This document shows, piece after piece, positions 1 to 64,000 of a DNA stretch of 64,000 nucleotides. Positions within the stretch are counted from its first letter, which is position 1; the number at the start of each line of letters is the position of its first letter. The position numbers and the translations under genes were made by a program. Where the stretch lies: the NCBI RefSeq assembly GCF_014898175.1, contig NZ_CP062948.1, forward strand, positions 1,116,001 through 1,180,000, given 5' to 3'. The notes below the pieces were generated by a model. It searched no databases, was not told the DNA's origin, and saw nothing but the letters and a program-made list of their open reading frames with translations. The stretch is from Bifidobacterium lemurum. Lineage in GTDB: Bacteria; Actinomycetota; Actinomycetes; Actinomycetales; Bifidobacteriaceae.

Positions 1-2
1 GC

Positions 3-1352
3 GCGTTCCGCTTCGTGTTCACCGTATTGGCCGCCGTGTGGATCTTCTCGCGCGGCGTGCCGAAACGACGCTGGTATCGGGGCCGTCTGGCCGTCTGTCT
101 GCTGCTGGGCGTCGGGCTGTCCGTGATCCAGCCGATCGGGTTGGCCGCCACCTCCGACGGAGGTTGGGGCGGCGTCAGTCCGTTCCTGTTCGCGCGCGTC
201 TGGATCTTCCTGACGTTCCTGTGGGCGCTGCTCGTCGTGGTCTGCTGCCGCGACATCTCCTGGACGAATGCGATGTCGCGCTGGCTGCTGGGCGTATGCG
301 TGGAGCGGTTCGTCACCGCCTTCGTGCACAACTGGCTGTTCGTGGTGCTGCTGCCGCAGTTCAGCGACCGGCATCCGCTGGCCTATATGGCTATCTGCGT
401 GGTCATCTACGCGTTGTTCCTCGCATTGGCCGCCCGGTTCATCGCGCCGGTGTTCGAACGCGACATCATTCCCTCCGGTCAGGAGGATTGGCGTCTGTGC
501 GCGCTGTATGTGGTGAACTACACCATACTCAGCGCCATCTCCGGCATATCGATGAGCGTCAATGAGCGGTATGTGCCGAATCTGCTCGCGCGCATCGGCC
601 CAGACGAGGGATTGGACGTCATCCAGCGGTTCAGCGCCACCACCGCCGGCGTGATCGCCATCGTCATCCTCGTGTTCCAATACACGATCTACCGCACCGC
701 CGCGCTGCAGCAGGAAAGCGCCATGCTCAATCTGCTGGCCGAGCAGAAGACGAGGCAGTACCGCACGCTCACCGAGAACATCGACTTCATCAACCACAAA
801 ACGCACGACCTCAAACATCAGGTGGCGGCGCTGGAATTCGCCGGCGACGAGCGGCGCAGGCAGATGGTGCGCGAGGCGCAGCAGGCGCTGAATCTGTACG
901 ATTCGATCGCCAATACCGGCAACGAGGCGTTGGACACGCTGATTACCGAACGGAATTTCTTCTGCACGCAGCATGGGGTGCGCCTCTCCTGCATGCTCGG
1001 CGGCTGCGATTGGGAGGCGATCGACGTGGTGGACCTGTACACCATGCTCGGCAACGCGTTGGATAACGCCATCGACTATGTGATGCGGTTCGACGACCCC
1101 GACAAGCGCGTGGTGTCGGCCAGCGCGCGTCAGCACGGCGATCTTATCGTCATCTCCGTCGACAACCATTTCGAAGGGACCGTCGAGATGAGGGGCGGCC
1201 TGCCGGTCACCACCAAGGCCGATGCCGCCTCGCATGGTCTCGGTCTCAAAAGCATCCGCCATATCGCCCGTCGGTACGGCGGCGACATCCTGGTCACCGC
1301 CGATCCGCCGGTGTTCACCGTCCAGATCTCCCTTGTCGCCTCGCGGTCGTGA
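3..1352 (+). CDS. GHKL sensor histidine kinase (HPK10/AgrC-like), 5' end outside window
   Basis: The reading frame is open to the left edge, so the true start may lie upstream; a GTG at 15 gives 445 residues. The first half is a multi-pass membrane sensor of about six helices. It is followed by a short coiled linker and a cytoplasmic kinase core. Visible motifs are the H-box with THDLKHQ, the N-box GNALDNAID and the G-box HGLGLKSI. This is the arrangement of the HPK10 class (AgrC, ComD), which usually senses peptides and phosphorylates LytTR regulators. No GH3 gene follows it, unlike the other three kinases here. Its partner regulator is probably off the left edge. The family call is firm; the ligand is unknown. 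Confidence 0.9.
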   Translation, partial: AFRFVFTVLAAVWIFSRGVPKRRWYRGRLAVCLLLGVGLSVIQPIGLAATSDGGWGGVSPFLFARVWIFLTFLWALLVVVCCRDISWTNAMSRWLLGVCVERFVTAFVHNWLFVVLLPQFSDRHPLAYMAICVVIYALFLALAARFIAPVFERDIIPSGQEDWRLCALYVVNYTILSAISGISMSVNERYVPNLLARIGPDEGLDVIQRFSATTAGVIAIVILVFQYTIYRTAALQQESAMLNLLAEQKTRQYRTLTENIDFINHKTHDLKHQVAALEFAGDERRRQMVREAQQALNLYDSIANTGNEALDTLITERNFFCTQHGVRLSCMLGGCDWEAIDVVDLYTMLGNALDNAIDYVMRFDDPDKRVVSASARQHGDLIVISVDNHFEGTVEMRGGLPVTTKADAASHGLGLKSIRHIARRYGGDILVTADPPVFTVQISLVASRS

Positions 1353-1415
1353 ATCCGCCGTTGCGGACTGGGTTGTTCGGCTTCGTCTGTGATGATGAGG
1401 AGCATACAGGCCGGG

Positions 1416-1540
1416 TTCTCGAGTTTGGTGTGGCGGGGTGTCGAGCCGGATTCGGGTAGAACGATTGATTCTCGAGTTTGGTGTGGGAAATTGGCTTCGT
1501 CCGGCGAATCCGACACACCAAACTCAATCTCGTTCTGTTT
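1416..1540. repeat. Intergenic palindromic repeat with CTCGAGTTTGGTGTG boxes
   Basis: The box TTCTCGAGTTTGGTGTGG occurs directly repeated at 1416-1433 and 1469-1486. An inverted relative (CACACCAAACTCAA) starts near 1514, and a further GGTGTGG lies near 1563. The segment 1458-1487 is imperfectly complementary to 1514-1540, so this 303-bp gap can fold into a hairpin. It separates the first kinase from the next regulator. Its function is not evident. Confidence 0.55.
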
Positions 1541-1655
1541 GAGGCGACGTGAAACCGTGGTTGGTGTGGTTGGCTTTGGTCGTCGGTCAGTGCTGACGCG
1601 AACACGGTATTGTGGAGGGAGGGTGAACGACGCGTGCGAGGGAGCGGAGGCCGGG

Positions 1656-2384
1656 ATGTTCAGAGTCGCTGTGGTCGAGGACGAGGATGATGCCGCCGAC
1701 AAGCTGCTTGCCTGCCTGCGCGGCTACGCCGACAAGCATGACGGAATCGCGTTCGATACGGCGGTGTTCGAGGACCCGGTCGGGTTTCTGAAAACGCTGA
1801 GGGCCGGCGAGTGGGACATCGTGTTCATGGATATCGAGATGCCCAATATGGACGGCATGGAAGGCGCGCATCGCTTCCGTGAGATCGACCATGACGCGGT
1901 GCTGATTTTCGTGACCAATATGGCCCAGTTCGCGGCGCAAGGCTATGAGGTGGACGCGTTGAGCTACATCCTCAAACCCTTCTCACCGGCCGATGTGGAC
2001 CGTAAAATCGCCCGCGCCGTCCAGCTGCGCAACCGCGACGCGGAGTCGGTTCTTGTGGCGCATCGCGGCGGCACGCAGCGTCTGCTGTTGCGCGACATCG
2101 CCTATATCGAGGTGCAGCGGCATACGCTGCACTATCACATCGCCAACGGCGTGGTGGATGGGGTTGGCAGTATGAGCGAGGCCGAGGATGCGCTGTCGCG
2201 GCACGGCTTCCTACGGTGCGGCAAGGCGTTTCTGGTGAATATCCGGCATATCGCCGCGGTCGCCGGCAATGAGATCACGCTGGTGAACGGTGAAACGTTG
2301 CCGATCGGACGCGCGTACCGTAGGTCCTTCCTTGAGGCGATGGCGGCCGTGGCTGGGAGGGAGGCGGGCGATGCCAAGGCTTGA
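1656..2384 (+). CDS. LytTR-family response regulator (module 1)
   Basis: This 242-residue two-domain regulator has an N-terminal receiver with the acidic pocket EDED and the phosphoacceptor Asp59 in FMDIEMP. A C-terminal LytTR DNA-binding domain follows (IAYIEVQRHTLHYH ... FLVNIRHI). The ATG at 1656 was chosen because a GGAGCGGAGG ribosome site precedes it and because the protein then begins like its paralogues. An upstream in-frame extension would run through repeat DNA. The stop overlaps the kinase gene by 14 bp, indicating an operon. It probably activates promoters carrying direct-repeat LytTR sites, likely including the GH3 gene two genes downstream; the target is inferred. Confidence 0.92.
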   Translation: MFRVAVVEDEDDAADKLLACLRGYADKHDGIAFDTAVFEDPVGFLKTLRAGEWDIVFMDIEMPNMDGMEGAHRFREIDHDAVLIFVTNMAQFAAQGYEVDALSYILKPFSPADVDRKIARAVQLRNRDAESVLVAHRGGTQRLLLRDIAYIEVQRHTLHYHIANGVVDGVGSMSEAEDALSRHGFLRCGKAFLVNIRHIAAVAGNEITLVNGETLPIGRAYRRSFLEAMAAVAGREAGDAKA

Positions 2385-3732
2385 GTTGGCGGCGTACATC
2401 GCGTTGCGTTTCGTCGACGGATTCATCTTCGAACTGATTGTCGCCGCTGTTGTGGTGGCGTGGTGGCTGCCCCGACGTGAGCGATTCGTTATGCGTGCGG
2501 CGGTGTCGCTGGCTTGCATCGTCACATTGACCGTGTTGACGTATCTGGCGTTGATGCCGATTCGGGATTTCGGTATGGAAATGGTCACTATGCTACGCTT
2601 CGTCGCGCTTTATGCGTGCGCCTATATCGGATTGCTGTGGTGCTGGTCGATCACCGTGTCGCAGGCGTTGTTCTACTTGGTGGCCATGTTGGCGTTGCAG
2701 CATTTTGTGTATTGCGGAAGCCGCATCATGGCGGTGGCGTTGACTCCATTGATCGGCGATGCGAACACATGGCCCGGCGCGCTGACTTGGCTGGCTTCGT
2801 CCTCGATGCTGGTCGCGATCGGATACGTGTGCTTTGGCCGGCCGTTGGTCCGGCGACCTCCCGACCATGTGGGCGTGCGGATCGTGACGGTGTTCTTGGG
2901 ATTGCTGTTGTGCATCAACGTCGTTTCCGTGCTGTTCGACAGTCTGTCGGCGGCGTTGGTGGCGGATTATCCGCCCGTGCTGGAGATTCTGATGCTGTTG
3001 ATGAGATTCTTCGTCTGTGTGTTCGTCATGGTGGTGTTGGTGGAGTTGGTGAACCGGCGAAGCGCCGAACGTGACAGCGAGGCGCTGCGCCGGATGATGC
3101 ATCAGCAGAAAACGCAGTTGGAAAACGATCGTGAGACCATCGACCTGATCAATGTCAAAACGCATGATCTTAAAAAGCAGCTGGCGTCATTGGGCGGAAG
3201 CCTTTCGCGGGAGCAGATCAGCGAGCTCAGCGCCTTGGCCGGCATCTATGATTCCGCGGTACGGACGGGAAACGAACCGCTGGATGTGCTGTTGGCGGGC
3301 AAATCGCTGATTATGGAGCAGCGGGGTATCCGATTCGAACGCATCATCGATGGGGAGGCGTTGTCGTTCATGCGGCCCGCCGACATCTACGCGCTGTTCG
3401 GCAACGCGTTGGACAACGCGATCGAAGCGGTGGGACGCATCGACAATCCGGACCGACGCGTCATCGAAATGACCGTGCGCAAGAGCAGGGGCATGCTGGT
3501 GGTGCATGTCGAAAATCCCTATGAGGACGTGCTTGAATTCGACGACGGCCTTCCCCGCACCACAACGGGAGACAGTCGATACCACGGGTTCGGCACCAAG
3601 TCGATGCGCATGCTGGCCGAGCAATACGGTGGGGCCATGACGGTGAATGCCTCCGACGGCGTGTTCGTATTGGACATGCTGTTGCCGATGCCCGATGTCG
3701 TTCGTGCCTCCAAATCGCTGAATCTTGCGTGA
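2371..3732 (+). CDS. GHKL sensor histidine kinase (module 1)
   Basis: This 453-residue sensor has about six N-terminal membrane segments in residues 1-230. A helical linker leads to an HPK10-type core: H-box DLINVKTHDLKKQ, N-box FGNALDNAIEAV and G-box YHGFGTKS. The ATG at 2371 follows GGGAGGGAGG and lies inside the end of the regulator gene, so the two are translationally linked. It is paralogous to the kinases at 8103 and 32443, especially around ETIDLIN.K.HD. The context says it transmits an extracellular, probably small-molecule or peptide, signal to the regulator at 1656. A membrane GH3 gene begins 95 bp downstream. Confidence 0.92.
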   Translation: MPRLELAAYIALRFVDGFIFELIVAAVVVAWWLPRRERFVMRAAVSLACIVTLTVLTYLALMPIRDFGMEMVTMLRFVALYACAYIGLLWCWSITVSQALFYLVAMLALQHFVYCGSRIMAVALTPLIGDANTWPGALTWLASSSMLVAIGYVCFGRPLVRRPPDHVGVRIVTVFLGLLLCINVVSVLFDSLSAALVADYPPVLEILMLLMRFFVCVFVMVVLVELVNRRSAERDSEALRRMMHQQKTQLENDRETIDLINVKTHDLKKQLASLGGSLSREQISELSALAGIYDSAVRTGNEPLDVLLAGKSLIMEQRGIRFERIIDGEALSFMRPADIYALFGNALDNAIEAVGRIDNPDRRVIEMTVRKSRGMLVVHVENPYEDVLEFDDGLPRTTTGDSRYHGFGTKSMRMLAEQYGGAMTVNASDGVFVLDMLLPMPDVVRASKSLNLA

Positions 3733-3827
3733 ACGGACCAAAAAGATCTCTTTTTCGCGAAGCTGGGTATCACGAGTTCGCCGACGACGGCGATTCGTAG
3801 AACAGAGAACACGAAAAGGAACCACTC

Positions 3828-6800
3828 ATGGGCGAGAAGAACAAGACGGCTTTGGTCGTGCGCATCGTCAAAACCGTGATCTCCGTGGCCGTGGCCGCGG
3901 TGATCATCGTGGCGATGGTGATGATCAATCCGCAGCTGAGCACCAACAAACTCATCTCCAGCTTGATGGGCTACAACCATCAAAGCGTCGACAACGGCAA
4001 TGCCGACACCAGCGGTGTGAACACGGAGTACTACACCGCCGACTACACGCAGGACAACATCCGCGCGGCGGAGGACGATCTCTACGACCGCATCGCCGAA
4101 GACGGCACCGTGCTGCTGAAGAACGACAACGACACACTGCCGATGTCCACCGACACCACATTCAGCTTCTTCAGCGCCAACAGTGTGGACGGCTCGTCGC
4201 TGACCAAGGGATATCTGGGAGTCCAGGAAACCGTGACCCTCAAGGACGCGTTCACCGCCGCCGGATTCGGCGTCAACGAGACGCTGTGGAACTACTACGA
4301 GTCCGGCGCGGGCGCCGACTACGGCTTGGCGTCCGGCTCCATCAACTATGGCGACGCCGAGGACTTCCGCATCAACGAGGCGCCGCTGTCCGCCCTCGAA
4401 AGCGAAAGCGGACTGCTGGAATCCGTCGAGGGAACCACTCCGGTCTACGTGCTCAACCGTGTGGTGGGCGAAGGCCGTGACATGCCCCGCTCGATGTACA
4501 ACCACGCCGACAGCCAGGAGGACAAGGAGAAGAGCTACATCGAGCTCGACTCCACCGAAGAGGAGATCCTGCAATACCTCAACGACAACTACGACAACGT
4601 GATCCTGCTGGTCAAGTCCAGCGCGGGCATGGAGCTCGGCTGGGTGGAGCAGTATCCCAGCATCCACGCCATCGTGTATTCGCAGGACGTCACCAACGCG
4701 TTGGCCAAGGTGTTCTCCGGCGAGGTGAACCCCTCCGGCAAGACGGTCGATACCTTCGCCGCCGACGCGCTCGCTTCGCCGGCCGCCCAGAACTTCGGCA
4801 GCTTCCAGTATGTCGACGAGGACGGCAACCTCACCAAGTACAACTATGTGGACTACGCCGAGGGCATCTACGTGGGCTACAAGTATTACGAGACCCGCTA
4901 TGAGGACAAGGTGCTGGGCCAGGGCAACGCCGGCGACTACGACTACGCCGCCGAGGTCGTGTATCCCTTCGGCTACGGCCTGAGCTACACCGATTTCGAG
5001 TGGACCGACTTCGCGGTGTCCAACGACGGCGATGAGTTCACCGCCACCGTGACCGTGACCAACACCGGTGACGTGGCCGGCAAGGACGTGGTGGAACTCT
5101 ATGCGCAGAGCCCCTACACCGACTATGACAAGGCCAACGCCGTGGAGAAGGCGTCCGTGAGCCTGGTCGGCTTCGGTAAAACCGCGGAACTCCAGCCCGG
5201 TGAAAGCGAAACCGTGGAGATCACCTTCGCCAAGGACCAGCTCAAGTCGTACGACTACACCACCGCGAAAACCTACATCCTCGACGCTGGAGAATACCGT
5301 TTCACCGCCGCGACCGACGCGAACGCCGCGGTGAACAATATTCTGGCCGACAAGGGCATGACCGTGGCCGACGGCATGACCGCCGAAGGCGACGCCGCTC
5401 TGGTCTCCAGCTGGACTCCCCAGAACACGGAGGTCGACACCACCACCTTCGCCACCGACACTGAAACCGGCGTTGAAATCACCAACCTGTTCGATGACGC
5501 CTCCGATCCGGAGGTCACCTATCTGACCCGTTCCGACTGGACCGGCACGTTCCCGCAACGTTACGGCGAGGCTTCGGATGAGATCAACACCTGGGGCAAC
5601 GAGATCAACTGCACGGACGCAGACGGCAACAACGCCTCCTGCACGTGGGTCAAACCCGCCAGCGACGAGCTGATCGCCCAGTTGGACAGCACCGATTCCG
5701 GCACCGACGTGGATCGCGACTCAATCACGGACACCCCGACCTTCGGCGCGAACAATGGTCTGACGGTCGCTGACATGCGCGGACTCGACTACGACGACGC
5801 CCAGTGGGACGACCTGCTCGACCAGCTCACCAAGGACGACTACACCCAGCTGATTTACTTCTCCGGCTATGGCGTGGACTACATCAGCTCGGTCCAGAAG
5901 CCCTTCCAGACCGACGCCGACGCCGCCAACGGCTGGTTCTACGGCGGCACCGGCAAGGGATATCCCAGCATCATGATGCTCGCGCAGACCTGGAACGCCG
6001 ATCTGGCCGAGGAGCTCGGCGAGATGATGGGCAACGAGGCGCTGCTGGGCGGTGCGGACGGATGGTACGCGCCGGCGATGAACATCCACCGCACCCCTTT
6101 CTCCGGCCGTAACGGCGAATACTATTCCGAGGATCCCTTCATGTCCGGCATGATGGCCTCGTTGGAGGTCAAGGGCGCGGCGAGCAAGGGCGTCTACTCC
6201 TACATCAAGCATTTCGCGCTCAACGATCAGGAGAACCACCGCGGCGACCGTCCGGGCAATTATTCCGTGACCACCTGGTCGAACGAGCAGGCGATCCGCG
6301 AGATGTACGTCAAGCCCTTCGAGATGTGCATGAAGCTCGGCGACCAGGAGATCAACTACGTCAAACAGAACGCGGACGGCACCTATGAGAACGCCACCGC
6401 CGAGGTTCCGGTCTCCATGGCGCTGATGACCTCCTTCAACCGCGTCGGCGCGACGTGGGCGGGCGGCAACCACTCGCTGATCCAGGAGCTGGTGCGTGAC
6501 GAATGGGGCTTCAACGGCCTGATCATCACGGACAATGCGAACACCGGCGTGTTCATGAGCCCCTACCAGATGCTGGAGGCCGGAGCGGATATCAAGTTAC
6601 TCAACGTCTCGGAGGACCCCTCCGGCGAGGAGCTCGACCTGAACGATTCCGCGACCTACCATTACGCCCGTCAGGCCATGCACCACCTGCTGTACACCGT
6701 GGCGAACACGAAGTGCATGAACGGCGCGATGCCAGGTGCCAAGTTCACCTTCTACAACCAGATGAAGGTGATGCAGGTCGCCTTCAACACGGTGTGCGGC

Positions 6801-6935
6801 GTGCTGCTCGCCCTGCTGGCCTTCTTCTCCGTGTGGCGCTGGCTGCCGTGGACGATCCGCCGCGTCGCCGCCCGCAAACAGCGCCGCGCCGATCGTAGGG
6901 CCGCGAAGAAGGAGGCCAAAGCCAACAACCAGTAA
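3828..6935 (+). CDS. Membrane-anchored GH3 glycosidase, reversed domain order (module 1)
   Basis: This 1035-residue protein is a family 3 glycoside hydrolase with the domains in the order seen in Ruminococcus albus and Butyrivibrio beta-glucosidases. The alpha/beta GH3_C-like domain comes first (about 60-378), then FnIII (about 390-500), then the TIM-barrel (about 640-960). A membrane helix lies at about 8-33 and another at about 980-1003, followed by a basic tail, so the body is tethered at both ends. Candidate nucleophile Asp902 (LIITDNA) and acid/base Glu215 (VVGEGRD) are present, as are GRNGEYYSEDP and IKHFALND. The usual substrate-gripping DGP motif is missing; TDADAANG stands in its place. 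RBS AAAAGGAA. It is likely exported; the substrate is unknown. Confidence 0.88.
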   Translation: MGEKNKTALVVRIVKTVISVAVAAVIIVAMVMINPQLSTNKLISSLMGYNHQSVDNGNADTSGVNTEYYTADYTQDNIRAAEDDLYDRIAEDGTVLLKNDNDTLPMSTDTTFSFFSANSVDGSSLTKGYLGVQETVTLKDAFTAAGFGVNETLWNYYESGAGADYGLASGSINYGDAEDFRINEAPLSALESESGLLESVEGTTPVYVLNRVVGEGRDMPRSMYNHADSQEDKEKSYIELDSTEEEILQYLNDNYDNVILLVKSSAGMELGWVEQYPSIHAIVYSQDVTNALAKVFSGEVNPSGKTVDTFAADALASPAAQNFGSFQYVDEDGNLTKYNYVDYAEGIYVGYKYYETRYEDKVLGQGNAGDYDYAAEVVYPFGYGLSYTDFEWTDFAVSNDGDEFTATVTVTNTGDVAGKDVVELYAQSPYTDYDKANAVEKASVSLVGFGKTAELQPGESETVEITFAKDQLKSYDYTTAKTYILDAGEYRFTAATDANAAVNNILADKGMTVADGMTAEGDAALVSSWTPQNTEVDTTTFATDTETGVEITNLFDDASDPEVTYLTRSDWTGTFPQRYGEASDEINTWGNEINCTDADGNNASCTWVKPASDELIAQLDSTDSGTDVDRDSITDTPTFGANNGLTVADMRGLDYDDAQWDDLLDQLTKDDYTQLIYFSGYGVDYISSVQKPFQTDADAANGWFYGGTGKGYPSIMMLAQTWNADLAEELGEMMGNEALLGGADGWYAPAMNIHRTPFSGRNGEYYSEDPFMSGMMASLEVKGAASKGVYSYIKHFALNDQENHRGDRPGNYSVTTWSNEQAIREMYVKPFEMCMKLGDQEINYVKQNADGTYENATAEVPVSMALMTSFNRVGATWAGGNHSLIQELVRDEWGFNGLIITDNANTGVFMSPYQMLEAGADIKLLNVSEDPSGEELDLNDSATYHYARQAMHHLLYTVANTKCMNGAMPGAKFTFYNQMKVMQVAFNTVCGVLLALLAFFSVWRWLPWTIRRVAARKQRRADRRAAKKEAKANNQ

Positions 6936-6959
6936 ATAAACGTCTCTCCTGTTTCTCTG

Positions 6960-6998
6960 CAAGGGGTGGAGCGCCCACAAGGCGCCCGCCCCCTTTGC
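6960..6998 (+). terminator. Terminator after GH3 gene 1
   Basis: A GC-rich hairpin (AAGGGGTGGAGCGCC / GGCGCCCGCCCC with loop CACAA) lies about 25 bp after the GH3 stop, followed by a short T-containing stretch. A diverged copy of this 3' region is found at 12740-12810. Confidence 0.6.
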
Positions 6999-7044
6999 AT
7001 CATATTTAGTGGATAGGTTCCCTCATCCTGAATGGAACTTATCC

Positions 7045-7118
7045 CGTCATCCCGAGCGGAGTCGAGGAATCTCGTTCGCGGAGATCCTTCGACTCCGCTC
7101 CGCTGCGCTCAGGATGAC
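7045..7118. repeat. Inverted GTCATCC...TCGAAGGATC-type repeat, copy 1
   Basis: GTCATCCCGAGCGGAGTCGA on the left is mirrored by TCGACTCCGCTCC...AGGATGAC on the right. Related copies lie at 31503-31598 (full) and 52722-52764 (half). This resembles the widespread intergenic REP-like sequence built on GGATCCTTCGACTCCGCTCAGGATGAC. Confidence 0.6.
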
Positions 7119-7174
7119 GCATGGGAGGCTTTGCTTCGCTGAAAGTGTCGGCGGTAAAGCCGGCTGTGGTTTCA

Positions 7175-7239
7175 ATAACTTCAGTGTACTGAAGTTATAT
7201 CGATACAAGATAGCTAAAACTTCAGTATGCTGAAGTTTT
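7175..7239. promoter_or_regulatory. Twin 24-bp palindromes upstream of module 2
   Basis: Two near-perfect palindromes share the core ACTTCAGTRTRCTGAAGT (7175-7198 and 7216-7239). Their centres are 41 bp apart, close to four helical turns. They stand 160 bp upstream of the response regulator start. This is the geometry of a cooperative repressor or activator pair. The binding protein is unknown, and they could instead be the paired dyads of a repeat element. Confidence 0.55.
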
Positions 7240-7342
7240 GATCTGCGGCCACTGACGGCAGCACGGCGGTAACCATGTGCGCTGAGATGTAAGGGGCGGC
7301 CGCTCACTCGGCATAACGCGTGGAAATCGCCCAATCGCCGCA

Positions 7343-7348
7343 TATAAT
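7343..7348 (+). promoter_or_regulatory. Candidate -10 box for module 2
   Basis: A consensus TATAAT lies 50 bp upstream of the GTG start of the regulator. The matching -35 (GTGGAA) is poor, which fits an activator-dependent promoter. A GCCGAC/GTCGGC dyad lies just downstream at 7357-7377. Confidence 0.45.
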
Positions 7349-7398
7349 GCGAACATGCCGACAATCGCGGGTCGGCGGCGGAGCGGAGAGGAGCGCCT

Positions 7399-8106
7399 GT
7401 GATCACCATCGCGATCGTGGATGACGAGGCCGCCGACGCCGCGCAGACCACGGAACTCGTGGACCGGTACTACGAGCATGACTCCTCGCGCTACGCCATC
7501 ACGCGCTACGCCGACGGCGAGTCCTTCCTCAACCAATACTCGGCGCAATTTGACGTGATCTTCCTGGACGTCGACATGCCCGGCATGGACGGCATGGAGG
7601 TCGCGACGCGCCTGCGCGAACTCGACGCGCATGTGGTGCTGGTCTTCACCACGAAAGTGGTGCGCTACGCCGCCACCGGCTATGACGTGGACGCCATCGG
7701 CTACCTGCTCAAACCGTTGAAATACTTTCCCTTCGCGCTCAAAATGCGAAAAATCGAGGAACTGGTCGCCCAACGACGGAACGTGACCGTCACCCTCTCC
7801 ATCGAAGGCGAAACGCACTTCCTCTCATCGCATGATATTCAGTACGTGGAGGTTATGCGCCACGAGGTGACCTACCACACGGCCGACGGCGCATGGAAGG
7901 TGTGGAGCAGTCTCAAAGAGGCGACGGAATCGCTCGCCGAGGCGAACTTCGCGCCCTGCAACCGTTACTGCCTGGTCAACCTTGAATGGGTCAAAGCCGT
8001 GGTCGGCGACGAGGTGATCGTCGGCGGGAACAGACTGCCCATCAGTCGAGCGAAGAAGAAACCCCTCATGCAGGCGCTCGCCGACTATTACGGAGGGCGG
8101 GGATGA
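7399..8106 (+). CDS. LytTR-family response regulator (module 2)
   Basis: This 235-residue protein has a receiver domain (acidic residues VDDE, phosphoacceptor Asp57 in FLDVDMPGMDGM, conserved Lys in LLKPLK). It is joined to a LytTR domain (IQYVEVMRHEVTYHT ... YCLVNLEWVKAV). The GTG at 7399 is preceded by GGAGAGGAG at good spacing. The stop overlaps the kinase start by 4 bp (ATGA), so both are made from one transcript. It is a paralogue of the regulators at 1656 and 31728. It is expected to control the GH3 gene that follows its kinase, but no LytTR direct repeat could be assigned with confidence. Confidence 0.93.
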   Translation: MITIAIVDDEAADAAQTTELVDRYYEHDSSRYAITRYADGESFLNQYSAQFDVIFLDVDMPGMDGMEVATRLRELDAHVVLVFTTKVVRYAATGYDVDAIGYLLKPLKYFPFALKMRKIEELVAQRRNVTVTLSIEGETHFLSSHDIQYVEVMRHEVTYHTADGAWKVWSSLKEATESLAEANFAPCNRYCLVNLEWVKAVVGDEVIVGGNRLPISRAKKKPLMQALADYYGGRG

Positions 8107-9404
8107 CGCTGTTCCCATTCGCGTATTTTTACCCGTTCATCGTCGAGCTGTTATGTGCGACGGCGCTGTTCTCCACGCATTTCGCATGGCGTCGTTCCTG
8201 GCGGCTGGTGCTGATTCCGGTGGCGGTATGCGTATGCGCTCCCGCTTTCACGCTGTTTTTGACGGGGTTGAACGGCGGCGCAAGCTGGAGATCCGACCGG
8301 ATAGCGTTGTATCACGCTCTATGCGCGGTTGTGGTCATCGCACTGATCCGTTGCTGCACGCGCGCCTCTTGGCTGGAATCGTCGATCGCCGTCGTGCTCG
8401 GCTATGCCGTGCAGCACATGGCCTCCGATGTGGCGACGTTGGTATGGCTCGCCTGTGGGTACGACATCTACGAGGGGTACTACTCGGGGCATGGAATGCA
8501 GCGTCTCGCCATATATGCGGTGCTGTATTGCATGGTCTACCTGTGTGTGGGGCGGCATTCCCGCATCGACCATGAGAAGATTCGCAGCGGCGCCATGTGG
8601 ATCATCGCCGGTGTCGCCGTGTTGATATTGGTGATTGTGGCGCATCTGGCGCTGATTCGGCAGCTTCCGGAATCGGCGCAGGCGGTCGGTTATTTCTATG
8701 ATTTGTTATGTACGATGCTGAGTTTGTGCATGCTGCTGCTGGTTTCCGCCAATGACAGGCTTTCGACCGACCTGGCCCTGCTTAGGCAGGCGGATCGGCT
8801 GAAACAGGAGCATTATGAACTGACCCGCGAGACCATCGACCTGATCAATATCAAATGCCATGATTTCCGCAAATCGGTGGCCACATTGTATGCGGAGAAC
8901 GGCGCACCGCCATCGGCGGACGCCGTGCGCAAAGTGGAGGACAGCCTGCGCGTGTACGACGCGATCTTCCAAACCGGCAGCGATTCGCTGGATGTGATTC
9001 TCACCGAGAAAAGCCTGTATTGCTCCGCGCATGGCATCACGCTCGACTGCATGGCCGACGGCCGTGATTTGGGGTTTCTCGACGATGCGGACCTCTACTC
9101 CCTGTTCGGCAACATTCTCGACAACGCCATCGAAGCGGTGCGGCAATTGGACGATGGGGACCGGCGCGTGATCGACATGACGGTGAAAACGGTCGGCGGC
9201 CTGCTCACCATCGAAGAGCGGAACTTCTATCGGGGAACGCTGTCGTTCCAAGACGGGCTGCCCGTCACCACCAAAGAAGACCGGCGGTACCACGGTTTCG
9301 GCATGCGTTCCATCGTCAACCAGGTGCGCCAGCATCACGGTGAGATGAACGTGCGGGCGGATGATGGCGTGTTTTCGCTGACGATCGTCATCCCCCTGCC
9401 CTGA
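8103..9404 (+). CDS. GHKL sensor histidine kinase (module 2)
   Basis: This 433-residue protein has about six membrane helices in residues 1-220, then a linker and an HPK10-type kinase core. The core carries DLINIKCHDFRKS with the phosphoacceptor His, the N-box FGNILDNAIEAV and the G-box YHGFGMRS. Its ATG overlaps the regulator stop (ATGA), indicating coupled translation. The sensor half is the least conserved part among the four kinases here, so each may see a different signal. The downstream neighbour, 185 bp away, is GH3 gene 2. No agrB/agrD-like peptide-processing genes were seen near it. Confidence 0.92.
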   Translation: MTLFPFAYFYPFIVELLCATALFSTHFAWRRSWRLVLIPVAVCVCAPAFTLFLTGLNGGASWRSDRIALYHALCAVVVIALIRCCTRASWLESSIAVVLGYAVQHMASDVATLVWLACGYDIYEGYYSGHGMQRLAIYAVLYCMVYLCVGRHSRIDHEKIRSGAMWIIAGVAVLILVIVAHLALIRQLPESAQAVGYFYDLLCTMLSLCMLLLVSANDRLSTDLALLRQADRLKQEHYELTRETIDLINIKCHDFRKSVATLYAENGAPPSADAVRKVEDSLRVYDAIFQTGSDSLDVILTEKSLYCSAHGITLDCMADGRDLGFLDDADLYSLFGNILDNAIEAVRQLDDGDRRVIDMTVKTVGGLLTIEERNFYRGTLSFQDGLPVTTKEDRRYHGFGMRSIVNQVRQHHGEMNVRADDGVFSLTIVIPLP

Positions 9405-9589
9405 TCGTTCGGACGGAACGTCTTTCTGCGAACTGTTCGTGCGTGATTGCCCGCAGCTCGTGCGTTCTTCCAAGTGGCGCGCCTGCGTTTTTCCATACAC
9501 TGACGCCAAGCGTGATCGTACCGCAATGTTGCGGTCGCGCTGGAATCAGTCGGCAAGGACGCTGATGCCACGATAGAAGGAGAACGAAC

Positions 9590-12544
9590 ATGGCAAAAAA
9601 CAAGGTTCGAAAGAAGATGTCCAACAAGGTGTTCCTCGCCTTGTGGATTCCACTGGTGGTGATTCTCACCGCCGTCACGCTGGTGGCCAACGTCGCCATT
9701 GGCGCGTTCCACAGCACAATCGAGAATTTTATGGGCGGCGGCACGTATACCGCGGAAAATGCCAGCGACCAGCAGGACTGGGACACCACCTACTATGAGC
9801 AGGAGTACGACTCCATCGAAGAGGCGATGGCCGCCTCGACCGGCACCATCAACATCATCGCCGAAGAAGGCATGGTGCTGTTGAAGAACGACGGCAGCCT
9901 GCCGTTGGAGCCGACCAAGGTCACGCTGCTGGGCCGCGGTGCCGCCGATCCAATCTACGGCGGCACCGGCTCCGGACACACGCAAACCGATGAGGTCATC
10001 GACATCAAAACGTCGCTGGAAGACGCCGGCTATGAGGTCAATCCCACGCCGTACGCGCAGCTTGCCCAGTACGCCGAGGAACATTCCACGGAGAACGGCG
10101 GCCGCATCAGCATATCGTTCCTGCCCGGCGAGGACAATTCCACGTACTACATCGGCGAAATGCCGGTGGACCAGTACTCCCAGGAATCTTTGGATTCGTT
10201 CGATGAGTACGCCGGTGCCGGCATCGTGGTGATCGGTCGCGTGGGCGGCGAAGGCGGCGATCTGCCCCGCGATATGGAGGGCTGGGATGAGAACTATGTC
10301 GACGGGCAGCATATTCTCGAACTCAACCAGGACGAGAAGGATCAGATCGCCCTTGCCAAGCAGCATTTCGACAAGGTGGTCGTGCTGGTGAACGCCTCCA
10401 CGTCGCTGGAACTCGGCGAATTGGAGGATGATCCGGAGATCAACGCGATCGTGCAGACCGGCGCCCCGGGTGCCACCGGTTTCAGCGCCATCGGTAAAAT
10501 CCTGTCCGGCGAAGTGAATCCGTCCGGCCACACCGTCGACCTGTTCGCCGCGGACTTCACCCAGGATCCGACGTTCGTGAATTTCGGCAACAATGAGTAT
10601 GCGAACGACTCCGAGGACGCCAAGGGCTACTTCGTCAACTATGAGGAAGGCATCTATTACGGCTACCGTTATTACGAAACGGCCGCCGAAGAAGGATTCA
10701 TCGATTATGATGCGGCCGTCGTGTACCCGTTCGGATACGGCCTGAGCTACACCACCTTCGACTGGGAAGTGGTGGGCCAGGAGCTCGGTGACGTGGACGG
10801 CGACATCGAATTGCAGGTCAAGGTGACCAACACCGGCGATATGGCGGGCAAGGACGTGGTGCAGATGTACTACACCGCCCCGTACATCACCGGCGGCATC
10901 GAGAAATCGCATGTGGTGCTGGGCGATTTCGTCAAAACCGACGAACTCGCGCCGGGCGAATCGCAGACCATCACGCTGTCCATGCCGGTGGAGCAGATGG
11001 CCTCCTATGATTTCGTTGACGCCCAGGCGTACGTGATGGACGCCGGCACTTACGAAATCAAGCTGCAGACCGATTCACACAACCTCAAGGACGGTGTGGA
11101 CGTCATCGATTACAATCTCGCCGATACGGTCGTGTTCAGCGACGGACGCGATAGCGACGACACCGCCGCGACCAACCAGTTCGACGACGTGTCCGAACCG
11201 TTCCTGGACGGCAGCAAAACCACGCTCTCGCGAGCCGATTTCGCCGGCACCTTCCCGCAGACGCCCGACGAAGCGGATATGACGGCTTCCGAAGAGACGC
11301 TCGCCGCCATGCAGCCGTATGACGCGACCGCCGAAAACGCGGGAGTCGAAGCTGAGATGCCGACGACCGGCGCGGATAACGATGTGCGGTTCTCATCGCT
11401 TCGCGGACTTGATTACGACGATGAGCTGTGGGACACGTTCCTCGACCAGCTCACCGTGGAGGAAATGTCCGAACTGGTGCTCGACGGCGCATACCGCACG
11501 AACGGCATCGAACGCCTCGGAAAGCCGGGCGCGGTCGATTACGACGGTCCCGCCGGCTTCAGCTCCTTCATCAACACCAGCGTGTATGGATCCGCATTCC
11601 CCACGGCGGTGCTGATCGGACAGACGTGGAGTGAGGAGCTCGCCCATGAGCTCGGCAACGCGGCCGGTGACGAGGCCATGGCGTTGGGCATCAACGGCTG
11701 GTATGCGCCCGCGGTCAACATCCACCGTTCGCCGTTCGCCGGCCGCAACTTCGAATACTATTCGGAGGACCCGGTGCTATCCGGCGTGCTGGCCACCTCG
11801 GTCGTCGAGGGTGCGGGCGAAAAGGGCGTATATACCTACACCAAGCATTTCGCGCTCAACGACCAGGAGACCAACCGCGATCAGAACGGCCTGTTCACGT
11901 GGGCGAACGAGCAGACGATCCGCGAGATCTATCTCAAGCCCTTCGAAATCGTGGTCAAGACCAGCCAAATCGAAGTGCCCTATCTGACCGAGGATGGCGA
12001 ACGCCAGACCACAACGGTGGGCGCGCTGGGCATCATGAGCTCGTTCAACCGTCTCGGCAACACATGGAGCGGCGGCTCGTCCGCGCTGCTGAACAACGTG
12101 TTGCGCGCGGAGTGGGGCTTCGAAGGCACCGTCGTGACGGATATGGCGGCGGTCAGCGCCTACATGTCCCCCGATTGGGGCATCGCGGGCGGTTCGGACC
12201 TGCAACTGTCGTGGATGACGATGAAGCCGATCACGGATTCCACCAGCGCCATCGCGGTCGAACGTCTGCGCACGGCTTCGCACAATATCCTCTACACCGC
12301 CGTGAACTCCAATCTGATGAACGGATATGCTCCCGGTGCCTCGATGAAGTATCATCCGGCTTTGTGGGAGACCATGGTGAAGGTCGTGACGGGCGTGATG
12401 GTGCTGCTTATCGCAGCCTCGATCGCATGGATGGTGATTCGCGTGCGTCGCAATCGCAAGCCCAAAGCGGTGCTGAGCGTGACGTCCACCGGGGCGGACG
12501 AGCCGCTCGGCGGGGCGGATGCTCCGAACCAATCGGCCGAATAA
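9590..12544 (+). CDS. Membrane-anchored GH3 glycosidase, reversed domain order (module 2)
   Basis: This is a 984-residue GH3 enzyme with an N-terminal helix at about 18-40. The GH3_C-like domain with candidate acid/base Glu221 (GGEGGDLPRD) comes next. FnIII starts soon after YPFGYGLSY at about 376. The TIM barrel (about 600-900) holds DGPAGF, GRNFEYYSEDP, TKHFALND and candidate nucleophile Asp851 (TVVTDMA). A second helix lies at about 930-953. Of the three GH3 proteins here it keeps the most canonical active-site motifs, so a beta-glucosidase-like activity is most likely for this one. The ATG follows AGAAGGAG. It is the last gene of module 2 and is followed by a strong terminator. Confidence 0.9.
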   Translation: MAKNKVRKKMSNKVFLALWIPLVVILTAVTLVANVAIGAFHSTIENFMGGGTYTAENASDQQDWDTTYYEQEYDSIEEAMAASTGTINIIAEEGMVLLKNDGSLPLEPTKVTLLGRGAADPIYGGTGSGHTQTDEVIDIKTSLEDAGYEVNPTPYAQLAQYAEEHSTENGGRISISFLPGEDNSTYYIGEMPVDQYSQESLDSFDEYAGAGIVVIGRVGGEGGDLPRDMEGWDENYVDGQHILELNQDEKDQIALAKQHFDKVVVLVNASTSLELGELEDDPEINAIVQTGAPGATGFSAIGKILSGEVNPSGHTVDLFAADFTQDPTFVNFGNNEYANDSEDAKGYFVNYEEGIYYGYRYYETAAEEGFIDYDAAVVYPFGYGLSYTTFDWEVVGQELGDVDGDIELQVKVTNTGDMAGKDVVQMYYTAPYITGGIEKSHVVLGDFVKTDELAPGESQTITLSMPVEQMASYDFVDAQAYVMDAGTYEIKLQTDSHNLKDGVDVIDYNLADTVVFSDGRDSDDTAATNQFDDVSEPFLDGSKTTLSRADFAGTFPQTPDEADMTASEETLAAMQPYDATAENAGVEAEMPTTGADNDVRFSSLRGLDYDDELWDTFLDQLTVEEMSELVLDGAYRTNGIERLGKPGAVDYDGPAGFSSFINTSVYGSAFPTAVLIGQTWSEELAHELGNAAGDEAMALGINGWYAPAVNIHRSPFAGRNFEYYSEDPVLSGVLATSVVEGAGEKGVYTYTKHFALNDQETNRDQNGLFTWANEQTIREIYLKPFEIVVKTSQIEVPYLTEDGERQTTTVGALGIMSSFNRLGNTWSGGSSALLNNVLRAEWGFEGTVVTDMAAVSAYMSPDWGIAGGSDLQLSWMTMKPITDSTSAIAVERLRTASHNILYTAVNSNLMNGYAPGASMKYHPALWETMVKVVTGVMVLLIAASIAWMVIRVRRNRKPKAVLSVTSTGADEPLGGADAPNQSAE

Positions 12545-12593
12545 GGAGGCGCTCGTCATCTAATCACATACGTTTCTCTCGCATTGCATAACG

Positions 12594-12629
12594 AAAGCGG
12601 GGATGCCTTGCCGGCATCCCCGTTTCTTC
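12594..12629 (+). terminator. Rho-independent terminator after GH3 gene 2
   Basis: The stem AAAGCGGGGATGCC / GGCATCCCCGTTT has a 5-nt loop and is followed by TCTTC, 50 bp after the GH3 stop. Confidence 0.75.
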
Positions 12630-12680
12630 AATACGAGCGATGCGTTCCGCCATTCTTGGACTGACGGCGCGCCGCAATCA

Positions 12681-12736
12681 AACGCGACTACTCGGCTACT
12701 CGGCGCGGGCGATGGCCTGCTCGTAGTCGCGCGTGC
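12681..12736 (-). pseudogene. Relic of the 3' end of the 12971-13945 membrane-protein gene
   Basis: This 56-bp stretch matches 12957-13012 at about 53 positions and encodes the same C-terminus (GTRDYEQAIARAE and stop) on the minus strand. Nothing of the rest of the gene is present: the match ends abruptly at 12737. From 12740 it changes to sequence like the 3' end of GH3 gene 1. It is therefore the remnant of a duplicate whose body has been deleted. Confidence 0.7.
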
Positions 12737-12739
12737 CGC

Positions 12740-12810
12740 GCAGTAAGTAAACGTGTTCTCCCGTTGCTCTGTAGGGGTGTTCACAAGGTGACCGCCCCTT
12801 TTCGTTATCC
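12740..12810 (+). other. Relic of a GH3 gene 3' end and terminator
   Basis: CAGTAAGTAAACGT and the following approximately 60 bp (CTCTG..GGGGTG..CACAAGG..CCGCCCC) align with the stop codon and downstream region of GH3 gene 1 at 6930-6998. No open GH3 coding sequence precedes it here. It probably marks the deletion of another GH3 copy. Confidence 0.55.
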
Positions 12811-12828
12811 ATCAGTGGGGCTTCTGTC

Positions 12829-12924
12829 TTTTTACCGCCAATGGCGGTAAAAAATGGCGGTAATCATGTGCGTTGAGACGCGAGTGGGGGCTTCCGTCAT
12901 TCCTGCCGAAAGCCCCCACTCGCG
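12829..12924. repeat. Two palindromes downstream of the membrane-protein gene
   Basis: TTTTTACCGCCA and its complement TGGCGGTAAAAA form a 12-bp perfect dyad at 12829-12853. CGCGAGTGGGGGCTT (12880-12894) pairs perfectly with AAGCCCCCACTCGCG (12910-12924). They lie between convergent genes and may terminate the minus-strand gene ending at 12971. GGCGGTAAYCATGTGCGYTGAGA near 12855 is also found near 7266. Confidence 0.5.
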
Positions 12925-12970
12925 AATCATGTGGCGCGGCGATCCGCCGCCGTCAAACGCGACTACTTGG

Positions 12971-13945
12971 CTATTCGGCGCGGGCGATGGCCTGCTCGTA
13001 GTCGCGCGTGCCCTTGAAGACCTCCTTGAGCCAGGGGTTGACGCCCTGCTTCTTTGCGCGCACCAGAATGTAGGTGAGCGCGGCGATATTGGCGACCAGC
13101 GCGACGATCGAAACCGCGAGGTTCACGTTCGGGTCGTTCACGGACTGGGTGGAGAACACGGAATAATCCTGGAACATCGGGAACACCTGCGCGAACATGC
13201 ACCACATGGCGAGCGTGTTGGCGCGGTTCTGGATCCATCCGCCCTTGTTCCACAGCGCGTTCGCCACGGTGGGCGCGAGCAGCAGCGCCAGGCCGCAATA
13301 CCAGGCGTGGGTGGGCAGGCAGTTGTAGGTGTAGCAGAAGTTCCACAGATCGTAGGCGACGATGAACACCCAGGTCATGTCGGGCCAGAGCATATCCTGC
13401 TTCTTCTTGCTCACGTAGATGCCGAACCAGCCGGTCATGCAGGCGATGTTGATGAGGCCTGCGACGCCGTTGAACACGTTGTGCCAGCCGCCCATCAGAG
13501 TCACGCCTTCGGTGGAGACCCAGGTGGTGCCCCATGCGCGGATGGCGGACTCGAAGTCGGAGACGACGGCGATGAGGATGTTGATGGCCACGATCACGAA
13601 CGGGAAGCATTTGAACCATTCGGATTTGCCGATGCTGCCCCATTTGTATTTGAGGGCCATGAAGCCGATGCAGCCGGCGGTGGCCGCATAGAGCTTGGCG
13701 TAGTGGAACCAGCTGGTCATATGCACGTAGGTCGGGTTGGTCAGCGCCCACTCGGCGCCGGCCGCGGCGGCTACGTAGATGGTGATGAAGTAGACGGTGA
13801 GAATCGCCGGAATCACCACGAAAGCGACGATGCCTCCGGTTTTGGTGCGGCGGGCCAGTTCGTTGGCACCGAGCAGACAGCAGAACACGAGGATCCAGCC
13901 GATCCATTGGAACACGGCGTTGTCGCCGTAGACCTGGAACAACAT
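12971..13945 (-). CDS. Multi-pass membrane protein of unknown function (DUF5692-like)
   Basis: This 324-residue protein is almost entirely hydrophobic, with about nine or ten membrane helices and aromatic-rich loops (TSWFHYAKLY, LWNFCYTYNCLPTHAWYCG). I recognise it only as resembling a family I recall as DUF5692; no enzymatic motif is evident. The gene is monocistronic, with a strong promoter upstream flanked by two TTGAC-N5-GTCAA dyads, so it is likely tightly regulated. A 56-bp duplicate of its 3' end at 12681 shows that it once took part in a duplication with the GH3 region. Transport or sensing at the membrane is plausible but unproven. Confidence 0.8.
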   Translation of the reverse strand: MLFQVYGDNAVFQWIGWILVFCCLLGANELARRTKTGGIVAFVVIPAILTVYFITIYVAAAAGAEWALTNPTYVHMTSWFHYAKLYAATAGCIGFMALKYKWGSIGKSEWFKCFPFVIVAINILIAVVSDFESAIRAWGTTWVSTEGVTLMGGWHNVFNGVAGLINIACMTGWFGIYVSKKKQDMLWPDMTWVFIVAYDLWNFCYTYNCLPTHAWYCGLALLLAPTVANALWNKGGWIQNRANTLAMWCMFAQVFPMFQDYSVFSTQSVNDPNVNLAVSIVALVANIAALTYILVRAKKQGVNPWLKEVFKGTRDYEQAIARAE

Positions 13946-14022
13946 AGTGTTGACCTTTCTTCAATCTCTAGGGTTCCCGCCCATCGTCGGGCGGGCGTTG
14001 GCAGCTTGTCGGCAATATGGTG

Positions 14023-14082
14023 TTGACGTGCTGTCAATTCCTGACGCACAGCAGTATATCCTTGTGTTGACGATGTGTCAAA
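14023..14082 (-). promoter_or_regulatory. Promoter and twin operator for the 12971-13945 gene
   Basis: On the minus strand, TTGACA (complement of 14076-14081) is separated by 17 nt from TATACT (complement of 14053-14058), a near-consensus promoter. Two dyads of form TTGAC-N5-GTCAA lie at 14023-14037 and 14067-14081. The second covers the -35 and the first lies just past the expected start site. Their centres are 44 bp apart, as expected for repression by a dimeric regulator bound at two sites. Confidence 0.7.
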
Positions 14083-14194
14083 ATCGTTGTCGCGGCGGTT
14101 CGGGCGGTTCGGTTGTGGCGATAGGCTGGCAGCGGCGCATGGCATGTGCCATGCAGGACCCCATGCGGAGCATCCGCCATCTCAAGGAGCAGTC

Positions 14195-14638
14195 ATGATC
14201 GAAGGTTTTAAGAAATTCATCGCCCGCGGCAATATGATCGACATGGCGGTCGGCGTGGTCATGGGCGGCGCGGTGACCACTGTGGTCAACGCCATCGTCG
14301 ACAGCCTGATCAACCCGCTGATCGCCATGATCTTCGGCAAACCCAATATGGACGGCCTGCTGGCCTTCACCTTCAACAACGCCACCATCTCGTTCGGCGC
14401 GGTGTTGGGCGCGGCGCTCAACTTCCTGATCATCGCCGTGGCCGTCTACTTCTTCGTGCTCGTGCCGATCAATAAGATCCGCGACATGTCCGCGGCGATG
14501 CTCGCCTCCAAGAAAGCCGCCGGCGACAGCGAAGCGGCTGAGGAGCAGCAGAAAACTCTGAGCCCTGAAGAGCAGACCGTGATCCTGCTTGAGCAGATTC
14601 GCGACCAGCTGGCCGCCGCCCCAAAACCGCAGAGGTGA
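14195..14638 (+). CDS. mscL: Large-conductance mechanosensitive channel MscL
   Basis: At 147 residues this is normal for the family. The N-terminal signature FKKFIARGNMIDMAVGVVMG leads into TM1. A short periplasmic loop (FGKPNMDGLLAF) and TM2 (LNFLIIAVAVYFFVLVPIN) follow. A charged C-terminal helix that bundles in the pentamer contains LSPEEQTVILLEQIRDQL. It forms a stretch-gated pore in the inner membrane that releases solutes on osmotic downshock. The ATG at 14195 follows AAGGAGCAGTC; a longer upstream frame lacks a ribosome site. It is transcribed alone, divergently from the membrane-protein gene. Confidence 0.97.
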   Translation: MIEGFKKFIARGNMIDMAVGVVMGGAVTTVVNAIVDSLINPLIAMIFGKPNMDGLLAFTFNNATISFGAVLGAALNFLIIAVAVYFFVLVPINKIRDMSAAMLASKKAAGDSEAAEEQQKTLSPEEQTVILLEQIRDQLAAAPKPQR

Positions 14639-14692
14639 GGTTGAGGGCTGGGGCTGAAGTTGAGGACGCGGAGTCCGGTTGAATTGCGTCTA

Positions 14693-14883
14693 ACTGCGTT
14701 ACGGGTAGTGGATTCAGGCCTCCGCAAAACTCAATCTGCGTTAGCGGTAGTGGCCTTATGGCCTACCGCCGAGTATGTGTGGCGGAATATCAACGACGAT
14801 AGCGGCTATGACGCTGATACGGCACTACCGGTAACGCAGATAGACGTTCGCAGGAGCCTGAATCCACTACCAGTAACGCAGAT
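14693..14883. repeat. Four-box mirrored repeat element, copy 1
   Basis: Four versions of ATCTGCGTTAGCGGTAGTG are present: two forward (14693, 14734) and two inverted (14823, 14865). Within each pair the boxes step by 41-42 bp, and the centre is 71 bp. This copy is the most diverged of the three in the window. It occupies most of the 421-bp gap between mscL and the tRNA genes. Confidence 0.8.
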
Positions 14884-15010
14884 ATCTCTCTGCCTGATCA
14901 CTTGGGGAGGCGTTGGACCGGAAACCATGGCTCAGTCATGTCTACAGATGTCTACTGAATGCACGTCAAGGCATTCCGGCCGTTACCGAGACATTCGTGT
15001 GGGAAAACGG

Positions 15011-15045
15011 AAAACCCGCAGAATCGTTGAGATTCTGCGGGTTTG
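15011..15045 (-). terminator. Terminator of tRNA-Ala
   Basis: AAACCCGCAGAATC pairs perfectly with GATTCTGCGGGTTT around a 5-nt loop. It lies 15 bp beyond the tRNA-Ala 3' end, with a T-rich trail on the minus strand. Confidence 0.8.
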
Positions 15046-15059
15046 CACTGTGCTGCGAG

Positions 15060-15132
15060 TGGAGCTAGCCGGGTTCGAACCGGCGACCCTCTGCTTGCAA
15101 AGCAGATGCGCTACCAGCTGCGCTATAGCCCC
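15060..15132 (-). tRNA. tRNA-Ala (anticodon TGC)
   Basis: This 73-nt cloverleaf on the minus strand has acceptor GGGGCTA/TAGCTCC with discriminator A, D-stem GCGC, and the anticodon loop CTTTGCAAG giving TGC. The T-arm GGTTCGAACCC is intact. CCA is not encoded. Confidence 0.97.
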
Positions 15133-15161
15133 GTATATTGGCCGGAGCCGCAGCACATAGA

Positions 15162-15188
15162 GAAAAAAAGAGCGGCCGAAAAGCCGCT
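15162..15188 (-). terminator. Terminator between tRNA-Ile and tRNA-Ala
   Basis: The minus strand reads AGCGGC TTTTCG GCCGCT followed by seven T residues. The two tRNA genes are therefore probably separate transcription units, or are attenuated from each other. Confidence 0.75.
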
Positions 15189-15200
15189 GCAGTTTTTCTG

Positions 15201-15274
15201 TGGGCCCGGGAGGACTTGAACCTCCGACCTCATCCTTATCAGGGATGCGCTCTAACCACCTGAGCTACGGGCCC
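15201..15274 (-). tRNA. tRNA-Ile (anticodon GAT)
   Basis: This 74-nt cloverleaf on the minus strand has acceptor GGGCCCG/CGGGCCC with discriminator A, D-arm AGCTCAGGTGGTTAGAGC and an anticodon loop CTGATAA giving GAT. The T-arm GGTTCAAGTCC is intact. CCA is not encoded. Confidence 0.97.
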
Positions 15275-15586
15275 GTTTTTCGCGCACTTCAAAAGCGCAC
15301 AAGAAGCTAGGATACCAGTCGAGATGGATATGTCAAGCGAGTCGTGTCGCGTCGTGTCGTGGCGCGTGTCGGACATGCCAGACGGATCGGATGGGTCATT
15401 CAGGCTGTGGGCGAAGCGGGCAAGTTGATCGGTAGAACCGAAACGGGTGGTCCGGCAAATATGTGGATTGGGGGCAATATGATGGGCGGGCGTATGACGC
15501 GGGATAAGTCGGACAAGGTCTGAAGCCGCCGAATAACCGTGCGTATGCTGTGAGGCGGTGTGATTGGGTTGAAGGACAATAGGGAT

Positions 15587-16270
15587 ATGACTTTGAACAT
15601 AGATGGGCTGGAAATCGAAGTGACCAGGAAATCCATCAAAAACATGTATGTGAGGGTCCGCCCGCCGGACGGGCGCGTGACCATATCCGCGCCATACCGC
15701 ATGCCGCAGCGGCAAATCGAGGATTTTGTCCGGCAGCATCGCCCGTGGGTCGATCGCCAACGGCGAAAGATCATCGACGCGCACAGGGAGGGGTTGGCTC
15801 GGATCGGTGCGTTGCCGGATGCCTCCCGCGACCCGGCGGCAGGCAAATCCGCAATGTCTGGGGGAACTGGCGTTCCATCCCAGCGCCAATCCGTCGAAGA
15901 TGGCGAACGCCCCACCGATTCCGCCTCGATATGGACCGAGCAAAGACGGCGTGAAGCTGCGGCCGTCATCGAATCGGCGTTGCCCGCGCTGCTTTCCCAT
16001 TGGGGGCCGATTATCGGACGCACTCCCACCCATGTCACCCTGCGTCTGATGACGTCGCGCTGGGGGTCATGCACACCGAGCACCGGGCGCATCCGCCTCA
16101 ACCTGCAGTTGGGACTGATGGAGCCGCGGTTTTTGGAGTACGTGTTGGTGCATGAGATGACGCATCTGTGGGCGCGCGGGCATGGCGCGGAATTTCAGCG
16201 GAGGATGGGCGAGTATCTGCCCAATTGGCGACGAATCAGGCGCGAGCTCAACCGCCAGGCGATTGTCTGA
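15587..16270 (+). CDS. YgjP-like zinc metallopeptidase-fold protein (DUF45)
   Basis: About 227 residues. The N-terminal part (MTLNIDGLEIEVTRKSIKNM) and the WGSC..RIRLNLQL segment are typical of the YgjP/DUF45 family. The gluzincin-type motif HEMTHLWARGHGAEF supplies HExxH and the third-ligand His. Homologues are related to SprT/WLM metalloproteases; their substrates are poorly defined. The ATG at 15587 is preferred because GAAGGA lies 10 nt upstream; an in-frame GTG at 15560 would add nine residues. A low-complexity insertion (about 75-125) separates the N-terminal segment from the catalytic domain. The gene is monocistronic. Confidence 0.85.
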   Translation: MTLNIDGLEIEVTRKSIKNMYVRVRPPDGRVTISAPYRMPQRQIEDFVRQHRPWVDRQRRKIIDAHREGLARIGALPDASRDPAAGKSAMSGGTGVPSQRQSVEDGERPTDSASIWTEQRRREAAAVIESALPALLSHWGPIIGRTPTHVTLRLMTSRWGSCTPSTGRIRLNLQLGLMEPRFLEYVLVHEMTHLWARGHGAEFQRRMGEYLPNWRRIRRELNRQAIV

Positions 16271-16388
16271 CCTGCAACGAGTTGGCACTCGGGATGACGG
16301 AGAAAAGGAAAGGCCTCCCGTCCAAGTTCGCAAGAGGATGGGAGGCCTGTGATGTCCGCGAAGTTCGCGAAGTCCGCGAATCGCCCGC

Positions 16389-16868
16389 TTACGCGAGGTG
16401 CGAACGCATGAACCACTGGAACTTCTCAAGCTCCTGCACGTGGTCCTGGATGATGTTGGAGGAGACGAGATCCAGCTCGTCGAGCTCGGCGATGGCCTTG
16501 CGGTCGTCGGCGATGAAGGCGTCGTAGTAGTCGATCAGCGCCTTGAGGTAATCCTCGGTGGAATTGCGGCCGCCGAGGTCGAAGGCCTTCCACGTACGGT
16601 TGCGGGTGATGGCGTCGGCGCGGCCATCCGGCGTTCCGCCCAGCGTGGCGATACGTTCGGCGGTCTCGTCGGCCTGGGCCAGCACGGCCTCCACTTCGGG
16701 GTCGAGCATCTCATGCACGGCGATGAAGTTCGGTCCGGTCACGTTCCAGTGGGCGTGCTTCAGGACGAGCGCGGCCTCCTGCTCCTGGCTGAGCCTGTTC
16801 TGCAGGATGGCGATGGCCTTTTCCGAAGCGGCCTCATCGAGTCCGGGAACCACGAATGCAAGTGTCAT
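16389..16868 (-). CDS. dps: Dps-type DNA-protecting ferritin
   Basis: This 159-residue protein has the normal length for a Dps subunit. The ferroxidase-site region is recognisable (KHAHWNVTGPNF, then HEMLDPEVEAVLAQADETAERI). Late helices contain ADDRKAIAELDELDLVSSNII. Dps forms 12-subunit shells that oxidise and store iron with hydrogen peroxide, protecting DNA under oxidative or starvation stress. The ATG is preceded by AAAGGAAG. In an oxygen-sensitive gut anaerobe without catalase this is a plausible main peroxide defence. It is transcribed away from the CBS-domain gene's end and has no operon partner. Confidence 0.95.
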   Translation of the reverse strand: MTLAFVVPGLDEAASEKAIAILQNRLSQEQEAALVLKHAHWNVTGPNFIAVHEMLDPEVEAVLAQADETAERIATLGGTPDGRADAITRNRTWKAFDLGGRNSTEDYLKALIDYYDAFIADDRKAIAELDELDLVSSNIIQDHVQELEKFQWFMRSHLA

Positions 16869-16962
16869 AATGACTTCCTTTCTTTCCTCGTGGGAATGGT
16901 AGTACCGATTCTACGGCCATCGACCCGTCGATGCGCGGACCGGCGGCGAAATGAGAGGAAAC

Positions 16963-18267
16963 TCACTTGCCGTGTTCGTCGCGCTTGCGCACCTCGATGG
17001 TTTCGATGCGGCGGCCGTCCACTTTGGTCACCACCATGTCGTAGCCGTCGTCGGAGTGCAGCACATCGCCCTCCTCGCCCATCTTGCCGGTGTGCGCGAG
17101 CATATAGCCCGCCACCGTCTCGTACGGCCCGTCCTCCAGCTCGATGCCGGTGAGATCCTCGAAGTCCTCCAACGTGGTGCCGCCCTCGATGGTGGCCACG
17201 CCGTCGACGAAAGCCTTACGGTTCTGCCTCTCGCCGCCCTTCTCGTCGGGAAGGTCGTATTCGTCGCGGATGTCGCCCACCAGCTCCTCGGTCATGTCCT
17301 CCAGCGTGACGATGCCGTCGGTGCCGCCGTACTCGTCGATGACGACGGCCAGATGGATGCCACGCTTGCGCAGCAGCTCCAGGCTGGGCAGCAGGCGTGA
17401 GGTTCCGGGCAGGGAGATGCCTTCGCGGGTCACGTCGCGCACCAGCGTGGCGTTCGGGTCGCGCACGTCGAGCAGGTCGCGCACGTGCACGAAGCCGACC
17501 ACATCATCGAAATCCTTGCCGGTGACCGGATAACGCGAATAGGGCTGGTCGCGCACGAACGCGGCGGCCTGCTCGATCGGCTGGTCGGCCTCGATGAACA
17601 CCACGTCGGCGCGTGGGCGCATCACCTCGGCCACGATGGTTTCGGACGCGTCGAATACGTCGTCGAGGATCGTGCGTTCGTCCTTGCTCAGCGAGCTGTT
17701 CGAGTTGACGAGCACGCGCAGCTCCTCGTCGGAGACCTCGGATTCGGTTTCGTTCGGGTCGAAGCCCAGCAGGCGCACGATGCCGTTGGTGTTTTTGCCG
17801 ATCAGCCAGATGATGGGCTTGCATACGGTGGCGAACGCGTCGATCGCCGGCACCACGGCACGGGAGATCGACTCCGCCTTCTGCATGGCGATGCGCTTGG
17901 GCACCATCTCGGAGATGACGATGGAGCAGTACGAGATCACCAGCGTGAGCACCACGGTGACCAAAGGGCTCGCGACCGCGCTCGGCACGCCCCAGCCGGT
18001 GAGGACCGGCACGATGAACGGCGCGATCGACGAGGCGCCGAACGAGGCGGACAGGAAGCCGGACAGCGTCACGCCGATCTGCACGGTGGACAGGAAGGTG
18101 TTCGGATCGCGGGCGATTTTCGCCACGCGCGCGCCGCGGGCGTCCTCTTGCTCCATCTGCTCGATCTGCGAGCCTCGCAGGGAGACCAGCGCCAGTTCAG
18201 TACCGGCGAACACGGCGCCAATCAGGAGGAAAACGAATATCAGTACGATGTTCAATCCAAGTGACAT
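16963..18267 (-). CDS. CNNM/CorC-HlyC family membrane protein with CBS pair
   Basis: This 434-residue protein starts with a DUF21/CNNM membrane domain of about four helices (residues 1-190). Two CBS domains follow (about 205-330), including VMRPRADVVFIEAD and the DEYGGTDGIVTLED motif. The C-terminal CorC_HlyC transporter-associated domain is about 345-425 (DGVATIEGGTTLEDFEDL). Proteins of this layout are linked to magnesium or cobalt efflux and are often misnamed haemolysins. The CBS pair probably senses adenine nucleotides. A GGAGGC site precedes the ATG. It is single and complete. Confidence 0.93.
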   Translation of the reverse strand: MSLGLNIVLIFVFLLIGAVFAGTELALVSLRGSQIEQMEQEDARGARVAKIARDPNTFLSTVQIGVTLSGFLSASFGASSIAPFIVPVLTGWGVPSAVASPLVTVVLTLVISYCSIVISEMVPKRIAMQKAESISRAVVPAIDAFATVCKPIIWLIGKNTNGIVRLLGFDPNETESEVSDEELRVLVNSNSSLSKDERTILDDVFDASETIVAEVMRPRADVVFIEADQPIEQAAAFVRDQPYSRYPVTGKDFDDVVGFVHVRDLLDVRDPNATLVRDVTREGISLPGTSRLLPSLELLRKRGIHLAVVIDEYGGTDGIVTLEDMTEELVGDIRDEYDLPDEKGGERQNRKAFVDGVATIEGGTTLEDFEDLTGIELEDGPYETVAGYMLAHTGKMGEEGDVLHSDDGYDMVVTKVDGRRIETIEVRKRDEHGK

Positions 18268-18387
18268 GCCTCCACACTAGGGCGTGGGCACGTCATTGCG
18301 CTGCGGGCTTCAAACAAGTTAATGTAACGCAATCACACTGAGGCCTAGGTATAGGGCAGTTCTCGAGAAGCCATAGAGACCATATGC

Positions 18388-18486
18388 ATCCAGTGAATTG
18401 GACGGGATTGTGGGAATTGCGAATCCGTCCAGTTTGTTGGACGGAATCGCTAAAAATGTGAATTCGTCCAGTTCATTGGACGAATT
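18388..18486. repeat. Triple GTCCA palindrome cluster
   Basis: Three related dyads follow each other: TCCAGTGAATTGGAC (about 18389), CCGTCCAGTTTGTTGGACGG (18425-18444) and one with arms AATTCGTCCA/TGGACGAATT (18461-18486). All share TCCAGT-N3/4-TTGGAC. They lie between two minus-strand genes in a 457-bp gap that also carries the repeat at 18569. The function is unknown. Confidence 0.55.
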
Positions 18487-18568
18487 TGCAATTTCTGCGG
18501 GTTCTTACAGTTATTTGGGCGTGATAAGGCGGTGGGGGTGGAATGCGCCGGACAGTCTGGTGATGATG

Positions 18569-18696
18569 AGTTGGCACTTGGCCCCTCGAGTTGGCACCCA
18601 GCCTCGTCGGGAATGCCCAGTGCTTGGCGTCATTCCACCAATCCACGCAACGGACTTACGAAGCCGGGTGCCAACTCGAAGGGCCAAGTGCCAACT
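18569..18696. repeat. 31-bp inverted repeat with internal TTGGCAC direct repeats
   Basis: The left arm 18569-18599 (AGTTGGCACTTGGCCC...) pairs with the right arm 18666-18696 with one mismatch in 31. The spacer is about 66 nt. Within each arm GAGTTGGCAC is repeated about 20 bp apart. This is the same box-box-centre-box-box logic as the element at 14693 but with different sequence. It lies just after the carbonic anhydrase gene. Confidence 0.65.
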
Positions 18697-18724
18697 GGAT
18701 GATTCGAGTGTTTGCCGGATCGGA

Positions 18725-19417
18725 TTAGAAGCTCAGCACTTCGACCTTGCCGGTGGTGAGCAGATAACGTGCGCCGGCGATCATCAGCTGCCCCTCGCCC
18801 AGCGCGCGCTGGATCACTTCGGAACGTTCGACCAGCAGTTCGATGGTGCGGGCCACATGGGCGCGTTCGAAATCCTCCGCCGTTTCCAGGTCGGCCTGCT
18901 GCGCCTCGAACACCGATTGGCCCACCTCGCGGATGATGGGCGAATCTTGGGCGGCGAGCATGGCCGCCAAGTGTGCGACATGGACCTCCGGGTCGGCGTG
19001 CGCGGCGGCATCGGTGGCGTGGAAGCAGTCGCAATCGTCGAATTCGTTAGCCAATGCGTCGATTCCGTCTACGGCGGCTTTCACCGCGCCGCAACCTTCA
19101 TGGCCGAGCACCACCAGCACGCTCACATGCAGTTGCTCGATGGCATACTCAAGCGAGGCGATCACCGCATCGTCCAACACCTCGCCTGCGGTGCGCACGG
19201 TGAACAGGTCGCCGAGGCCTTGATCGAAGATGATTTCGGGAGGCACGCGCGAGTCGGCGCAGGCGATGACGGCCGCGTCGGGATGCTGTCCGTGGGTGAG
19301 GCTGTCGCGCGTGATGCGATCCTGCCACGGATGCTCCGGATTGCCCTCCGCGAAACGGCGATTGCCCTGCAGCATGCGGCTCCAGGTCGCGCTGGCAGTC
19401 GATTCCTTGTCTTCCAT
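18725..19417 (-). CDS. Beta-class carbonic anhydrase
   Basis: This 230-residue protein interconverts CO2 and bicarbonate. Zinc ligands and the catalytic Asp-Arg dyad are visible: CADSRVPPE (first Cys and Asp-Arg), then LGHEGCGAVKAAVDG (His and second Cys). The N-terminus (MLQGNRRFAEGNPEHPWQDR) is typical of the CynT-like plant-type family. The ATG at 19417 follows AGGAGGACGCC; a 37-residue extension upstream falls in repeat DNA. Bicarbonate supply would suit the PEP carboxylase encoded 10 kb away, although the genes are not co-transcribed. Confidence 0.94.
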   Translation of the reverse strand: MEDKESTASATWSRMLQGNRRFAEGNPEHPWQDRITRDSLTHGQHPDAAVIACADSRVPPEIIFDQGLGDLFTVRTAGEVLDDAVIASLEYAIEQLHVSVLVVLGHEGCGAVKAAVDGIDALANEFDDCDCFHATDAAAHADPEVHVAHLAAMLAAQDSPIIREVGQSVFEAQQADLETAEDFERAHVARTIELLVERSEVIQRALGEGQLMIAGARYLLTTGKVEVLSF

Positions 19418-19465
19418 GGCGTCCTCCTGTGGTGCGTCCGCGCACGGGCGGGTTCGAGAGCGATA

Positions 19466-19579
19466 CCCGTGCGACTTTTCCGAACGTGGGTAATGTTCGG
19501 TTAGTGCTCGACTTTCTTGAGTTTTCAACGTTTTTGGCGCTGTGAAGCGAACATGGTCATGTTCGAAAAGGTCGCACGT
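19466..19579. repeat. GTGCGAC-CGAACAT triple-dyad element, copy 1
   Basis: The left arm runs from CCGTGCGACTTTTCCGAAC (19467) to AATGTTCG. The right arm is CGAACATGGTCATGTTCG followed by AAAAGGTCGCACG (19548-19578). Each end is itself a dyad (CGAAC..GTTCG), and TTTTCAACGTTT occupies the centre. Copies 2 and 3 are at 25390 and 26221. Confidence 0.7.
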
Positions 19580-19589
19580 CGACGTCGCG

Positions 19590-20126
19590 TCAGCAGCCGC
19601 GTGCGAACCGCTTCATATATTCATAGCACTGCGCGGTCTGAATCGCGTCGGAAAGACCACGGTGCTCCTCCACGTCGGCGATGTCGAAGCGCCGGATCAG
19701 CGCCTCCAGCTTATGCGTGCGCTCCTGCGGGAACAGTTTACGGCTCAGGCGCATGGTGTCCATATAGTCGTTGGGCAGAGGATGGCCGACCACCAGTTGC
19801 GCGTTATGGTTCAGAAAGCCAAGGTCGAAGCTGATGTTGTGGCCGAGCAGCACGTTGGAGCCGAGGCGGTCGAGGAACTCGGGCAGTACGGTTTCTATGG
19901 ACGGCTGGCCGTCGAGCATATCGTTGGTGATGCCGGTCAGCTGCGTGATGCGCCGAGAGACAGGACGGTCGGGGTTGATGAGCTGGGAGAATTCCTCGAC
20001 CACCCGTCCTTCGACGATGCGCGCCGCGCCGATATCGATGATCGCGTCGCGTGCCGCGGAAAACCCGGTCGTCTCCAGATCCAGCACCACGTACTCGTCC
20101 AGCCAAGTGTCCAAATAATTGCCCAT
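19590..20126 (-). CDS. DnaQ-like DEDDh 3'-5' exonuclease
   Basis: This 178-residue protein has the three exonuclease motifs: Exo I VVLDLETTGF, Exo II GHNISFDLGFL and Exo III EEHRGLSDAIQT with the histidine of the DEDDh class. It resembles the epsilon-subunit/PolC exonuclease domain and stand-alone homologues used in proofreading or repair. It has no polymerase or helicase fusion. The ATG sits about 12 nt after GGAGAG. It ends 11 bp from repeat copy 1, and both lie next to the restriction-modification island. It is probably a housekeeping or accessory repair nuclease rather than part of the island. Confidence 0.9.
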   Translation of the reverse strand: MGNYLDTWLDEYVVLDLETTGFSAARDAIIDIGAARIVEGRVVEEFSQLINPDRPVSRRITQLTGITNDMLDGQPSIETVLPEFLDRLGSNVLLGHNISFDLGFLNHNAQLVVGHPLPNDYMDTMRLSRKLFPQERTHKLEALIRRFDIADVEEHRGLSDAIQTAQCYEYMKRFARGC

Positions 20127-20368
20127 GTTATTTCGTTTCTCTCCGTTCCGTCGTTGCGTGCGTTGCGCCTGTCACGTCAGACTTGGCTGTGGCCGCTTCG
20201 TCGAATCAGCATAGCCACTGTATCAGTTGTGGGGTAAGTGGGGTGGGCGAGTGCTGTGCCCACTGAGTGTCCGAAGGAGTTTTGGAGTACGCAGGACAGG
20301 CGACGAGTTGGGCTTGGGTTTGCAGTGTCTGGAAGTGGATTGAGACGTTCGTAAGGTAATCTTTGTTT

Positions 20369-21832
20369 ATGGCTAGGGACAATCGGCACCAATTTACTAA
20401 GTCAGAGCTGGAACAGATTCTGAACGCTTGCATAGACAAGCGTCTACAAGATGTGGACGTTCAGCATGTTCTTGAAAGAAACGGAAGAAACAAAGGCAAT
20501 CCGGGTGCGGTGATAGAACAATCGGTTCTGGGATATCCTGCGGATAATGCTCGACGGCCGGATCTCGAAGTGGACGGTGTGGAAACTGAATTGAAGACGA
20601 CAGGCATTGTCGAATCCAAAAAAGACGGAATTCCCTTTGAGGCTAAGGAGCCGGTATCCGTCACCGCAGTGAGTCCCGAGAAAATAATCTCTGAAGATTT
20701 TGAAACTTCCAGTTTCTGGGAAAAGACAGCTCACATGCTTTTCGTCTACTATGAATACGCACATAGGGCGAGCACGCCGGCGGAGTATGCCGATTTTCCT
20801 ATTAAAAACTACCAATTTGTGGATTTCTCAGGGGAAGACCGTGCTCGTTTGGAAAAGGATTGGACGATAGTCCGTGATTTCATTCGTGACATTCATCAAC
20901 GCTATCCAGATGACCCTCAGAGCCAGTATCCTCGTATTAGTTCGGATTTGAACAGACAACGATTGACGGTTATTGATACTGCTCCTAAGTGGCCCAATCG
21001 GCCACGATTTAGGTTAAAGCGTAAATTTGTTTCAACGCTGGTTAATCAGCGGTTTGGCATGCAATACGACATACTCCCTCGTGAATATACAGGATTTGAG
21101 GATCTTGATTTTGAGTGCCATCAGCTGACTCAGCAATATGCGGGCAAAACTGTTTTCGAGCTATTTGATGAGTTTGGTATTCCTCGGAAGGCTGAAGCCT
21201 CCAAGCGAGATGCTGAGAGAATAGTTGTTGCGATGTTTGGTGGCAAGGCGAAGAAGATGAGCCGAGTGGAAACGTTTGCCAAGTTTTCCGTTGTCGGAAA
21301 AACTATCGTGTTGACAGCGAATGGTGGAAGAACGGAGGACACCAAGTTTGATGCGATTGATTTTGATGAGCTGCAAAACCCGAATATGACATTTGAAGAG
21401 TCGTCATTTAGGGCAAACTTCTATGAATCGCAGATACTGTGCAGCGTCTTCGAGGAGCCGAGTTCTGGCGCGGCGTTTGGTGAAAACGTTTTTAAAGGAT
21501 TTAAACGGTTCTGTTTTGACGAAGAGTTCGTTGACATAGAAGTACGTGGCACATGGAACGAGGCTCGTCGGCTTATTTTCGACCATGCACTTCGGATAGT
21601 TCCAGATGTGCGAAAAGACGGGAAAGTCATTCGTAATCGCAATGGCGAAGTGCGTTCTGCTCCGAATTGGCCGAAATCAAGTGAGCGGACGGTTTTCTTT
21701 CGCGGAAGTGGCGATAACTCCGACCCTCGTTACAAAACGGTATGCGTTAACGGGTTACGTATGTATCGGCAAAATGTATGGGTGAAAGGGAGTTACATGG
21801 CGGAAAAGATGAGTCAGCTTCCGTTCCTATAG
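20369..21832 (+). CDS. Sau3AI/MutH-like type II restriction endonuclease (R1)
   Basis: This 487-residue protein has a MutH/Sau3AI-type catalytic segment near its start: GNPGAVIEQ, then Asp65, Glu74 and Lys76 forming D-x8-ExK in PDLEVDGVETELKTTG. The later half is consistent with the second MutH-like domain used by Sau3AI for regulation and DNA binding. The ATG at 20369 has AAGG upstream. The stop abuts the stop of the convergent methyltransferase gene with no gap. Codon use and base composition are AT-richer than neighbours, suggesting acquisition. Sau3AI cuts GATC; the target here is inferred from family only. It is a paralogue of the nuclease at 23195. Confidence 0.88.
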   Translation: MARDNRHQFTKSELEQILNACIDKRLQDVDVQHVLERNGRNKGNPGAVIEQSVLGYPADNARRPDLEVDGVETELKTTGIVESKKDGIPFEAKEPVSVTAVSPEKIISEDFETSSFWEKTAHMLFVYYEYAHRASTPAEYADFPIKNYQFVDFSGEDRARLEKDWTIVRDFIRDIHQRYPDDPQSQYPRISSDLNRQRLTVIDTAPKWPNRPRFRLKRKFVSTLVNQRFGMQYDILPREYTGFEDLDFECHQLTQQYAGKTVFELFDEFGIPRKAEASKRDAERIVVAMFGGKAKKMSRVETFAKFSVVGKTIVLTANGGRTEDTKFDAIDFDELQNPNMTFEESSFRANFYESQILCSVFEEPSSGAAFGENVFKGFKRFCFDEEFVDIEVRGTWNEARRLIFDHALRIVPDVRKDGKVIRNRNGEVRSAPNWPKSSERTVFFRGSGDNSDPRYKTVCVNGLRMYRQNVWVKGSYMAEKMSQLPFL

Positions 21833-23101
21833 TCAGTCCGTTAGATCGGAAGCGATGACTTTGCCGATGCGATGGGGGATGTCGGTAACCAGCGCATTGC
21901 CCATGCAGAAGGCCCGGTGGCCATCGGTCATGCCGTCTGCGGTCCAGCCTTTGGGGAACATCTGCAGTTGGTCGAGCTCATCGGGGACGAGACGACGCAT
22001 GCGGCCATCTTGTTCAATGACATGTTTGGTCCGGCTGGCTCCGGCTCCGCCCTCGCCGGTCAGGATAGTGCGGCTTGGGAGTCCAGGATTGTCGGGGAAT
22101 GCGACTGGGCCTTCCGAATAGGTGTATTGGAATCCGCTGGATGCGGTGCGTAGTTCTTTCTTGCCGCCTTTAAGATAACGCCACGACTCCATCTTGGTGT
22201 CGTCAATCCAATACTGCGGCGGTACTTCAGAAGAGGGAACAAGCACCTCTCCTAAGGTTCGTTGGGGGCCGCTATACACTGAATCCACCCGGGCTGTGAG
22301 GATTTCGCCGTTGATCATTACGCCAGCGTTGGCGAAGATGCTGACTTTATCGCCTTTGCCAAACGTCTGAGTGATTTCATAAGGATCAGCGCCAATTTCA
22401 AAGTATCGGTGCGTGCGATTCCGTTCAGAGATTTGAATGGGGAATGCTCTCGCCAATACCCCGTTCTCGAACAAGCGGGAGTCGAGCTCTCCCCAATCGC
22501 TGTTGTGTTCGGCGTAGATGTATACGCGGCGGCGGCGTTGGGGCATGCCGTAATCGGCTGCATTCACCACATGCCACTCCACGTTGTATCCCAGTCGATT
22601 CAGACAGCATAGGATGATGGCGAAATCACGGCCGCGCTGGCTTGCCGGAGATTTCAACAGTCGGTCGACGTTTTCCAGCAACACATATTTGGGTTGGCGC
22701 ATCTCCAATAAACGGTTGATGCTCCACCAGAGCACGCCTTTATGTCCTTCAATGCCAGCGGATAGAGCCAGAGGCTTCGCCACGCTGTAATCTTGGCAGG
22801 GGAAGCCTCCGACCAGCATGTCGAAGTCTGGAATGGTCATTTCGCCGGCGTCGACTTTGTCTAGAGCCTTGGCGATATCCTCGTTGACGCAAGATCCCTC
22901 GCCGAATCGTTTCTCGTAGCAACGCCAAGCGAACTGCTTGCTTTCCTGCCCCATAGGCTCCCATTGATTGGCCCATACCGTCGTAAAAGGACCCGCAGGT
23001 TCTTTGTAGAACTCTTCTCCCGGTTTGCCATAGCCGTCTAGGCCAAGACGAAAACCTCCGACGCCGGCGAATAGCTCAGCGACCTTTATCGTCTTGGACA
23101 T
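21833..23101 (-). CDS. DNA (cytosine-5)-methyltransferase
   Basis: This 422-residue enzyme has the ordered motifs of m5C methyltransferases. Motif I is FAGVGGFRLGL. Motif IV is GGFPCQDYS with catalytic Cys102. Motif VI is ENVDRLL. Motif VIII is QRRRRVYIY. Motif X is GNALVTDIPHRIG. It transfers a methyl from SAM to a cytosine and would protect host DNA against the flanking Sau3AI-like nucleases. AAAGGA precedes the ATG. It lies 93 bp downstream of nuclease R2 on the same strand and converges with R1. A single methyltransferase appears to serve two nucleases, implying a shared recognition sequence. Confidence 0.95.
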   Translation of the reverse strand: MSKTIKVAELFAGVGGFRLGLDGYGKPGEEFYKEPAGPFTTVWANQWEPMGQESKQFAWRCYEKRFGEGSCVNEDIAKALDKVDAGEMTIPDFDMLVGGFPCQDYSVAKPLALSAGIEGHKGVLWWSINRLLEMRQPKYVLLENVDRLLKSPASQRGRDFAIILCCLNRLGYNVEWHVVNAADYGMPQRRRRVYIYAEHNSDWGELDSRLFENGVLARAFPIQISERNRTHRYFEIGADPYEITQTFGKGDKVSIFANAGVMINGEILTARVDSVYSGPQRTLGEVLVPSSEVPPQYWIDDTKMESWRYLKGGKKELRTASSGFQYTYSEGPVAFPDNPGLPSRTILTGEGGAGASRTKHVIEQDGRMRRLVPDELDQLQMFPKGWTADGMTDGHRAFCMGNALVTDIPHRIGKVIASDLTD

Positions 23102-23194
23102 GGCAATCCTTTCGATCCGAACATACGTTCTACTTCAACTGTCAAATTATATGCGTTTCTCGCCCAAAGATCAACATGCGCGAGTCGGCTGAGA

Positions 23195-25180
23195 TTACAG
23201 CAATTCTTGAATCTGCTGGAACATATAGTCCATGTTGAGCCACCAAGCTTGCTTTGTCATATAGTCATCAGCATATAGATGAAGTTTATCTAAGGGTCGG
23301 TTCGTCCATTTTGCCGGTACGGGGAGCTGCCTGGCGTTATTCATGGTCACATGTTTTGTTTTGCCGTCTTTCATTTCGGTTGTTCGGTAAGGCGCGCAAT
23401 ATTGTGATTTGCCGGCATCGGGACGAAGATGAAGAATTCTTCCGCTGGATGCTTTGACAAAATTGTTGTAAACACGTTTGCCGCGGTATTCCAATTCGAC
23501 GCCGTTACGGATTTTATTGACATCCTCTTCCCATACGGATTTGATGTCACCATCTAAATCGGCGGCGGGAACGCTCCAGAACTTTGCTCCTAAAAACCGC
23601 ATCCCCATCGGGTTTTTGTCGTCTTTATCGGCGTTTTCGTTATCAAACACGAGCAACAAGAATCGCTGCGACTCAAGGTCCTCATATAATCTCGAATCCT
23701 CCCAGTCTTCAGCTGCCAATTCCTTGAAGGAAGGGATTGCTTGTACTTTGAAATTTTCCTGAGGTTTGCCGTGGAACAATGTAATGGTTTTGACGCGCAC
23801 CTGCCCGTTGCCGAGTTCTTCCGCGTTCAGGTTGGTGTAGTCGTCGTCACTGCCAGATCCGATATCTGCTCCATTGAGGTTAAGCATGCGTCGAACCAGC
23901 ATGTACGCAAGATTTTTCGGCGCTTTATTGGATTGCCAAGTGAGGTCAAAATGTTCGGCGATCCGTTGCATGGTCTGATGTTCGTACGGGCGAAAATAGT
24001 CAAGAATGATATCTTCGACAGAGCGATTGCTCAGCATCCCCGCGTCGCGAATCAGACTTTGCGATTGCTCCTTTTTGAGTATGTACTCCTGAAGAATCGT
24101 TGTCATGAAGCCTTGCTTGAAGCAAAAGGCGCGGCTTTTTGCGTGAGCGCCATTGGCCTGCGTTGTGTAACGATAGTCGGAAGTGCCTTTAGTGCATGTT
24201 CCGAGGGTCGTGGTTAGTGACTCAGTCAGTTCATGTGCTCTGTTTTCCGCGATGAGAGTATGAATTGTATTCCAATCCTGCCGAATGCGCGCCATATGCG
24301 TATCGGAAAACTGAACAAGCCCTTCCTCAGGGAAGTCTGGTTCGTCGAGATCGTCGAGGGCGAAGAGATTGGCGTATTTGATCTGATATTTGCGACGGTC
24401 TTCCTCAAGGCCTTTCTGAGTAATATTCCTTCGCAGGTAGTGAATGACTTCGAGAAAGCGGTTTTTGTTCCAGAAAGAGCTTTCCTCAAACGAAACATTA
24501 TGTTCGTCTCGGTAGTTGATGATGTTGAGCACAAGACGTTCCCCGGCCTTGTACTCCACGTGGTCTTCGGCCTGTTTGTAATCGATGGGCGTCACTTTGA
24601 GCTCGACGCCGGCCTCCGGGAAATCGGGGGCGGAGATATTGTCGGCAGGATGCTCGAACCAAACCTGTTCGACGACGTTTCCGGGATAGCCTTTGTTGTT
24701 GGGGTTCTTTGTGTTGTCCGCATCGATTTCGCCGAGCCTCATACCCACGGCATCGAGCGCATGGTTATGCACGGCTTTCTTGGTCTTGTAGATGCTTTTC
24801 CCGAACGTTGGGAATGTGACTTTGTCTATGGCTTTCTGATCGTATGGATCCCCTTGGTATTGGGCCATTTCGCTGGTGTTGAGCCATGCCAGGGCTCGTC
24901 CGTCCTGCAATGTTTCACCATGTTTGTCCGGGTAACACAGGAATGAGTCGATGACGTATTTCTGCCCGTCGTGTCGGCATTCAGTGCGGCAGAGTTTTGA
25001 GCCGACCGCTAATTCTTTATCGAAGAACCCCGTCAGCAGTCGTTCAAGCGCGTCGTGATCGCTTTCGTCGTCACGCCGTTCTGTTCCGGGGAAGGCGCAT
25101 ATTTGTCCATTGCGCTTTGGGTTGAGACAGAGAAAGGTCCCATCCTCCCCCATGCAGATGGCTTTAACGATTCGTATCAT
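23195..25180 (-). CDS. Sau3AI/MutH-like endonuclease with N-terminal Nudix-like domain (R2)
   Basis: 661 residues. Residues about 160-661 parallel R1: GYPGNVVEQ, then Asp186, Glu193 and Lys195 (D-x6-ExK), and FEESSFW matching FETSSFW in R1. Residues 1-115 are extra and look like a Nudix fold (MIRIVKAICMGEDGTFLCLN; a degraded Nudix box at 32-53 with GTERRDDESDHDALERLL). The catalytic REUxEE residues are missing, so this part probably binds rather than hydrolyses. The ATG at 25180 follows AAGGAGTCAGGTA; a longer upstream frame runs through repeats. It is AT-rich, like the rest of the island. Confidence 0.85.
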   Translation of the reverse strand: MIRIVKAICMGEDGTFLCLNPKRNGQICAFPGTERRDDESDHDALERLLTGFFDKELAVGSKLCRTECRHDGQKYVIDSFLCYPDKHGETLQDGRALAWLNTSEMAQYQGDPYDQKAIDKVTFPTFGKSIYKTKKAVHNHALDAVGMRLGEIDADNTKNPNNKGYPGNVVEQVWFEHPADNISAPDFPEAGVELKVTPIDYKQAEDHVEYKAGERLVLNIINYRDEHNVSFEESSFWNKNRFLEVIHYLRRNITQKGLEEDRRKYQIKYANLFALDDLDEPDFPEEGLVQFSDTHMARIRQDWNTIHTLIAENRAHELTESLTTTLGTCTKGTSDYRYTTQANGAHAKSRAFCFKQGFMTTILQEYILKKEQSQSLIRDAGMLSNRSVEDIILDYFRPYEHQTMQRIAEHFDLTWQSNKAPKNLAYMLVRRMLNLNGADIGSGSDDDYTNLNAEELGNGQVRVKTITLFHGKPQENFKVQAIPSFKELAAEDWEDSRLYEDLESQRFLLLVFDNENADKDDKNPMGMRFLGAKFWSVPAADLDGDIKSVWEEDVNKIRNGVELEYRGKRVYNNFVKASSGRILHLRPDAGKSQYCAPYRTTEMKDGKTKHVTMNNARQLPVPAKWTNRPLDKLHLYADDYMTKQAWWLNMDYMFQQIQELL

Positions 25181-25389
25181 TACCTGACTCCTTACGTGTG
25201 CTAGATGCAATAGTATCGCTGAAATGCCAACGTTTAGAGAGGACCATGTAACAAAATAGAGCTGGTTTCGGGGGTGAATTGTCACATTACAGATTCGTTT
25301 TGAAAGGTGGCTTGTCGCGTTATAGAGCCCGATTGGCGATCGATTTGTCACAATGAGGCCTGCGCACGGGGTGGTGGCTGAGAGCGGGG

Positions 25390-25501
25390 CGTGCGACTTT
25401 TCCGAACATGGGTCATGTTCGATTTTCGCGGTGTTTCGTTGGAATTCCAACGTTTGTGGGATGGTTATAGTGAACATGAGATGTTCGAAAAGGTCGCACG
25501 G
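25390..25501. repeat. GTGCGAC-CGAACAT triple-dyad element, copy 2
   Basis: CGTGCGACTTTTCC, then GAACATGGGTCATGTTC (25404-25420), the central dyad CGTTGGAATTCCAACG (25437-25452), then GAACATGAGATGTTC and AAAAGGTCGCACG (to 25500). This is the cleanest copy. It separates nuclease R2 from the acetyltransferase gene. Confidence 0.75.
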
Positions 25502-25554
25502 ATGAATGGCGCAACGGTGCCCGTGCGACCCCGACCCGCAAAGGAGTCCCAACG

Positions 25555-26166
25555 ATGGCCGTCCCGCAAGAGATTTTGGACGTCATGCGCACGCCGGGCG
25601 TGTATTTCTGCGACTATCCCGGCATGGCCGAGGCGCAGCGCGAGCAGTTGCAGCTGCTGTATGATTTCAACAACTCGCGGCCGGATGATCCGGAACGCCG
25701 CCAGGCGCTGATGAAGGCGCTGTTCGCTGAGGTCGGTGACGACACCTATCTCGAACCGCCCGTCCATGCCAACTGGGGTTGCGGCACGCATTGGGGCAAT
25801 TACTGCTATGCGAACTTCAACCTTACGCTGGTCGACGACGCCGACATCACCATCGGCGACCACACGATGATCGGCCCCAACGTCACGCTGGTGACCACGG
25901 GCCATCCGGTCCGCCCCGACTTGCGCGAAAAGCTGGGACAGTATTCCGAGCCCGTCGTCATCGGCCGCAACGTGTGGATCGGCGCGGGAGTGACCGTGCT
26001 GCCCGGCGTGACCATCGGCGACAACAGCGTGATCGGCGCGCACAGCCTGGTCACCAAAGACATCCCCGCCAACGTGGTCGCGTACGGGAGCCCATGCGAG
26101 GTGGTGCGCCCGATCGGCGAGCGGGATTACGAGTTCTATTGGCGTGACCGTCGGTATGATGCGTAG
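25555..26166 (+). CDS. Maltose/galactoside-type O-acetyltransferase (LbH fold)
   Basis: This 203-residue protein transfers acetyl from acetyl-CoA to a sugar hydroxyl. A Maa/LacA/NodL-type N-terminal helical cap (about 1-55, LLYDFNNSRPDDPERRQALMKALF) precedes a left-handed beta-helix of hexapeptide turns (DADITIGDHTMIGPNV, IGRNVWIGAGVTVLPGVTIGDNSVIGAHS). The catalytic His is in TTGHPV. AAAGGAG precedes the ATG. The gene is flanked by copies 2 and 3 of the same palindromic element, which could make it a movable or excisable segment. The acceptor sugar is not predictable. Confidence 0.92.
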   Translation: MAVPQEILDVMRTPGVYFCDYPGMAEAQREQLQLLYDFNNSRPDDPERRQALMKALFAEVGDDTYLEPPVHANWGCGTHWGNYCYANFNLTLVDDADITIGDHTMIGPNVTLVTTGHPVRPDLREKLGQYSEPVVIGRNVWIGAGVTVLPGVTIGDNSVIGAHSLVTKDIPANVVAYGSPCEVVRPIGERDYEFYWRDRRYDA

Positions 26167-26220
26167 GTCGGACGCTACGGACAGGAGCGCTGTCGCACGG
26201 GCAGGCAGGGGATTGGCATC

Positions 26221-26334
26221 CGTGCGAGGATTGCGAACATGGAAGATGTTCGATTTTGAAGGTGGTTTCGTTGGGATTTCAACGTTTTGTGGGTGGTGAT
26301 GGTGAACATAAAATGTTCGGAAAGGTCGCACGGG
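26221..26334. repeat. GTGCGAC-CGAACAT triple-dyad element, copy 3
   Basis: CGTGCGAGGATTGCGAACATGG and AGATGTTCG on the left, CGTTGGGATTTCAACG in the centre, and GAACATAAAATGTTC with GGAAAGGTCGCACGG on the right. This has the same layout and similar spacing to copy 2, with compensated arm changes. Confidence 0.7.
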
Positions 26335-26439
26335 CAGGAGAAGAGGGAGTTGCTGTGCGTCGACGAAGAGGAATCTGGCGGGAGTGTTTGACGTGACATG
26401 TGTTGGCGGTGGCGCGCTGCGCGCGGCGGGAAATGGAAT

Positions 26440-26597
26440 GGCCGCGCGATGTGCGCGGCCATGCTGTGCTGCGAGGGTGATGCGCGGGAGCTTTGCTCCC
26501 TTCAAGCGCATCGCCCTCGCTACGTTTGCGGCTGGGAAGCCCACTGGGCTTCCCAGCGGGTGAATCGCGCGCAGGCGCGATTCACCTACGCAAACGT
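26440..26597 (-). other. Highly structured 3' region of ppc (stacked hairpins and three-way junction)
   Basis: Directly at the ppc stop, ACGTTTGCG (26522-26530) pairs with CGCAAACGT (26589-26597). It encloses two perfect hairpins, one on GGGAAGCCC/GGGCTTCCC (26531-26557) and one on GGTGAATCGCGC/GCGCGATTCACC (26559-26586). Next comes a 50-bp hairpin (26471-26520) containing GGGAGC/GCTCCC, then GGCCGCGC/GCGCGGCC (26440-26460). The outcome could be strong termination, mRNA protection or a repeat insertion. A related core (AGCCCACTGGGCT) follows glgP. Confidence 0.6.
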
Positions 26598-29332
26598 CAC
26601 CCCGTATTCTGCAGGCCGGCGGCGACGCCGCTTACGGTGCACAGAATCAGATAGATGAACCCGGCCTGCTGGCTCTGGCTCAGCTCCTCCTTGTCCACCT
26701 TCTTACGCAGCGACTTCAAGGCCAGCACCTGCGTGACGGACAGCGCGTCGACGTACGGCGAGCGGATGCGAATCGCCTGGCCCAGCACATGGCGGTGCTG
26801 CAGCGGCCATTCGTCGCCCACGATCTTCAGCACCCACTGGCGGGTGAGCTTCATCTCATGCAGCACCTTGTCGCGCAGATCGTCGCGGTCGCCCAGCGCG
26901 AGGTACATCTTGGCGATGCGCTCGTCCGTCTTGGCGATCGACATCTCGATGTTGTCGATGAACGTCGAGAACAGCGGCCACTCCTTGTACGCCTGACGCA
27001 GCGTCTCCAGATCGCCGAACTGCTCGCACGCCGAACCCAGGCCGTACCAGGCGGCCAGATTCACGCGGGCCTGCGCCCACGCGAAGATCCACGGGATCGT
27101 ACGCAGGTCGTCCAGCGACTTGGCGCCCAGACCGCGCTTCGCCGGACGCGAGCCAATCGGCAGCAGGCCGATCTCGGTCAGCGGCGTGACCGTGGAGAAC
27201 CACGGCGCGAAATCCTCGGTGTTGAGCAGGTCGAGATAGCGCTCATGCGAGACCTCGTCGAGCGCCGCGGCCATATCCGCGTACTTCTCGGTCATCTCGG
27301 TGTTCGTCTTCTCCACGCTCGGCGCGGACTGCAGCAGCGTGGCCGCCGCGACCGACTCGACGTGGCGTATGGCCAGCACCGGGTTGCCGTAGCGCGCGAA
27401 GATGACCTCGCCCTGTTCGGTGAGTTTGAAACGGCACTTGACCGAGCCGACCGGCTGCGCGAGCACCGCGCGGTTGGCCGGACCGCCGCCGCGGCCGACG
27501 GCACCGCCGCGTCCGTGGAACAGCGTCAGGTCGATGTCATGCGACTCGGCCCAACGGGCGATGCGCTCCTGCGCGGAGTGCAGGGCCAGCGTGGCGGAGG
27601 TGGGGCCGGCGTCCTTCGAGGAGTCGGAGTAGCCGAGCATGACCTCCATCTTGCCGCCGGTGACCTTCAAGCGGTTCTGTACCTCGGGGATCTTGATCAT
27701 TTCCTCGAGCACGTTCACCGAGTTCTCGAGATCCTCCAGCTGCTCGAACAGCGGAATCACGTCAAGGGTCGGCACATCCTGCGGGTTCGCGAAGGCGAGA
27801 CGGTTGAGCTCGTACACGTCGCGCACGTTCTGCGCGCTTTTGGTGAACGAGATGATGTAGCGGCGCGCGGCCTTCATGCCGTTGCGCTTCTGGATCGCGC
27901 CCAGCGCACGGAAGGTGTCGAGCACCTCATGCGTCATCGGCTGCAGTTCGCCGCGTTCGCCGTGCAGGCCATGCTCGCGGATGTCGTCGAGCGCGCGGGC
28001 GTGCACCACGGAATGCTGACGGAACTCCATCTCCACCATGTGGAAGCCGAAGGTCTCGGCCTGCCAGATGAGGTCCTGCAGCGGGCCGTAGGCGGAGCGC
28101 TTCGCGTTGGCCTCGGCCAGCGAACGCTGCACGACGCGCAGGTCGGAGAGGAACTCGTCGCAGGAGTGGTACATGAGGTCCGCGTCGCGTTCGATGGTGT
28201 AGTGCAGGCGGTCGGCCATCACCAGCATCACCGCGCGGTGCGTCTCCTTGGTGGAGATCACCGACGCGCGCGAGGTCAGACGTTCGCTCATCTCGCGCTG
28301 GCGGCTCCACAGGTTCTTGAGCTCCTGGCTGGGCGGCGTGGTCTCGGACTCCATGGTGAGGTTCCTGCCGACGGTGCGCGTGGCCTCCTCAAGCGCGCCG
28401 ATCACGTGGTCGGAGAACTTGCGGGCCACCTGGCGGCTCACCTTGGCGGTGACGTTCGGGTTGCCGTCGCGGTCGGAGCCGATCCAGCTGCCGGGACGGA
28501 AGAACGCGGGGCAGGCGGGCGGCACGAGGCCGGCCTTGTCGCCCAGCATCCAGTCGTCGAAACGGCGGTAGACCTGCGGAATCGTGTGGAACAGCGTGTT
28601 ATCGAAGATGTCGAGGATGGTGTCGGCCTCCTCGACGGGCGTCGGCTTCTTCAGCGCGATCGGCGAGGTGCGGAACAGCGCGTCGATCTCGTTGAACAGG
28701 CGGCGGTAGTTCTCCTTCTTATCGGAGCCGCCGAGCAGCTTGTGCACCTCGAGCAGCTGGGCGATGCGGCGGATCTTGCCCTCCACGGCCTTGCGTCGCG
28801 CCTCGGTGGGATGGGCGGTGAACACAGGATGGAACTCCAGATTGTCCAGCAGCTCCTTGGCCTTCGCCGGGCCGAGCTCGCCGATCAGCTGATGGTAGGC
28901 GAGGGTCATCTCGTTGACCGGATCGACCGCCTGGCTGTCGTTGACTTCGGCCTCGCGCTGGTGCAGCACGGAGACGCGGTAGTTCTCCTCGCTCAGGTTG
29001 GCCAGGTGGAAGTAGGTGGCGAACGCGCGCGCCAACAGCTGGGCGTCGTGCAGGTTCATATTGTCGATGACCTCGACCGCCTTGGCCAGGCCGTCCTCGT
29101 CCGGGTGCGGGTCGGTCATGCCGCCGAAATGTTCGGCGCTGGCCTCGACGGCGTAGTCGCGCACCTGATCGAAGGTGGCGAGCAGATGCGGATCGTATTC
29201 GCCGAGCACCTCGCGAAGGATGCTCAGGCACAGCTCCATATCATTGCCGAGGGTTTCGGGAAGCTGCTGCTCATCGCGGATCATCGTGTCCGACGCCTCG
29301 GTGAGTGCGAATTGTTCTTGTGATTGTGACAT
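26597..29332 (-). CDS. ppc: Phosphoenolpyruvate carboxylase
   Basis: This 911-residue enzyme converts PEP and bicarbonate to oxaloacetate, replenishing C4 acids for amino-acid synthesis and succinate. Signature segments are FTAHPTEARRKA (catalytic His), GSDRDGNPNVT, the FHGRGGAVGRGGGP loop and the terminal QNTG. The length matches the family. The ATG at 29332 follows AAAGGAGAGTAT; the 30 codons upstream in frame are low-complexity leader DNA. It is transcribed alone. Its mRNA ends in the elaborate folded region 26440-26597. In bifidobacteria this is the main anaplerotic step, and the carbonic anhydrase at 18725 could feed it. Confidence 0.97.
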   Translation of the reverse strand: MSQSQEQFALTEASDTMIRDEQQLPETLGNDMELCLSILREVLGEYDPHLLATFDQVRDYAVEASAEHFGGMTDPHPDEDGLAKAVEVIDNMNLHDAQLLARAFATYFHLANLSEENYRVSVLHQREAEVNDSQAVDPVNEMTLAYHQLIGELGPAKAKELLDNLEFHPVFTAHPTEARRKAVEGKIRRIAQLLEVHKLLGGSDKKENYRRLFNEIDALFRTSPIALKKPTPVEEADTILDIFDNTLFHTIPQVYRRFDDWMLGDKAGLVPPACPAFFRPGSWIGSDRDGNPNVTAKVSRQVARKFSDHVIGALEEATRTVGRNLTMESETTPPSQELKNLWSRQREMSERLTSRASVISTKETHRAVMLVMADRLHYTIERDADLMYHSCDEFLSDLRVVQRSLAEANAKRSAYGPLQDLIWQAETFGFHMVEMEFRQHSVVHARALDDIREHGLHGERGELQPMTHEVLDTFRALGAIQKRNGMKAARRYIISFTKSAQNVRDVYELNRLAFANPQDVPTLDVIPLFEQLEDLENSVNVLEEMIKIPEVQNRLKVTGGKMEVMLGYSDSSKDAGPTSATLALHSAQERIARWAESHDIDLTLFHGRGGAVGRGGGPANRAVLAQPVGSVKCRFKLTEQGEVIFARYGNPVLAIRHVESVAAATLLQSAPSVEKTNTEMTEKYADMAAALDEVSHERYLDLLNTEDFAPWFSTVTPLTEIGLLPIGSRPAKRGLGAKSLDDLRTIPWIFAWAQARVNLAAWYGLGSACEQFGDLETLRQAYKEWPLFSTFIDNIEMSIAKTDERIAKMYLALGDRDDLRDKVLHEMKLTRQWVLKIVGDEWPLQHRHVLGQAIRIRSPYVDALSVTQVLALKSLRKKVDKEELSQSQQAGFIYLILCTVSGVAAGLQNTG

Positions 29333-29804
29333 ATACTCTCCTTTGCCGAACCTCCGGTTGCTCGGTCTAGCGGTCGTCCGTGGCTCCTCCACGGTTGTTG
29401 AGGCCGCCCGTTGCGAGCCCACAGCCTTCGATTCAGCGTGGTTGCTATGTGCGGAACATTGTAGGCCCGCATAATCGCCATTTAGGTTACGAAGTCCACA
29501 ATGTGCACTTTTCTTCCTTCCGCGTCAGCTCAAGCGGGGCATGGTGGAGACGAAGGATCCACCGCGCATAACGGCGGGACGGGATGCCTCGGCAACGCTC
29601 GGCATGACGGCGGGAGACGCTCAGCCCACGCGCGGCGCACTGCCGGTGCGGATGCGTGGATTCGTGCGACCGCGGGAACGTTTCGCCTGCGTGCGGCGCA
29701 CTGCATCGTATGTAGTGCCGTCCTTTGATTGACTCTGAACGTTCCGCCCACGCACGGCGCAATGGAAAACGCCGTCGGGCAGGGCGTGCGGTACACCTAG
29801 AAGT
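29333..29804. other. Divergent intergenic region between ppc and the exporter gene
   Basis: This 472-bp region holds the ppc leader and presumably both promoters, but no clear -35/-10 pair was found. Variants of CGYCTRCGYGCGGCGCAMTG recur near 29620, 29685 and 29740, apparently degenerate direct repeats. No gene is seen. Confidence 0.4.
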
Positions 29805-31478
29805 GTGACGAACGGGCATGAACATCAGCATGCGCACCAAGCGGAACCGGGCGCGACCGGGGCGTCCGCCGTGCGCAAATTCCACACCCACTCCATCCCC
29901 CTGGATATGGAGGATATCGAACGCGACTGGGATAAACCCGTCACCGAAGCCGGCATCGCCGCCAAAGCCAGCGTGATCGTGCGCGTCGGCATGCTCGACC
30001 TGAGCGCCGGCACCGGCAGCTTCCGCGTGCGCGAGATGATGCACCGCATCGCCTACCCGCTGGGCGTGCACGTGCGCGCCGACGTGAACCTCACCGACAT
30101 CGAAGCCGCCTGCACCGACGGACGCGACCGCATCACCGAAGTCGTGGACCTGCCCACCACCGGCGTCAACACCGAACGCATCTGGTTGCTCGAGCATTTC
30201 GCCGACTGGTTCAACGTGAACCTCGGCACCGGCTCCATGTACCACGCCAAGCCGGACATCTCCGAAGAACTCGTCGAACACCTCGACTCCCCCGACGCGC
30301 GCCAATCCATCATGCGGGCCGTGGAAAAGGACCGCGAAGCCAAACGGGCCCAAGCGGAGCGCCTCGCGAAAGAGGCCGCCGACGCCGCCGCGGAATCCAC
30401 CAAACACGGACACAAACCGCCCAAAGGCGAATACGCCGAACATTTCGACTACGTCTCATCCCAGCGCGACGAAACGAGCGAAACCCACGGCATCACCGTG
30501 CGGCAGGCGCACGAACGACTCGACCTGATCGAACGACGCAAGCCGCTCTACGCTCCCTGGTTCTCCGGACTGGCCTCCGCGCTCGCCTGCGCGGCCTTCG
30601 TGTTCCTGCTCGGCGGCGGCATCTACGACATGGTCGGCGCGTTCATCGGCGCGGGCCTCGGCCAATGGCTGCGCCGACGACTCTTCGCCCACCATCTCAA
30701 CCAATTCTTCGTCACCTTCGTGTGCGTGGCCGTGGCGGCGCTCGCCTGCACCGGCGTATTGCGCGCCATCGGCTGGTTCGTCGACCCGGTCGCGCTCGAA
30801 CACGACACCGCCTACATCGGCGCCATGCTGTTCGTCATCCCCGGCTTCCCGCTGATCACCGGCGGACTCGACATGGCCAAAATCGACTTCCCCTCCGGCA
30901 TACAACGCATCTGCTATGTGCTGTGCATCATTCTGATGGCCACGCTCGCCGGCTGGGCCGTGGCGCTGATCGTGCACCTCAATCCGGAAGGATTCGAGCC
31001 GCTCGGCCTCGACCCCGCGGTGAACTGCCTGCTGCGGTTCGTCGCCGCGTTCGTCGGCGTGTGGGGATTCTCCGTGTTGTTCAACTCCCCGCAGCGCATG
31101 TGCCTCGTCGCCGCGTTCATCGGCGCCATCACCGACACCTTCCGTTTGGAAATCGTCGATATGGGCATGCCCGCCGAAGGAGGCGCCTTCCTCGGCGCGC
31201 TATTGGCCGGCCTCCTCGCCTCCGCATGGCGTAGTTCCGTGCGCCGCGGCTGGCTCCCGCCGCATCTCGGCTACCCGCGCATCTGCCTGACCGTGCCGTC
31301 CATTGTGATCATGGTGCCCGGCATGTATATGTACCAGGCCATGTTCCACCTCGGCCAATTCGACACCCAGCTCGCTCTCGACTGGGCCTTCCGCGCCTTC
31401 ATGGTGATCGTCTGCCTGCCCATCGGGCTGGCGATGGCGCGCGTCATCACCGACAAATCCTGGCGCTACGACATCTAA
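29805..31478 (+). CDS. Threonine/serine exporter family protein (ThrE-like)
   Basis: This 557-residue protein has the ThrE layout. A soluble N-terminal domain (about 55-250) contains RVGMLDLSAGTGSFRVREMMHRIA and the LPTTGVNTERIW segment. About ten membrane helices from residue 250 to 545 follow (DUF1212-type and DUF3815-type halves fused). ThrE of Corynebacterium exports threonine and serine using the proton gradient. The start used is a GTG at 29805 with a weak ribosome site; an internal ATG cannot be excluded. A His/Gln-rich start and an Ala/Glu-rich linker at about 170-205 are probably disordered. It is monocistronic. Confidence 0.88.
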   Translation: MTNGHEHQHAHQAEPGATGASAVRKFHTHSIPLDMEDIERDWDKPVTEAGIAAKASVIVRVGMLDLSAGTGSFRVREMMHRIAYPLGVHVRADVNLTDIEAACTDGRDRITEVVDLPTTGVNTERIWLLEHFADWFNVNLGTGSMYHAKPDISEELVEHLDSPDARQSIMRAVEKDREAKRAQAERLAKEAADAAAESTKHGHKPPKGEYAEHFDYVSSQRDETSETHGITVRQAHERLDLIERRKPLYAPWFSGLASALACAAFVFLLGGGIYDMVGAFIGAGLGQWLRRRLFAHHLNQFFVTFVCVAVAALACTGVLRAIGWFVDPVALEHDTAYIGAMLFVIPGFPLITGGLDMAKIDFPSGIQRICYVLCIILMATLAGWAVALIVHLNPEGFEPLGLDPAVNCLLRFVAAFVGVWGFSVLFNSPQRMCLVAAFIGAITDTFRLEIVDMGMPAEGGAFLGALLAGLLASAWRSSVRRGWLPPHLGYPRICLTVPSIVIMVPGMYMYQAMFHLGQFDTQLALDWAFRAFMVIVCLPIGLAMARVITDKSWRYDI

Positions 31479-31502
31479 TTAGCGCGCGTACGCGCGCATT
31501 GC

Positions 31503-31598
31503 CGTCATCCTGAGCGAAGGCCACGGGCCGGAGTCGAAGGATCTCCATCTTACAACAAAGAGATCCTTCGACTCCGCTACGCTCCGCTCAGGATGACG
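31503..31598. repeat. Inverted GTCATCC...TCGAAGGATC-type repeat, copy 2
   Basis: GTCATCCTGAGCGAAGG and GAGTCGAAGGATCTC on the left are mirrored by GAGATCCTTCGACTC and CGCTCAGGATGAC on the right, around an approximately 16-nt centre. It lies between the exporter gene and module 3. Confidence 0.65.
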
Positions 31599-31727
31599 TT
31601 GGAAGCTTGGGCGCGCGCCAATTCGCCGAGGGGGCGCGGCTTTTCCACGGGCGGGGCATAATGGGAAGGGTAAGTCTGCCCGGCTTGAGCAGTGTTGCCA
31701 GAAGACTGAACCATGGAGAGCGAAGCA

Positions 31728-32450
31728 GTGATTCGAATTGCCGTCGTCGAAGATGATCCGGGGTATGTGTCCGTCGTGGAGCGGTATCTCGCCCAATTCG
31801 AGCAGGAACGTGGCGAAAGCATCAGCCATGTGGTGTTCGATGACGGCGCGAAGATCGCCGCCGACTACCAACCTGTGTTCGACATCGTGCTGATGGACAT
31901 CGAAATGCCCGGAATGGACGGCATCTCGGCGGCACGCGAGATTCGCCTGGTCGACCGGGACGTCATCATCATCTTCATCACCAGCATGGCCCAATACGCG
32001 ATCGAGGGCTACACGGTGCGGGCGCGCTCCTACGTGCTCAAACCCATCAACTACTACGGTTTCGCCATGGAGCTGCAAAGCGCCATCGACGACATCGCGC
32101 GGCGCGAGGACCGCGGCAAGTCGCTGATCTTCACCTCCAAGGACGGCATGCACAAGGTGCGCGTCAGCGACATCCTCTACGTGGAGAGCAAACGCCACGA
32201 CATGTTCATCCACACGGTCGACGGCGTGATCCGCATCCGCGAGTCGATGAAGAATCTGGAGGAGACGCTGCAACCGCACCATTTCGCACGCTGCAGCGTC
32301 AGCTATCTGGTCAACCTGGCGCATGTGACCGGCATCGAGGAGGGCCGCGACGCCATCGTCGGCGGGGAGCGGCTGCCGGTCAGCCGGCAGAAGGGCAAGG
32401 AATTCATCGCGGCGATGGCCGCGTATGTGGGAGGAGGCGACCATGAGTGA
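31728..32450 (+). CDS. LytTR-family response regulator (module 3)
   Basis: About 240 residues. The receiver domain has VEDD and phosphoacceptor Asp57 in LMDIEMPGMDGI, with the conserved Lys in VLKPIN. The LytTR domain contains ILYVESKRHDMFIHT and CSVSYLVNLAHVTGI. The GTG at 31728 is preferred: it gives the same MIRIAVVED opening as its paralogues and has GGAGAG seven nt upstream. An ATG at 31713 would add five residues. It overlaps the kinase gene by 8 bp. The role parallels the regulators at 1656 and 7399. Confidence 0.92.
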   Translation: MIRIAVVEDDPGYVSVVERYLAQFEQERGESISHVVFDDGAKIAADYQPVFDIVLMDIEMPGMDGISAAREIRLVDRDVIIIFITSMAQYAIEGYTVRARSYVLKPINYYGFAMELQSAIDDIARREDRGKSLIFTSKDGMHKVRVSDILYVESKRHDMFIHTVDGVIRIRESMKNLEETLQPHHFARCSVSYLVNLAHVTGIEEGRDAIVGGERLPVSRQKGKEFIAAMAAYVGGGDHE

Positions 32451-33810
32451 GCTCGTCAACCAGATGCTGATCAGTCCCGTGCTCTATGTGGTGTGCTGCG
32501 GACTGGTCGTGGCCTGCGCGCTGGCCACCTCCTCGTCACGGGCGGCCACGCGTCGCGACAGGGCGTGGCGGATCGGCTGGTCGGTGCTGCTGGCCGTCGC
32601 GGTGGTGGCGGTGGATGCCGTGTTCGTGGACAGCAAAACCGCGTGGACCGCCGTGGAGACGCCGATGTGCTTGGTGGCGCTGTGGGTGTTTGCCGTTGCC
32701 ATCATGCGCATGGGCATCGCCACCGGGACCTACGTGGCGGTGTGGTCGCTGTCGTTGGTCTCGCCGATTTCGGAGGTCGCCAGTCTGTTGACGATGTGGT
32801 TCGACGGATGGGTGCGGTGGTGCGTGCGGTTGGCGGCGTTGGCGTTGATGATGGCGGTGCTGTACGTCTGCTGCCGCCGATGGTTGGCCCCGCAGCTGCA
32901 GATGTCGGGACGGTATCTGATGAGCCGCCGCAAGGTGCTGTTCACGCTGGTGATGGTGGCCGTGTTCATGACGGTCGCCGATTACCGGGTGATTTTCTGG
33001 CTGATCGGCAGTTCCGAACCGTCCAATATGGTGCCGGCGTTCCGCGTACTGGTGGAGACGCTGTGCTGCATCGTGCTGTACCTGCAGAACGACATCGAAC
33101 GCCGTCAGAAGGCGCAGCTCGAGCTCAATATGGTGCAGGAGCTGTGGCGGCACCAGCGGCACCAGTACCAGGTGTCCAAAGAGACGATCGACGTGATCAA
33201 CCGCAAATGCCATGACCTCAAATACCAGGTCGCGGCGTTCCGCGCGACGCACGGCAACGCGGACATCGACCGCCAGCTGGGCGAGATCGAGCATTCGGTC
33301 GATGTCTACGATTCGGTGGTGAGAACCGGCAATCCGGTGCTCGACGTGGTGCTCACCGAGAAAAGCCTGTACTGCGAGGCGCAGCTCATCACCATGACCT
33401 GCATGGCGGACGCCTCACGTCTGGATTTCATCGAACAGAGCGACCTGTACGCGCTGTTCGGCAACGCGATCGACAACGCGATCGAAAGCGTGATGAAACA
33501 GTCCGATCCGGACAAGCGGGTGATCCAGGTCTCCGTGCGCCCCGAAAACGACTTCCTGCTGATCCAGGTGCGCAACTACTGCGACGAGCCGATCGAGCTG
33601 GTCGACGGACTGCCGCTCACCTCGAAAACCTCCGAGCCCGGATACCACGGGTACGGTCTGCGCGGCATCCGCTATACGGCGGAACGCTACGGCGGCACGA
33701 TGGGCATCCGCACGGACGGCAAGGCCTTCACCCTGCAGGTGCTGCTTCCGCTGCCGGTGCGTCAGCCGCGGCGGGATGAGGATCGCGAGCCGCAGGACGC
33801 GGCCCGCTAG
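32443..33810 (+). CDS. GHKL sensor histidine kinase (module 3)
   Basis: This 455-residue HPK10-type sensor has about six or seven membrane helices in the first 220 residues, then the core with DVINRKCHDLKYQ (phospho-His), FGNAIDNAIESV and YHGYGLRG. The ATG at 32443 follows GGGAGGAGG and overlaps the regulator's end. It ends in a charged tail (QPRRDEDREP). It is closest in design to the kinases at 2371 and 8103. A GH3 gene follows after 202 bp with its own strong ribosome site, and then a purine-type permease. Confidence 0.92.
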   Translation: MSELVNQMLISPVLYVVCCGLVVACALATSSSRAATRRDRAWRIGWSVLLAVAVVAVDAVFVDSKTAWTAVETPMCLVALWVFAVAIMRMGIATGTYVAVWSLSLVSPISEVASLLTMWFDGWVRWCVRLAALALMMAVLYVCCRRWLAPQLQMSGRYLMSRRKVLFTLVMVAVFMTVADYRVIFWLIGSSEPSNMVPAFRVLVETLCCIVLYLQNDIERRQKAQLELNMVQELWRHQRHQYQVSKETIDVINRKCHDLKYQVAAFRATHGNADIDRQLGEIEHSVDVYDSVVRTGNPVLDVVLTEKSLYCEAQLITMTCMADASRLDFIEQSDLYALFGNAIDNAIESVMKQSDPDKRVIQVSVRPENDFLLIQVRNYCDEPIELVDGLPLTSKTSEPGYHGYGLRGIRYTAERYGGTMGIRTDGKAFTLQVLLPLPVRQPRRDEDREPQDAAR

Positions 33811-34012
33811 TCGCCAGCTGCTAACCACCGGCCGCAAGCCTACGGTCGCGAATTGCCGGCCATCGGCGATCCGGCGACGGAAGTTGCCGCCATCGATACC
33901 AATCGTGCCATCCGGCACGCCTCCCACCTGAACGCTTCCTAAATTGGGTGGCATGTGGGGCCCACCGGCCTCGCATCCACCCCAAGAGCAAAGAAGCAAA
34001 GGAGGGAAGAGC

Positions 34013-37000
34013 ATGTCCGACAAACGCAAGCATCTCGTGAAGAACGGCATCATCGCCACGGCATGGCTGGTTATCGTCATGCTGGTGTTCAACACGATGC
34101 TCACCACATTCGGCAGCACCCTGATCAACTACATGGGCATCGGCACCGTCACGGCCGGCGGCGACGCCGAGGTGATGACCGAGGAGGAGACCCTGGCCGA
34201 GGGCCGCGAGGTCAACACCGAGCTGGAAAGCGAAGGCGCGGTGCTGCTGCGCAACGAGAACAACGCCCTGCCGCTCGAAAAGGGCAGCAAGGTCACGATC
34301 CTCGGCGCGATGTCCTACAACTACGTCAACGGCGGCACCGGTTCGGCCGGCGGCAAGTACGACGAGTACACCTACACCATGAAAGAGGCCTTCGACGGCA
34401 GCAAAACCGAAGGCGAGGGCGTGAGCACCGAGCAGTACCTCGATGTGAACGAAAAGGCGTGGAACTGGCTTGAGGAGGCCGTCGGCGGCGAACGCAACGC
34501 GAACACCACCGGCGAGTACGTGGGCCACACCGGCACCGGCGAGGAGACCACGTTCACCGGCTCCGACTACGCCGAGAACAAGGACGCCTACGGCGACGGC
34601 GACTGGGGCGGATACAAGCGCGTCAACGAGTTCTCCAAAAGCGTGTACGAGAACCATAAGGACGACTTCATGGCCGACGGCTACAACGACACCGTCATCG
34701 TGACCTTCGGCCGCTCCGGCGCCGAGGGCGCCTCCCCCGTCATGGACTACGACGGCGACGGCAAGGCGTCCACCGGCACCACCTACCTGCAGCTGAGCGA
34801 GGACGAGAAGGACCTGCTCAAGTTCTGCGCCGAGAACTACTCCAAGACGATCGTGCTGATCAACTCCTCCGCCGCGATGGAGCTGGGCGAGATCGAGCAG
34901 GAGGAGTACGGCGTGGACGCCTGCCTGTGGATCGGCCACCCCGGTGAGGCCGGCCTCGTCGGCGTCGCCCAGCTCCTGACCGGCGAGGTGAACCCGTCCG
35001 GCCACCTCGTGGACACCTACGCCTACGACATGTCCACGATGCCGTCCTTCTACAACAACGACGACAACAAGTACACCAACGTCGAATCCATCACCACCGG
35101 CTTCGACAAGTCCAGCAACTTCGGCTACTACCAGTACGAGGAGGGCATCTACGTCGGATACCGCTTCTACGAGACCGCCGACGCGGAGGGGTATTTCGAC
35201 TCCGAGGCGTTCACCAGCCACGAGTGGAAGAACGGCACGGCCTCCGGCTACGACGAAGTGGTGCAGTATCCCTTCGGCTACGGCCTGAGCTACACCACCT
35301 TCTCGCAGGAGGTGACCGATTCGGACGTCTCGCTTGAGGCGCACGGCACGAACAGCATCAGCGTCAAGGTCACCAACACCGGCGACGTGGCGGGCAAGCA
35401 GGTCGTGCAGCTCTACATGGAGGCGCCCTACGACCAGGACGACTCCCTGGGCATCAAGGGCACGGGCCTGCAGAAGTCCGCGAAGGTGCTGATGGGCTTC
35501 CAGAAGACCGGTCTGATCGAGCCCGGCGAATCCGAAACCGTCACCATCGAATTCGACACCGACGACCTCGCCTCCTTCGACACCTACGGCACCGGCGTGT
35601 ACGTGCTGGAGAAGGGCGACTACAAGTTCCACATCGGCGAGAACGCGCATGAGGACGCCACCGATCCGGTGGAGACCTCTCTGGCCGACACCATCGTCTA
35701 CGACGAGGACGGCGTCGGCGCGCGCGACAGCGACGAGCAGGTCGCCAGGACCTCGATGAGCGACGTGGACGCCGGCGACGGCAACATGCTCGACGGCTAC
35801 CTCAACCGCAGCGACTTCGCGGGCGGCATGGAGACCATCATGCAGCACGAATCCAGCTGCAAGGAGGAGGCGCTGAGCGACAACGCCGTGGCCGCGCTGG
35901 CCGTGCCCGCCAAGGGTTCGACCGACTACACCTACGAGACGTACGAGAACGGCGAGAAGGTGACCAAAACCGTCAAGAAGTACGTGGGCGGCGCCAGCTA
36001 CCTCGCCTACTCCGACGAGGAGAATTGGGAGGGCCTGACCCAGGACGACGAACGCTACCTCTACGACGACGCGAACGAGGACCATGCCATCGAATACGGC
36101 AAGACCTACTACGTCGTGGTGGACGACGACGGCAACGCGGTCCAGGATGAGGACGGCAACTACCAGGTGACCGAGGAGGAGACCTCGATGCGTCTCGACA
36201 TCGACGCGCCGATCCTCGCCGACCTCGACTACGACAACGAGATCTGGGCCTATCTGCTGGACCAGACCACGCTCGAGGAGCAGATCGCCGTCGCCGGCGG
36301 ACTCGGCTGGCAGACCCCCGCCGTCGAATCCGTGAACAAGGAGCAGGAGGCCGTGGTCGACGGCCCCGGCGAGTCCGGCAACGGCAACAACAGCTACGGC
36401 ACCAACACCTGGTGGAGCTCCGCCGTGGTGAACGCCTCCACCTGGAATCCGTACCTGATGGAGAAGCTGGGCGAGGCATACGCCCACCAGTCCATCAAGA
36501 ACGGCCTGTCGGGCGCCTACGCGCCGGCCATGAACACCCATCGCACGCCGTTCGGCGGCCGTAACTTCGAGTACTTCTCCGAAGACGGCTTCATCGGCGG
36601 CAAGATGGGCGCGGCCGAGGTCACCGGCCTGCAGTCCAGCGGCGTGTCCGTCTACATCAAGCACATGGCGATGAACGACAACGACACTAACCGAGACGGC
36701 AACATCACCTGGTTCTCCGAACAGGCGGCCCGCGAGATCTACCTCAAGGACTACGAGATCTGCGTCAAGGAGCTGTTCGTGGTCGACGAGGCCAACGAAA
36801 CCGGCACCTTCGTGGACGGCGAGAACGTGCTCGGCATCATGGGCTCGCTCAACCGCGACGGCATCTCGATGTTCCACCAGGGTCTCTACCAGACGATCCT
36901 GCGCGGCGAATGGGGCTTCAACGGCCTGGTCATCACCGACGGCGTCGGCCCGTACCCGTGGGTCATGACCCCCGGCGCAGGCCTGTTCGGCGGCGTGGAA

Positions 37001-37294
37001 GGCCAGCTCGGCGGCTCCGCCGTCACCGCCTACTACGACCAGGAAGGCGACGCGACCTCCACCAACTACGGCAAGTACCTGCTGCGCAACTGCACCAAGC
37101 ACATGCTGTACCAGAACGCGCGTTCCGCCACCTCGGCCGCCAGCACCGACAACAGCGCTTGGAAGACCTGGATGGTCGCGGGCGATGTGGCCTTCGGCGT
37201 GGCGATCGTCGCGGTCGTGGCCACCTGCATCGCGATCCCCGTGGTCCGCAGCCGCAAGGACGCGCGCGCCAAGGTGACCATCTCCGGCGAGTGA
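34013..37294 (+). CDS. Membrane-anchored GH3 glycosidase, reversed domain order (module 3)
   Basis: This is the largest of the three at 1093 residues. A membrane helix at about 11-33 is followed by the GH3_C-like domain with candidate acid/base Glu238 (SGAEGAS). FnIII begins soon after YPFGYGLSY at about 417. An acidic insertion (about 625-730, rich in Asp, Glu and Tyr) not found in the other two comes next. The TIM barrel follows, with VVDGPGES, GRNFEYFSEDG, IKHMAMND and candidate nucleophile Asp976 (LVITDGV). A second helix lies at about 1053-1076. AAAGGAGGG precedes the ATG at 34013. The insertion and the changed barrel end (TDGVGPYPW) suggest a substrate differing from its paralogues. Confidence 0.88.
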   Translation: MSDKRKHLVKNGIIATAWLVIVMLVFNTMLTTFGSTLINYMGIGTVTAGGDAEVMTEEETLAEGREVNTELESEGAVLLRNENNALPLEKGSKVTILGAMSYNYVNGGTGSAGGKYDEYTYTMKEAFDGSKTEGEGVSTEQYLDVNEKAWNWLEEAVGGERNANTTGEYVGHTGTGEETTFTGSDYAENKDAYGDGDWGGYKRVNEFSKSVYENHKDDFMADGYNDTVIVTFGRSGAEGASPVMDYDGDGKASTGTTYLQLSEDEKDLLKFCAENYSKTIVLINSSAAMELGEIEQEEYGVDACLWIGHPGEAGLVGVAQLLTGEVNPSGHLVDTYAYDMSTMPSFYNNDDNKYTNVESITTGFDKSSNFGYYQYEEGIYVGYRFYETADAEGYFDSEAFTSHEWKNGTASGYDEVVQYPFGYGLSYTTFSQEVTDSDVSLEAHGTNSISVKVTNTGDVAGKQVVQLYMEAPYDQDDSLGIKGTGLQKSAKVLMGFQKTGLIEPGESETVTIEFDTDDLASFDTYGTGVYVLEKGDYKFHIGENAHEDATDPVETSLADTIVYDEDGVGARDSDEQVARTSMSDVDAGDGNMLDGYLNRSDFAGGMETIMQHESSCKEEALSDNAVAALAVPAKGSTDYTYETYENGEKVTKTVKKYVGGASYLAYSDEENWEGLTQDDERYLYDDANEDHAIEYGKTYYVVVDDDGNAVQDEDGNYQVTEEETSMRLDIDAPILADLDYDNEIWAYLLDQTTLEEQIAVAGGLGWQTPAVESVNKEQEAVVDGPGESGNGNNSYGTNTWWSSAVVNASTWNPYLMEKLGEAYAHQSIKNGLSGAYAPAMNTHRTPFGGRNFEYFSEDGFIGGKMGAAEVTGLQSSGVSVYIKHMAMNDNDTNRDGNITWFSEQAAREIYLKDYEICVKELFVVDEANETGTFVDGENVLGIMGSLNRDGISMFHQGLYQTILRGEWGFNGLVITDGVGPYPWVMTPGAGLFGGVEGQLGGSAVTAYYDQEGDATSTNYGKYLLRNCTKHMLYQNARSATSAASTDNSAWKTWMVAGDVAFGVAIVAVVATCIAIPVVRSRKDARAKVTISGE

Positions 37295-37497
37295 TCCCCC
37301 ACGAGGACGCATAACCCCACGTAACCCATGGGGCGCGTCCTCCGACCAGGCGGCGGCGCAAGCCCAAGCCCCACGCGGCCAAATCCCCCGCGAAGCCAAG
37401 CCCGACGGGCCGGCCTCGCGAGGAACGGCCCGACGCGCAGTCCCGCGCCGCCGCCCGGTTCCAACACATCGAGAGAATTATCAAGAGGAGCATTATC

Positions 37498-39048
37498 ATG
37501 ACGGACGCAACCGTCGGCACCGCAACGCACGCGGACGCCTCCCCCAAACAACCGGGCAAGCTGAGCCTTGCCTTGAACAAGCGATTCCACTTCCTTGACC
37601 GCGGCTCGAACCTGCGCACCGAAATCGGCGCCGGCTTCGGCTCGTTCAGCATCGCCGTCTGCGCGCTGCTGCTCAACACGCAGGTGATCGGTGCCTCCTA
37701 CGGCAACTACGCCGGCCCGTACCTCGCGTTGGCCGTGGTCTCCTTCCTCGGCACGGTCCTGCTGGGCGTGCTGTGCAACCTGCCGCTCGTGCAGTCGGCG
37801 AACATGGGCCTGAGCACCGTGCTCATCTCCATGATCACCGCGAACGAGGGGCTCACCTACTCCAACGTGCTGGCCATCACCTTCGTGGCCGCGGTCATCT
37901 ACCTGGCGATCGCCGCGACCCCGGCCCGCCGCCTGTTCACCGACCTGCTGCCGGAGAGCGTGCGCAAGGCGCTGCCGGTCGGCATCGGCATCTACATCAT
38001 GATGACGGCGCTGCGCAGCTCCGGCATGATCACCGACGAGGGCCAGCTCACCGACACCACCACTCTGGGCTCGCTGCAGACCTACTACCTGTGGCTGATG
38101 GCCGCCGGCGTGCTCGTCTACGTGCTGTACCTGTCGTTCCGCCACCGTTGCGCCCTCACCAAAACCTACTGGCTGCTCATCGCCGCGATGTGGGTCGGCG
38201 GCATCCTGTTCTTCCTGGATTCGTTCATCGGCGGACAGACCGCCACGACGCTCGTCTACGAGCGCGTGAACACGGTGGTCGCCACCGACGGCGCCTCCCC
38301 GTACAACATCGTCACGGGCGTCCAGTCGCTCGACCTCGGCGCGCTGTTCACCAGCGGCTTCGACTTCAGCGGCTTCACGGCCAAGGGCGGCAACGTGCCG
38401 CTGGTGTTCGTCCAAGGCGTGCTCAGCTTCCTGCTGATCGGCATGTACACGAATATGGGCACCACGTCCGCCGCGGCGCAGGCCGGCGGCTTCGAGATCG
38501 ACGAGCGCGTCTCCTCCCGCGTGCATCTCATCGGCGCCGCGCTCAACGTCGTCGCTCCGGTGCTGGGCGCCTCCCCCACCTCGGTGGGCGCGGAATCCTC
38601 CGTGGGCTCGCGTGACGGCGCCAAGTCCGGCCTGAGCTCCCTGGTGGCCGCGCTGGGCTACTTCGTGTCGATGTTCGCCTGGGTGTTCGTGCTGCTCACC
38701 GCCACGAAGACCAACGGCGTGGGCATGTGGATCTCGGAGACCGAGACCAAGCTCGCCGCCTACGTGCAGGACGGCTTCGTCTTCGCCGACTTCATCATGG
38801 TGCTGGTGGGCGTCTCGATGCTCAAGGGCGTGCGTGACGTCGCGGCCTCCAAGCTCGAGGAGAGCCTGCCGTTCCTGGTGGCCGTCGCGGGCATCGCGGT
38901 GGCCGGCAACATCGCGCTGGGCGTCGCCTTCGGCGTCGTCTCACACATCATCGCCATGCTGGTGTGCAAGCGCGGCAAGGAGCTCACCCCGGCCACGCTC
39001 GGCCTCGGCGCTCTGCTGCTGGTCTACGGCGTGTTCGCGCTGATCTGA
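37498..39048 (+). CDS. NCS2 family purine-type permease (AzgA-like)
   Basis: This 516-residue transporter has about 12-14 helices. NCS2/AzgA hallmarks are visible: the N-terminal RGSNLRTEIGAGFGSF, QSANMGLSTVLI in the first repeat, TTSAAAQAGGFE and GASPTSVGAESSVGSRDGAKSGL in the second. AzgA-type members import adenine, guanine or hypoxanthine with protons. AGAGGAG precedes the ATG. It follows GH3 gene 3 in the same direction after 203 bp and might be co-transcribed with module 3. It is followed by a strong terminator. The exact nucleobase cannot be read from sequence. Confidence 0.88.
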   Translation: MTDATVGTATHADASPKQPGKLSLALNKRFHFLDRGSNLRTEIGAGFGSFSIAVCALLLNTQVIGASYGNYAGPYLALAVVSFLGTVLLGVLCNLPLVQSANMGLSTVLISMITANEGLTYSNVLAITFVAAVIYLAIAATPARRLFTDLLPESVRKALPVGIGIYIMMTALRSSGMITDEGQLTDTTTLGSLQTYYLWLMAAGVLVYVLYLSFRHRCALTKTYWLLIAAMWVGGILFFLDSFIGGQTATTLVYERVNTVVATDGASPYNIVTGVQSLDLGALFTSGFDFSGFTAKGGNVPLVFVQGVLSFLLIGMYTNMGTTSAAAQAGGFEIDERVSSRVHLIGAALNVVAPVLGASPTSVGAESSVGSRDGAKSGLSSLVAALGYFVSMFAWVFVLLTATKTNGVGMWISETETKLAAYVQDGFVFADFIMVLVGVSMLKGVRDVAASKLEESLPFLVAVAGIAVAGNIALGVAFGVVSHIIAMLVCKRGKELTPATLGLGALLLVYGVFALI

Positions 39049-39077
39049 GACTTACCCCTCCCTCCTCCTCCAATAAC

Positions 39078-39117
39078 ACGGTGGGGCCGTTCCGGTGTTC
39101 GGAACGGCCCCGCCGCT
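39078..39117 (+). terminator. Rho-independent terminator after the permease gene
   Basis: The stem CGGTGGGGCCGTTCCG / CGGAACGGCCCCGCCG has loop GTGTT and is followed by CTTTC. It lies 30 bp after the stop. Confidence 0.85.
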
Positions 39118-39140
39118 TTCGTGTCGCCGCCGCGCAACAC

Positions 39141-39350
39141 CGCGTCAAATCTCGTCGAATCTCGTCAAGCGAACCTCGTCATACCTCGTCAAGCCTCATC
39201 AGGCCTCGTCAAACGAACTTCGTCTTATCTCGTCTTATCTCGTCATACCGCGTCAAATCTCGTCAAGCGAACCTCGTCATATCTCGTCATACTGCGCAAT
39301 ACCGCGTCATATCTCGTCAAGCCTCGTCATACCTCGTCAGGCGAACCGCG
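39141..39350. repeat. Decamer tandem array CTCGTCAWAY
   Basis: About 18 units of a 10-bp motif (CTCGTCATAC, CTCGTCAAAT, CTCGTCTTAT and variants) are interrupted at intervals by 14-bp units CTCGTCAAGCGAAC. The period equals one helical turn, so the motif faces the same side of the DNA throughout. It has no coding potential and lies directly after the permease terminator. Confidence 0.75.
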
Positions 39351-39604
39351 CCGATAACTCCTCGGTGCGGTCCCTGCCTGAAAAATAACGAGAATGGGTG
39401 TTCTTCACGGTCTCCAAGGAATCGGATCCGATGACGACGATCTCCCAATCGGTGCCGATTTACCTATATCGCGTTTGAATCCGGGATCATTGCAGGCATC
39501 GTAGTATCCTTCTGGTCCTCCGTACACTTTCACCACCCGATCGCCATTGCGACGGTTGTAACGGGTGAGAACTCCTACCGTGCGCCACTTCCTCCTTCGA
39601 TTCA

Positions 39605-39796
39605 ATCTGCGTTAGCGGTAGTGGAAATGAGAGGCTGCAAAGGTCGATCTGCGTTAGCGGTAGTGGGGGTTTGGCGTTATCCCGTGTAAGGTTGTTGGAA
39701 TACCGGGCCAGATACATGGCGTATCGCCCAAACCCCACTACCGCTAACGCAGATCGACCTTTGCAAGACCATAAATCCACTACCGCTAACGCAGAT
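39605..39796. repeat. Four-box mirrored repeat element, copy 2
   Basis: All four boxes are perfect ATCTGCGTTAGCGGTAGTG: forward at 39605 and 39647, inverted at 39736 and 39778. Steps are 42 bp and the centre is 70 bp. The inner arms extend further (TGCAAAGGTCG and its complement). It ends 8 bp from the stop of the gene at 39805. Confidence 0.88.
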
Positions 39797-39804
39797 AGGC
39801 TTGT

Positions 39805-41094
39805 TTACGCGATATCATCAATGTCGTCGTTGCCGCTATGACCCCCGTAGTTGTTGCGGCCCGCAAAGTCGTCAAAGCTACCGTAGCCGCTATAGTCATC
39901 GTGTCCGCCGAGTCCGCCACATTCCTCGATATTCTCAAGGCGGGCGTGTCCGTCATGATTGTCGTGTTCTCCGTGATTGTCGCGACTGTCGTTGACGGCC
40001 CCTGTGTCGAGACCGTCGCTCTCGTCGTAGTGATTTTCCGCTTCAAGGTTATCCCCCTCATCAAAACCGTCGCGCGCATCAAGGCTATCCTCCGGTTCAT
40101 CTCCCGCGCCTAAATTCACCTTCCGGCCAGGCGCCGCCAAGAGTTCCTCCTCCATTCCCAGCCTTTCCCATAGCGGCCGCATCCGCGTTCGTCGTCCGTC
40201 GCACAGCTGCCGTATGGATTGACGCTCGGTCACAGGAACAACCACTCCCGTCTGCCGTTCGATGCTCTTCGCAACACGTTGCGCCAGTTTTTCTTCGGCT
40301 TCGTCGTCGCCAAGGTTGAGCTTGGTGATCTGCGAATAATCCCACCCTTCGTCTTCGATGAGCTGCTGTCTGGTTACGTCGGCCAGCCACTGCTCGGCGT
40401 GGTGCGCGCCCTCGTATTCGAGAGCCACGCGAAATTCCGGATAGGCCATATCGATGAACAGGGTTTTCCCGTTCTTCGGGTTGCGTATGGGATGGTTGAA
40501 TTCCGGGTGGTCGAGCCCGTATCTCATTAGCGCGATGCTTGCCCGGGATTCCTGCGACGAGTCCGACCCCTCGCGCATGAGCCGTATCGCTCGCCGGCAG
40601 TTGCGCATGCCGCGAAAACCGCGTCTGCCCGCGTTTTCCGGCTGCCCCAGCCATTCGTCCACGCTGTCGAGGTACGAGATGAAGTCTGAAATAGACGCGC
40701 GCCGCAGCCTTCTGTCTCGTCGCATCATCGCATCGCCCAGCACGATGAGCTCCTCCAAGGTGATGATGGTTGACATCATGGCCCATGTGCACGCTGGTGA
40801 GGTGCATGCGAATTTGCGTTCGACGGTGGTGGTATCCAGTGGCCAGGGCCACGTCACGAACGATAGGTTGGCCGCCCGGAATCTGGTGTTGTGCGCCCGC
40901 GCCACGACGTAAAGTCTGTCGGCGCGTTGCACGCCCCGCGGCATCAGGGGTTTCTCCACGGCGAGTAGTTCCAGCGCGGTCGTCAGTGCGTAGACATACT
41001 GGGCTGATACGCGTTCCTGTATGTCTGCGCAGGCTTGCATGCGCTGATGCTTGAGTTCCGTCAGACCGGTGAGCGACAGTGATCGTTGGTTCAT
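39805..41094 (-). CDS. Hypothetical protein with DUF559/PD-(D/E)xK-like domain and acidic tail
   Basis: 429 residues. A helical N-terminal half has no clear family. Residues about 215-280 resemble DUF559/very-short-patch-like nuclease folds (PEFRVALEYEGAHHAEQW, then DVTRQQLIEDEGW). The last 100 residues are a low-complexity Asp/Gly/His/Asn tail ending in GGHSGNDDIDDIA. The ATG at 41094 lacks a good ribosome site. Similar proteins are common in actinobacteria, sometimes next to AbiEi-like antitoxins, but no partner is seen here. Nuclease activity is a guess from fold resemblance. Confidence 0.7.
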   Translation of the reverse strand: MNQRSLSLTGLTELKHQRMQACADIQERVSAQYVYALTTALELLAVEKPLMPRGVQRADRLYVVARAHNTRFRAANLSFVTWPWPLDTTTVERKFACTSPACTWAMMSTIITLEELIVLGDAMMRRDRRLRRASISDFISYLDSVDEWLGQPENAGRRGFRGMRNCRRAIRLMREGSDSSQESRASIALMRYGLDHPEFNHPIRNPKNGKTLFIDMAYPEFRVALEYEGAHHAEQWLADVTRQQLIEDEGWDYSQITKLNLGDDEAEEKLAQRVAKSIERQTGVVVPVTERQSIRQLCDGRRTRMRPLWERLGMEEELLAAPGRKVNLGAGDEPEDSLDARDGFDEGDNLEAENHYDESDGLDTGAVNDSRDNHGEHDNHDGHARLENIEECGGLGGHDDYSGYGSFDDFAGRNNYGGHSGNDDIDDIA

Positions 41095-41408
41095 GCCACG
41101 ACCCTATGGCGAACCGTGTCCCCGCGTCCACTGCCTCTACGCAAATTGTGGATAAGTGGATAACTTCGGGGTGGAGCGTCGCGCGATAAGACCCCTACCG
41201 CCAATCATCCTGGTTCGCTCAGCTCGTTGTGCCCGTGGCCATCCCGATCGGAACGCGTTCCTCACATCATTGCGAGCGGAGTAAACGAGGCAAACATCCT
41301 GCATCCTGTGAACCGTGTTTTGCGAACCGTGTTCCGTCATGCCTGCCTCGCATTCCGTCGAACCAACTGCCCGCGCTCGAGTCCATACCCGAGCGCGAGG
41401 GCGGTGCG
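41095..41408. other. Intergenic region upstream of the DUF559-like gene
   Basis: This 314-bp region carries a CGCGCTCG/CGAGCGCG hairpin (about 41377-41402), a likely terminator for trpS on the minus strand. A short direct repeat GAACCGTGTT lies near 41309 and 41325. No gene is supported. Confidence 0.45.
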
Positions 41409-42524
41409 TCAGTACTTCATGCCCATGGCTTCGCGCACCTCGTCGAGCGTGGCCTCGGCCACCTCGTTGGCACGCTTGTTGCCGTCCGTGAGCACGTCGC
41501 GGATGTAGTCCATGTCCTTGGCGAGTTCGGCGCGGCGCTCGCGATGCGGGGCGAGGAACTCGTTCACGGATTCGGTCACGTACGCCTTGAGTGCGCCGGC
41601 GCCCGCCGCGCCGATCTCGTCGGCGATCTCCTTGGGATCGCGCCCGGTGACCAGGCCCGCCGTGGTGAGCAGGGCGGAGACCTGCGGACGGCCCGTCGGG
41701 TCGAAGGTGATGGTGCGTTCGGAATCGGTGGGGCTCTTCTTGATGAGCTTGGCCGTCTCTTCGGCGGTGGCGCCCAGCATGATGGAGTTGCCGTAGGACT
41801 TGCTCATCTTGCGCCCGTCAAGGCCGGGGATCTCCGGCGCTTCGGACAGGATCGCCGCCGGCTCCGGGAACACGGGGTTCTTCTTCGCGTAGCGCTCGTT
41901 GAAGCGGCGGGCGATGGTGCGCGTGATTTCGATATGCGGCAGGTTGTCCTTGCCGATCGGCACCACGTTCGCCTTGCAGAAGAGGATGTCGCACGCCTGA
42001 TGCACCGGATAGGTGAGCAGCAGTCCGGTCAGCGCGTGCCCGGAGGCCTCCATCTCGGCCTTCACGGTGGGATTGCGGTGCAGCTCGGCCTCGGTGACCA
42101 GCGAGAGGAACGGCAGCATGAGCTGGTTTTCGGCCGGCACGGCGGAGTGCGCGTAGATCATGGTCTGCTTGGGGTCGATGCCGGCGGCCATGTAGTCGAG
42201 CACGAGGTTGAGCACGTTGTCTTGGATGTGTTCGGTGGTGTCGCGGTCGGTGATCACCTGGTAGTCCGCGATGATGATGTTGGAATGCACGCCTTTGTTC
42301 TGCATGGCCACGCGCTGCTGGATGGAGCCGAAGTAGTGGCCCAGATGCAGGCGTCCGGTCGGGCGGTCGCCGGTGAGCATGGTGAATTTGCCGGGTTCGG
42401 CCTCCAGCTTGGCCAGCGTGGCGTCGGACCGCTTCTTCGCCGCCAGGAAGCTGGCGCTCATCTCGTTGCCCGCGGCGGTCAGCTGGGTGTCCTGAGTCTG
42501 GGTGTCCTGGATGTCGTCCGTCAT
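41409..42524 (-). CDS. trpS: Tryptophanyl-tRNA synthetase
   Basis: This 371-residue class I aminoacyl-tRNA synthetase charges tRNA-Trp. The HIGH-equivalent PTGRLHLGHYFGS is near the start, and the KMSKS loop is exact in GRKMSKSYGNS. The C-terminal anticodon-binding helices (LAPHRERRAELAKDMDYIRDVL) are intact. The ATG at 42524 follows GAAGGGACGG; the frame extends 43 codons further up but through promoter DNA shared with the divergent DUF3073 gene. The first 20 residues are a Thr/Gln-rich extension. No T-box leader is evident. Confidence 0.97.
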   Translation of the reverse strand: MTDDIQDTQTQDTQLTAAGNEMSASFLAAKKRSDATLAKLEAEPGKFTMLTGDRPTGRLHLGHYFGSIQQRVAMQNKGVHSNIIIADYQVITDRDTTEHIQDNVLNLVLDYMAAGIDPKQTMIYAHSAVPAENQLMLPFLSLVTEAELHRNPTVKAEMEASGHALTGLLLTYPVHQACDILFCKANVVPIGKDNLPHIEITRTIARRFNERYAKKNPVFPEPAAILSEAPEIPGLDGRKMSKSYGNSIMLGATAEETAKLIKKSPTDSERTITFDPTGRPQVSALLTTAGLVTGRDPKEIADEIGAAGAGALKAYVTESVNEFLAPHRERRAELAKDMDYIRDVLTDGNKRANEVAEATLDEVREAMGMKY

Positions 42525-42674
42525 CGTCCGTCCCTTCAAGGCCATGAAGTGTGTCAAAACCGTGCAAAATACGCTTTTAAGAGTAAATATGCGAGCCGAC
42601 AAGCGCACCGGACGCAACAAGTGGTACGCTTCTGTGTGATGAATTGATAGCAAGCATTACTCGCAGGGGGTCAG

Positions 42675-43088
42675 ATGGGCCGCGGACGTCAGAAAGCCAA
42701 GCAACAGAAAATTGCTCGTAAGCTCAAGTATCTGACTACCGACACTGATTACGACGAGCTTGCCAAGGAGCTGAGCGAACAGGAGCCGGGCACCGGTTCC
42801 ACCGATCCGTTCGCCGATGTCGCCGATATCGATGATATTGCCGGTGTCGCCGACCCGTACGCCGACGTTGCGGCTGACGGGCCAGCCGCCGCCGTCGCCG
42901 ATCCGGTCGAATCCGCTCCTGAGGCGCCGGTTGCCGTCGGGGATGATTTGGACGAATACGCCAAGTGGGCCGCCGAGGCCGCCGCCAAGGCGACCAGCGG
43001 CGAGATGCCCGAGGTGAAGGCGAAGGCCGTTCCCAAGCCTCGTCCGATTCCGATGCCCATGCCCAGCGCCCTCAAAGCCAAGAAGTAG
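42675..43088 (+). CDS. DUF3073 domain protein
   Basis: 137 residues. The N-terminus MGRGRQKAKQQKIARKLKY is the conserved signature of this small actinobacterial family. It is followed by YDELAKEL and an acidic, low-complexity middle (DPFADVADIDDIAG). The basic, proline-rich end is KAVPKPRPIPMPMPSALKAKK. The function is unknown. A GGGGG-rich ribosome site (CAGGGGGTCAG) precedes the ATG. It is divergent from trpS and convergent with the sterol-carrier-like gene, a pairing often seen in actinobacteria. Confidence 0.92.
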   Translation: MGRGRQKAKQQKIARKLKYLTTDTDYDELAKELSEQEPGTGSTDPFADVADIDDIAGVADPYADVAADGPAAAVADPVESAPEAPVAVGDDLDEYAKWAAEAAAKATSGEMPEVKAKAVPKPRPIPMPMPSALKAKK

Positions 43089-43235
43089 GGCCGCGCCAGT
43101 TTCCCGGCCACGCACGCGTAGGGTCGATCACCCTGACGGGCATCCTCGGCGCGCGACATGGTTCCCGGCCCCGCACGCGTAGACTCGGCTGGTCCGGTGT
43201 GCGGTTCGCTCGCCGGTTAGGTTATAGCCGGTTGG

Positions 43236-43811
43236 TTATAGGGGGAGCAGGTCGCTGAGGTCGTCGCGCTCGCCGACCGCGCTGATATGGCCGGCCTGTT
43301 TTTCCTCGCTCCAAGTGGTGATGCCGGCGGCCAGTCGCAGCCACACGTCCGGATCCAGTTCGATGACGTCCGGTGGGGTGAGGTTGTGCGGGTCGGAGGC
43401 CGGGCCGTCCAGGATTTTGATCGCGCCCCATGGTGCCACACGTACTTCCACGCCGGGCCCGGGCGCTTTGCGTTCCAGCAGGTGCAGGGTGTATCGCACC
43501 GCCATCGCCATAATCGGCCGCGGCAACGCCGGTGTCACGGCCAGCCGCCTGAGGCTGCCGGGTTGGTCGGACCGCTCGGTGACGGCGGATTCATTTGATC
43601 GTCCGGCCATGTCGGTTGCGCGGGATCCGTTCGATTCGCCGTGGTTGTCGATTGTTCCGCTGGGGTCCTTGGATGCTCCGCTGGGATTGCCGGATGTCCC
43701 GCCAATCTCCGTTTCCGTCGCTTCCGCCGCTGCTTCCGCTTCGGCCGCCTCGCGCCACGCGCGCCATGCGTCACGTCCTTTGCCGAGGTCTTGTTCGCGT
43801 ATCACTGCCAT
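43236..43811 (-). CDS. Sterol-carrier-like (SCP2-fold) family protein
   Basis: About 191 residues. The opening REQDLGKGRDAWRAWREAAEAEA and the core AVRYTLHLLERKAPGPGVEVRVAPWGAIKILDG match the actinobacterial sterol-carrier-like family. PPDVIELDPDVWLRLAAG corresponds to the substrate-pocket helices. A Ser/Thr/Asn-rich linker (about 35-90) is probably disordered. The start at 43811 was chosen because it begins the conserved segment; the ribosome site is weak and a start 40 codons upstream remains possible. Its role is unknown; it may bind a lipid or other hydrophobic ligand. Confidence 0.78.
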   Translation of the reverse strand: MAVIREQDLGKGRDAWRAWREAAEAEAAAEATETEIGGTSGNPSGASKDPSGTIDNHGESNGSRATDMAGRSNESAVTERSDQPGSLRRLAVTPALPRPIMAMAVRYTLHLLERKAPGPGVEVRVAPWGAIKILDGPASDPHNLTPPDVIELDPDVWLRLAAGITTWSEEKQAGHISAVGERDDLSDLLPL

Positions 43812-43958
43812 GTTCCCATTGTCCCTTGCCCTGCGACCACCCTTCCGCTGCTGGTTGCCGTCGCGCGTGAAGTGCGCGACCTTGCTTGGAATGATGATGA
43901 GGAGGACCGCACCGGCCTCCGCTCGAGGCATCGTAGGCGGCGGCCGCTTGAGATTGCG

Positions 43959-44807
43959 TCAATTCCTTATGTTGAGAAACAACGTCTCCGCGCGGCGTGT
44001 CAGGCCAACAACGTTGTGATCGGGATGTTCCAACGTGGTCAGGTATTGGACAATGTCCGTCAGTGACTGCTTCCCAAGCTCACGCTGTTCTTCGGTTATG
44101 GAGTCGGCCGCCAGCTTGCTCTCGGCAAGTCTGCGCAATTCCGTTGCGTTCCTTGTTGCGTCTGTCGGATTGAGGCACTTGTGAGCGACATCCGCCCCGT
44201 TACGATCGACGACCTTCACTTCGTCCAGCAAACCGGAGGCAATCAAACATTCCAAGGTGTCGGGAATCTGCTGAACGACCTGATCATGGTAGGCGGGATC
44301 GCTCCATCGCCCGATGCCATAATCGCGCAACTGCTGCACGTATCGCTCTAAAATCCCAAGCAAGGACACCGGTGCTGGAACGGCCACAAAAACAAGGGAT
44401 TCGCGGTAACCGGCCTGACGAAATGAGTGCAAAGTGTCCATATTGGCTTTCGGGTGGGCGAAAGTCGTCTCCACCACCACGCTGACATGGCGGTCGCGCA
44501 AATGATCAAGGCTCATTCTCACCCATGCGCTGGATGCCTGCGAGGTCAATTCCGGCATGCGCAGCGGTGCTTCGTCGAGTATGCGTGAATAGTCAGGATG
44601 GTATACACGAAGATCATCCCCATTCACCTCGACTGCGTCGAGATGGCTTTTGCAAATCCGTTGTATGGCACGAGTTTTGCCGGCTCCTGGCTGGGCTCCG
44701 ACCATGTATAACGTTGGAGAGTCCGAAGGCTCAGCTGGGTATGACGGCAGAATGAACTCGTGAAAGATGGCGCGAATTCGGTCATCGTCCAACAAGGTCG
44801 CAATCAC
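43959..44807 (-). CDS. Zeta-toxin family kinase
   Basis: 282 residues. The Walker A motif is GAQPGAGKT at about 36-44. Next come VNGDDLRVYHPDY and, later, VVVETTFAHPKANMDTL, the order expected for zeta/PezT toxins. These phosphorylate UDP-N-acetylglucosamine and block wall synthesis. Its start overlaps the stop of the upstream small gene by 4 bp (ATGA), the usual antitoxin-toxin layout. The catalytic residues look complete, so it may be active and need its partner. It is larger than Streptococcus pyogenes zeta at the N-terminus by only a few residues. Confidence 0.9.
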   Translation of the reverse strand: MIATLLDDDRIRAIFHEFILPSYPAEPSDSPTLYMVGAQPGAGKTRAIQRICKSHLDAVEVNGDDLRVYHPDYSRILDEAPLRMPELTSQASSAWVRMSLDHLRDRHVSVVVETTFAHPKANMDTLHSFRQAGYRESLVFVAVPAPVSLLGILERYVQQLRDYGIGRWSDPAYHDQVVQQIPDTLECLIASGLLDEVKVVDRNGADVAHKCLNPTDATRNATELRRLAESKLAADSITEEQRELGKQSLTDIVQYLTTLEHPDHNVVGLTRRAETLFLNIRN

Positions 44808-45136
44808 AGCATTTGCTCCTGCGTTTGTTTCGCAGGTCGGGCCATGGCGCTGGTGGCCATGTGGCCACGCGCCATCTGTGCGCCGTTGATGCGGAAGTTT
44901 CGCATGTTGGCTGCGCGGGAGGCGAACTCCGCCGTCTTCGCCTCCACGTCTTTGCGACTATCGGCGTCGGTCATCGCTATCTCTTGGCGTACCCCACGGA
45001 TGGCGTCGAGCAGGGCGTTACGCATTACCATGTCGTCGGTGCGGTTCGCCAAATATGTGTATTCTCCGACCAGACGATTTGCGCTTTCGCGCATCGCGTC
45101 ATAAATCATCGGGTTGTAGTTTTCTGGTTGAGCCAT
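44804..45136 (-). CDS. Probable antitoxin of the zeta-toxin module
   Basis: This 110-residue protein has ATG at 45136 after a strong AGGAGGT site. It is helical and charged (YDAMRESANRLVGEYTYLANRTDDMV, then DADSRKDVEAKTAEFASRAANMRNF). It has no similarity I can see to epsilon or PezA, and no helix-turn-helix. Position, 4-bp overlap and relative size make it the likely antitoxin of the downstream zeta kinase. The tail (ARPAKQTQEQML) lies in the overlap. It could neutralise the toxin by covering the ATP site, as epsilon does, but this is inferred. Confidence 0.75.
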   Translation of the reverse strand: MAQPENYNPMIYDAMRESANRLVGEYTYLANRTDDMVMRNALLDAIRGVRQEIAMTDADSRKDVEAKTAEFASRAANMRNFRINGAQMARGHMATSAMARPAKQTQEQML

Positions 45137-45706
45137 CGCGCACCTCCTAGACTCAAGTATCCTCCACCCTTCAAACAAAGTCTAGGTAAGCGCTTTCGAG
45201 ATCCGGGGTCGATGCCGTGCTCGCTCTTGCTGCTCTTGGTTGTGCTACGCGTTTCTTTCGTCATGTTCCGCTCAGAGTGGAGAGTGGAAGGCGATCGATT
45301 TGGCTCGACATGTCACGGAGATGCTGCCCCTCCGGATGGCGCTGGGGTTGCCGAGGCGTGTCCAAGTTGTGGACTGTTCGCGTGTCGCGTTGTGAGATGG
45401 TTACCGTGTGAGATCCGGCTCTGCCATGGATATCTGAAACCGCGTGATCTTGCCATTGTGAGCGCCAACACCACTGTTAAAGACCGTATGGTAACGAGTG
45501 CACGGCCCGCATCGCTTGAAAAACACTGGATTGCCACCCTCCAATTACCGGCTACAATAAACCATTGTTGACAACGTATGCATAACCCAAAACGAATGTA
45601 TACAGCCAAAACACGAAAAGTTCACGCCGGCGTGGATGCGGGTAACCAGCCCTCGTCATACTATTGACGGGAAACACACCGGACGAACCGGAAGGAAAGT
45701 CAGATT
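45137..45706. other. Upstream region of glgP
   Basis: This 570-bp non-coding stretch lies between the divergent antitoxin and glgP genes. No conserved frame is seen. A plausible glgP promoter lies at 45531-45558. TTGACA at about 45568 has no -10 at proper spacing but TATACA further down. The rest shows no recognisable structure. Confidence 0.4.
45531..45558 (+). promoter_or_regulatory. Candidate glgP promoter
   Basis: TTGCCA (45531-45536) and TACAAT (45553-45558) are separated by 16 nt. The start would lie about 140 nt upstream of glgP, giving a long leader. Confidence 0.5.
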
Positions 45707-48138
<2,432 letters not shown>

Positions 48139-48151
<13 letters not shown>

Positions 48152-48362
48152 CGGCTCTCGGGCAGTATATCTGCCTCGCGGCTGTCGCCGCTCGGCGTCG
48201 CCTACGGACAGCCCACTGGGCTGTCCGCTTGACGGCGCCGCGCTCAAGTGATGACGGAGCGTCCTCGTCGTTGCGGAGGGTTCGACGTATGCCAATACGC
48301 CTTCACCCTCCGCGCCTAGAGGCCGCACGCGTCATCACTTTCGCTCCGCTCGCCTGACGGCT
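48139..48362. repeat. Structured insertion after glgP flanked by an 18-bp direct repeat
   Basis: TCCGCTCGCCTGACGGCT occurs at 48139-48156 (over the glgP stop) and again at 48345-48362. The 188 bp between contain a perfect hairpin on GGACAGCCCACTGGGCTGTCC (48206-48226), GCGGAGGG/CCCTCCGC, and AAGTGATGACG (48246) mirrored by CGTCATCACTT (48331). This looks like insertion or duplication of a foldable element. Confidence 0.6.
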
Positions 48363-48373
48363 GATACCATAGT

Positions 48374-48493
48374 TCCGTAAAAAGTGTTGCTGACGAATTG
48401 TCAGTGACGCTTTTACACGGCGAAAAGGGGACTTCCGTAATTTGTTTCACTGACAAAAGCTCAGTGAAACAAATTACGGAAGTCCCCTTTTCG
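48374..48493. repeat. Paired hairpins including a perfect 33-bp inverted repeat
   Basis: First is an imperfect dyad (CCGTAAAA..CTGAC / GTCAG..TTTTACACGG, 48374-48420). Then a perfect 33-bp stem follows (48421-48453 with 48461-48493; ends CGAAAAGGGG, loop-side TTTCACTGA) with only a 7-nt loop. It is too long for an ordinary terminator. It lies between glgP and the sortase gene. Confidence 0.75.
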
Positions 48494-48693
48494 TTCGGCT
48501 CCGTTCCATCCGGCCGACGCGAAAGCCCGTCCATGCCGTCCGTTTCCCTCCCGCATTCGTCCGTCCGTTCACCCGTCTCGCCCGGCCTATGCCCGCGGCG
48601 AGGCGTTTTTCGTTTTATGCGCTACACTTGCGCGGTGTGGGATTGACAGAGCCTTGATGCTTGCGTGTTTCGTATGGTCAAGGTGGTGTTGTC

Positions 48694-50304
48694 ATGCTGT
48701 TCTTCGGTCGAAAAGACCGCGGCTCCACGCACCGTTCCGTTGAGGGCGGTGCGCCGGGCGTAGATGCCATGCCGGATGAGTCCCCCGTCACGGAGACCGT
48801 TGCTCCGGTTCGTTCCGCTGATTCCGTGCCGTCCGTCGTGCCTGTGGAGCCCGTCGTGCCTGTGGAGCCCGTCGCCCCCGTCGAGGCTGAGGAGCGGGAG
48901 GCGGAGCTTTCGGATTTTGATGAGTCGGTCGAGGATGCCGCCGAATCCGTTGGGGCCGATGGGGCTGATGGGCCGTTGGTGAATTTGGCGGTGGTGTTGG
49001 GCAGGAAGGCGGCCGAGGCGCGGGCTGCGGAGTTGGCCGCGAGGCGGGCCGCCGCCGAGGGTGATTCCGCCGACGCCGACGCTGCCTCTGATGCCGTCGA
49101 TTCCGGTTCCGTCGGCGTTGGTTTCGTCGGCGTTGGTTCCGTTGGGGGCGCCGCTGCCGCCGGGAATCCCGTCAACCCCGCGAGGCCCGTCAAGGATCCC
49201 GTCAACCCCGCGAGGCCCGTGAAACCTCTTTCCGCGCGTGCCCGCCGCCGTCTTCCCGCCGCTGTCGCCGCGCTGCCGCACGCCCCTCTGGTATGGTCCT
49301 GGTCCGACTATGAGGCCGTCTGCGCCGAAGACCGTCGCCGCGCCGGCCGCGCGCAAAAACGCAGCGCCGCGTGGCTTGCGATCGCTTTGATTCTGATTTC
49401 CACCTCCCTGTTCATCGGCCTGCGCCCCTTTGCCCTTCAGGCCTATAACACCTTGGATTCCGCCTATGGCGCCCGCGCTTTCGACGAGGAGGTGGCGCAG
49501 TGGCCTTCCGAGGAGCAGAAGGCCGCGCTTGAGGCCGCGGAGGCGTATAACGCCGAGTTGGCCGCCTCTCCGCAGACCGAGTTGGGCGAGGGCTCGGACC
49601 CCTTCGGCGACGATCCCGATATGAGCCGCTCCCAAAGCGACGATCGGTACCAAAGCCTTCTGTCCCTCAATGGCTCCGGCGCGATGGCCACGATTGAGAT
49701 TCCGAGCATCTCCGTCTATCTCACAATCGCCCATGGCACGTCGGATGATGTGTTGACCAACCGCGCAGGCCACCTCTACGGCACGAGCCTGCCTGTGGGC
49801 GGCGAGTCCACGAATTCGGTGATCGCCGCGCACCGTGGTCTGCCGGATAAGCTGATGTTCACGCGTGTGGATGAGTTGCGTTCGGGCGATGTGATGTATG
49901 TCCACGTGTTGGGTGAGACGTTGGGTTATAAGGTTTTCGACGTGCAGATCACGGATCCGGATGATACGACGTATCTGACGGTGGAACCGGGTCGGGATCT
50001 GCTCACGCTGTTCACGTGCACGCCGTATGGGGTGAATACGCAGCGTCTGATCATCCGTGCGGAGCGTGCGGTGATTCCGGATATGATTCCGGACTCGTCT
50101 GATGCGCCGGGTGATCCGGTATTGGTCGGATTGTTGGTGTTTTTCATGCTGGTGGTGCCCGCGTTGGTTGTTCTGCGTGTGTGGCGATGGTTCCGTGAGC
50201 GGCATTTGCGCCCGTATCCGCATCCGCATCATGCGGCCGAGCTGTGGTTCGGCACCCGTCGGCCCTCCGCTAAGGGGAGGATGGCAGGTCGGGGGAAGCC
50301 TTGA
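48694..50304 (+). CDS. Class C pilus sortase with long cytoplasmic N-terminus
   Basis: 536 residues. The catalytic triad is His380 (IAAHRGLP), Cys442 (LFTCTPYG) and Arg451 (NTQRLIIR). A lid motif DPF (EGSDPFGDDPD) and a second C-terminal membrane helix are class C features: it polymerises pilins covalently. Unusually, about 220 residues precede the first helix (about 224-243). They are rich in Val/Pro/Glu/Ala and contain tandem units (VVPVEPVVPVEP; NPARPVKDPVNPARPVK). The ATG at 48694 follows AAGGTGGT. The pilin gene comes 207 bp later, so sortase precedes backbone here. Confidence 0.92.
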   Translation: MLFFGRKDRGSTHRSVEGGAPGVDAMPDESPVTETVAPVRSADSVPSVVPVEPVVPVEPVAPVEAEEREAELSDFDESVEDAAESVGADGADGPLVNLAVVLGRKAAEARAAELAARRAAAEGDSADADAASDAVDSGSVGVGFVGVGSVGGAAAAGNPVNPARPVKDPVNPARPVKPLSARARRRLPAAVAALPHAPLVWSWSDYEAVCAEDRRRAGRAQKRSAAWLAIALILISTSLFIGLRPFALQAYNTLDSAYGARAFDEEVAQWPSEEQKAALEAAEAYNAELAASPQTELGEGSDPFGDDPDMSRSQSDDRYQSLLSLNGSGAMATIEIPSISVYLTIAHGTSDDVLTNRAGHLYGTSLPVGGESTNSVIAAHRGLPDKLMFTRVDELRSGDVMYVHVLGETLGYKVFDVQITDPDDTTYLTVEPGRDLLTLFTCTPYGVNTQRLIIRAERAVIPDMIPDSSDAPGDPVLVGLLVFFMLVVPALVVLRVWRWFRERHLRPYPHPHHAAELWFGTRRPSAKGRMAGRGKP

Positions 50305-50336
50305 TTCTCCATGTATTCAAAAGGAGGGCATAAAGG

Positions 50337-50447
50337 GTGTTTATGATGGGGGTAGGTTTCGTCAAGTGCGGTTACGAAATGCACCCGAATTGCCGATTTT
50401 CAACCACCCTACTCTTTTCGATTTGCATTTTGATGGGGGGGGGGTGA
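50337..50447 (+). CDS. Possible 36-codon leader peptide containing the poly-G tract
   Basis: GTG at 50337 follows AAGGAGGG by nine nt and opens a short frame (internal ATGs at 50343 and 50346) that reads through the ten G residues and stops immediately after them. If one G were gained, the same frame would continue for 23 codons and end in ATGA over the pilin start. Coding status is unproven; the frame arrangement is directly visible. Confidence 0.4.
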   Translation: MFMMGVGFVKCGYEMHPNCRFSTTLLFSICILMGGG

Positions 50448-50473
50448 CAATCATCGGGTGGCTTTGTCATCCC
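50435..50473 (+). promoter_or_regulatory. Poly-G tract (10 G) with overlapping hairpin upstream of pilin
   Basis: Ten consecutive G residues occupy 50435-50444. The last four join a 10-bp stem, GGGGTGACAA (50441-50450) with TTGTCATCCC (50464-50473). Such homopolymers change length by slippage and are known phase-variation devices in sortase-pilus loci. The tract lies 68 bp before the pilin ATG, in the leader. Confidence 0.75.
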
Positions 50474-50511
50474 ACTGGCAAATGCACCGTTAAGAAGATT
50501 GGAGAACATCT

Positions 50512-52545
50512 ATGAAAGCGAATGCTTTGAAGCGTGTGGCGGGCGCGTTGTCCGCCGCCGCCGTGCTGGTCGCCGGTATGGCGCTCGGCACCAGCACCGC
50601 CAATGCGTTGGATGCGCCGACCAATGAGGCGTATATTCAAGTGAACAACCTCACTGAGGCTAACGCCAGCAGTTCGACTCTGAAGTTGTTCAGGCTCGGC
50701 ACCTACACGAACATCGCTCATACCGGTGCGAATCTCACTAGTGTCGAAGTCTTGACTGATGCTGATGTGCAGGCTGCTCTTCGCGCGGCGATCAGGGCTG
50801 CCGATTCGAGCGCCTACGAGGCCAACATCGAGGGTTCCGACGGCAAGCCGAAGACGTATTACACCAATCCGTTGGCGTTCATCGCCGCGAACATGCAAAG
50901 CACCGGGTTTGCCGACACACTGCGCAAGATTGCCAATGATCTCGGTACCGGTACGAACAAGGTGACAAGCGGAACGAAGTATGGTTCTTATGCCATCCAA
51001 GACGATGACTGGCAGACCGATAAGGCTGTGAATCTGTATGCAAACAACGCCAAGCTCACCAAGAATGGTGGTTTCGAGTTCACCGCTGGTGTTTATTTGA
51101 TTGTTTCCGATAAGCAGGCTGGCTCCCCTTTGGAGGATGTCAATGTCCCGATGATTGTGTCGTCCACTATCTATCAGGACGCTGAGATGATCACCACGTT
51201 CGACAACCAGACGCTGGGCCAGGTCGATATGAAGACCAAAGACGGTGAAGATCCGGACAAGCCGATTGATCCGGTCGAGCCGGGTAAGCCCTCGGTCACG
51301 ATGCAGAAGAAGGCTGAGACCCTGTGGTCGACCTCCACCAAGAGCTTGGTCCGTTACACCGTGAAGTCCACAATCCCTTCGAACTGGTCGCAAGGTGATG
51401 CCCGTCACAGTATGGATATCTACGATGCCCCGCGTAATGGCGTGACCGTCTACACCGATCTCGAGACAGCAAAGACTGCCATCGGCAACTTGGGCTTGAC
51501 TGTCGAGGGCACAACCATCAAGCATGGCAACAACGAGGTTGGTACCGCCCAAGCCCTGAAGCTTTCGGTAGACGGTACTGACGTGACGCCGTTGACGGTG
51601 GATTATTACCGGAAGGCGGACACCGCTGGTGGCGAGTCCACAAAGCTTGAGACCCCTACCGACGATGACGCCATCAAGGCGTTTGTGGGTGCTGAACCGT
51701 ATACCACCGGCACCACTATCATCAATGCCACCATGGCTTCCGGCGTCACAGTGAACAACGCCATCAGGAGTAACGAAACCTACTTCCACCTGCACACGGA
51801 TGACGTGATGGGCCTGAACGCCACCGCCACCGGTGGCGACGTGATCGAGCTGAGCTATCTAGCCATCGTCGACCTAAACAACGGTGGCAACGACTACGGT
51901 TTCAAGTTCGACAACAAGGAAGCCACGGACGGTAAGGATCCGGAACAGCAGAGCAAGCCCATCGACTACACGGTGCACAATATCGACAACAACTACGCCC
52001 GTCTCGCCGGCGGTGAAGTGTTCAAGCTGTACAAGACCACTTACAACAAGACTTCCAAGCAGTACGAGAAGGGCGGGCAGATTGGCGAGCTCTCCGGTAG
52101 CGCGGTAGATGCCACGAAGGGTGATGTCGTGTTCGCGGGGCTGGGCGCAGGCTACTACATCGTCGAGCAGTCCACCGCTTCCACCGGCTACATGCAGACG
52201 AACAACGTGAAATACACCATTAAGATCTCTGGCTCTGGTACGACCGCTGCTGGTGTCCTGACGGTCGCCGTCCCTACCAGCGCTGAACTGACGACTGCGG
52301 TCGGCTCTGCTAACGTGTCGGCCTTCCTCAACAACCCCAACGGCCTGTTCTTCGTTAGCAGCGACGGCTCTCACGGTCTCACGACCGGCCATCATTACGT
52401 GATGAACGTCAAGAACATCTTGCAGCTCCCGAAGACCGGTGGCGCGGGCATCGCGCTGAGCGTGATCGTGGCTCTGGTGCTGGGCGGCTTCGGCTTGGTG
52501 TCCTACCGTCGCTCCCGCAAGTCCGCGGGTTCGGTTATCGCCTGA
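50512..52545 (+). CDS. LPXTG-anchored backbone pilin (fimbrial subunit)
   Basis: 677 residues. A signal peptide (about 1-32, ending TANA) is followed by a long body of pilin Ig-like domains. An E-box type segment YYIVEQSTASTGY occurs near 575. The sorting signal LPKTG is at 639-643, followed by a hydrophobic helix and basic tail. The upstream sortase probably links subunits through the LPKTG threonine and a lysine in another subunit. The pilin-motif lysine was not identified with certainty. GGAG lies eight nt before the ATG. Expression may depend on the poly-G/hairpin leader. A terminator follows. Confidence 0.92.
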   Translation: MKANALKRVAGALSAAAVLVAGMALGTSTANALDAPTNEAYIQVNNLTEANASSSTLKLFRLGTYTNIAHTGANLTSVEVLTDADVQAALRAAIRAADSSAYEANIEGSDGKPKTYYTNPLAFIAANMQSTGFADTLRKIANDLGTGTNKVTSGTKYGSYAIQDDDWQTDKAVNLYANNAKLTKNGGFEFTAGVYLIVSDKQAGSPLEDVNVPMIVSSTIYQDAEMITTFDNQTLGQVDMKTKDGEDPDKPIDPVEPGKPSVTMQKKAETLWSTSTKSLVRYTVKSTIPSNWSQGDARHSMDIYDAPRNGVTVYTDLETAKTAIGNLGLTVEGTTIKHGNNEVGTAQALKLSVDGTDVTPLTVDYYRKADTAGGESTKLETPTDDDAIKAFVGAEPYTTGTTIINATMASGVTVNNAIRSNETYFHLHTDDVMGLNATATGGDVIELSYLAIVDLNNGGNDYGFKFDNKEATDGKDPEQQSKPIDYTVHNIDNNYARLAGGEVFKLYKTTYNKTSKQYEKGGQIGELSGSAVDATKGDVVFAGLGAGYYIVEQSTASTGYMQTNNVKYTIKISGSGTTAAGVLTVAVPTSAELTTAVGSANVSAFLNNPNGLFFVSSDGSHGLTTGHHYVMNVKNILQLPKTGGAGIALSVIVALVLGGFGLVSYRRSRKSAGSVIA

Positions 52546-52611
52546 TGCCGGACGGTTCATAAGGCTCCGGCCGTCGTCTGAAGCGGCGGTCGGGTGCCTG
52601 TCCCGAATTGT

Positions 52612-52662
52612 GTGACGGCCCATTTCCCTTCTCTACGGGCCGTCACGCTTTCCTCCTCTTTT
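52612..52662 (+). terminator. Terminator after the pilin gene
   Basis: GTGACGGCCC (52612-52621) pairs with GGGCCGTCAC (52637-52646), followed by a T-rich tail (CTTTCCTCCTCTTTTT). Confidence 0.8.
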
Positions 52663-52721
52663 TCGTCGTCCCGGGTGGGACGGGATCATCGGGTTTCGTG
52701 TTCTTCGGTGTCAACGATTCC

Positions 52722-52764
52722 GGGATCCTTCGACTCCGCCCTTACGGGCTCCGCTCAGGATGAC
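52722..52764. repeat. Half copy of the GGATCCTTCGACTCC...AGGATGAC repeat
   Basis: GGGATCCTTCGACTCCGCC and CGCTCAGGATGACG flank a short GCCCTTACGGGCT stem. It matches the right arm of the elements at 7045 and 31503; the left arm is absent. Confidence 0.55.
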
Positions 52765-52898
52765 GAAAAAGAAACACCTCGTCCCCGCCCGGGATGAGGG
52801 AAAGAAACATCTTTCATTCCCGTGCGGGATGACGGAAGGGAAAACGAGAGAGAAGCGGCCCCGGCTTCGATGGGGCGGTCCCGGCCGGTGATCGGCTG

Positions 52899-53130
52899 GA
52901 TGGTTCCCGGCCTGAATGGTTGGGATGTGCTCGACCCGACTGGGTTGAGACGGTTCCCGACTCGAACGGTGGGATAGGCCCCGGCCCGACTGGGTTGGGA
53001 TGGACCCCGACCTGAATGGTTGGGATGTGCTCGACCGGAATGGTTGAGACGGTTCCCGACCTGAATGGTGGGATGGACCCCGATTGGAATGGTCGGGATG
53101 GTTCCCGGCCCGATTGGGTTGGGTGGGCCC
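52899..53130. repeat. Degenerate minisatellite of about 25-bp units
   Basis: About nine tandem units resemble GATGGTTCCCGACCTGAATGG. They alternate in higher order (GTGCTCGACC, GGTTCCCGAC and GGACCCCGAC versions). The array precedes the gene for the large surface protein by 150 bp. No open frame is supported. Confidence 0.6.
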
Positions 53131-53281
53131 CGCTTGAAGCGGGGATATGTGAAGACGTTTCGCCTGGTTTGGTCCGGGTGGTTGTGATTGTTGTTCGTCG
53201 GTCCGCTGTGAGGCGGGCCGTCCGGTCCGGTGCCTCACGAGGGTCGTGGGCCGGTTTGGTTGATTGATTGAGGTGCCGTTC

Positions 53282-56200
53282 ATGATGGATACTCGCTGGT
53301 TGGAGGCGATCGGCAGGACGACGTGCGTTGTAGCGCGTAAGGCGTTGCCGTCCTTGTGCGCGTTGGCGATGTTGGCGGGCGTGGCCACGAGCGCCACGAA
53401 CGCGTACGCCGAGGAGGCATCCGGCACCAATACGACCCAGACCACCACCGACACGACCGGCGGCACCAGCACCGACACGACTGATACGACCGGCACCACC
53501 ACTGATTCGACCGACACGTCCGGCTCGTCCGAGGACACGTCCGGCTCGTCCGATTCGACCGGCGCGACCGGTGACTCGTCCGACACCGACGGCGCGTCCG
53601 GTGATGCGGCTGGTTCGACCGGTTTGACTACTGATTCGACCGACATGTCCGACACGGCTGACGCATCGGATGAGCCGGCCGTCGTCACGGATGATTCGTC
53701 CGGCGATGATACCGGTGTGTCGGCGGATGAGGGTGTGTCCGTGGCGAGTGATGACGGCACGGACGCCCAGGCGGACTCCACTACGTGGGATCCGAAGAAC
53801 GCGAAGGCGTACACCGAGTATGAGGTGACTAATCTGAAGCCTTACGTGTATGGCGTCAGGATGACGATGAACGGCCAGAGCACGACCGCGACGAGGCGCG
53901 GCACCGTTCCTTCCGGCTATACGCTTCGTTTCAACACGATTGACATTACGAGCGAAACGGAGCGTAACGCCATCGTTCAGACCACGTACAACTGCAAAGA
54001 TCAGCATATGACGTTGGCTAGGGACGCGGATGAGCTGCTCAAGGTTGTTAACAGCTCCATGGGGCAGACCTTCACCACAGCTGATCAGGCTTTCGGGTAT
54101 TTGGCGGAGAATTGTTTCCCGAACAATATCCAGAAGGCGAATGGCGATGACGCTACATACAATGACGGCAACGTTGCTCGTACCTATACGTTGAGTAAGA
54201 TCGGTCTGCCGAACAACGAGGGGTACACGTACGACGGCGTGTGGCTGCAGTACAACGGCCAGTTGCGCATGCGTCTGGCGTGGATGGGTTCCGTCCAGCC
54301 CGAGGGTACGTCCGCGGCCAAGGACGCCAAGCGGTATGTGCTGGCGTACGACGAGAGCAAGGACTACACGGAGCAGTGCAAGCCGTGGATCGACGGCAGC
54401 AAGGACGATGCCAATAAGGACGCGAACAAGTGCATGTTGACCGAGGTGCCGGCGGGCGCGTCGATCGTGGTGTCGTTCGTGAACACGGGTAGCATCCGTG
54501 TGGGCTACCGTGGGCTGACATTCGAGAACACGGGCACGGGGTTGAACGCGTCGAAGATGTCGACCACGGTGTCGGGCGACGCGAGCACGCACGCGTCGGG
54601 TTCGATCGACTTCGAGGTGACCAAGCAGTACGCGGGCAGTACCCTGAAACTGTACGTGCAGAAGGGGTACACCAGCGATTCGAGCAAGACGTGCGATAAG
54701 ATGGACACGACCAACACGGTGCTGGTGTACGACAGTTCCTCGGGTGGAGGCGTCCAGAATGATTGGGTGTCGGTCACGGCGGGCGGCGCTCTGGACAGGA
54801 ACACGAACAGAGAGTCGTTCACGTTGAACGCGGCGTCGGACAAGACGTTGGGTGGGGTGTTCTCCGATGGCCAGACCGCGAGCACGCGTGGTTTCCTGCT
54901 GTGCGCGGAGGAGAGCATCACGAAGTCGGGAAGCGGTATGGGTGAGGTGGCCAATACCAAGCATTCGGTGACGGTGTTGTCGAGGGCGGACGGCCTGTCC
55001 GGCCCCCAGGTGGGTAACACGAACATGCGGGGCACGGGCCAGCAGAGCATCGGCATGCTGAGCGCGACATACTACAGCGGCGGTGCAACCGGCAACACCA
55101 CCGTGTCGGCTCAGGATATTGTGGCATACGCTGGACGCCAATTAGGCAACACGTCGCGTTCTTACGATGATTCGACTTTGAGGAACCAGATTGCGGGTAT
55201 CGGGAATTGGAACAATCCCAACGGCTTGGGCAATCGTTCTGCCGGAACTTGGAATACGAGCATACAGTCGGGCAATGCCAATTATCAAGGCGAGAATGTG
55301 AACCTGAGCACGGCGGGGGGCTTACAGGTGCATAACGGCGGCACGGTGTTGATGGTGGCGCACAACAGTGTGCGTTACGAGCCGACATCCAGTACCAGCA
55401 GCACCGCCAATGCGTGGTCTCAGTTGCTGTCCAGCGTGCTTGTGTGCGCGAGCGTGGACGGTGTCTCAAGTCCGTCGTGCGACTACGCGGATACTATGCA
55501 GCGTGTGAATGTCCCCGCCTACAAGAGCGATACGGGCAACTTCAGCATTAGCGGGAAATCGTGCGCGAGGACGGACCTGACGAGCGGCGCGCTTAAGGGA
55601 ATCTCAGTCACGGTGTGCGAGGCGCCCATGTATTCGGAGGGCGTCACGACCGGCGGGTCGTTGATGCACATGCATCCGTACTACATCGTGCTCGAGGGCG
55701 TGACGACGGACGTGAGCGTGAAGCTGGTGTGGTCGGCCGCGAACCTGCGCGTGATCAACATGGGCCAGTCGACCGGCGTCACGAGCATCGAGGCGCGCAT
55801 CGCGACCTACGTCGGTAATGGCGGAGTGGAGTGGAACCGCGACAGCGCGACATGGGAGTCGATCCACAAGTGGAAGGACAACCAGTTGAGGTTCAAATGG
55901 GACTCTTGGCCGAATGAAATCGCCGCCAGCAAGCCGGGGGGTGAACGCCAGGAGATTGATGGTCAATATGCGGCCGGTCGCGGCGCGTTGTTCAGACTCA
56001 AGCTCGCGTTGGGATACACCAATTACGAGATCACGGTCAGCAACACGACGGGGGAGGTCATCAAGCTGCAGTTGAAGGGTTCCAACTCTGCGGCTGCTCC
56101 GGGATCCGAAGGTCACAGCGATTTCTGGGATTTCGGTCATGGGGCGAACGAGTGCTATTTCGACAGCGAGGACTCCTCCTCCGACCGGTTCCTGTACTGC

Positions 56201-57727
56201 TACGTGTACACGGAAAATCCGAAGTCGTCGACCAATCCGTACAGGTTGAACGTGTCGGCCACGCCGGTCACGTACCAGGCGGTCTTCGACGCGGGCGAGA
56301 ACGTGACCGAGGGCAAAGGCGATGGCGAGGTGGACGCGGATTCGATGCCGGTGGACGTGTCGTACGACCTCGCCGGCACGGACCCGTCGGCGGCGAGCAT
56401 TGAGGTGCAGAACGTGACCCCCACGCGCAAGGATTCCGTCAATACGAAATACTATTTCGCCGGCTGGGACGTCTATTGGTGCAATGCCGTTGCCGATGGC
56501 AAATGCACCAAGGTCGGCGGGAAAATCACCGAGCTGGATTCGTTGGTGTCGAAGGTCGCCGAGCATCTGCAGCCGGGCATGACGGTCCCGCTCGGTCTGG
56601 TTTCGATTCCGACCGACGCGGTCGGCGTGATGCTGCGGGCCGTGTGGGACACGGACAACACGGTGCGCACGGTCACGAGCACGTTCGGCAAGGCGTACTA
56701 CTACCTGTCGCTTAATACGGGAAGCGGCATCGTATCCAGCTGGATACCGATCACCAACTGGAGCGGTACCGCTCCGTCGTTCACGACCGAGAAGGTGTCG
56801 TTCATCATGCCGGTGCCGGACGACTACGAGAACAGCAAGCTGGCGACCACGTACAAGTATTCCACGACGGATCCCTACAAGCCGCCCGCGACGGCGACCG
56901 CCGACGTCCTTACTGATGGGGTTAGTTCGGCGAAGCTCACGGTGTCGTTGGTGTCGGACAAGTCGTGCGAGAACCTGCTGGGCGGCACGGAGGTGTCTCA
57001 GCGGCAGAAGAACCTGTACTGCACCACGGACCGGGTGACGGTGGATGGCAGGACGTTGACGGGGCTGGGCAACGACATCGCGAAGGCGAACACGAAGTTC
57101 GCGCCGAACCCGACCTCGACGTCCGGCAACAAGTCGGGCACGTTAATGGTGGCGGTGTACCGCGTCGCGCAGAAGGCGGTCTATGCGGACAACATCTCGA
57201 TGCTGAATGACAACTCGTTCAAGCCGTCGCTGTGCTGGTACGTCGAGGGACTTGGCTGTTATCCCATGGGGGATGGCTCTTCTGCTGTAAAACCTTCGAT
57301 CGCGTCGAGGTTGGCGAATTCTCCGGCGTATACGGGCCGTTACCTGTACGACAACTACTACCTGCCCCAAGTGGCCGCGTCCGACGACCCGGCGGAGTTG
57401 GCCGGCATGGAGCCGGTGAGGTGGAAGATCGAGAACAATAATTCGCGCACGGTGACGTTCAACGGCTGGTCCAACCGGTTGACCAGCGGCGGCGCGATCG
57501 CGGATTCGACGAAGGCGCAGAAGGTGTCCTACAAGACAGACCCGAACAAGGTCGACTGGTACGGCCAATGGACGGCGAGCCTTCCCCCGGTGAGTCAACT
57601 GCCCCTGACGGGTACCAAGCCGTGGTGGATGCAAGTGGTCGTGCCGGCGGTGCTGGTCGCCCTGCTTGGCCTGGCCGCGTGGCTGAAATGGCGTTCCGGC
57701 TCGAAACTGTGGCGTCACCATGCGTGA
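53282..57727 (+). CDS. Large LPXTG cell-wall-anchored surface protein (probable pilus tip/adhesin)
   Basis: 1481 residues. A signal peptide (to about residue 43, ending NAYA) is followed by an approximately 110-residue Thr/Ser/Asp/Gly stalk-like region (repeats of TTDTT, TSGSSEDTSGSS). A long, cysteine-containing body comes next, with asparagine- and glycine-rich beta segments. The sorting signal LPLTG is at 1440-1444 before a membrane helix and basic tail. The location after sortase and backbone pilin suggests the minor (tip) pilin or adhesin, but no carbohydrate- or collagen-binding domain was recognised. The ATG at 53282 follows GAGGTG; a TTG 18 bp upstream is less likely. Confidence 0.85.
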   Translation: MMDTRWLEAIGRTTCVVARKALPSLCALAMLAGVATSATNAYAEEASGTNTTQTTTDTTGGTSTDTTDTTGTTTDSTDTSGSSEDTSGSSDSTGATGDSSDTDGASGDAAGSTGLTTDSTDMSDTADASDEPAVVTDDSSGDDTGVSADEGVSVASDDGTDAQADSTTWDPKNAKAYTEYEVTNLKPYVYGVRMTMNGQSTTATRRGTVPSGYTLRFNTIDITSETERNAIVQTTYNCKDQHMTLARDADELLKVVNSSMGQTFTTADQAFGYLAENCFPNNIQKANGDDATYNDGNVARTYTLSKIGLPNNEGYTYDGVWLQYNGQLRMRLAWMGSVQPEGTSAAKDAKRYVLAYDESKDYTEQCKPWIDGSKDDANKDANKCMLTEVPAGASIVVSFVNTGSIRVGYRGLTFENTGTGLNASKMSTTVSGDASTHASGSIDFEVTKQYAGSTLKLYVQKGYTSDSSKTCDKMDTTNTVLVYDSSSGGGVQNDWVSVTAGGALDRNTNRESFTLNAASDKTLGGVFSDGQTASTRGFLLCAEESITKSGSGMGEVANTKHSVTVLSRADGLSGPQVGNTNMRGTGQQSIGMLSATYYSGGATGNTTVSAQDIVAYAGRQLGNTSRSYDDSTLRNQIAGIGNWNNPNGLGNRSAGTWNTSIQSGNANYQGENVNLSTAGGLQVHNGGTVLMVAHNSVRYEPTSSTSSTANAWSQLLSSVLVCASVDGVSSPSCDYADTMQRVNVPAYKSDTGNFSISGKSCARTDLTSGALKGISVTVCEAPMYSEGVTTGGSLMHMHPYYIVLEGVTTDVSVKLVWSAANLRVINMGQSTGVTSIEARIATYVGNGGVEWNRDSATWESIHKWKDNQLRFKWDSWPNEIAASKPGGERQEIDGQYAAGRGALFRLKLALGYTNYEITVSNTTGEVIKLQLKGSNSAAAPGSEGHSDFWDFGHGANECYFDSEDSSSDRFLYCYVYTENPKSSTNPYRLNVSATPVTYQAVFDAGENVTEGKGDGEVDADSMPVDVSYDLAGTDPSAASIEVQNVTPTRKDSVNTKYYFAGWDVYWCNAVADGKCTKVGGKITELDSLVSKVAEHLQPGMTVPLGLVSIPTDAVGVMLRAVWDTDNTVRTVTSTFGKAYYYLSLNTGSGIVSSWIPITNWSGTAPSFTTEKVSFIMPVPDDYENSKLATTYKYSTTDPYKPPATATADVLTDGVSSAKLTVSLVSDKSCENLLGGTEVSQRQKNLYCTTDRVTVDGRTLTGLGNDIAKANTKFAPNPTSTSGNKSGTLMVAVYRVAQKAVYADNISMLNDNSFKPSLCWYVEGLGCYPMGDGSSAVKPSIASRLANSPAYTGRYLYDNYYLPQVAASDDPAELAGMEPVRWKIENNNSRTVTFNGWSNRLTSGGAIADSTKAQKVSYKTDPNKVDWYGQWTASLPPVSQLPLTGTKPWWMQVVVPAVLVALLGLAAWLKWRSGSKLWRHHA

Positions 57728-57886
57728 TGCCGCGCAGTCGGCGCGTTGCGGTTGCGCCGTCCACCGTCTTGTCTGGCCCCACGGGCATGGGCCGGCGGTG
57801 GGCGGACGCCGACCGTATCGAATCGCATGCCACTGCCCGATGTTGCGCCTGTTGGATAAATCCGTTGGATAGAAAGGTTTGGTTGT

Positions 57887-58435
57887 ATGGCACGTGTGCC
57901 TTTCTCTCGTGAAGAGCGTGCGTATCTGATCACGTTGCCTGCGGTGGCGGACGTCAGCGAATATCGGATCCAGTATTCGACGCGGTTTCGCAACGAATTC
58001 CTACGCCGATACCGCAACGGCGAATCGGCGGTGCGCTTGTTTCGCGAAGCCGGGTTGGATCCGAAGATCATCGGCCGCAAACGCATCGAACGATGCACGA
58101 ACCGGTGGATGGCTCTCCCGATCGAGGAACTGGATGACGACGGTCAGGACGACGACCAGGATTCGGGTGTGTCCTTGGCACCCCTCGAAGGCGACGAATC
58201 GAATATCGCGCTCACGCGGTCCCTCACATTGATGCAGTCGCGCCGCATCACCGAACTTGAAATCCGCATAGTCTCGCTGGAGCGTAAGCTCGCCCGCCTG
58301 ACCGGCGACGAACAGGATGACGATTCCGAGGCGGGGCCATCCCCGGCCTCCGGTGGATCCGGCACGTCGGTTTCCGTCGCCGCCACCCGTGCCGGGCGCA
58401 TCCGCCAGTTCTCCCACAGCATGGGGCGTCGCTGA
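57887..58435 (+). CDS. HTH-domain protein downstream of pilus locus
   Basis: 182 residues. The segment IQYSTRFRNEFLRRYRNGESAVRLFREAGLDPKIIGRKRIERCTNRW resembles the transposase-OrfA-like/HTH proteins in which FTxEFRxxFxxxYxxGxSxxxIxxxxGxDPxxxGxxRI is conserved; positions are about 30-75. A predicted coiled coil (ITELEIRIVSLERKLARL) and a disordered acidic stretch follow. It may be a regulator of the pilus genes or a domesticated transposon-derived DNA-binding protein. No transposase partner is present. AGAAAGG precedes the ATG. Confidence 0.72.
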   Translation: MARVPFSREERAYLITLPAVADVSEYRIQYSTRFRNEFLRRYRNGESAVRLFREAGLDPKIIGRKRIERCTNRWMALPIEELDDDGQDDDQDSGVSLAPLEGDESNIALTRSLTLMQSRRITELEIRIVSLERKLARLTGDEQDDDSEAGPSPASGGSGTSVSVAATRAGRIRQFSHSMGRR

Positions 58436-58508
58436 GCGCGCCCTGCCGCACGCATCACGTCCCCGCTATTCCCGTCATTCCCAATCCAGCGCCCCGTTCA
58501 ACAGCCAA

Positions 58509-58671
58509 CGGTACATTCCGACATCAGACGTCAGAATGTACCGTGAAACAAGCCGGTCGCCTGTGTTTCACGGGATGTCCTGTGATACCCCCGTCAGTTT
58601 GTGCCGTGAAACAAACCGATTGTCTGTGTTTCACGGGATGTCCTGTGATACCCCCGTCAGTTTGTGCCGTT
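58509..58671. repeat. 63-bp tandem duplication with GTGAAACA/TGTTTCAC hairpins
   Basis: An initial hairpin (ACGGTACATTC / GAATGTACCGT) is followed by two 63-bp units at 58541-58603 and 58604-58666, differing at only a few bases. Each unit forms CCGTGAAACA...TGTTTCACGG and ends CCCCCGTCAGTTTGTG. A related inverted version lies at 61071-61138. Confidence 0.7.
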
Positions 58672-58804
58672 TCGGTCCGACGAACGACGAACCGGCACCG
58701 GTATGCGAAGAGCCGCGAAGAATGGGTCCCCAACAACCCGCATGCCTTTACGGGATTTGGCAGGACCGTCGCCGAACGGCACCGTGCGCCATTGCGTCAA
58801 ACAA

Positions 58805-58856
58805 ACAGGGGTCTTTCCGCGCAGCTCGTTCATTCACTGCGCGGAAAGACCCCTGT
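58805..58856 (-). terminator. Strong 20-bp hairpin between convergent genes
   Basis: ACAGGGGTCTTTCCGCGCAG (58805-58824) is perfectly complementary to 58837-58856. The loop is 12 nt. TTTGTTTG follows on the minus strand, so it probably ends the small membrane-protein transcript. It could also serve the plus-strand HTH gene. Confidence 0.7.
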
Positions 58857-58876
58857 CCTAACGGAATTGAGAAGTG

Positions 58877-59095
58877 TCAGGCGGCTTCCGGAGCGGCGAT
58901 CTCGTCGGCCTCCGCCTCGTCCTCGGCCTTGTTCAGGCCCAGGTCCACCGGAGAGGAGCTGTTCTCCCACGGCTCCTCCCACGGATCGTAATCCGGATTC
59001 TGCTGCTTGTAGATGTACAGACCCACGGCAGCGGCGAGCAGCGCGCCGAACAGCAGCGCGAAGAACTTCCAACCGTTAGAAGACTTATTCTCCAT
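58877..59095 (-). CDS. Small single-pass membrane protein
   Basis: 72 residues: MENKSSNGWK, then one helix (FFALLFGALLAAAVGLYIY), then an acidic tail rich in Glu, Asp and Ala (DYDPWEEPWENSSSP...). The tail would lie outside or inside depending on orientation; the positive residues before the helix favour N-in. AAAGGAGCCGTC precedes the ATG. It has no recognised domain. It is probably a conserved bifidobacterial hypothetical protein transcribed alone. Confidence 0.8.
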   Translation of the reverse strand: MENKSSNGWKFFALLFGALLAAAVGLYIYKQQNPDYDPWEEPWENSSSPVDLGLNKAEDEAEADEIAAPEAA

Positions 59096-59373
59096 GACGG
59101 CTCCTTTCCCTGAGGATGTTGGCCGGTCTGCCCATTCAGGCCGACCCTGCTCTCCATCTTAATCCCGCTGTTGTGACGATTGGGTGAGATTGCCGCAAGG
59201 ATTCCGCTCGCCGTGTCGGCTTTGCGAATTCATGCCGATTGCCTCGTCCACCTCCCATATCCGCTCCGTGATTCAGTCAGTCATGCTGACGCAACGTTTC
59301 GTTTGCCCCGTCTCCAACCGTCCAACGCCTCTACCTCAACGCCCGCGGCGAAAGCGGAAGCGCTGTCGATACT

Positions 59374-60129
59374 ATGGAGCTTATGACACGATTCAGCATG
59401 TTTCCCCAGTCCCCGGTGCCCAGTCTGAACAAGAAGGCCATCGCCTACGAATGGAAGAACGGCGGGCCCGTGATCACGTGGGTGATCATCGCCATCTGCG
59501 TGGCCGTGTGGCTGGTTGAGGTGCTGACGCGTCTGCTCGTGCCGCAAGTCTTCTCCGCGCTGGTCTCCGCCGGTATGGTGATGCCCGCCACGATGGTGCT
59601 CCGCCCGTGGACGTGGCTCACGTCGATGTTCCTGCACGCGCCCAGCATGCTGCATATTCTGTTCAACATGCTGGCCCTGTATTCCGTGGGTCCGATTCTG
59701 GAGCGCATGATGGGCCACTGGCGTTTTCTCGCGCTGTACCTGATTTCCGGCTTCGGCGGCAGCGTCGGCCTGCTCGTGTGGGCGAGGCTGACCGGCGACT
59801 GGTTCACCGCTGCCTATGGCGCGTCCGGCGCGCTGTTCGGCCTGTTCGCCGCGCTGCTGGTGGTGTATCGCCGCATCGGCGTGGATATTCGGTCGATGCT
59901 GATTTGGATGGGCATCAACTTCCTGCTGCCGCTGGTGGTTGGCAATATCGCTTGGCAGGCGCATGTGGGCGGATTCGTGGTGGGCGGCGCGCTCACCTGG
60001 CTGCTGGTGTCCGGTGTGCCCGCGTTGCGCCGGCGTTCGTTCACCCAGCGCATGTGGATCTACAGCACGGCCGTGGTGGTGTTGTTGCTGATCGTGGTCG
60101 TGGTCTGCACGCCGTATCTGTGGATGTGA
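59374..60129 (+). CDS. Rhomboid-family intramembrane serine protease
   Basis: 251 residues with about seven membrane helices. The catalytic dyad is Ser151 in GASGALFG and His197 in WQAHVGGFVVG. The oxyanion and structural elements (HILFNMLALYSVGPILER) match the family. Rhomboids cleave membrane-spanning substrates within or near the bilayer. Substrates here are unknown; the nearby surface proteins are not established targets. The first ATG (59374) is used; ATG at 59383 is possible. In actinobacteria this gene is commonly close to crgA, as here. Confidence 0.94.
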   Translation: MELMTRFSMFPQSPVPSLNKKAIAYEWKNGGPVITWVIIAICVAVWLVEVLTRLLVPQVFSALVSAGMVMPATMVLRPWTWLTSMFLHAPSMLHILFNMLALYSVGPILERMMGHWRFLALYLISGFGGSVGLLVWARLTGDWFTAAYGASGALFGLFAALLVVYRRIGVDIRSMLIWMGINFLLPLVVGNIAWQAHVGGFVVGGALTWLLVSGVPALRRRSFTQRMWIYSTAVVVLLLIVVVVCTPYLWM

Positions 60130-60245
60130 GTCCGCGGATGTGACGCTGCCCTTCGCCCGGCTGCCGCCCGCAAGGGTCATTCGAGGCGCGAGGTCTGGCG
60201 AAGCGCACATGCGGGGCGGTGTCGTGTCGATGTCCGGAGCGGTGC

Positions 60246-60437
60246 ATCTGCGTTAATGGTAGTGGATTTTCAAGCTTGCAGAGGTCGATCTGCGTTAGCG
60301 GTAGTGTGCTTTGGATGATACATGAAGTATCCGCCCCGCCATTTCAACGGTTGTACTCGCGATAACGTCAAAAGGGCACTACCGCTAACGCAGATCGACT
60401 TTTGCACTCTCTTGTTTCCACTACCGCTAACGCAGAT
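60246..60437. repeat. Four-box mirrored repeat element, copy 3
   Basis: Boxes at 60246 and 60288 (forward) and 60377 and 60419 (inverted); three are perfect ATCTGCGTTAGCGGTAGTG and the first has two changes. Steps are 42 bp and the centre is 70 bp, identical to copy 2. The centre sequence differs from the other copies. Confidence 0.88.
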
Positions 60438-60559
60438 AGTCCGAACCGGATAATCGGCACGGGTCGTTTGAGCCTCGCATCCGGACCGGAGAGGTGCCTC
60501 TGATGCATCATCCCAAGCGCAACGCAGTCTTCACTTCCGCCGGTGAATTACACGCGTGT

Positions 60560-60812
60560 AGTTTTCCACATCATGTGGAAAACAATGTGGATAAACCATG
60601 TGAGTTATCCACAGTTATCCCCACAGGTGAGTTGTGCACAACTTATCCACCATGCCAATGTGGATAATAAAACGTTGAAATAATGCCGAAATTCGACTGT
60701 GGATAACTGAATGTGGATAACTTTTCCAACAGTGCATAACTGTGGATAACACTTTCCACATCATGTGCGTAAGTGGATAACTCAACCTGCTTGGCGTCTC
60801 GTACGCGGTGGA
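60560..60812. promoter_or_regulatory. DnaA-box cluster (candidate origin-related locus)
   Basis: Six perfect DnaA boxes (TTATCCACA or its complement) start at 60586, 60605, 60659, 60698, 60712 and 60741. At least five more have one mismatch (for example TTTTCCACA near 60562, TTATCCACC at 60643, AGTGGATAA near 60772). An AT-rich stretch (AATAAAACGTTGAAATAATG) lies among them. No gene overlaps. dnaA is not in the window. Confidence 0.8.
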
Positions 60813-61070
60813 TAACTGTCTCCGCTTGTCGACGGCCCAGCTTCTCATCCGCACCAGCAGCCGCACCACACTGTGTCCGCATCCGCATCCGCATCAGTAA
60901 CCCATCAGGCTCGTATTCGCACCAGCACCCGCGCCGGACCCGCACCAGCCTCGCACCAGCCTCGCGCCGGACCAGCGCTGGCCTTGCGCCGGATCCGCTC
61001 GGATCCGCACCGGACTCATATCCGCACCAGCCTCGCCCGCAATCGACCATCATGCTTTACAACACAATCC
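60813..61070. other. GC-rich short-repeat region next to the DnaA boxes
   Basis: Repeated CCGCATC and GCACCAGCCTCGC/CGCCGGAC motifs fill this gap without any supported gene. It follows the DnaA-box cluster directly. Confidence 0.45.
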
Positions 61071-61138
61071 GACGGGGGTGTAACAGAAGATCCCGTGAAA
61101 CATGGGTAATCATCATGTTTCACGGGATCTTCTGACGG
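61071..61138. repeat. Perfect 21-bp hairpin related to the 58.5-kb repeats
   Basis: The arms at 61084-61104 and 61114-61134 are fully complementary (CCCGTGAAACATG / CATGTTTCACGGG at the core) with a 9-nt loop. The preceding GACGGGGGTGTAACAG is the complement of the end of the 63-bp unit at 58541, so the two loci are related. Confidence 0.65.
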
Positions 61139-61292
61139 TTTGCAATGCGTATGGAGGGTGGGGGTGGTATCCGTGCCGTATGTGGCCAACCGCAGTGCTA
61201 TGCCATATGGTGCTATGCCATATGGCGCTTACGGTGCTACGGCATCACTGCGCCACAGCGTAACGGCGCTACAGTGCTACATCGCTACAGTG

Positions 61293-62285
61293 CTACAGCA
61301 GCAGACGGGCGGAGGCGGCGGCGCCTCGGGCCACGGTGTCATCGCCATCGTCGGCGTGGGCGATCGCCACCTCACGCGCGATGGGCACCGGGTAGGCCTC
61401 AATGCCGCGTCGAATCGCGGGTTCCAGCAGGTCCCACGACTTTGCCACGCTGCCGCCGATCACCACTTCGTCGATATCAAGCAGCGACTGGCAGATGGCC
61501 ACGGCCTTGGCCACGCTGTCGCCGGCCTGATCCCACAGCGCCAGCGCGCGTTCGTCGCCGGAGCGGGCCAGATCGCCGACCTCGCGGGTGTCCTCATCGC
61601 CGCCGGTGGCCTCATGCCACAGCCGCGCGATGCCGCGTCCGCCGGCCAGTCCCTCGAGATGCCCGCGCGCTCCACAGGTGCAGGGCACGTCGTCGAATCC
61701 CGGAATATGGCCGATTTCGCCGGCTGAATAGCCGGTTCCGCGGAAGATGCCGCCGTTGAGCCACAGCGCGCCGCCCACGCCGGTGCCGAGCATCAGCCCC
61801 AGCACGCTGCGCCGCTGTTCGCTTTGCGGACGGTTGGCCATCTGCGCGATCAGGAAGGCGTTCACGTCATTTTCCATCGCCACCGGCACGTCGCGCCAAT
61901 GCTGCAGCGCGGAGCGGACCTCGTATCCGGCCCAGCCTTGGAATGAATCGGACGCCGCCGTCACGACGCCGTTCTCCGAGTCGATCAGTCCGGCCGCGCC
62001 GACGCCGATCGCGGCGATGTTCGGCGTCTCGCCGGCGTGGGTTTCGGCCCATGCCTTGCCCGCCTCGGTGAGGGTCGCGCCCAGTCCAGAGCCGGACTCG
62101 CCTCCCAGATCCAAGGCCAGTGTCTCGCCCATCGCGCAGGCCGCGGCGATCATCGCGTCGCCTCCTTCGCTTGCGGGGGTCGGCACGCTGGTGGCGGCGA
62201 GCAGCGTCAAGTCGGAATCGTACAGGCACGCCATAATCTTGGTGCCCCCTATGTCGATGCCGAGCAGCAGAGGTGATGTCATCAT
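61293..62285 (-). CDS. ROK-family sugar kinase (glucokinase-like)
   Basis: 330 residues. The phosphate-binding start is LLGIDIGGTKIMACL; the sugar-binding/catalytic segment is MENDVNAFL; the adenosine motif is VLGLMLGTGVGGALW. The ROK zinc motif reads CTCGARGHLE, where the usual third Cys (GCxE) is His. It probably phosphorylates glucose, fructose or an amino sugar; the exact sugar cannot be told. The ATG at 62285 follows AAAGGACC. It lies 76 bp downstream of a ROK regulator on the same strand, so it is likely co-transcribed with and controlled by it. Confidence 0.9.
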   Translation of the reverse strand: MMTSPLLLGIDIGGTKIMACLYDSDLTLLAATSVPTPASEGGDAMIAAACAMGETLALDLGGESGSGLGATLTEAGKAWAETHAGETPNIAAIGVGAAGLIDSENGVVTAASDSFQGWAGYEVRSALQHWRDVPVAMENDVNAFLIAQMANRPQSEQRRSVLGLMLGTGVGGALWLNGGIFRGTGYSAGEIGHIPGFDDVPCTCGARGHLEGLAGGRGIARLWHEATGGDEDTREVGDLARSGDERALALWDQAGDSVAKAVAICQSLLDIDEVVIGGSVAKSWDLLEPAIRRGIEAYPVPIAREVAIAHADDGDDTVARGAAASARLLL

Positions 62286-62361
62286 TGGTCCTTTCTGGCG
62301 AGCCGTGTCACCGCGTCGTCGCAAGTTGTGGCACGTGTGTTTCGATGGTTGCGCGGCGGGG

Positions 62362-63468
62362 TCATAGTCGCCCCACACGTGCTTGCATCACTGCGACCGC
62401 CTGCCCCAACAGCACGATATCGTCGCCCTGTTCGCATCGGCGGACGCGTGTGGGGGTGTGGAATTGGGATGAGGTGAGACGGTTGACGGTTTGTTCGGCC
62501 GCGCTGAGGAAGGTTTCGCCGACGATGTCCGCAGGGCCGTAGATGGCCACGTCGGACAGGTCGAGCAGGCTCGTCGGCATGGACAGCGCGGTGCCGAGCA
62601 GCTCGCCCGCGTGGGTGAGGATTTCCTGGCGTTGGTCTGGTTCGTTGATGAGTTTGGCGTGGAGCACGGGTGCTGAGATCAGCGTTTCCAGGCAGCCGCG
62701 CTTGCCGCAGGGGCATTCGGGACCGTTCGGTTCGACGACGACGTGGCCGATTTCGCCGGCCGCGTGGCCGATTCCGTACACGATTTTGTCGTCGACCAGC
62801 ACGGCGGCGCCGATGCCGCTGGTGATTTGGATGAAGAGGGAGTCGGGGCTGCCGTCGCCGAGGAATCGTTCGGCGAGCAGCGCCGTGTTGGCATCGTTGC
62901 ACACGCGTGTGTGCACGCCGAATTCGCCTTCGATGAGGTCGCGCAGCTCGAGGTTCTTCCAGCCGAGGTTGGCGGAGAGCATGACGCGGCCTTCGGTGGT
63001 CACGACGCCGGGGATGGAGATGCCGATGCCGAGCACATGGTCGGAGGCCCGGTCGATGAGTTCGCGGATGGTGTCGATGACGTCGTCAAGGCTGACGGTG
63101 TTGGCGGCCTCCAGCGGGAGTTCCATGCGGTGCACGATGTGGCCTTGCAGATTGACCAGTGCGCCGCGCATGACGTAGGGCTGTGAAAGGTCGATGGAGA
63201 CGATGCGCCAGACGTCTGGGTCGATGGTGAGCAGACGGCCGCGCTTGCCGCGTCCTTCACGTTCGTCGGTGCCGCTTTCGCGCAGAATGGCTTTGTCCAG
63301 CATGTCGGACGCGGCTTCGGACGCCGCCACGCGCGACAGGCCGGTTTGGCGGCCGAGCTCGGCGCGGGACATGCGGTTCTGCGGAAACAGCAGGTCGAAC
63401 ATGAGCAGTCGGTTGATGACGCGGATATCAGAGGGATCGGCCTTGGAAGCAGCGCGAGGTGCGTTCAT
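62362..63468 (-). CDS. ROK-family transcriptional regulator (NagC/XylR type)
   Basis: 368 residues. The N-terminal winged helix-turn-helix is about 15-75 (MSRAELGRQTGLSRVAASEAASDML). A ROK sugar-binding domain follows with the complete zinc motif CPCGKRGCLE and a NDANTALLAERF segment. Such proteins repress sugar-uptake or kinase genes until a sugar or sugar phosphate binds. The ATG follows AAGGAGG. It leads an operon with the ROK kinase. A TTAGGGA...TTCCTAA dyad and a plausible promoter lie upstream, making autoregulation likely. Confidence 0.93.
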   Translation of the reverse strand: MNAPRAASKADPSDIRVINRLLMFDLLFPQNRMSRAELGRQTGLSRVAASEAASDMLDKAILRESGTDEREGRGKRGRLLTIDPDVWRIVSIDLSQPYVMRGALVNLQGHIVHRMELPLEAANTVSLDDVIDTIRELIDRASDHVLGIGISIPGVVTTEGRVMLSANLGWKNLELRDLIEGEFGVHTRVCNDANTALLAERFLGDGSPDSLFIQITSGIGAAVLVDDKIVYGIGHAAGEIGHVVVEPNGPECPCGKRGCLETLISAPVLHAKLINEPDQRQEILTHAGELLGTALSMPTSLLDLSDVAIYGPADIVGETFLSAAEQTVNRLTSSQFHTPTRVRRCEQGDDIVLLGQAVAVMQARVGRL

Positions 63469-63528
63469 AGGAAAACCTCCTTAGATAATAGGCGTGCGGG
63501 GGTAAAGCATCGTTGCAGCGGCCATTTT

Positions 63529-63558
63529 AGTGTATCACAAAAGTAAGGAACTTAACAA
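63529..63558 (-). promoter_or_regulatory. Candidate promoter of the ROK operon
   Basis: On the minus strand TTGTTA (complement of 63553-63558) and TACACT (complement of 63529-63534) are 18 nt apart, about 60 bp upstream of the start codon. Confidence 0.5.
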
Positions 63559-63683
63559 ATATATGAGGGTGGGTTTTGGGTACTTGCCTGTATGGGCTGG
63601 TGTCGCTGAAGCTTCATTTTCTGAGCAAACGCGGGTTGACTGGCTGTCATGACGTCAGATGTCTGAAAACACTACCTCGATAA

Positions 63684-63709
63684 TTAGGGATTGATGTAAA
63701 TATTCCTAA
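63684..63709. promoter_or_regulatory. TTAGGGA-N12-TTCCTAA dyad
   Basis: An imperfect palindrome (6 of 7 paired) lies about 215 bp upstream of the ROK regulator. GGAACTTAA near 63548 is a possible related half-site. It could be an operator for that regulator. Confidence 0.35.
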
Positions 63710-63793
63710 CTGAAGAGGGTGGGGGCGCGTCGCCGTGGCGCGGAACCATGCATGCCCGCAACCCGACGGGAGGGTCCGAATATCGGACAACGA

Positions 63794-63830
63794 CGAAGGG
63801 GCCGGTCCCTTCGCCGGACCGGCCCCTTCG
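63794..63830 (-). terminator. Terminator of crgA
   Basis: CGAAGGGGCCGGTCC and GGACCGGCCCCTTCG form a 15-bp perfect stem with a 7-nt loop, 27 bp past the crgA stop. Confidence 0.75.
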
Positions 63831-63857
63831 CCGTAAAGAGTCGTTGGTCTACGCCGG

Positions 63858-64000
63858 TCAGCGCCACCACATGGTCATCAGGAATCCGACCATGATGATC
63901 GCGAACGCGATGGCCAGGTTCCACGCGCCGATATTCGGAATCGGCCAGGAGCCGGACGGCGAGAGGTAGTAGACCACGGCCCAGATCAGGCCGATGATCA
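63858..64000 (-). CDS. crgA: Cell division protein CrgA, C-terminal part (5' end outside window)
   Basis: The last 47 or so codons are visible. A first helix (IIGLIWAVVYYLS), a short loop PSGSWPIPNIGAWN and a second helix (LAIAFAIMMVGFLMTMWW) end in R-stop. This two-helix pattern with the conserved G.WN at the second helix is that of CrgA, an actinobacterial divisome membrane protein that helps recruit FtsZ- and peptidoglycan-linked partners. The gene starts beyond the right edge. A hairpin terminator follows. crgA normally lies in the origin-proximal pknB/pbpA/rodA neighbourhood. Confidence 0.88.
   Translation of the reverse strand, partial: IIGLIWAVVYYLSPSGSWPIPNIGAWNLAIAFAIIMVGFLMTMWWR

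Follow-up and report, generated by a model that had tools for sequence, protein, structure and literature searches.

Repeated gene blocks of a LytTR regulator, a GHKL kinase and a GH3 glycosidase with predicted anchors at both ends in Bifidobacterium lemurum

The window analysed here, a stretch of 64,000 nucleotides from Bifidobacterium lemurum (NZ_CP062948.1, positions 1,116,001 to 1,180,000), contains three gene blocks of the same composition, extending over window positions 1389/1656-6935, 7399-12544 and 31713-37294 (Table 1). In each block, Pfam matches identify a Response_reg plus LytTR protein, then a HATPase_c_5 (GHKL) protein and then a large protein with the order GH3_C, Fn3-like, GH3_N, and this bears out an earlier sequence-only reading in which the same order of regulator, kinase and reversed GH3 enzyme was seen at three sites. 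The receiver-LytTR regulator adjoins the GHKL kinase in all three modules. The ATG at 1656, in the regulator gene of module 1, is preceded by GGAGCGGAGG, and the real kinase starts may be further downstream than 2290 in module 1 and downstream of 7986 in module 2. A fourth module is divided by the left window edge: its kinase gene lies within the window, while its regulator gene (C1:1115233-1115955) and a divergent anchored GH3 gene (C1:1112107-1115031) lie just to the left. The regulator-kinase-anchored GH3 blocks are thus real, and they are part of a genome-wide set.

Table 1. Features of the regulator-kinase-GH3 modules in the window (window positions).
Feature	Position	Strand	Basis
Fourth-module GHKL kinase, left window edge	15..1352	+	Pfam
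Module 1 response regulator (receiver + LytTR)	1656..2384	+	Pfam; open frame from 1389
Module 1 GHKL kinase, multi-pass membrane sensor	2290..3732	+	Pfam, hydropathy, alignment
Module 1 anchored reversed GH3 (GH3_C, Fn3-like, GH3_N)	3828..6935	+	Pfam, hydropathy, active-site residues
Module 2 response regulator (receiver + LytTR)	7399..8106	+	Pfam
Module 2 GHKL kinase	7986..9404	+	Pfam, AlphaFold
Module 2 candidate LytTR operator	9435..9464	+	two direct repeats, 21-bp period
Module 2 anchored reversed GH3	9590..12544	+	Pfam, AlphaFold, PDB fold matches
Module 3 response regulator (receiver + LytTR)	31713..32450	+	Pfam; open frame from 31713, start at 31728 in the sequence-only reading
Module 3 GHKL kinase	32425..33810	+	Pfam
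Module 3 anchored reversed GH3	33944..37294	+	Pfam, hydropathy, active-site residues

All three large proteins matched GH3_N and GH3_C above the curated Pfam cut-offs, and hydropathy places a hydrophobic segment near each end of each protein. In the AlphaFold model of the module 2 enzyme the terminal helices lie at residues 12-39 and 925-954, and PDB fold matches to the model give it the fold of a reversed GH3. The suggestion that these enzymes sit on the membrane with two anchors is therefore upheld at the level of prediction. Their nearest known counterparts are the reversed-domain GH3 beta-glucosidases 5wug/5wvp (Paenibacillus barengoltzii) and 5k6l-o (rumen metagenome), to which the anchored GH3s add a hydrophobic segment at both ends. 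In an alignment of 112 anchored GH3s (900-1130 residues), such segments are present at both ends in 107, and the nucleophile Asp, the acid/base Glu and the pocket Arg, Lys and His are kept in every protein. The catalytic positions were matched, by counting in the alignment, to D242 and E458 of TnBgl3B, which we take to be its catalytic nucleophile and acid/base. The residue following the nucleophile is Tyr or Phe in 79/112 proteins and Trp in 6, compared with Trp in 2x40; loss of this Trp was dismissed as a special mark because the canonical GH3s 5xxl and 5tf0 also have Tyr or Phe there. The anchored GH3s are, then, reversed-order GH3 proteins with intact catalytic residues and a predicted membrane helix at each end.

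The arrangement has been multiplied in this genome, which holds 21 anchored GH3 loci and 16 GHKL kinases. Genome-wide, 14 of the 16 kinases have an anchored GH3 no more than 3.5 kb away; in 20,000 random placements the mean number was 1.08 and the highest 6. Seen from the enzyme side, 14/21 anchored GH3s have a GHKL kinase within that distance and 7/21 do not. When coordinates were compared for the five other, non-anchored GH3 genes of the genome, none had a GHKL kinase within 3.5 kb, and one adjoins a LytTR regulator. We rejected both chance and a recent tandem duplication of a single block as accounts of the set, since the modules are scattered, differ in orientation and recur in other phyla.

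The association also extends well past one lineage. A check of gene order across relatives, which the sequence-only reading had proposed, found regulator and kinase together in 25 of 36 flank-complete loci. Within the family, anchored GH3s occur in 5 of the 13 genomes searched (that of B. lemurum included); in those five, 25 of 30 GHKL matches fall within about 5 kb of a full-length anchored GH3, and the remaining eight genomes have four GHKL matches in total. In four Bacilli loci the GH3 set is present, but the surveyed sequence (roughly 23 kb) contains neither a LytTR nor a GHKL gene; in one of the four a LysR-type regulator lies upstream.

In module 2 the half-sites GTTCGTGCG and GCTCGTGCG form a candidate operator about 126-155 bp 5' of the GH3 gene, and a -10-like TACACT, recognised by eye, lies downstream of it at 9496-9501. 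Across anchored GH3s, the mean best match for repeats of 21-bp period was 7.50 in the genome itself (20 upstream regions; of the 21 loci the broken one was left out) and 7.11 in relatives (102 regions). The corresponding values were 6.22 (sd 0.19) and 6.30 (sd 0.09) for dinucleotide shuffles, and 6.62 (140 regions) and 6.77 (505 regions) for sequence 5' of long frames other than these; the difference between anchored GH3s and such frames had Mann-Whitney p=0.0018 and 0.00087. Matches of at least 9 of 10 were found in 5/20 versus 6/140 regions in the genome itself and in 12/102 versus 26/505 in relatives, and among spacings from 13 to 40 the counts at 21 were highest. The excess over real upstream regions is modest and weaker than the contrast with shuffles, and for single regions most p-values were non-significant. 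In relatives, matches of at least 9 of 10 precede GH3s that lack a regulator-kinase pair in their locus (6/42) no less often than those that have one (6/60).

One operator is shared between loci. With at most one mismatch it has four sites in the whole genome, where the motif had been found before it was counted, all 5' of GH3 genes at separate loci; with up to three mismatches it is no commoner than a reversed control. The same operator lies 5' of GH3 genes in a Clostridiales MAG, Streptococcus suis, two Demequina and Nesterenkonia. Among relatives 5/8 sites precede GH3s, compared with a mean of 0.28 and up to 4 for shuffled motifs, one of the five matches depending on GH3 genes added by hand from Pfam (L082 and L091). 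A single consensus for all modules was discarded, as pairwise repeat matching gave one clear family and a weaker second, ACGGCTCRTG, which scored 34-35 where the best values from six simple shuffles were 33-34. The high-scoring pair CGTCATCCCG (score 37) was likewise set aside as an operator, as it resembles the dispersed 'RHPERS' repeat.

These results bear on the proposal that each pair controls its own enzyme. The 21-bp repeats and an operator common to two phyla favour co-regulation, and the predicted control of a neighbouring GH3 by the regulator is supported. In contrast, one pair per enzyme is too strict, because a single operator is shared by four separate loci, lying 5' of an anchored GH3 at three of them and of a canonical GH3 at the fourth. 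Control module by module is further limited in the window: no 21-bp-period repeat was found upstream of the module 1 GH3, and that of module 3 is weak.

The kinases have a simple predicted architecture. The AlphaFold model of the module 2 kinase (pLDDT 81.7, pTM 0.67) shows about 6-7 helices of membrane type and lacks an extracellular domain, and H292, presumably the phospho-acceptor from its position in the H-box, is invariant in alignments of 23 and 28 rows. The best 50 entries of a kinase fold search included kinase-domain structures and none recognisable for the membrane sensor, a result that carries no weight either way. One group, clade I, has a sensor that is conserved between phyla, in a comparison of 16 clade I rows with 10 other kinase rows, hand-picked, in which near relatives among the clade I rows (identities of up to 90%) raise the clade I mean. 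In the kinase tree one clade I kinase of B. lemurum groups with that of Bifidobacterium asteroides.

In our judgement the best explanation, and a rather probable one, is that the blocks serve as local switches, each governing transcription of a surface enzyme. Gene order, family membership, the conserved active site and the operator-like repeats with their recurrence are computed features; on this basis we infer phosphotransfer from kinase to regulator. The GHKL kinase would sense a ligand through its small multi-pass membrane domain and phosphorylate the paired LytTR regulator, which would bind two direct repeats of 21-bp period 5' of the GH3 promoter and, once bound, turn the gene on rather than repress it. 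The GH3 would be a retaining beta-glycosidase of reversed domain order, probably held outside the cell by one helix per end at the outer membrane face. Clade I would provide a phylum-spanning sensor, with an operator that marks further GH3 genes too. On this view the signal would not be a secreted peptide; the kinase would respond to a glycoside or its product, or to a glycan that is lipid-linked or on the surface.

Several other readings assign the enzyme or the signal differently. The substrates of the anchored GH3 may be surface or lipid-linked glycans that the cell itself builds with GT2, GtrA and UDP-galactopyranose mutase, with the kinase reporting on the glycan; we regard this as possible but tentative. 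Such a reading does not conflict with the transcription switch and adds a definite substrate and signal to it. The hydrophobic segments at both ends are consistent with it, as are the neighbouring genes of relatives: GtrA-like genes are present in 32/80 loci, GT2 in 23/80 and the mutase in 13/80 (anywhere in the locus, with no correction for short contigs), while among flank-complete loci 19/36 have GtrA and 18/36 both GtrA and GT2. Three of the four GtrA-like genes of B. lemurum itself lie in anchored-GH3 neighbourhoods, two of these below the Pfam cut-off, and a scan of 30 window frames, many without a match to any family, gave no sugar-transporter family. However, the window has no match to GtrA, GT2 or the mutase, and the genome's own mutase genes are far from the modules. 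Additionally, GtrA matches are close to the Pfam cut-off and the GT2 match to dolichol-phosphate-mannose synthase is weak. Some loci contain GH43, GH2 or CBM genes and in this resemble clusters for plant polysaccharides, and the Butyrivibrio examples sit in polysaccharide utilisation loci according to the passages of PMC2914790 drawn on here. The setting resembles three-component Gtr glycosylation (GtrA flippase, lipid-sugar glycosyltransferase and GT-C transferase; PMC13390465 and PMC7117936, in part) in that GtrA-like and GT2 genes adjoin many anchored GH3s. It differs in that no conserved multi-pass gene, a possible GT-C, was seen in 13 loci examined by hydropathy, where GT2 has 0-1 predicted helices. 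A bolder version, which we consider doubtful, would give the GH3 the catalytic role outside the cytoplasm in a lipid-linked sugar pathway. GT2 would charge a membrane carrier (with UDP-galactopyranose mutase in some species), GtrA would flip it, and the membrane-tethered retaining GH3 would move or remove the sugar at the surface in place of a GT-C. The clade with the phylum-spanning sensor would read the state of the pathway and drive the set via the conserved operator, other modules being specialised offshoots.

The sequence-only reading had suggested that the enzyme releases or destroys the ligand of the adjoining kinase. Tight kinase-GH3 adjacency fits this loop, as does a weak correlation of kinase and GH3 relatedness over 55 pairs (r=0.34, p=0.0002), which species history alone could yield. 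Within the genome, however, 13 pairs are uncorrelated (r=0.04, p=0.35; broken or short genes and non-mutual neighbours excluded from both pair sets), ruling against strict kinase-enzyme co-evolution, and GH3s that are 79% identical adjoin kinases of different clades. Since partners shuffle in this way and the four Bacilli loci keep the GH3 set without the pair, the loop is unsupported, and we think it unlikely. The same shuffling and kinase-free loci speak against a co-receptor role, in which the GH3 would bind glycans and touch the kinase within the membrane, as do catalytic residues kept in 112/112 proteins. Such a kinase would need no extracellular domain of its own, in keeping with the purely membrane-type helices ahead of the kinase half and the modelled GH3 helix at each end, but we find the idea improbable. 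Least credible is an ordinary peptide quorum-sensing system, like AgrC/AgrA or ComD/ComE, whose targets happen to be glycosidases. The kinase and regulator families are the same, and the kinase profile matched two PDB entries, both AgrC cytoplasmic constructs. Nevertheless, AgrB (PF04647) had no match at E<=0.001 in the whole genome, confirming the reported absence of an AgrB-like gene (one of 14 control genomes matched, below the cut-off), and the short frames of the two gaps inspected include no obvious precursor peptide. Moreover, the clade I sensor is conserved between phyla; peptide receptors vary.

If the wiring of the transcription switch holds, a conserved membrane sensor controls surface glycosidases in at least two phyla, and AgrC/LytTR-type signalling works outside peptide quorum sensing. 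It would also pose the question of the substrate of a glycosidase anchored at both ends and often near GtrA and GT2 genes. With the sensor, the operator and the enzyme identified, a direct search for the signal becomes feasible.

The closest precedent is a 2010 remark on Butyrivibrio, in which a LytTR response regulator is the neighbour of a secreted GH3 that has a membrane helix at its C-terminus; a common function was suggested there, with the enzymes controlled by the carbohydrate linkages detected (PMC2914790, in part). It concerns the same neighbourhood, in three cases from one genome, and the passages drawn on here do not mention a kinase family, an N-terminal anchor, an operator or a GtrA/GT2/mutase context, nor do they survey other phyla. 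A Roseburia cluster has a LytTR regulator, a kinase, GH25, GH43 and GH51, with no GH3 in the part of the paper used (PMC5320581). Beyond PMC2914790, a literature search whose coverage left most subscription papers and bioRxiv preprints outside found no description of a regulator-kinase-anchored GH3 unit. New here are the enrichment of 21-bp-period direct repeats 5' of anchored GH3s, module 2 included; one operator 5' of three anchored GH3s and a canonical one that recurs in Bacillota and Actinomycetota; and one kinase clade with a conserved sensor that co-occurs at many loci with GtrA, GT2, UDP-galactopyranose mutase and a canonical GH3. Like AgrC/AgrA and ComD/ComE, the modules combine a GHKL kinase with a LytTR regulator, and their candidate operators resemble the direct-repeat DNA sites of AgrA (PMC4227749, in part). 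Unlike those systems, they have GH3 neighbours, no AgrB match or precursor found, and one sensor clade that spans phyla. The LytTR Regulatory Systems HdrRM and BrsRM share with them LytTR direct repeats, there mostly 12 bp apart and just 5' of the promoter, and a regulator coupled to a neighbouring membrane protein (PMC6193735, in part). In HdrRM and BrsRM, however, that protein is a membrane inhibitor, whereas the modules described here have a kinase and an enzyme.

Pfam matches bore out the arrangement described in the sequence-only reading, in which a regulator, a kinase and a reversed GH3 enzyme follow one another three times: each block gave receiver-LytTR, GHKL and then GH3_C/Fn3-like/GH3_N matches. 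Hydrophobic segments near both termini of each of the three GH3s fit the proposed double anchoring. A fourth GHKL kinase is part of a further module, which the window edge cuts through. Thirty further window frames were scanned; these included PEP carboxylase, glycogen phosphorylase, MscL, ThrE, MutH-type, methylase, ROK and zeta-toxin genes. Many of the frames gave no family, and none matched a sugar-transporter family. Two MutH-family proteins flank a C5 cytosine methylase, in a stretch overlapping a region of lower G+C (0.50), and these genes look like an acquired restriction-modification set. An 'HPERS...LRMT' phrase recurs in the translations of two intergenic stretches, which suggests a dispersed repeat element between modules. 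Genes for tRNA-Ala(TGC) and tRNA-Ile(GAT) adjoin one another, and no ribosomal RNA scored above the Rfam threshold in the window.

Coordinates of the features discussed (window positions unless marked C1, the genome contig)
Feature	Position	Strand	Remark
GHKL kinase no. 4	15-1352		
Module 1	1656-6935		
'HPERS...LRMT' stretch	7009-7142		intergenic
Module 2	7399-12544		
Candidate operator	9435-9464		upstream of module 2 GH3
tRNA-Ala(TGC), tRNA-Ile(GAT)	15059-15274		
Lower G+C	20001-24000		overlaps MutH/methylase stretch 20363-25552
MutH-family protein	20363-21832	+	
C5 cytosine methylase	21833-23101	-	
MutH-family protein	23195-25552	-	
'HPERS...LRMT' stretch	about 31447-31660		intergenic
Module 3	31713-37294		
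Zeta-toxin-family kinase gene	43959-44807		
LytTR gene of locus L068	C1:1033924-1034880		L068:11924-12880
Clade I regulator gene	C1:1056339		

The nucleophile Asp, the acid/base Glu and the Arg, Lys and His of the sugar pocket were present in all 112 aligned anchored GH3s, with additional pocket residues in 105 (Asp) and 103 (Arg) and hydrophobic segments at both ends in 107. For the module 2 enzyme AlphaFold gave a confident model (pLDDT 87.5, pTM 0.88), whose best structural matches were the reversed GH3s 5wug and 5k6m. By eye, the anchored GH3s of Atopobium sp. UBA2090 (L092) and Thermophilibacter provencensis (L140) start with a twin-arginine-like segment instead of the usual helix, which looks like a putative Tat signal.

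The whole genome (2.97 Mb, one contig) gave 27 GH3_N match rows, 19 LytTR matches and 17 GHKL rows, the last representing 16 kinases, and anchored reversed GH3s occur at 21 loci, one of them split into two frames. Fourteen of the 16 kinases have an anchored GH3 no more than 3.5 kb away, compared with a mean of 1.08 and a maximum of 6 under random placement (20,000 trials). Gene order varies, for example between a co-stranded regulator-kinase-GH3 and a GH3 divergent from the regulator. Seven of the 21 enzymes have no kinase within 3.5 kb, and two of these seven adjoin a lone LytTR gene. At locus L068, a LytTR protein in which Pfam matched no receiver is encoded divergently from an anchored GH3 across a 79 bp gap, and no GHKL kinase was found within 12 kb of its gene. 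Three of the four GtrA-like genes in the genome sit in anchored-GH3 neighbourhoods. Across 13 family genomes, this one included, full-length anchored GH3s are distributed very unevenly: 21 here, one in a congener, about seven in each of two more and none in the other eight, while a fifth genome has a broken copy.

The association of regulator, kinase and GH3 extends beyond this lineage. The best 80 loci from a scan with the module 2 GH3, taken as relatives, come from Actinomycetota, Clostridia, Bacilli and others; both regulator and kinase were present in 44, many contigs being short, and in 25 of the 36 with 8 kb on either side. Anywhere in the locus, with the identity of examples established by Pfam, these 80 contained GtrA-like genes (32), canonical-order GH3s (34), GT2 (23) and UDP-galactopyranose mutase (13). 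Four Bacilli loci (L105, L106, L115 and L145) all have an anchored GH3, a canonical GH3, GtrA and GT2, and no LytTR or GHKL gene was found in their available DNA. A LysR-type regulator gene lies upstream of GH3 in L115, and the other three have nearby genes comparable to it in size.

According to PMC6193735, LRS-type LytTR regulators use direct repeats of 9 bp, in most cases with 12 bp between them, directly upstream of the -35. We compared repeat spacings of 13 to 40 upstream of anchored GH3s, in 20 regions of this genome and 102 of relatives. Near-perfect repeats peaked at 21 bp in both sets, in 5/20 (at most 1 at other spacings) and 12/102 (at most 4), against shuffle expectations of 0.15 and 0.98. 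Such repeats also precede other long frames (6/140 and 26/505), and therefore the excess over real upstream sequence is modest, yet present (Fisher p=0.0053 and 0.015; Mann-Whitney p=0.0018 and 0.00087, for own and relatives' regions respectively). Among relatives they are not commoner where the locus has a regulator-kinase pair (6/60 with, 6/42 without). The five regions of this genome include the one upstream of the module 2 GH3. An 'HPERS'-type repeat probably accounts for one high-scoring pair in pairwise repeat matching of upstream regions.

A whole-genome scan for AAYCTGTC repeats with at most one mismatch gave four sites, all directly upstream of GH3 genes: three anchored and one canonical, the latter followed by GtrA. 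One site lies between an anchored GH3 and a regulator gene of clade I, a kinase clade described below. At up to three mismatches the repeats were no commoner than a reversed control. In 1.65 Mb from relatives, eight sites were found with at most two mismatches, five of them upstream of GH3 genes in the same orientation (a Clostridiales MAG, Streptococcus suis, two Demequina and Nesterenkonia); with 60 shuffled motifs the number of such sites averaged 0.28 and never exceeded 4, and ten alternative spacings gave none.

The kinase profile matched two PDB entries, both AgrC cytoplasmic constructs and covering the kinase half only. Ahead of this half, the module 2 model has about 6-7 membrane-type helices and no extracellular domain. 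A tree of 67 kinases sets apart clade I, to which almost every locus with canonical GH3, GtrA, GT2 or mutase belongs; L064 has GtrA yet falls outside, some clade I loci have the anchored GH3 alone, and the window's own kinases fall outside. Mean identity in the sensor half is 35% in clade I (minimum 24%, rows of two phyla) and 16% in ten other kinases, compared with 45% and 39% in the kinase half, the clade I means being inflated by close relatives among the rows. Since the clade I sensor is conserved between two phyla, it points to a ligand that would be fixed.

These results support a local LytTR switch that would act on anchored GH3 genes. The further proposal that each kinase and its enzyme form a tight functional pair was not supported, as kinase and GH3 distances within this genome show no correlation (r=0.04, p=0.35, 13 pairs); the correlation seen in a larger set of 55 pairs (r=0.34, p=0.0002) may come from shared species ancestry. 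Agr-type signalling by these kinases is unlikely, because AgrB had no match in the whole genome; this argument bears on Agr-type peptides and not on other kinds. As to what the enzymes act on, the GtrA/GT2/mutase neighbourhood of clade I loci favours the cell's own glycans, and GH43, GH2 and CBM neighbours at other loci favour foreign glycosides.

The neighbourhood itself is already known, because the Butyrivibrio proteoclasticus genome paper (2010; PMC2914790) remarks of that genome's three LytTR regulators that each is near a secreted GH3 whose C-terminus has a membrane helix; the literature searched contained no other account of it. Judged by that literature, what appears new is the breadth of the neighbourhood, together with the operators and the clade linked to GtrA.
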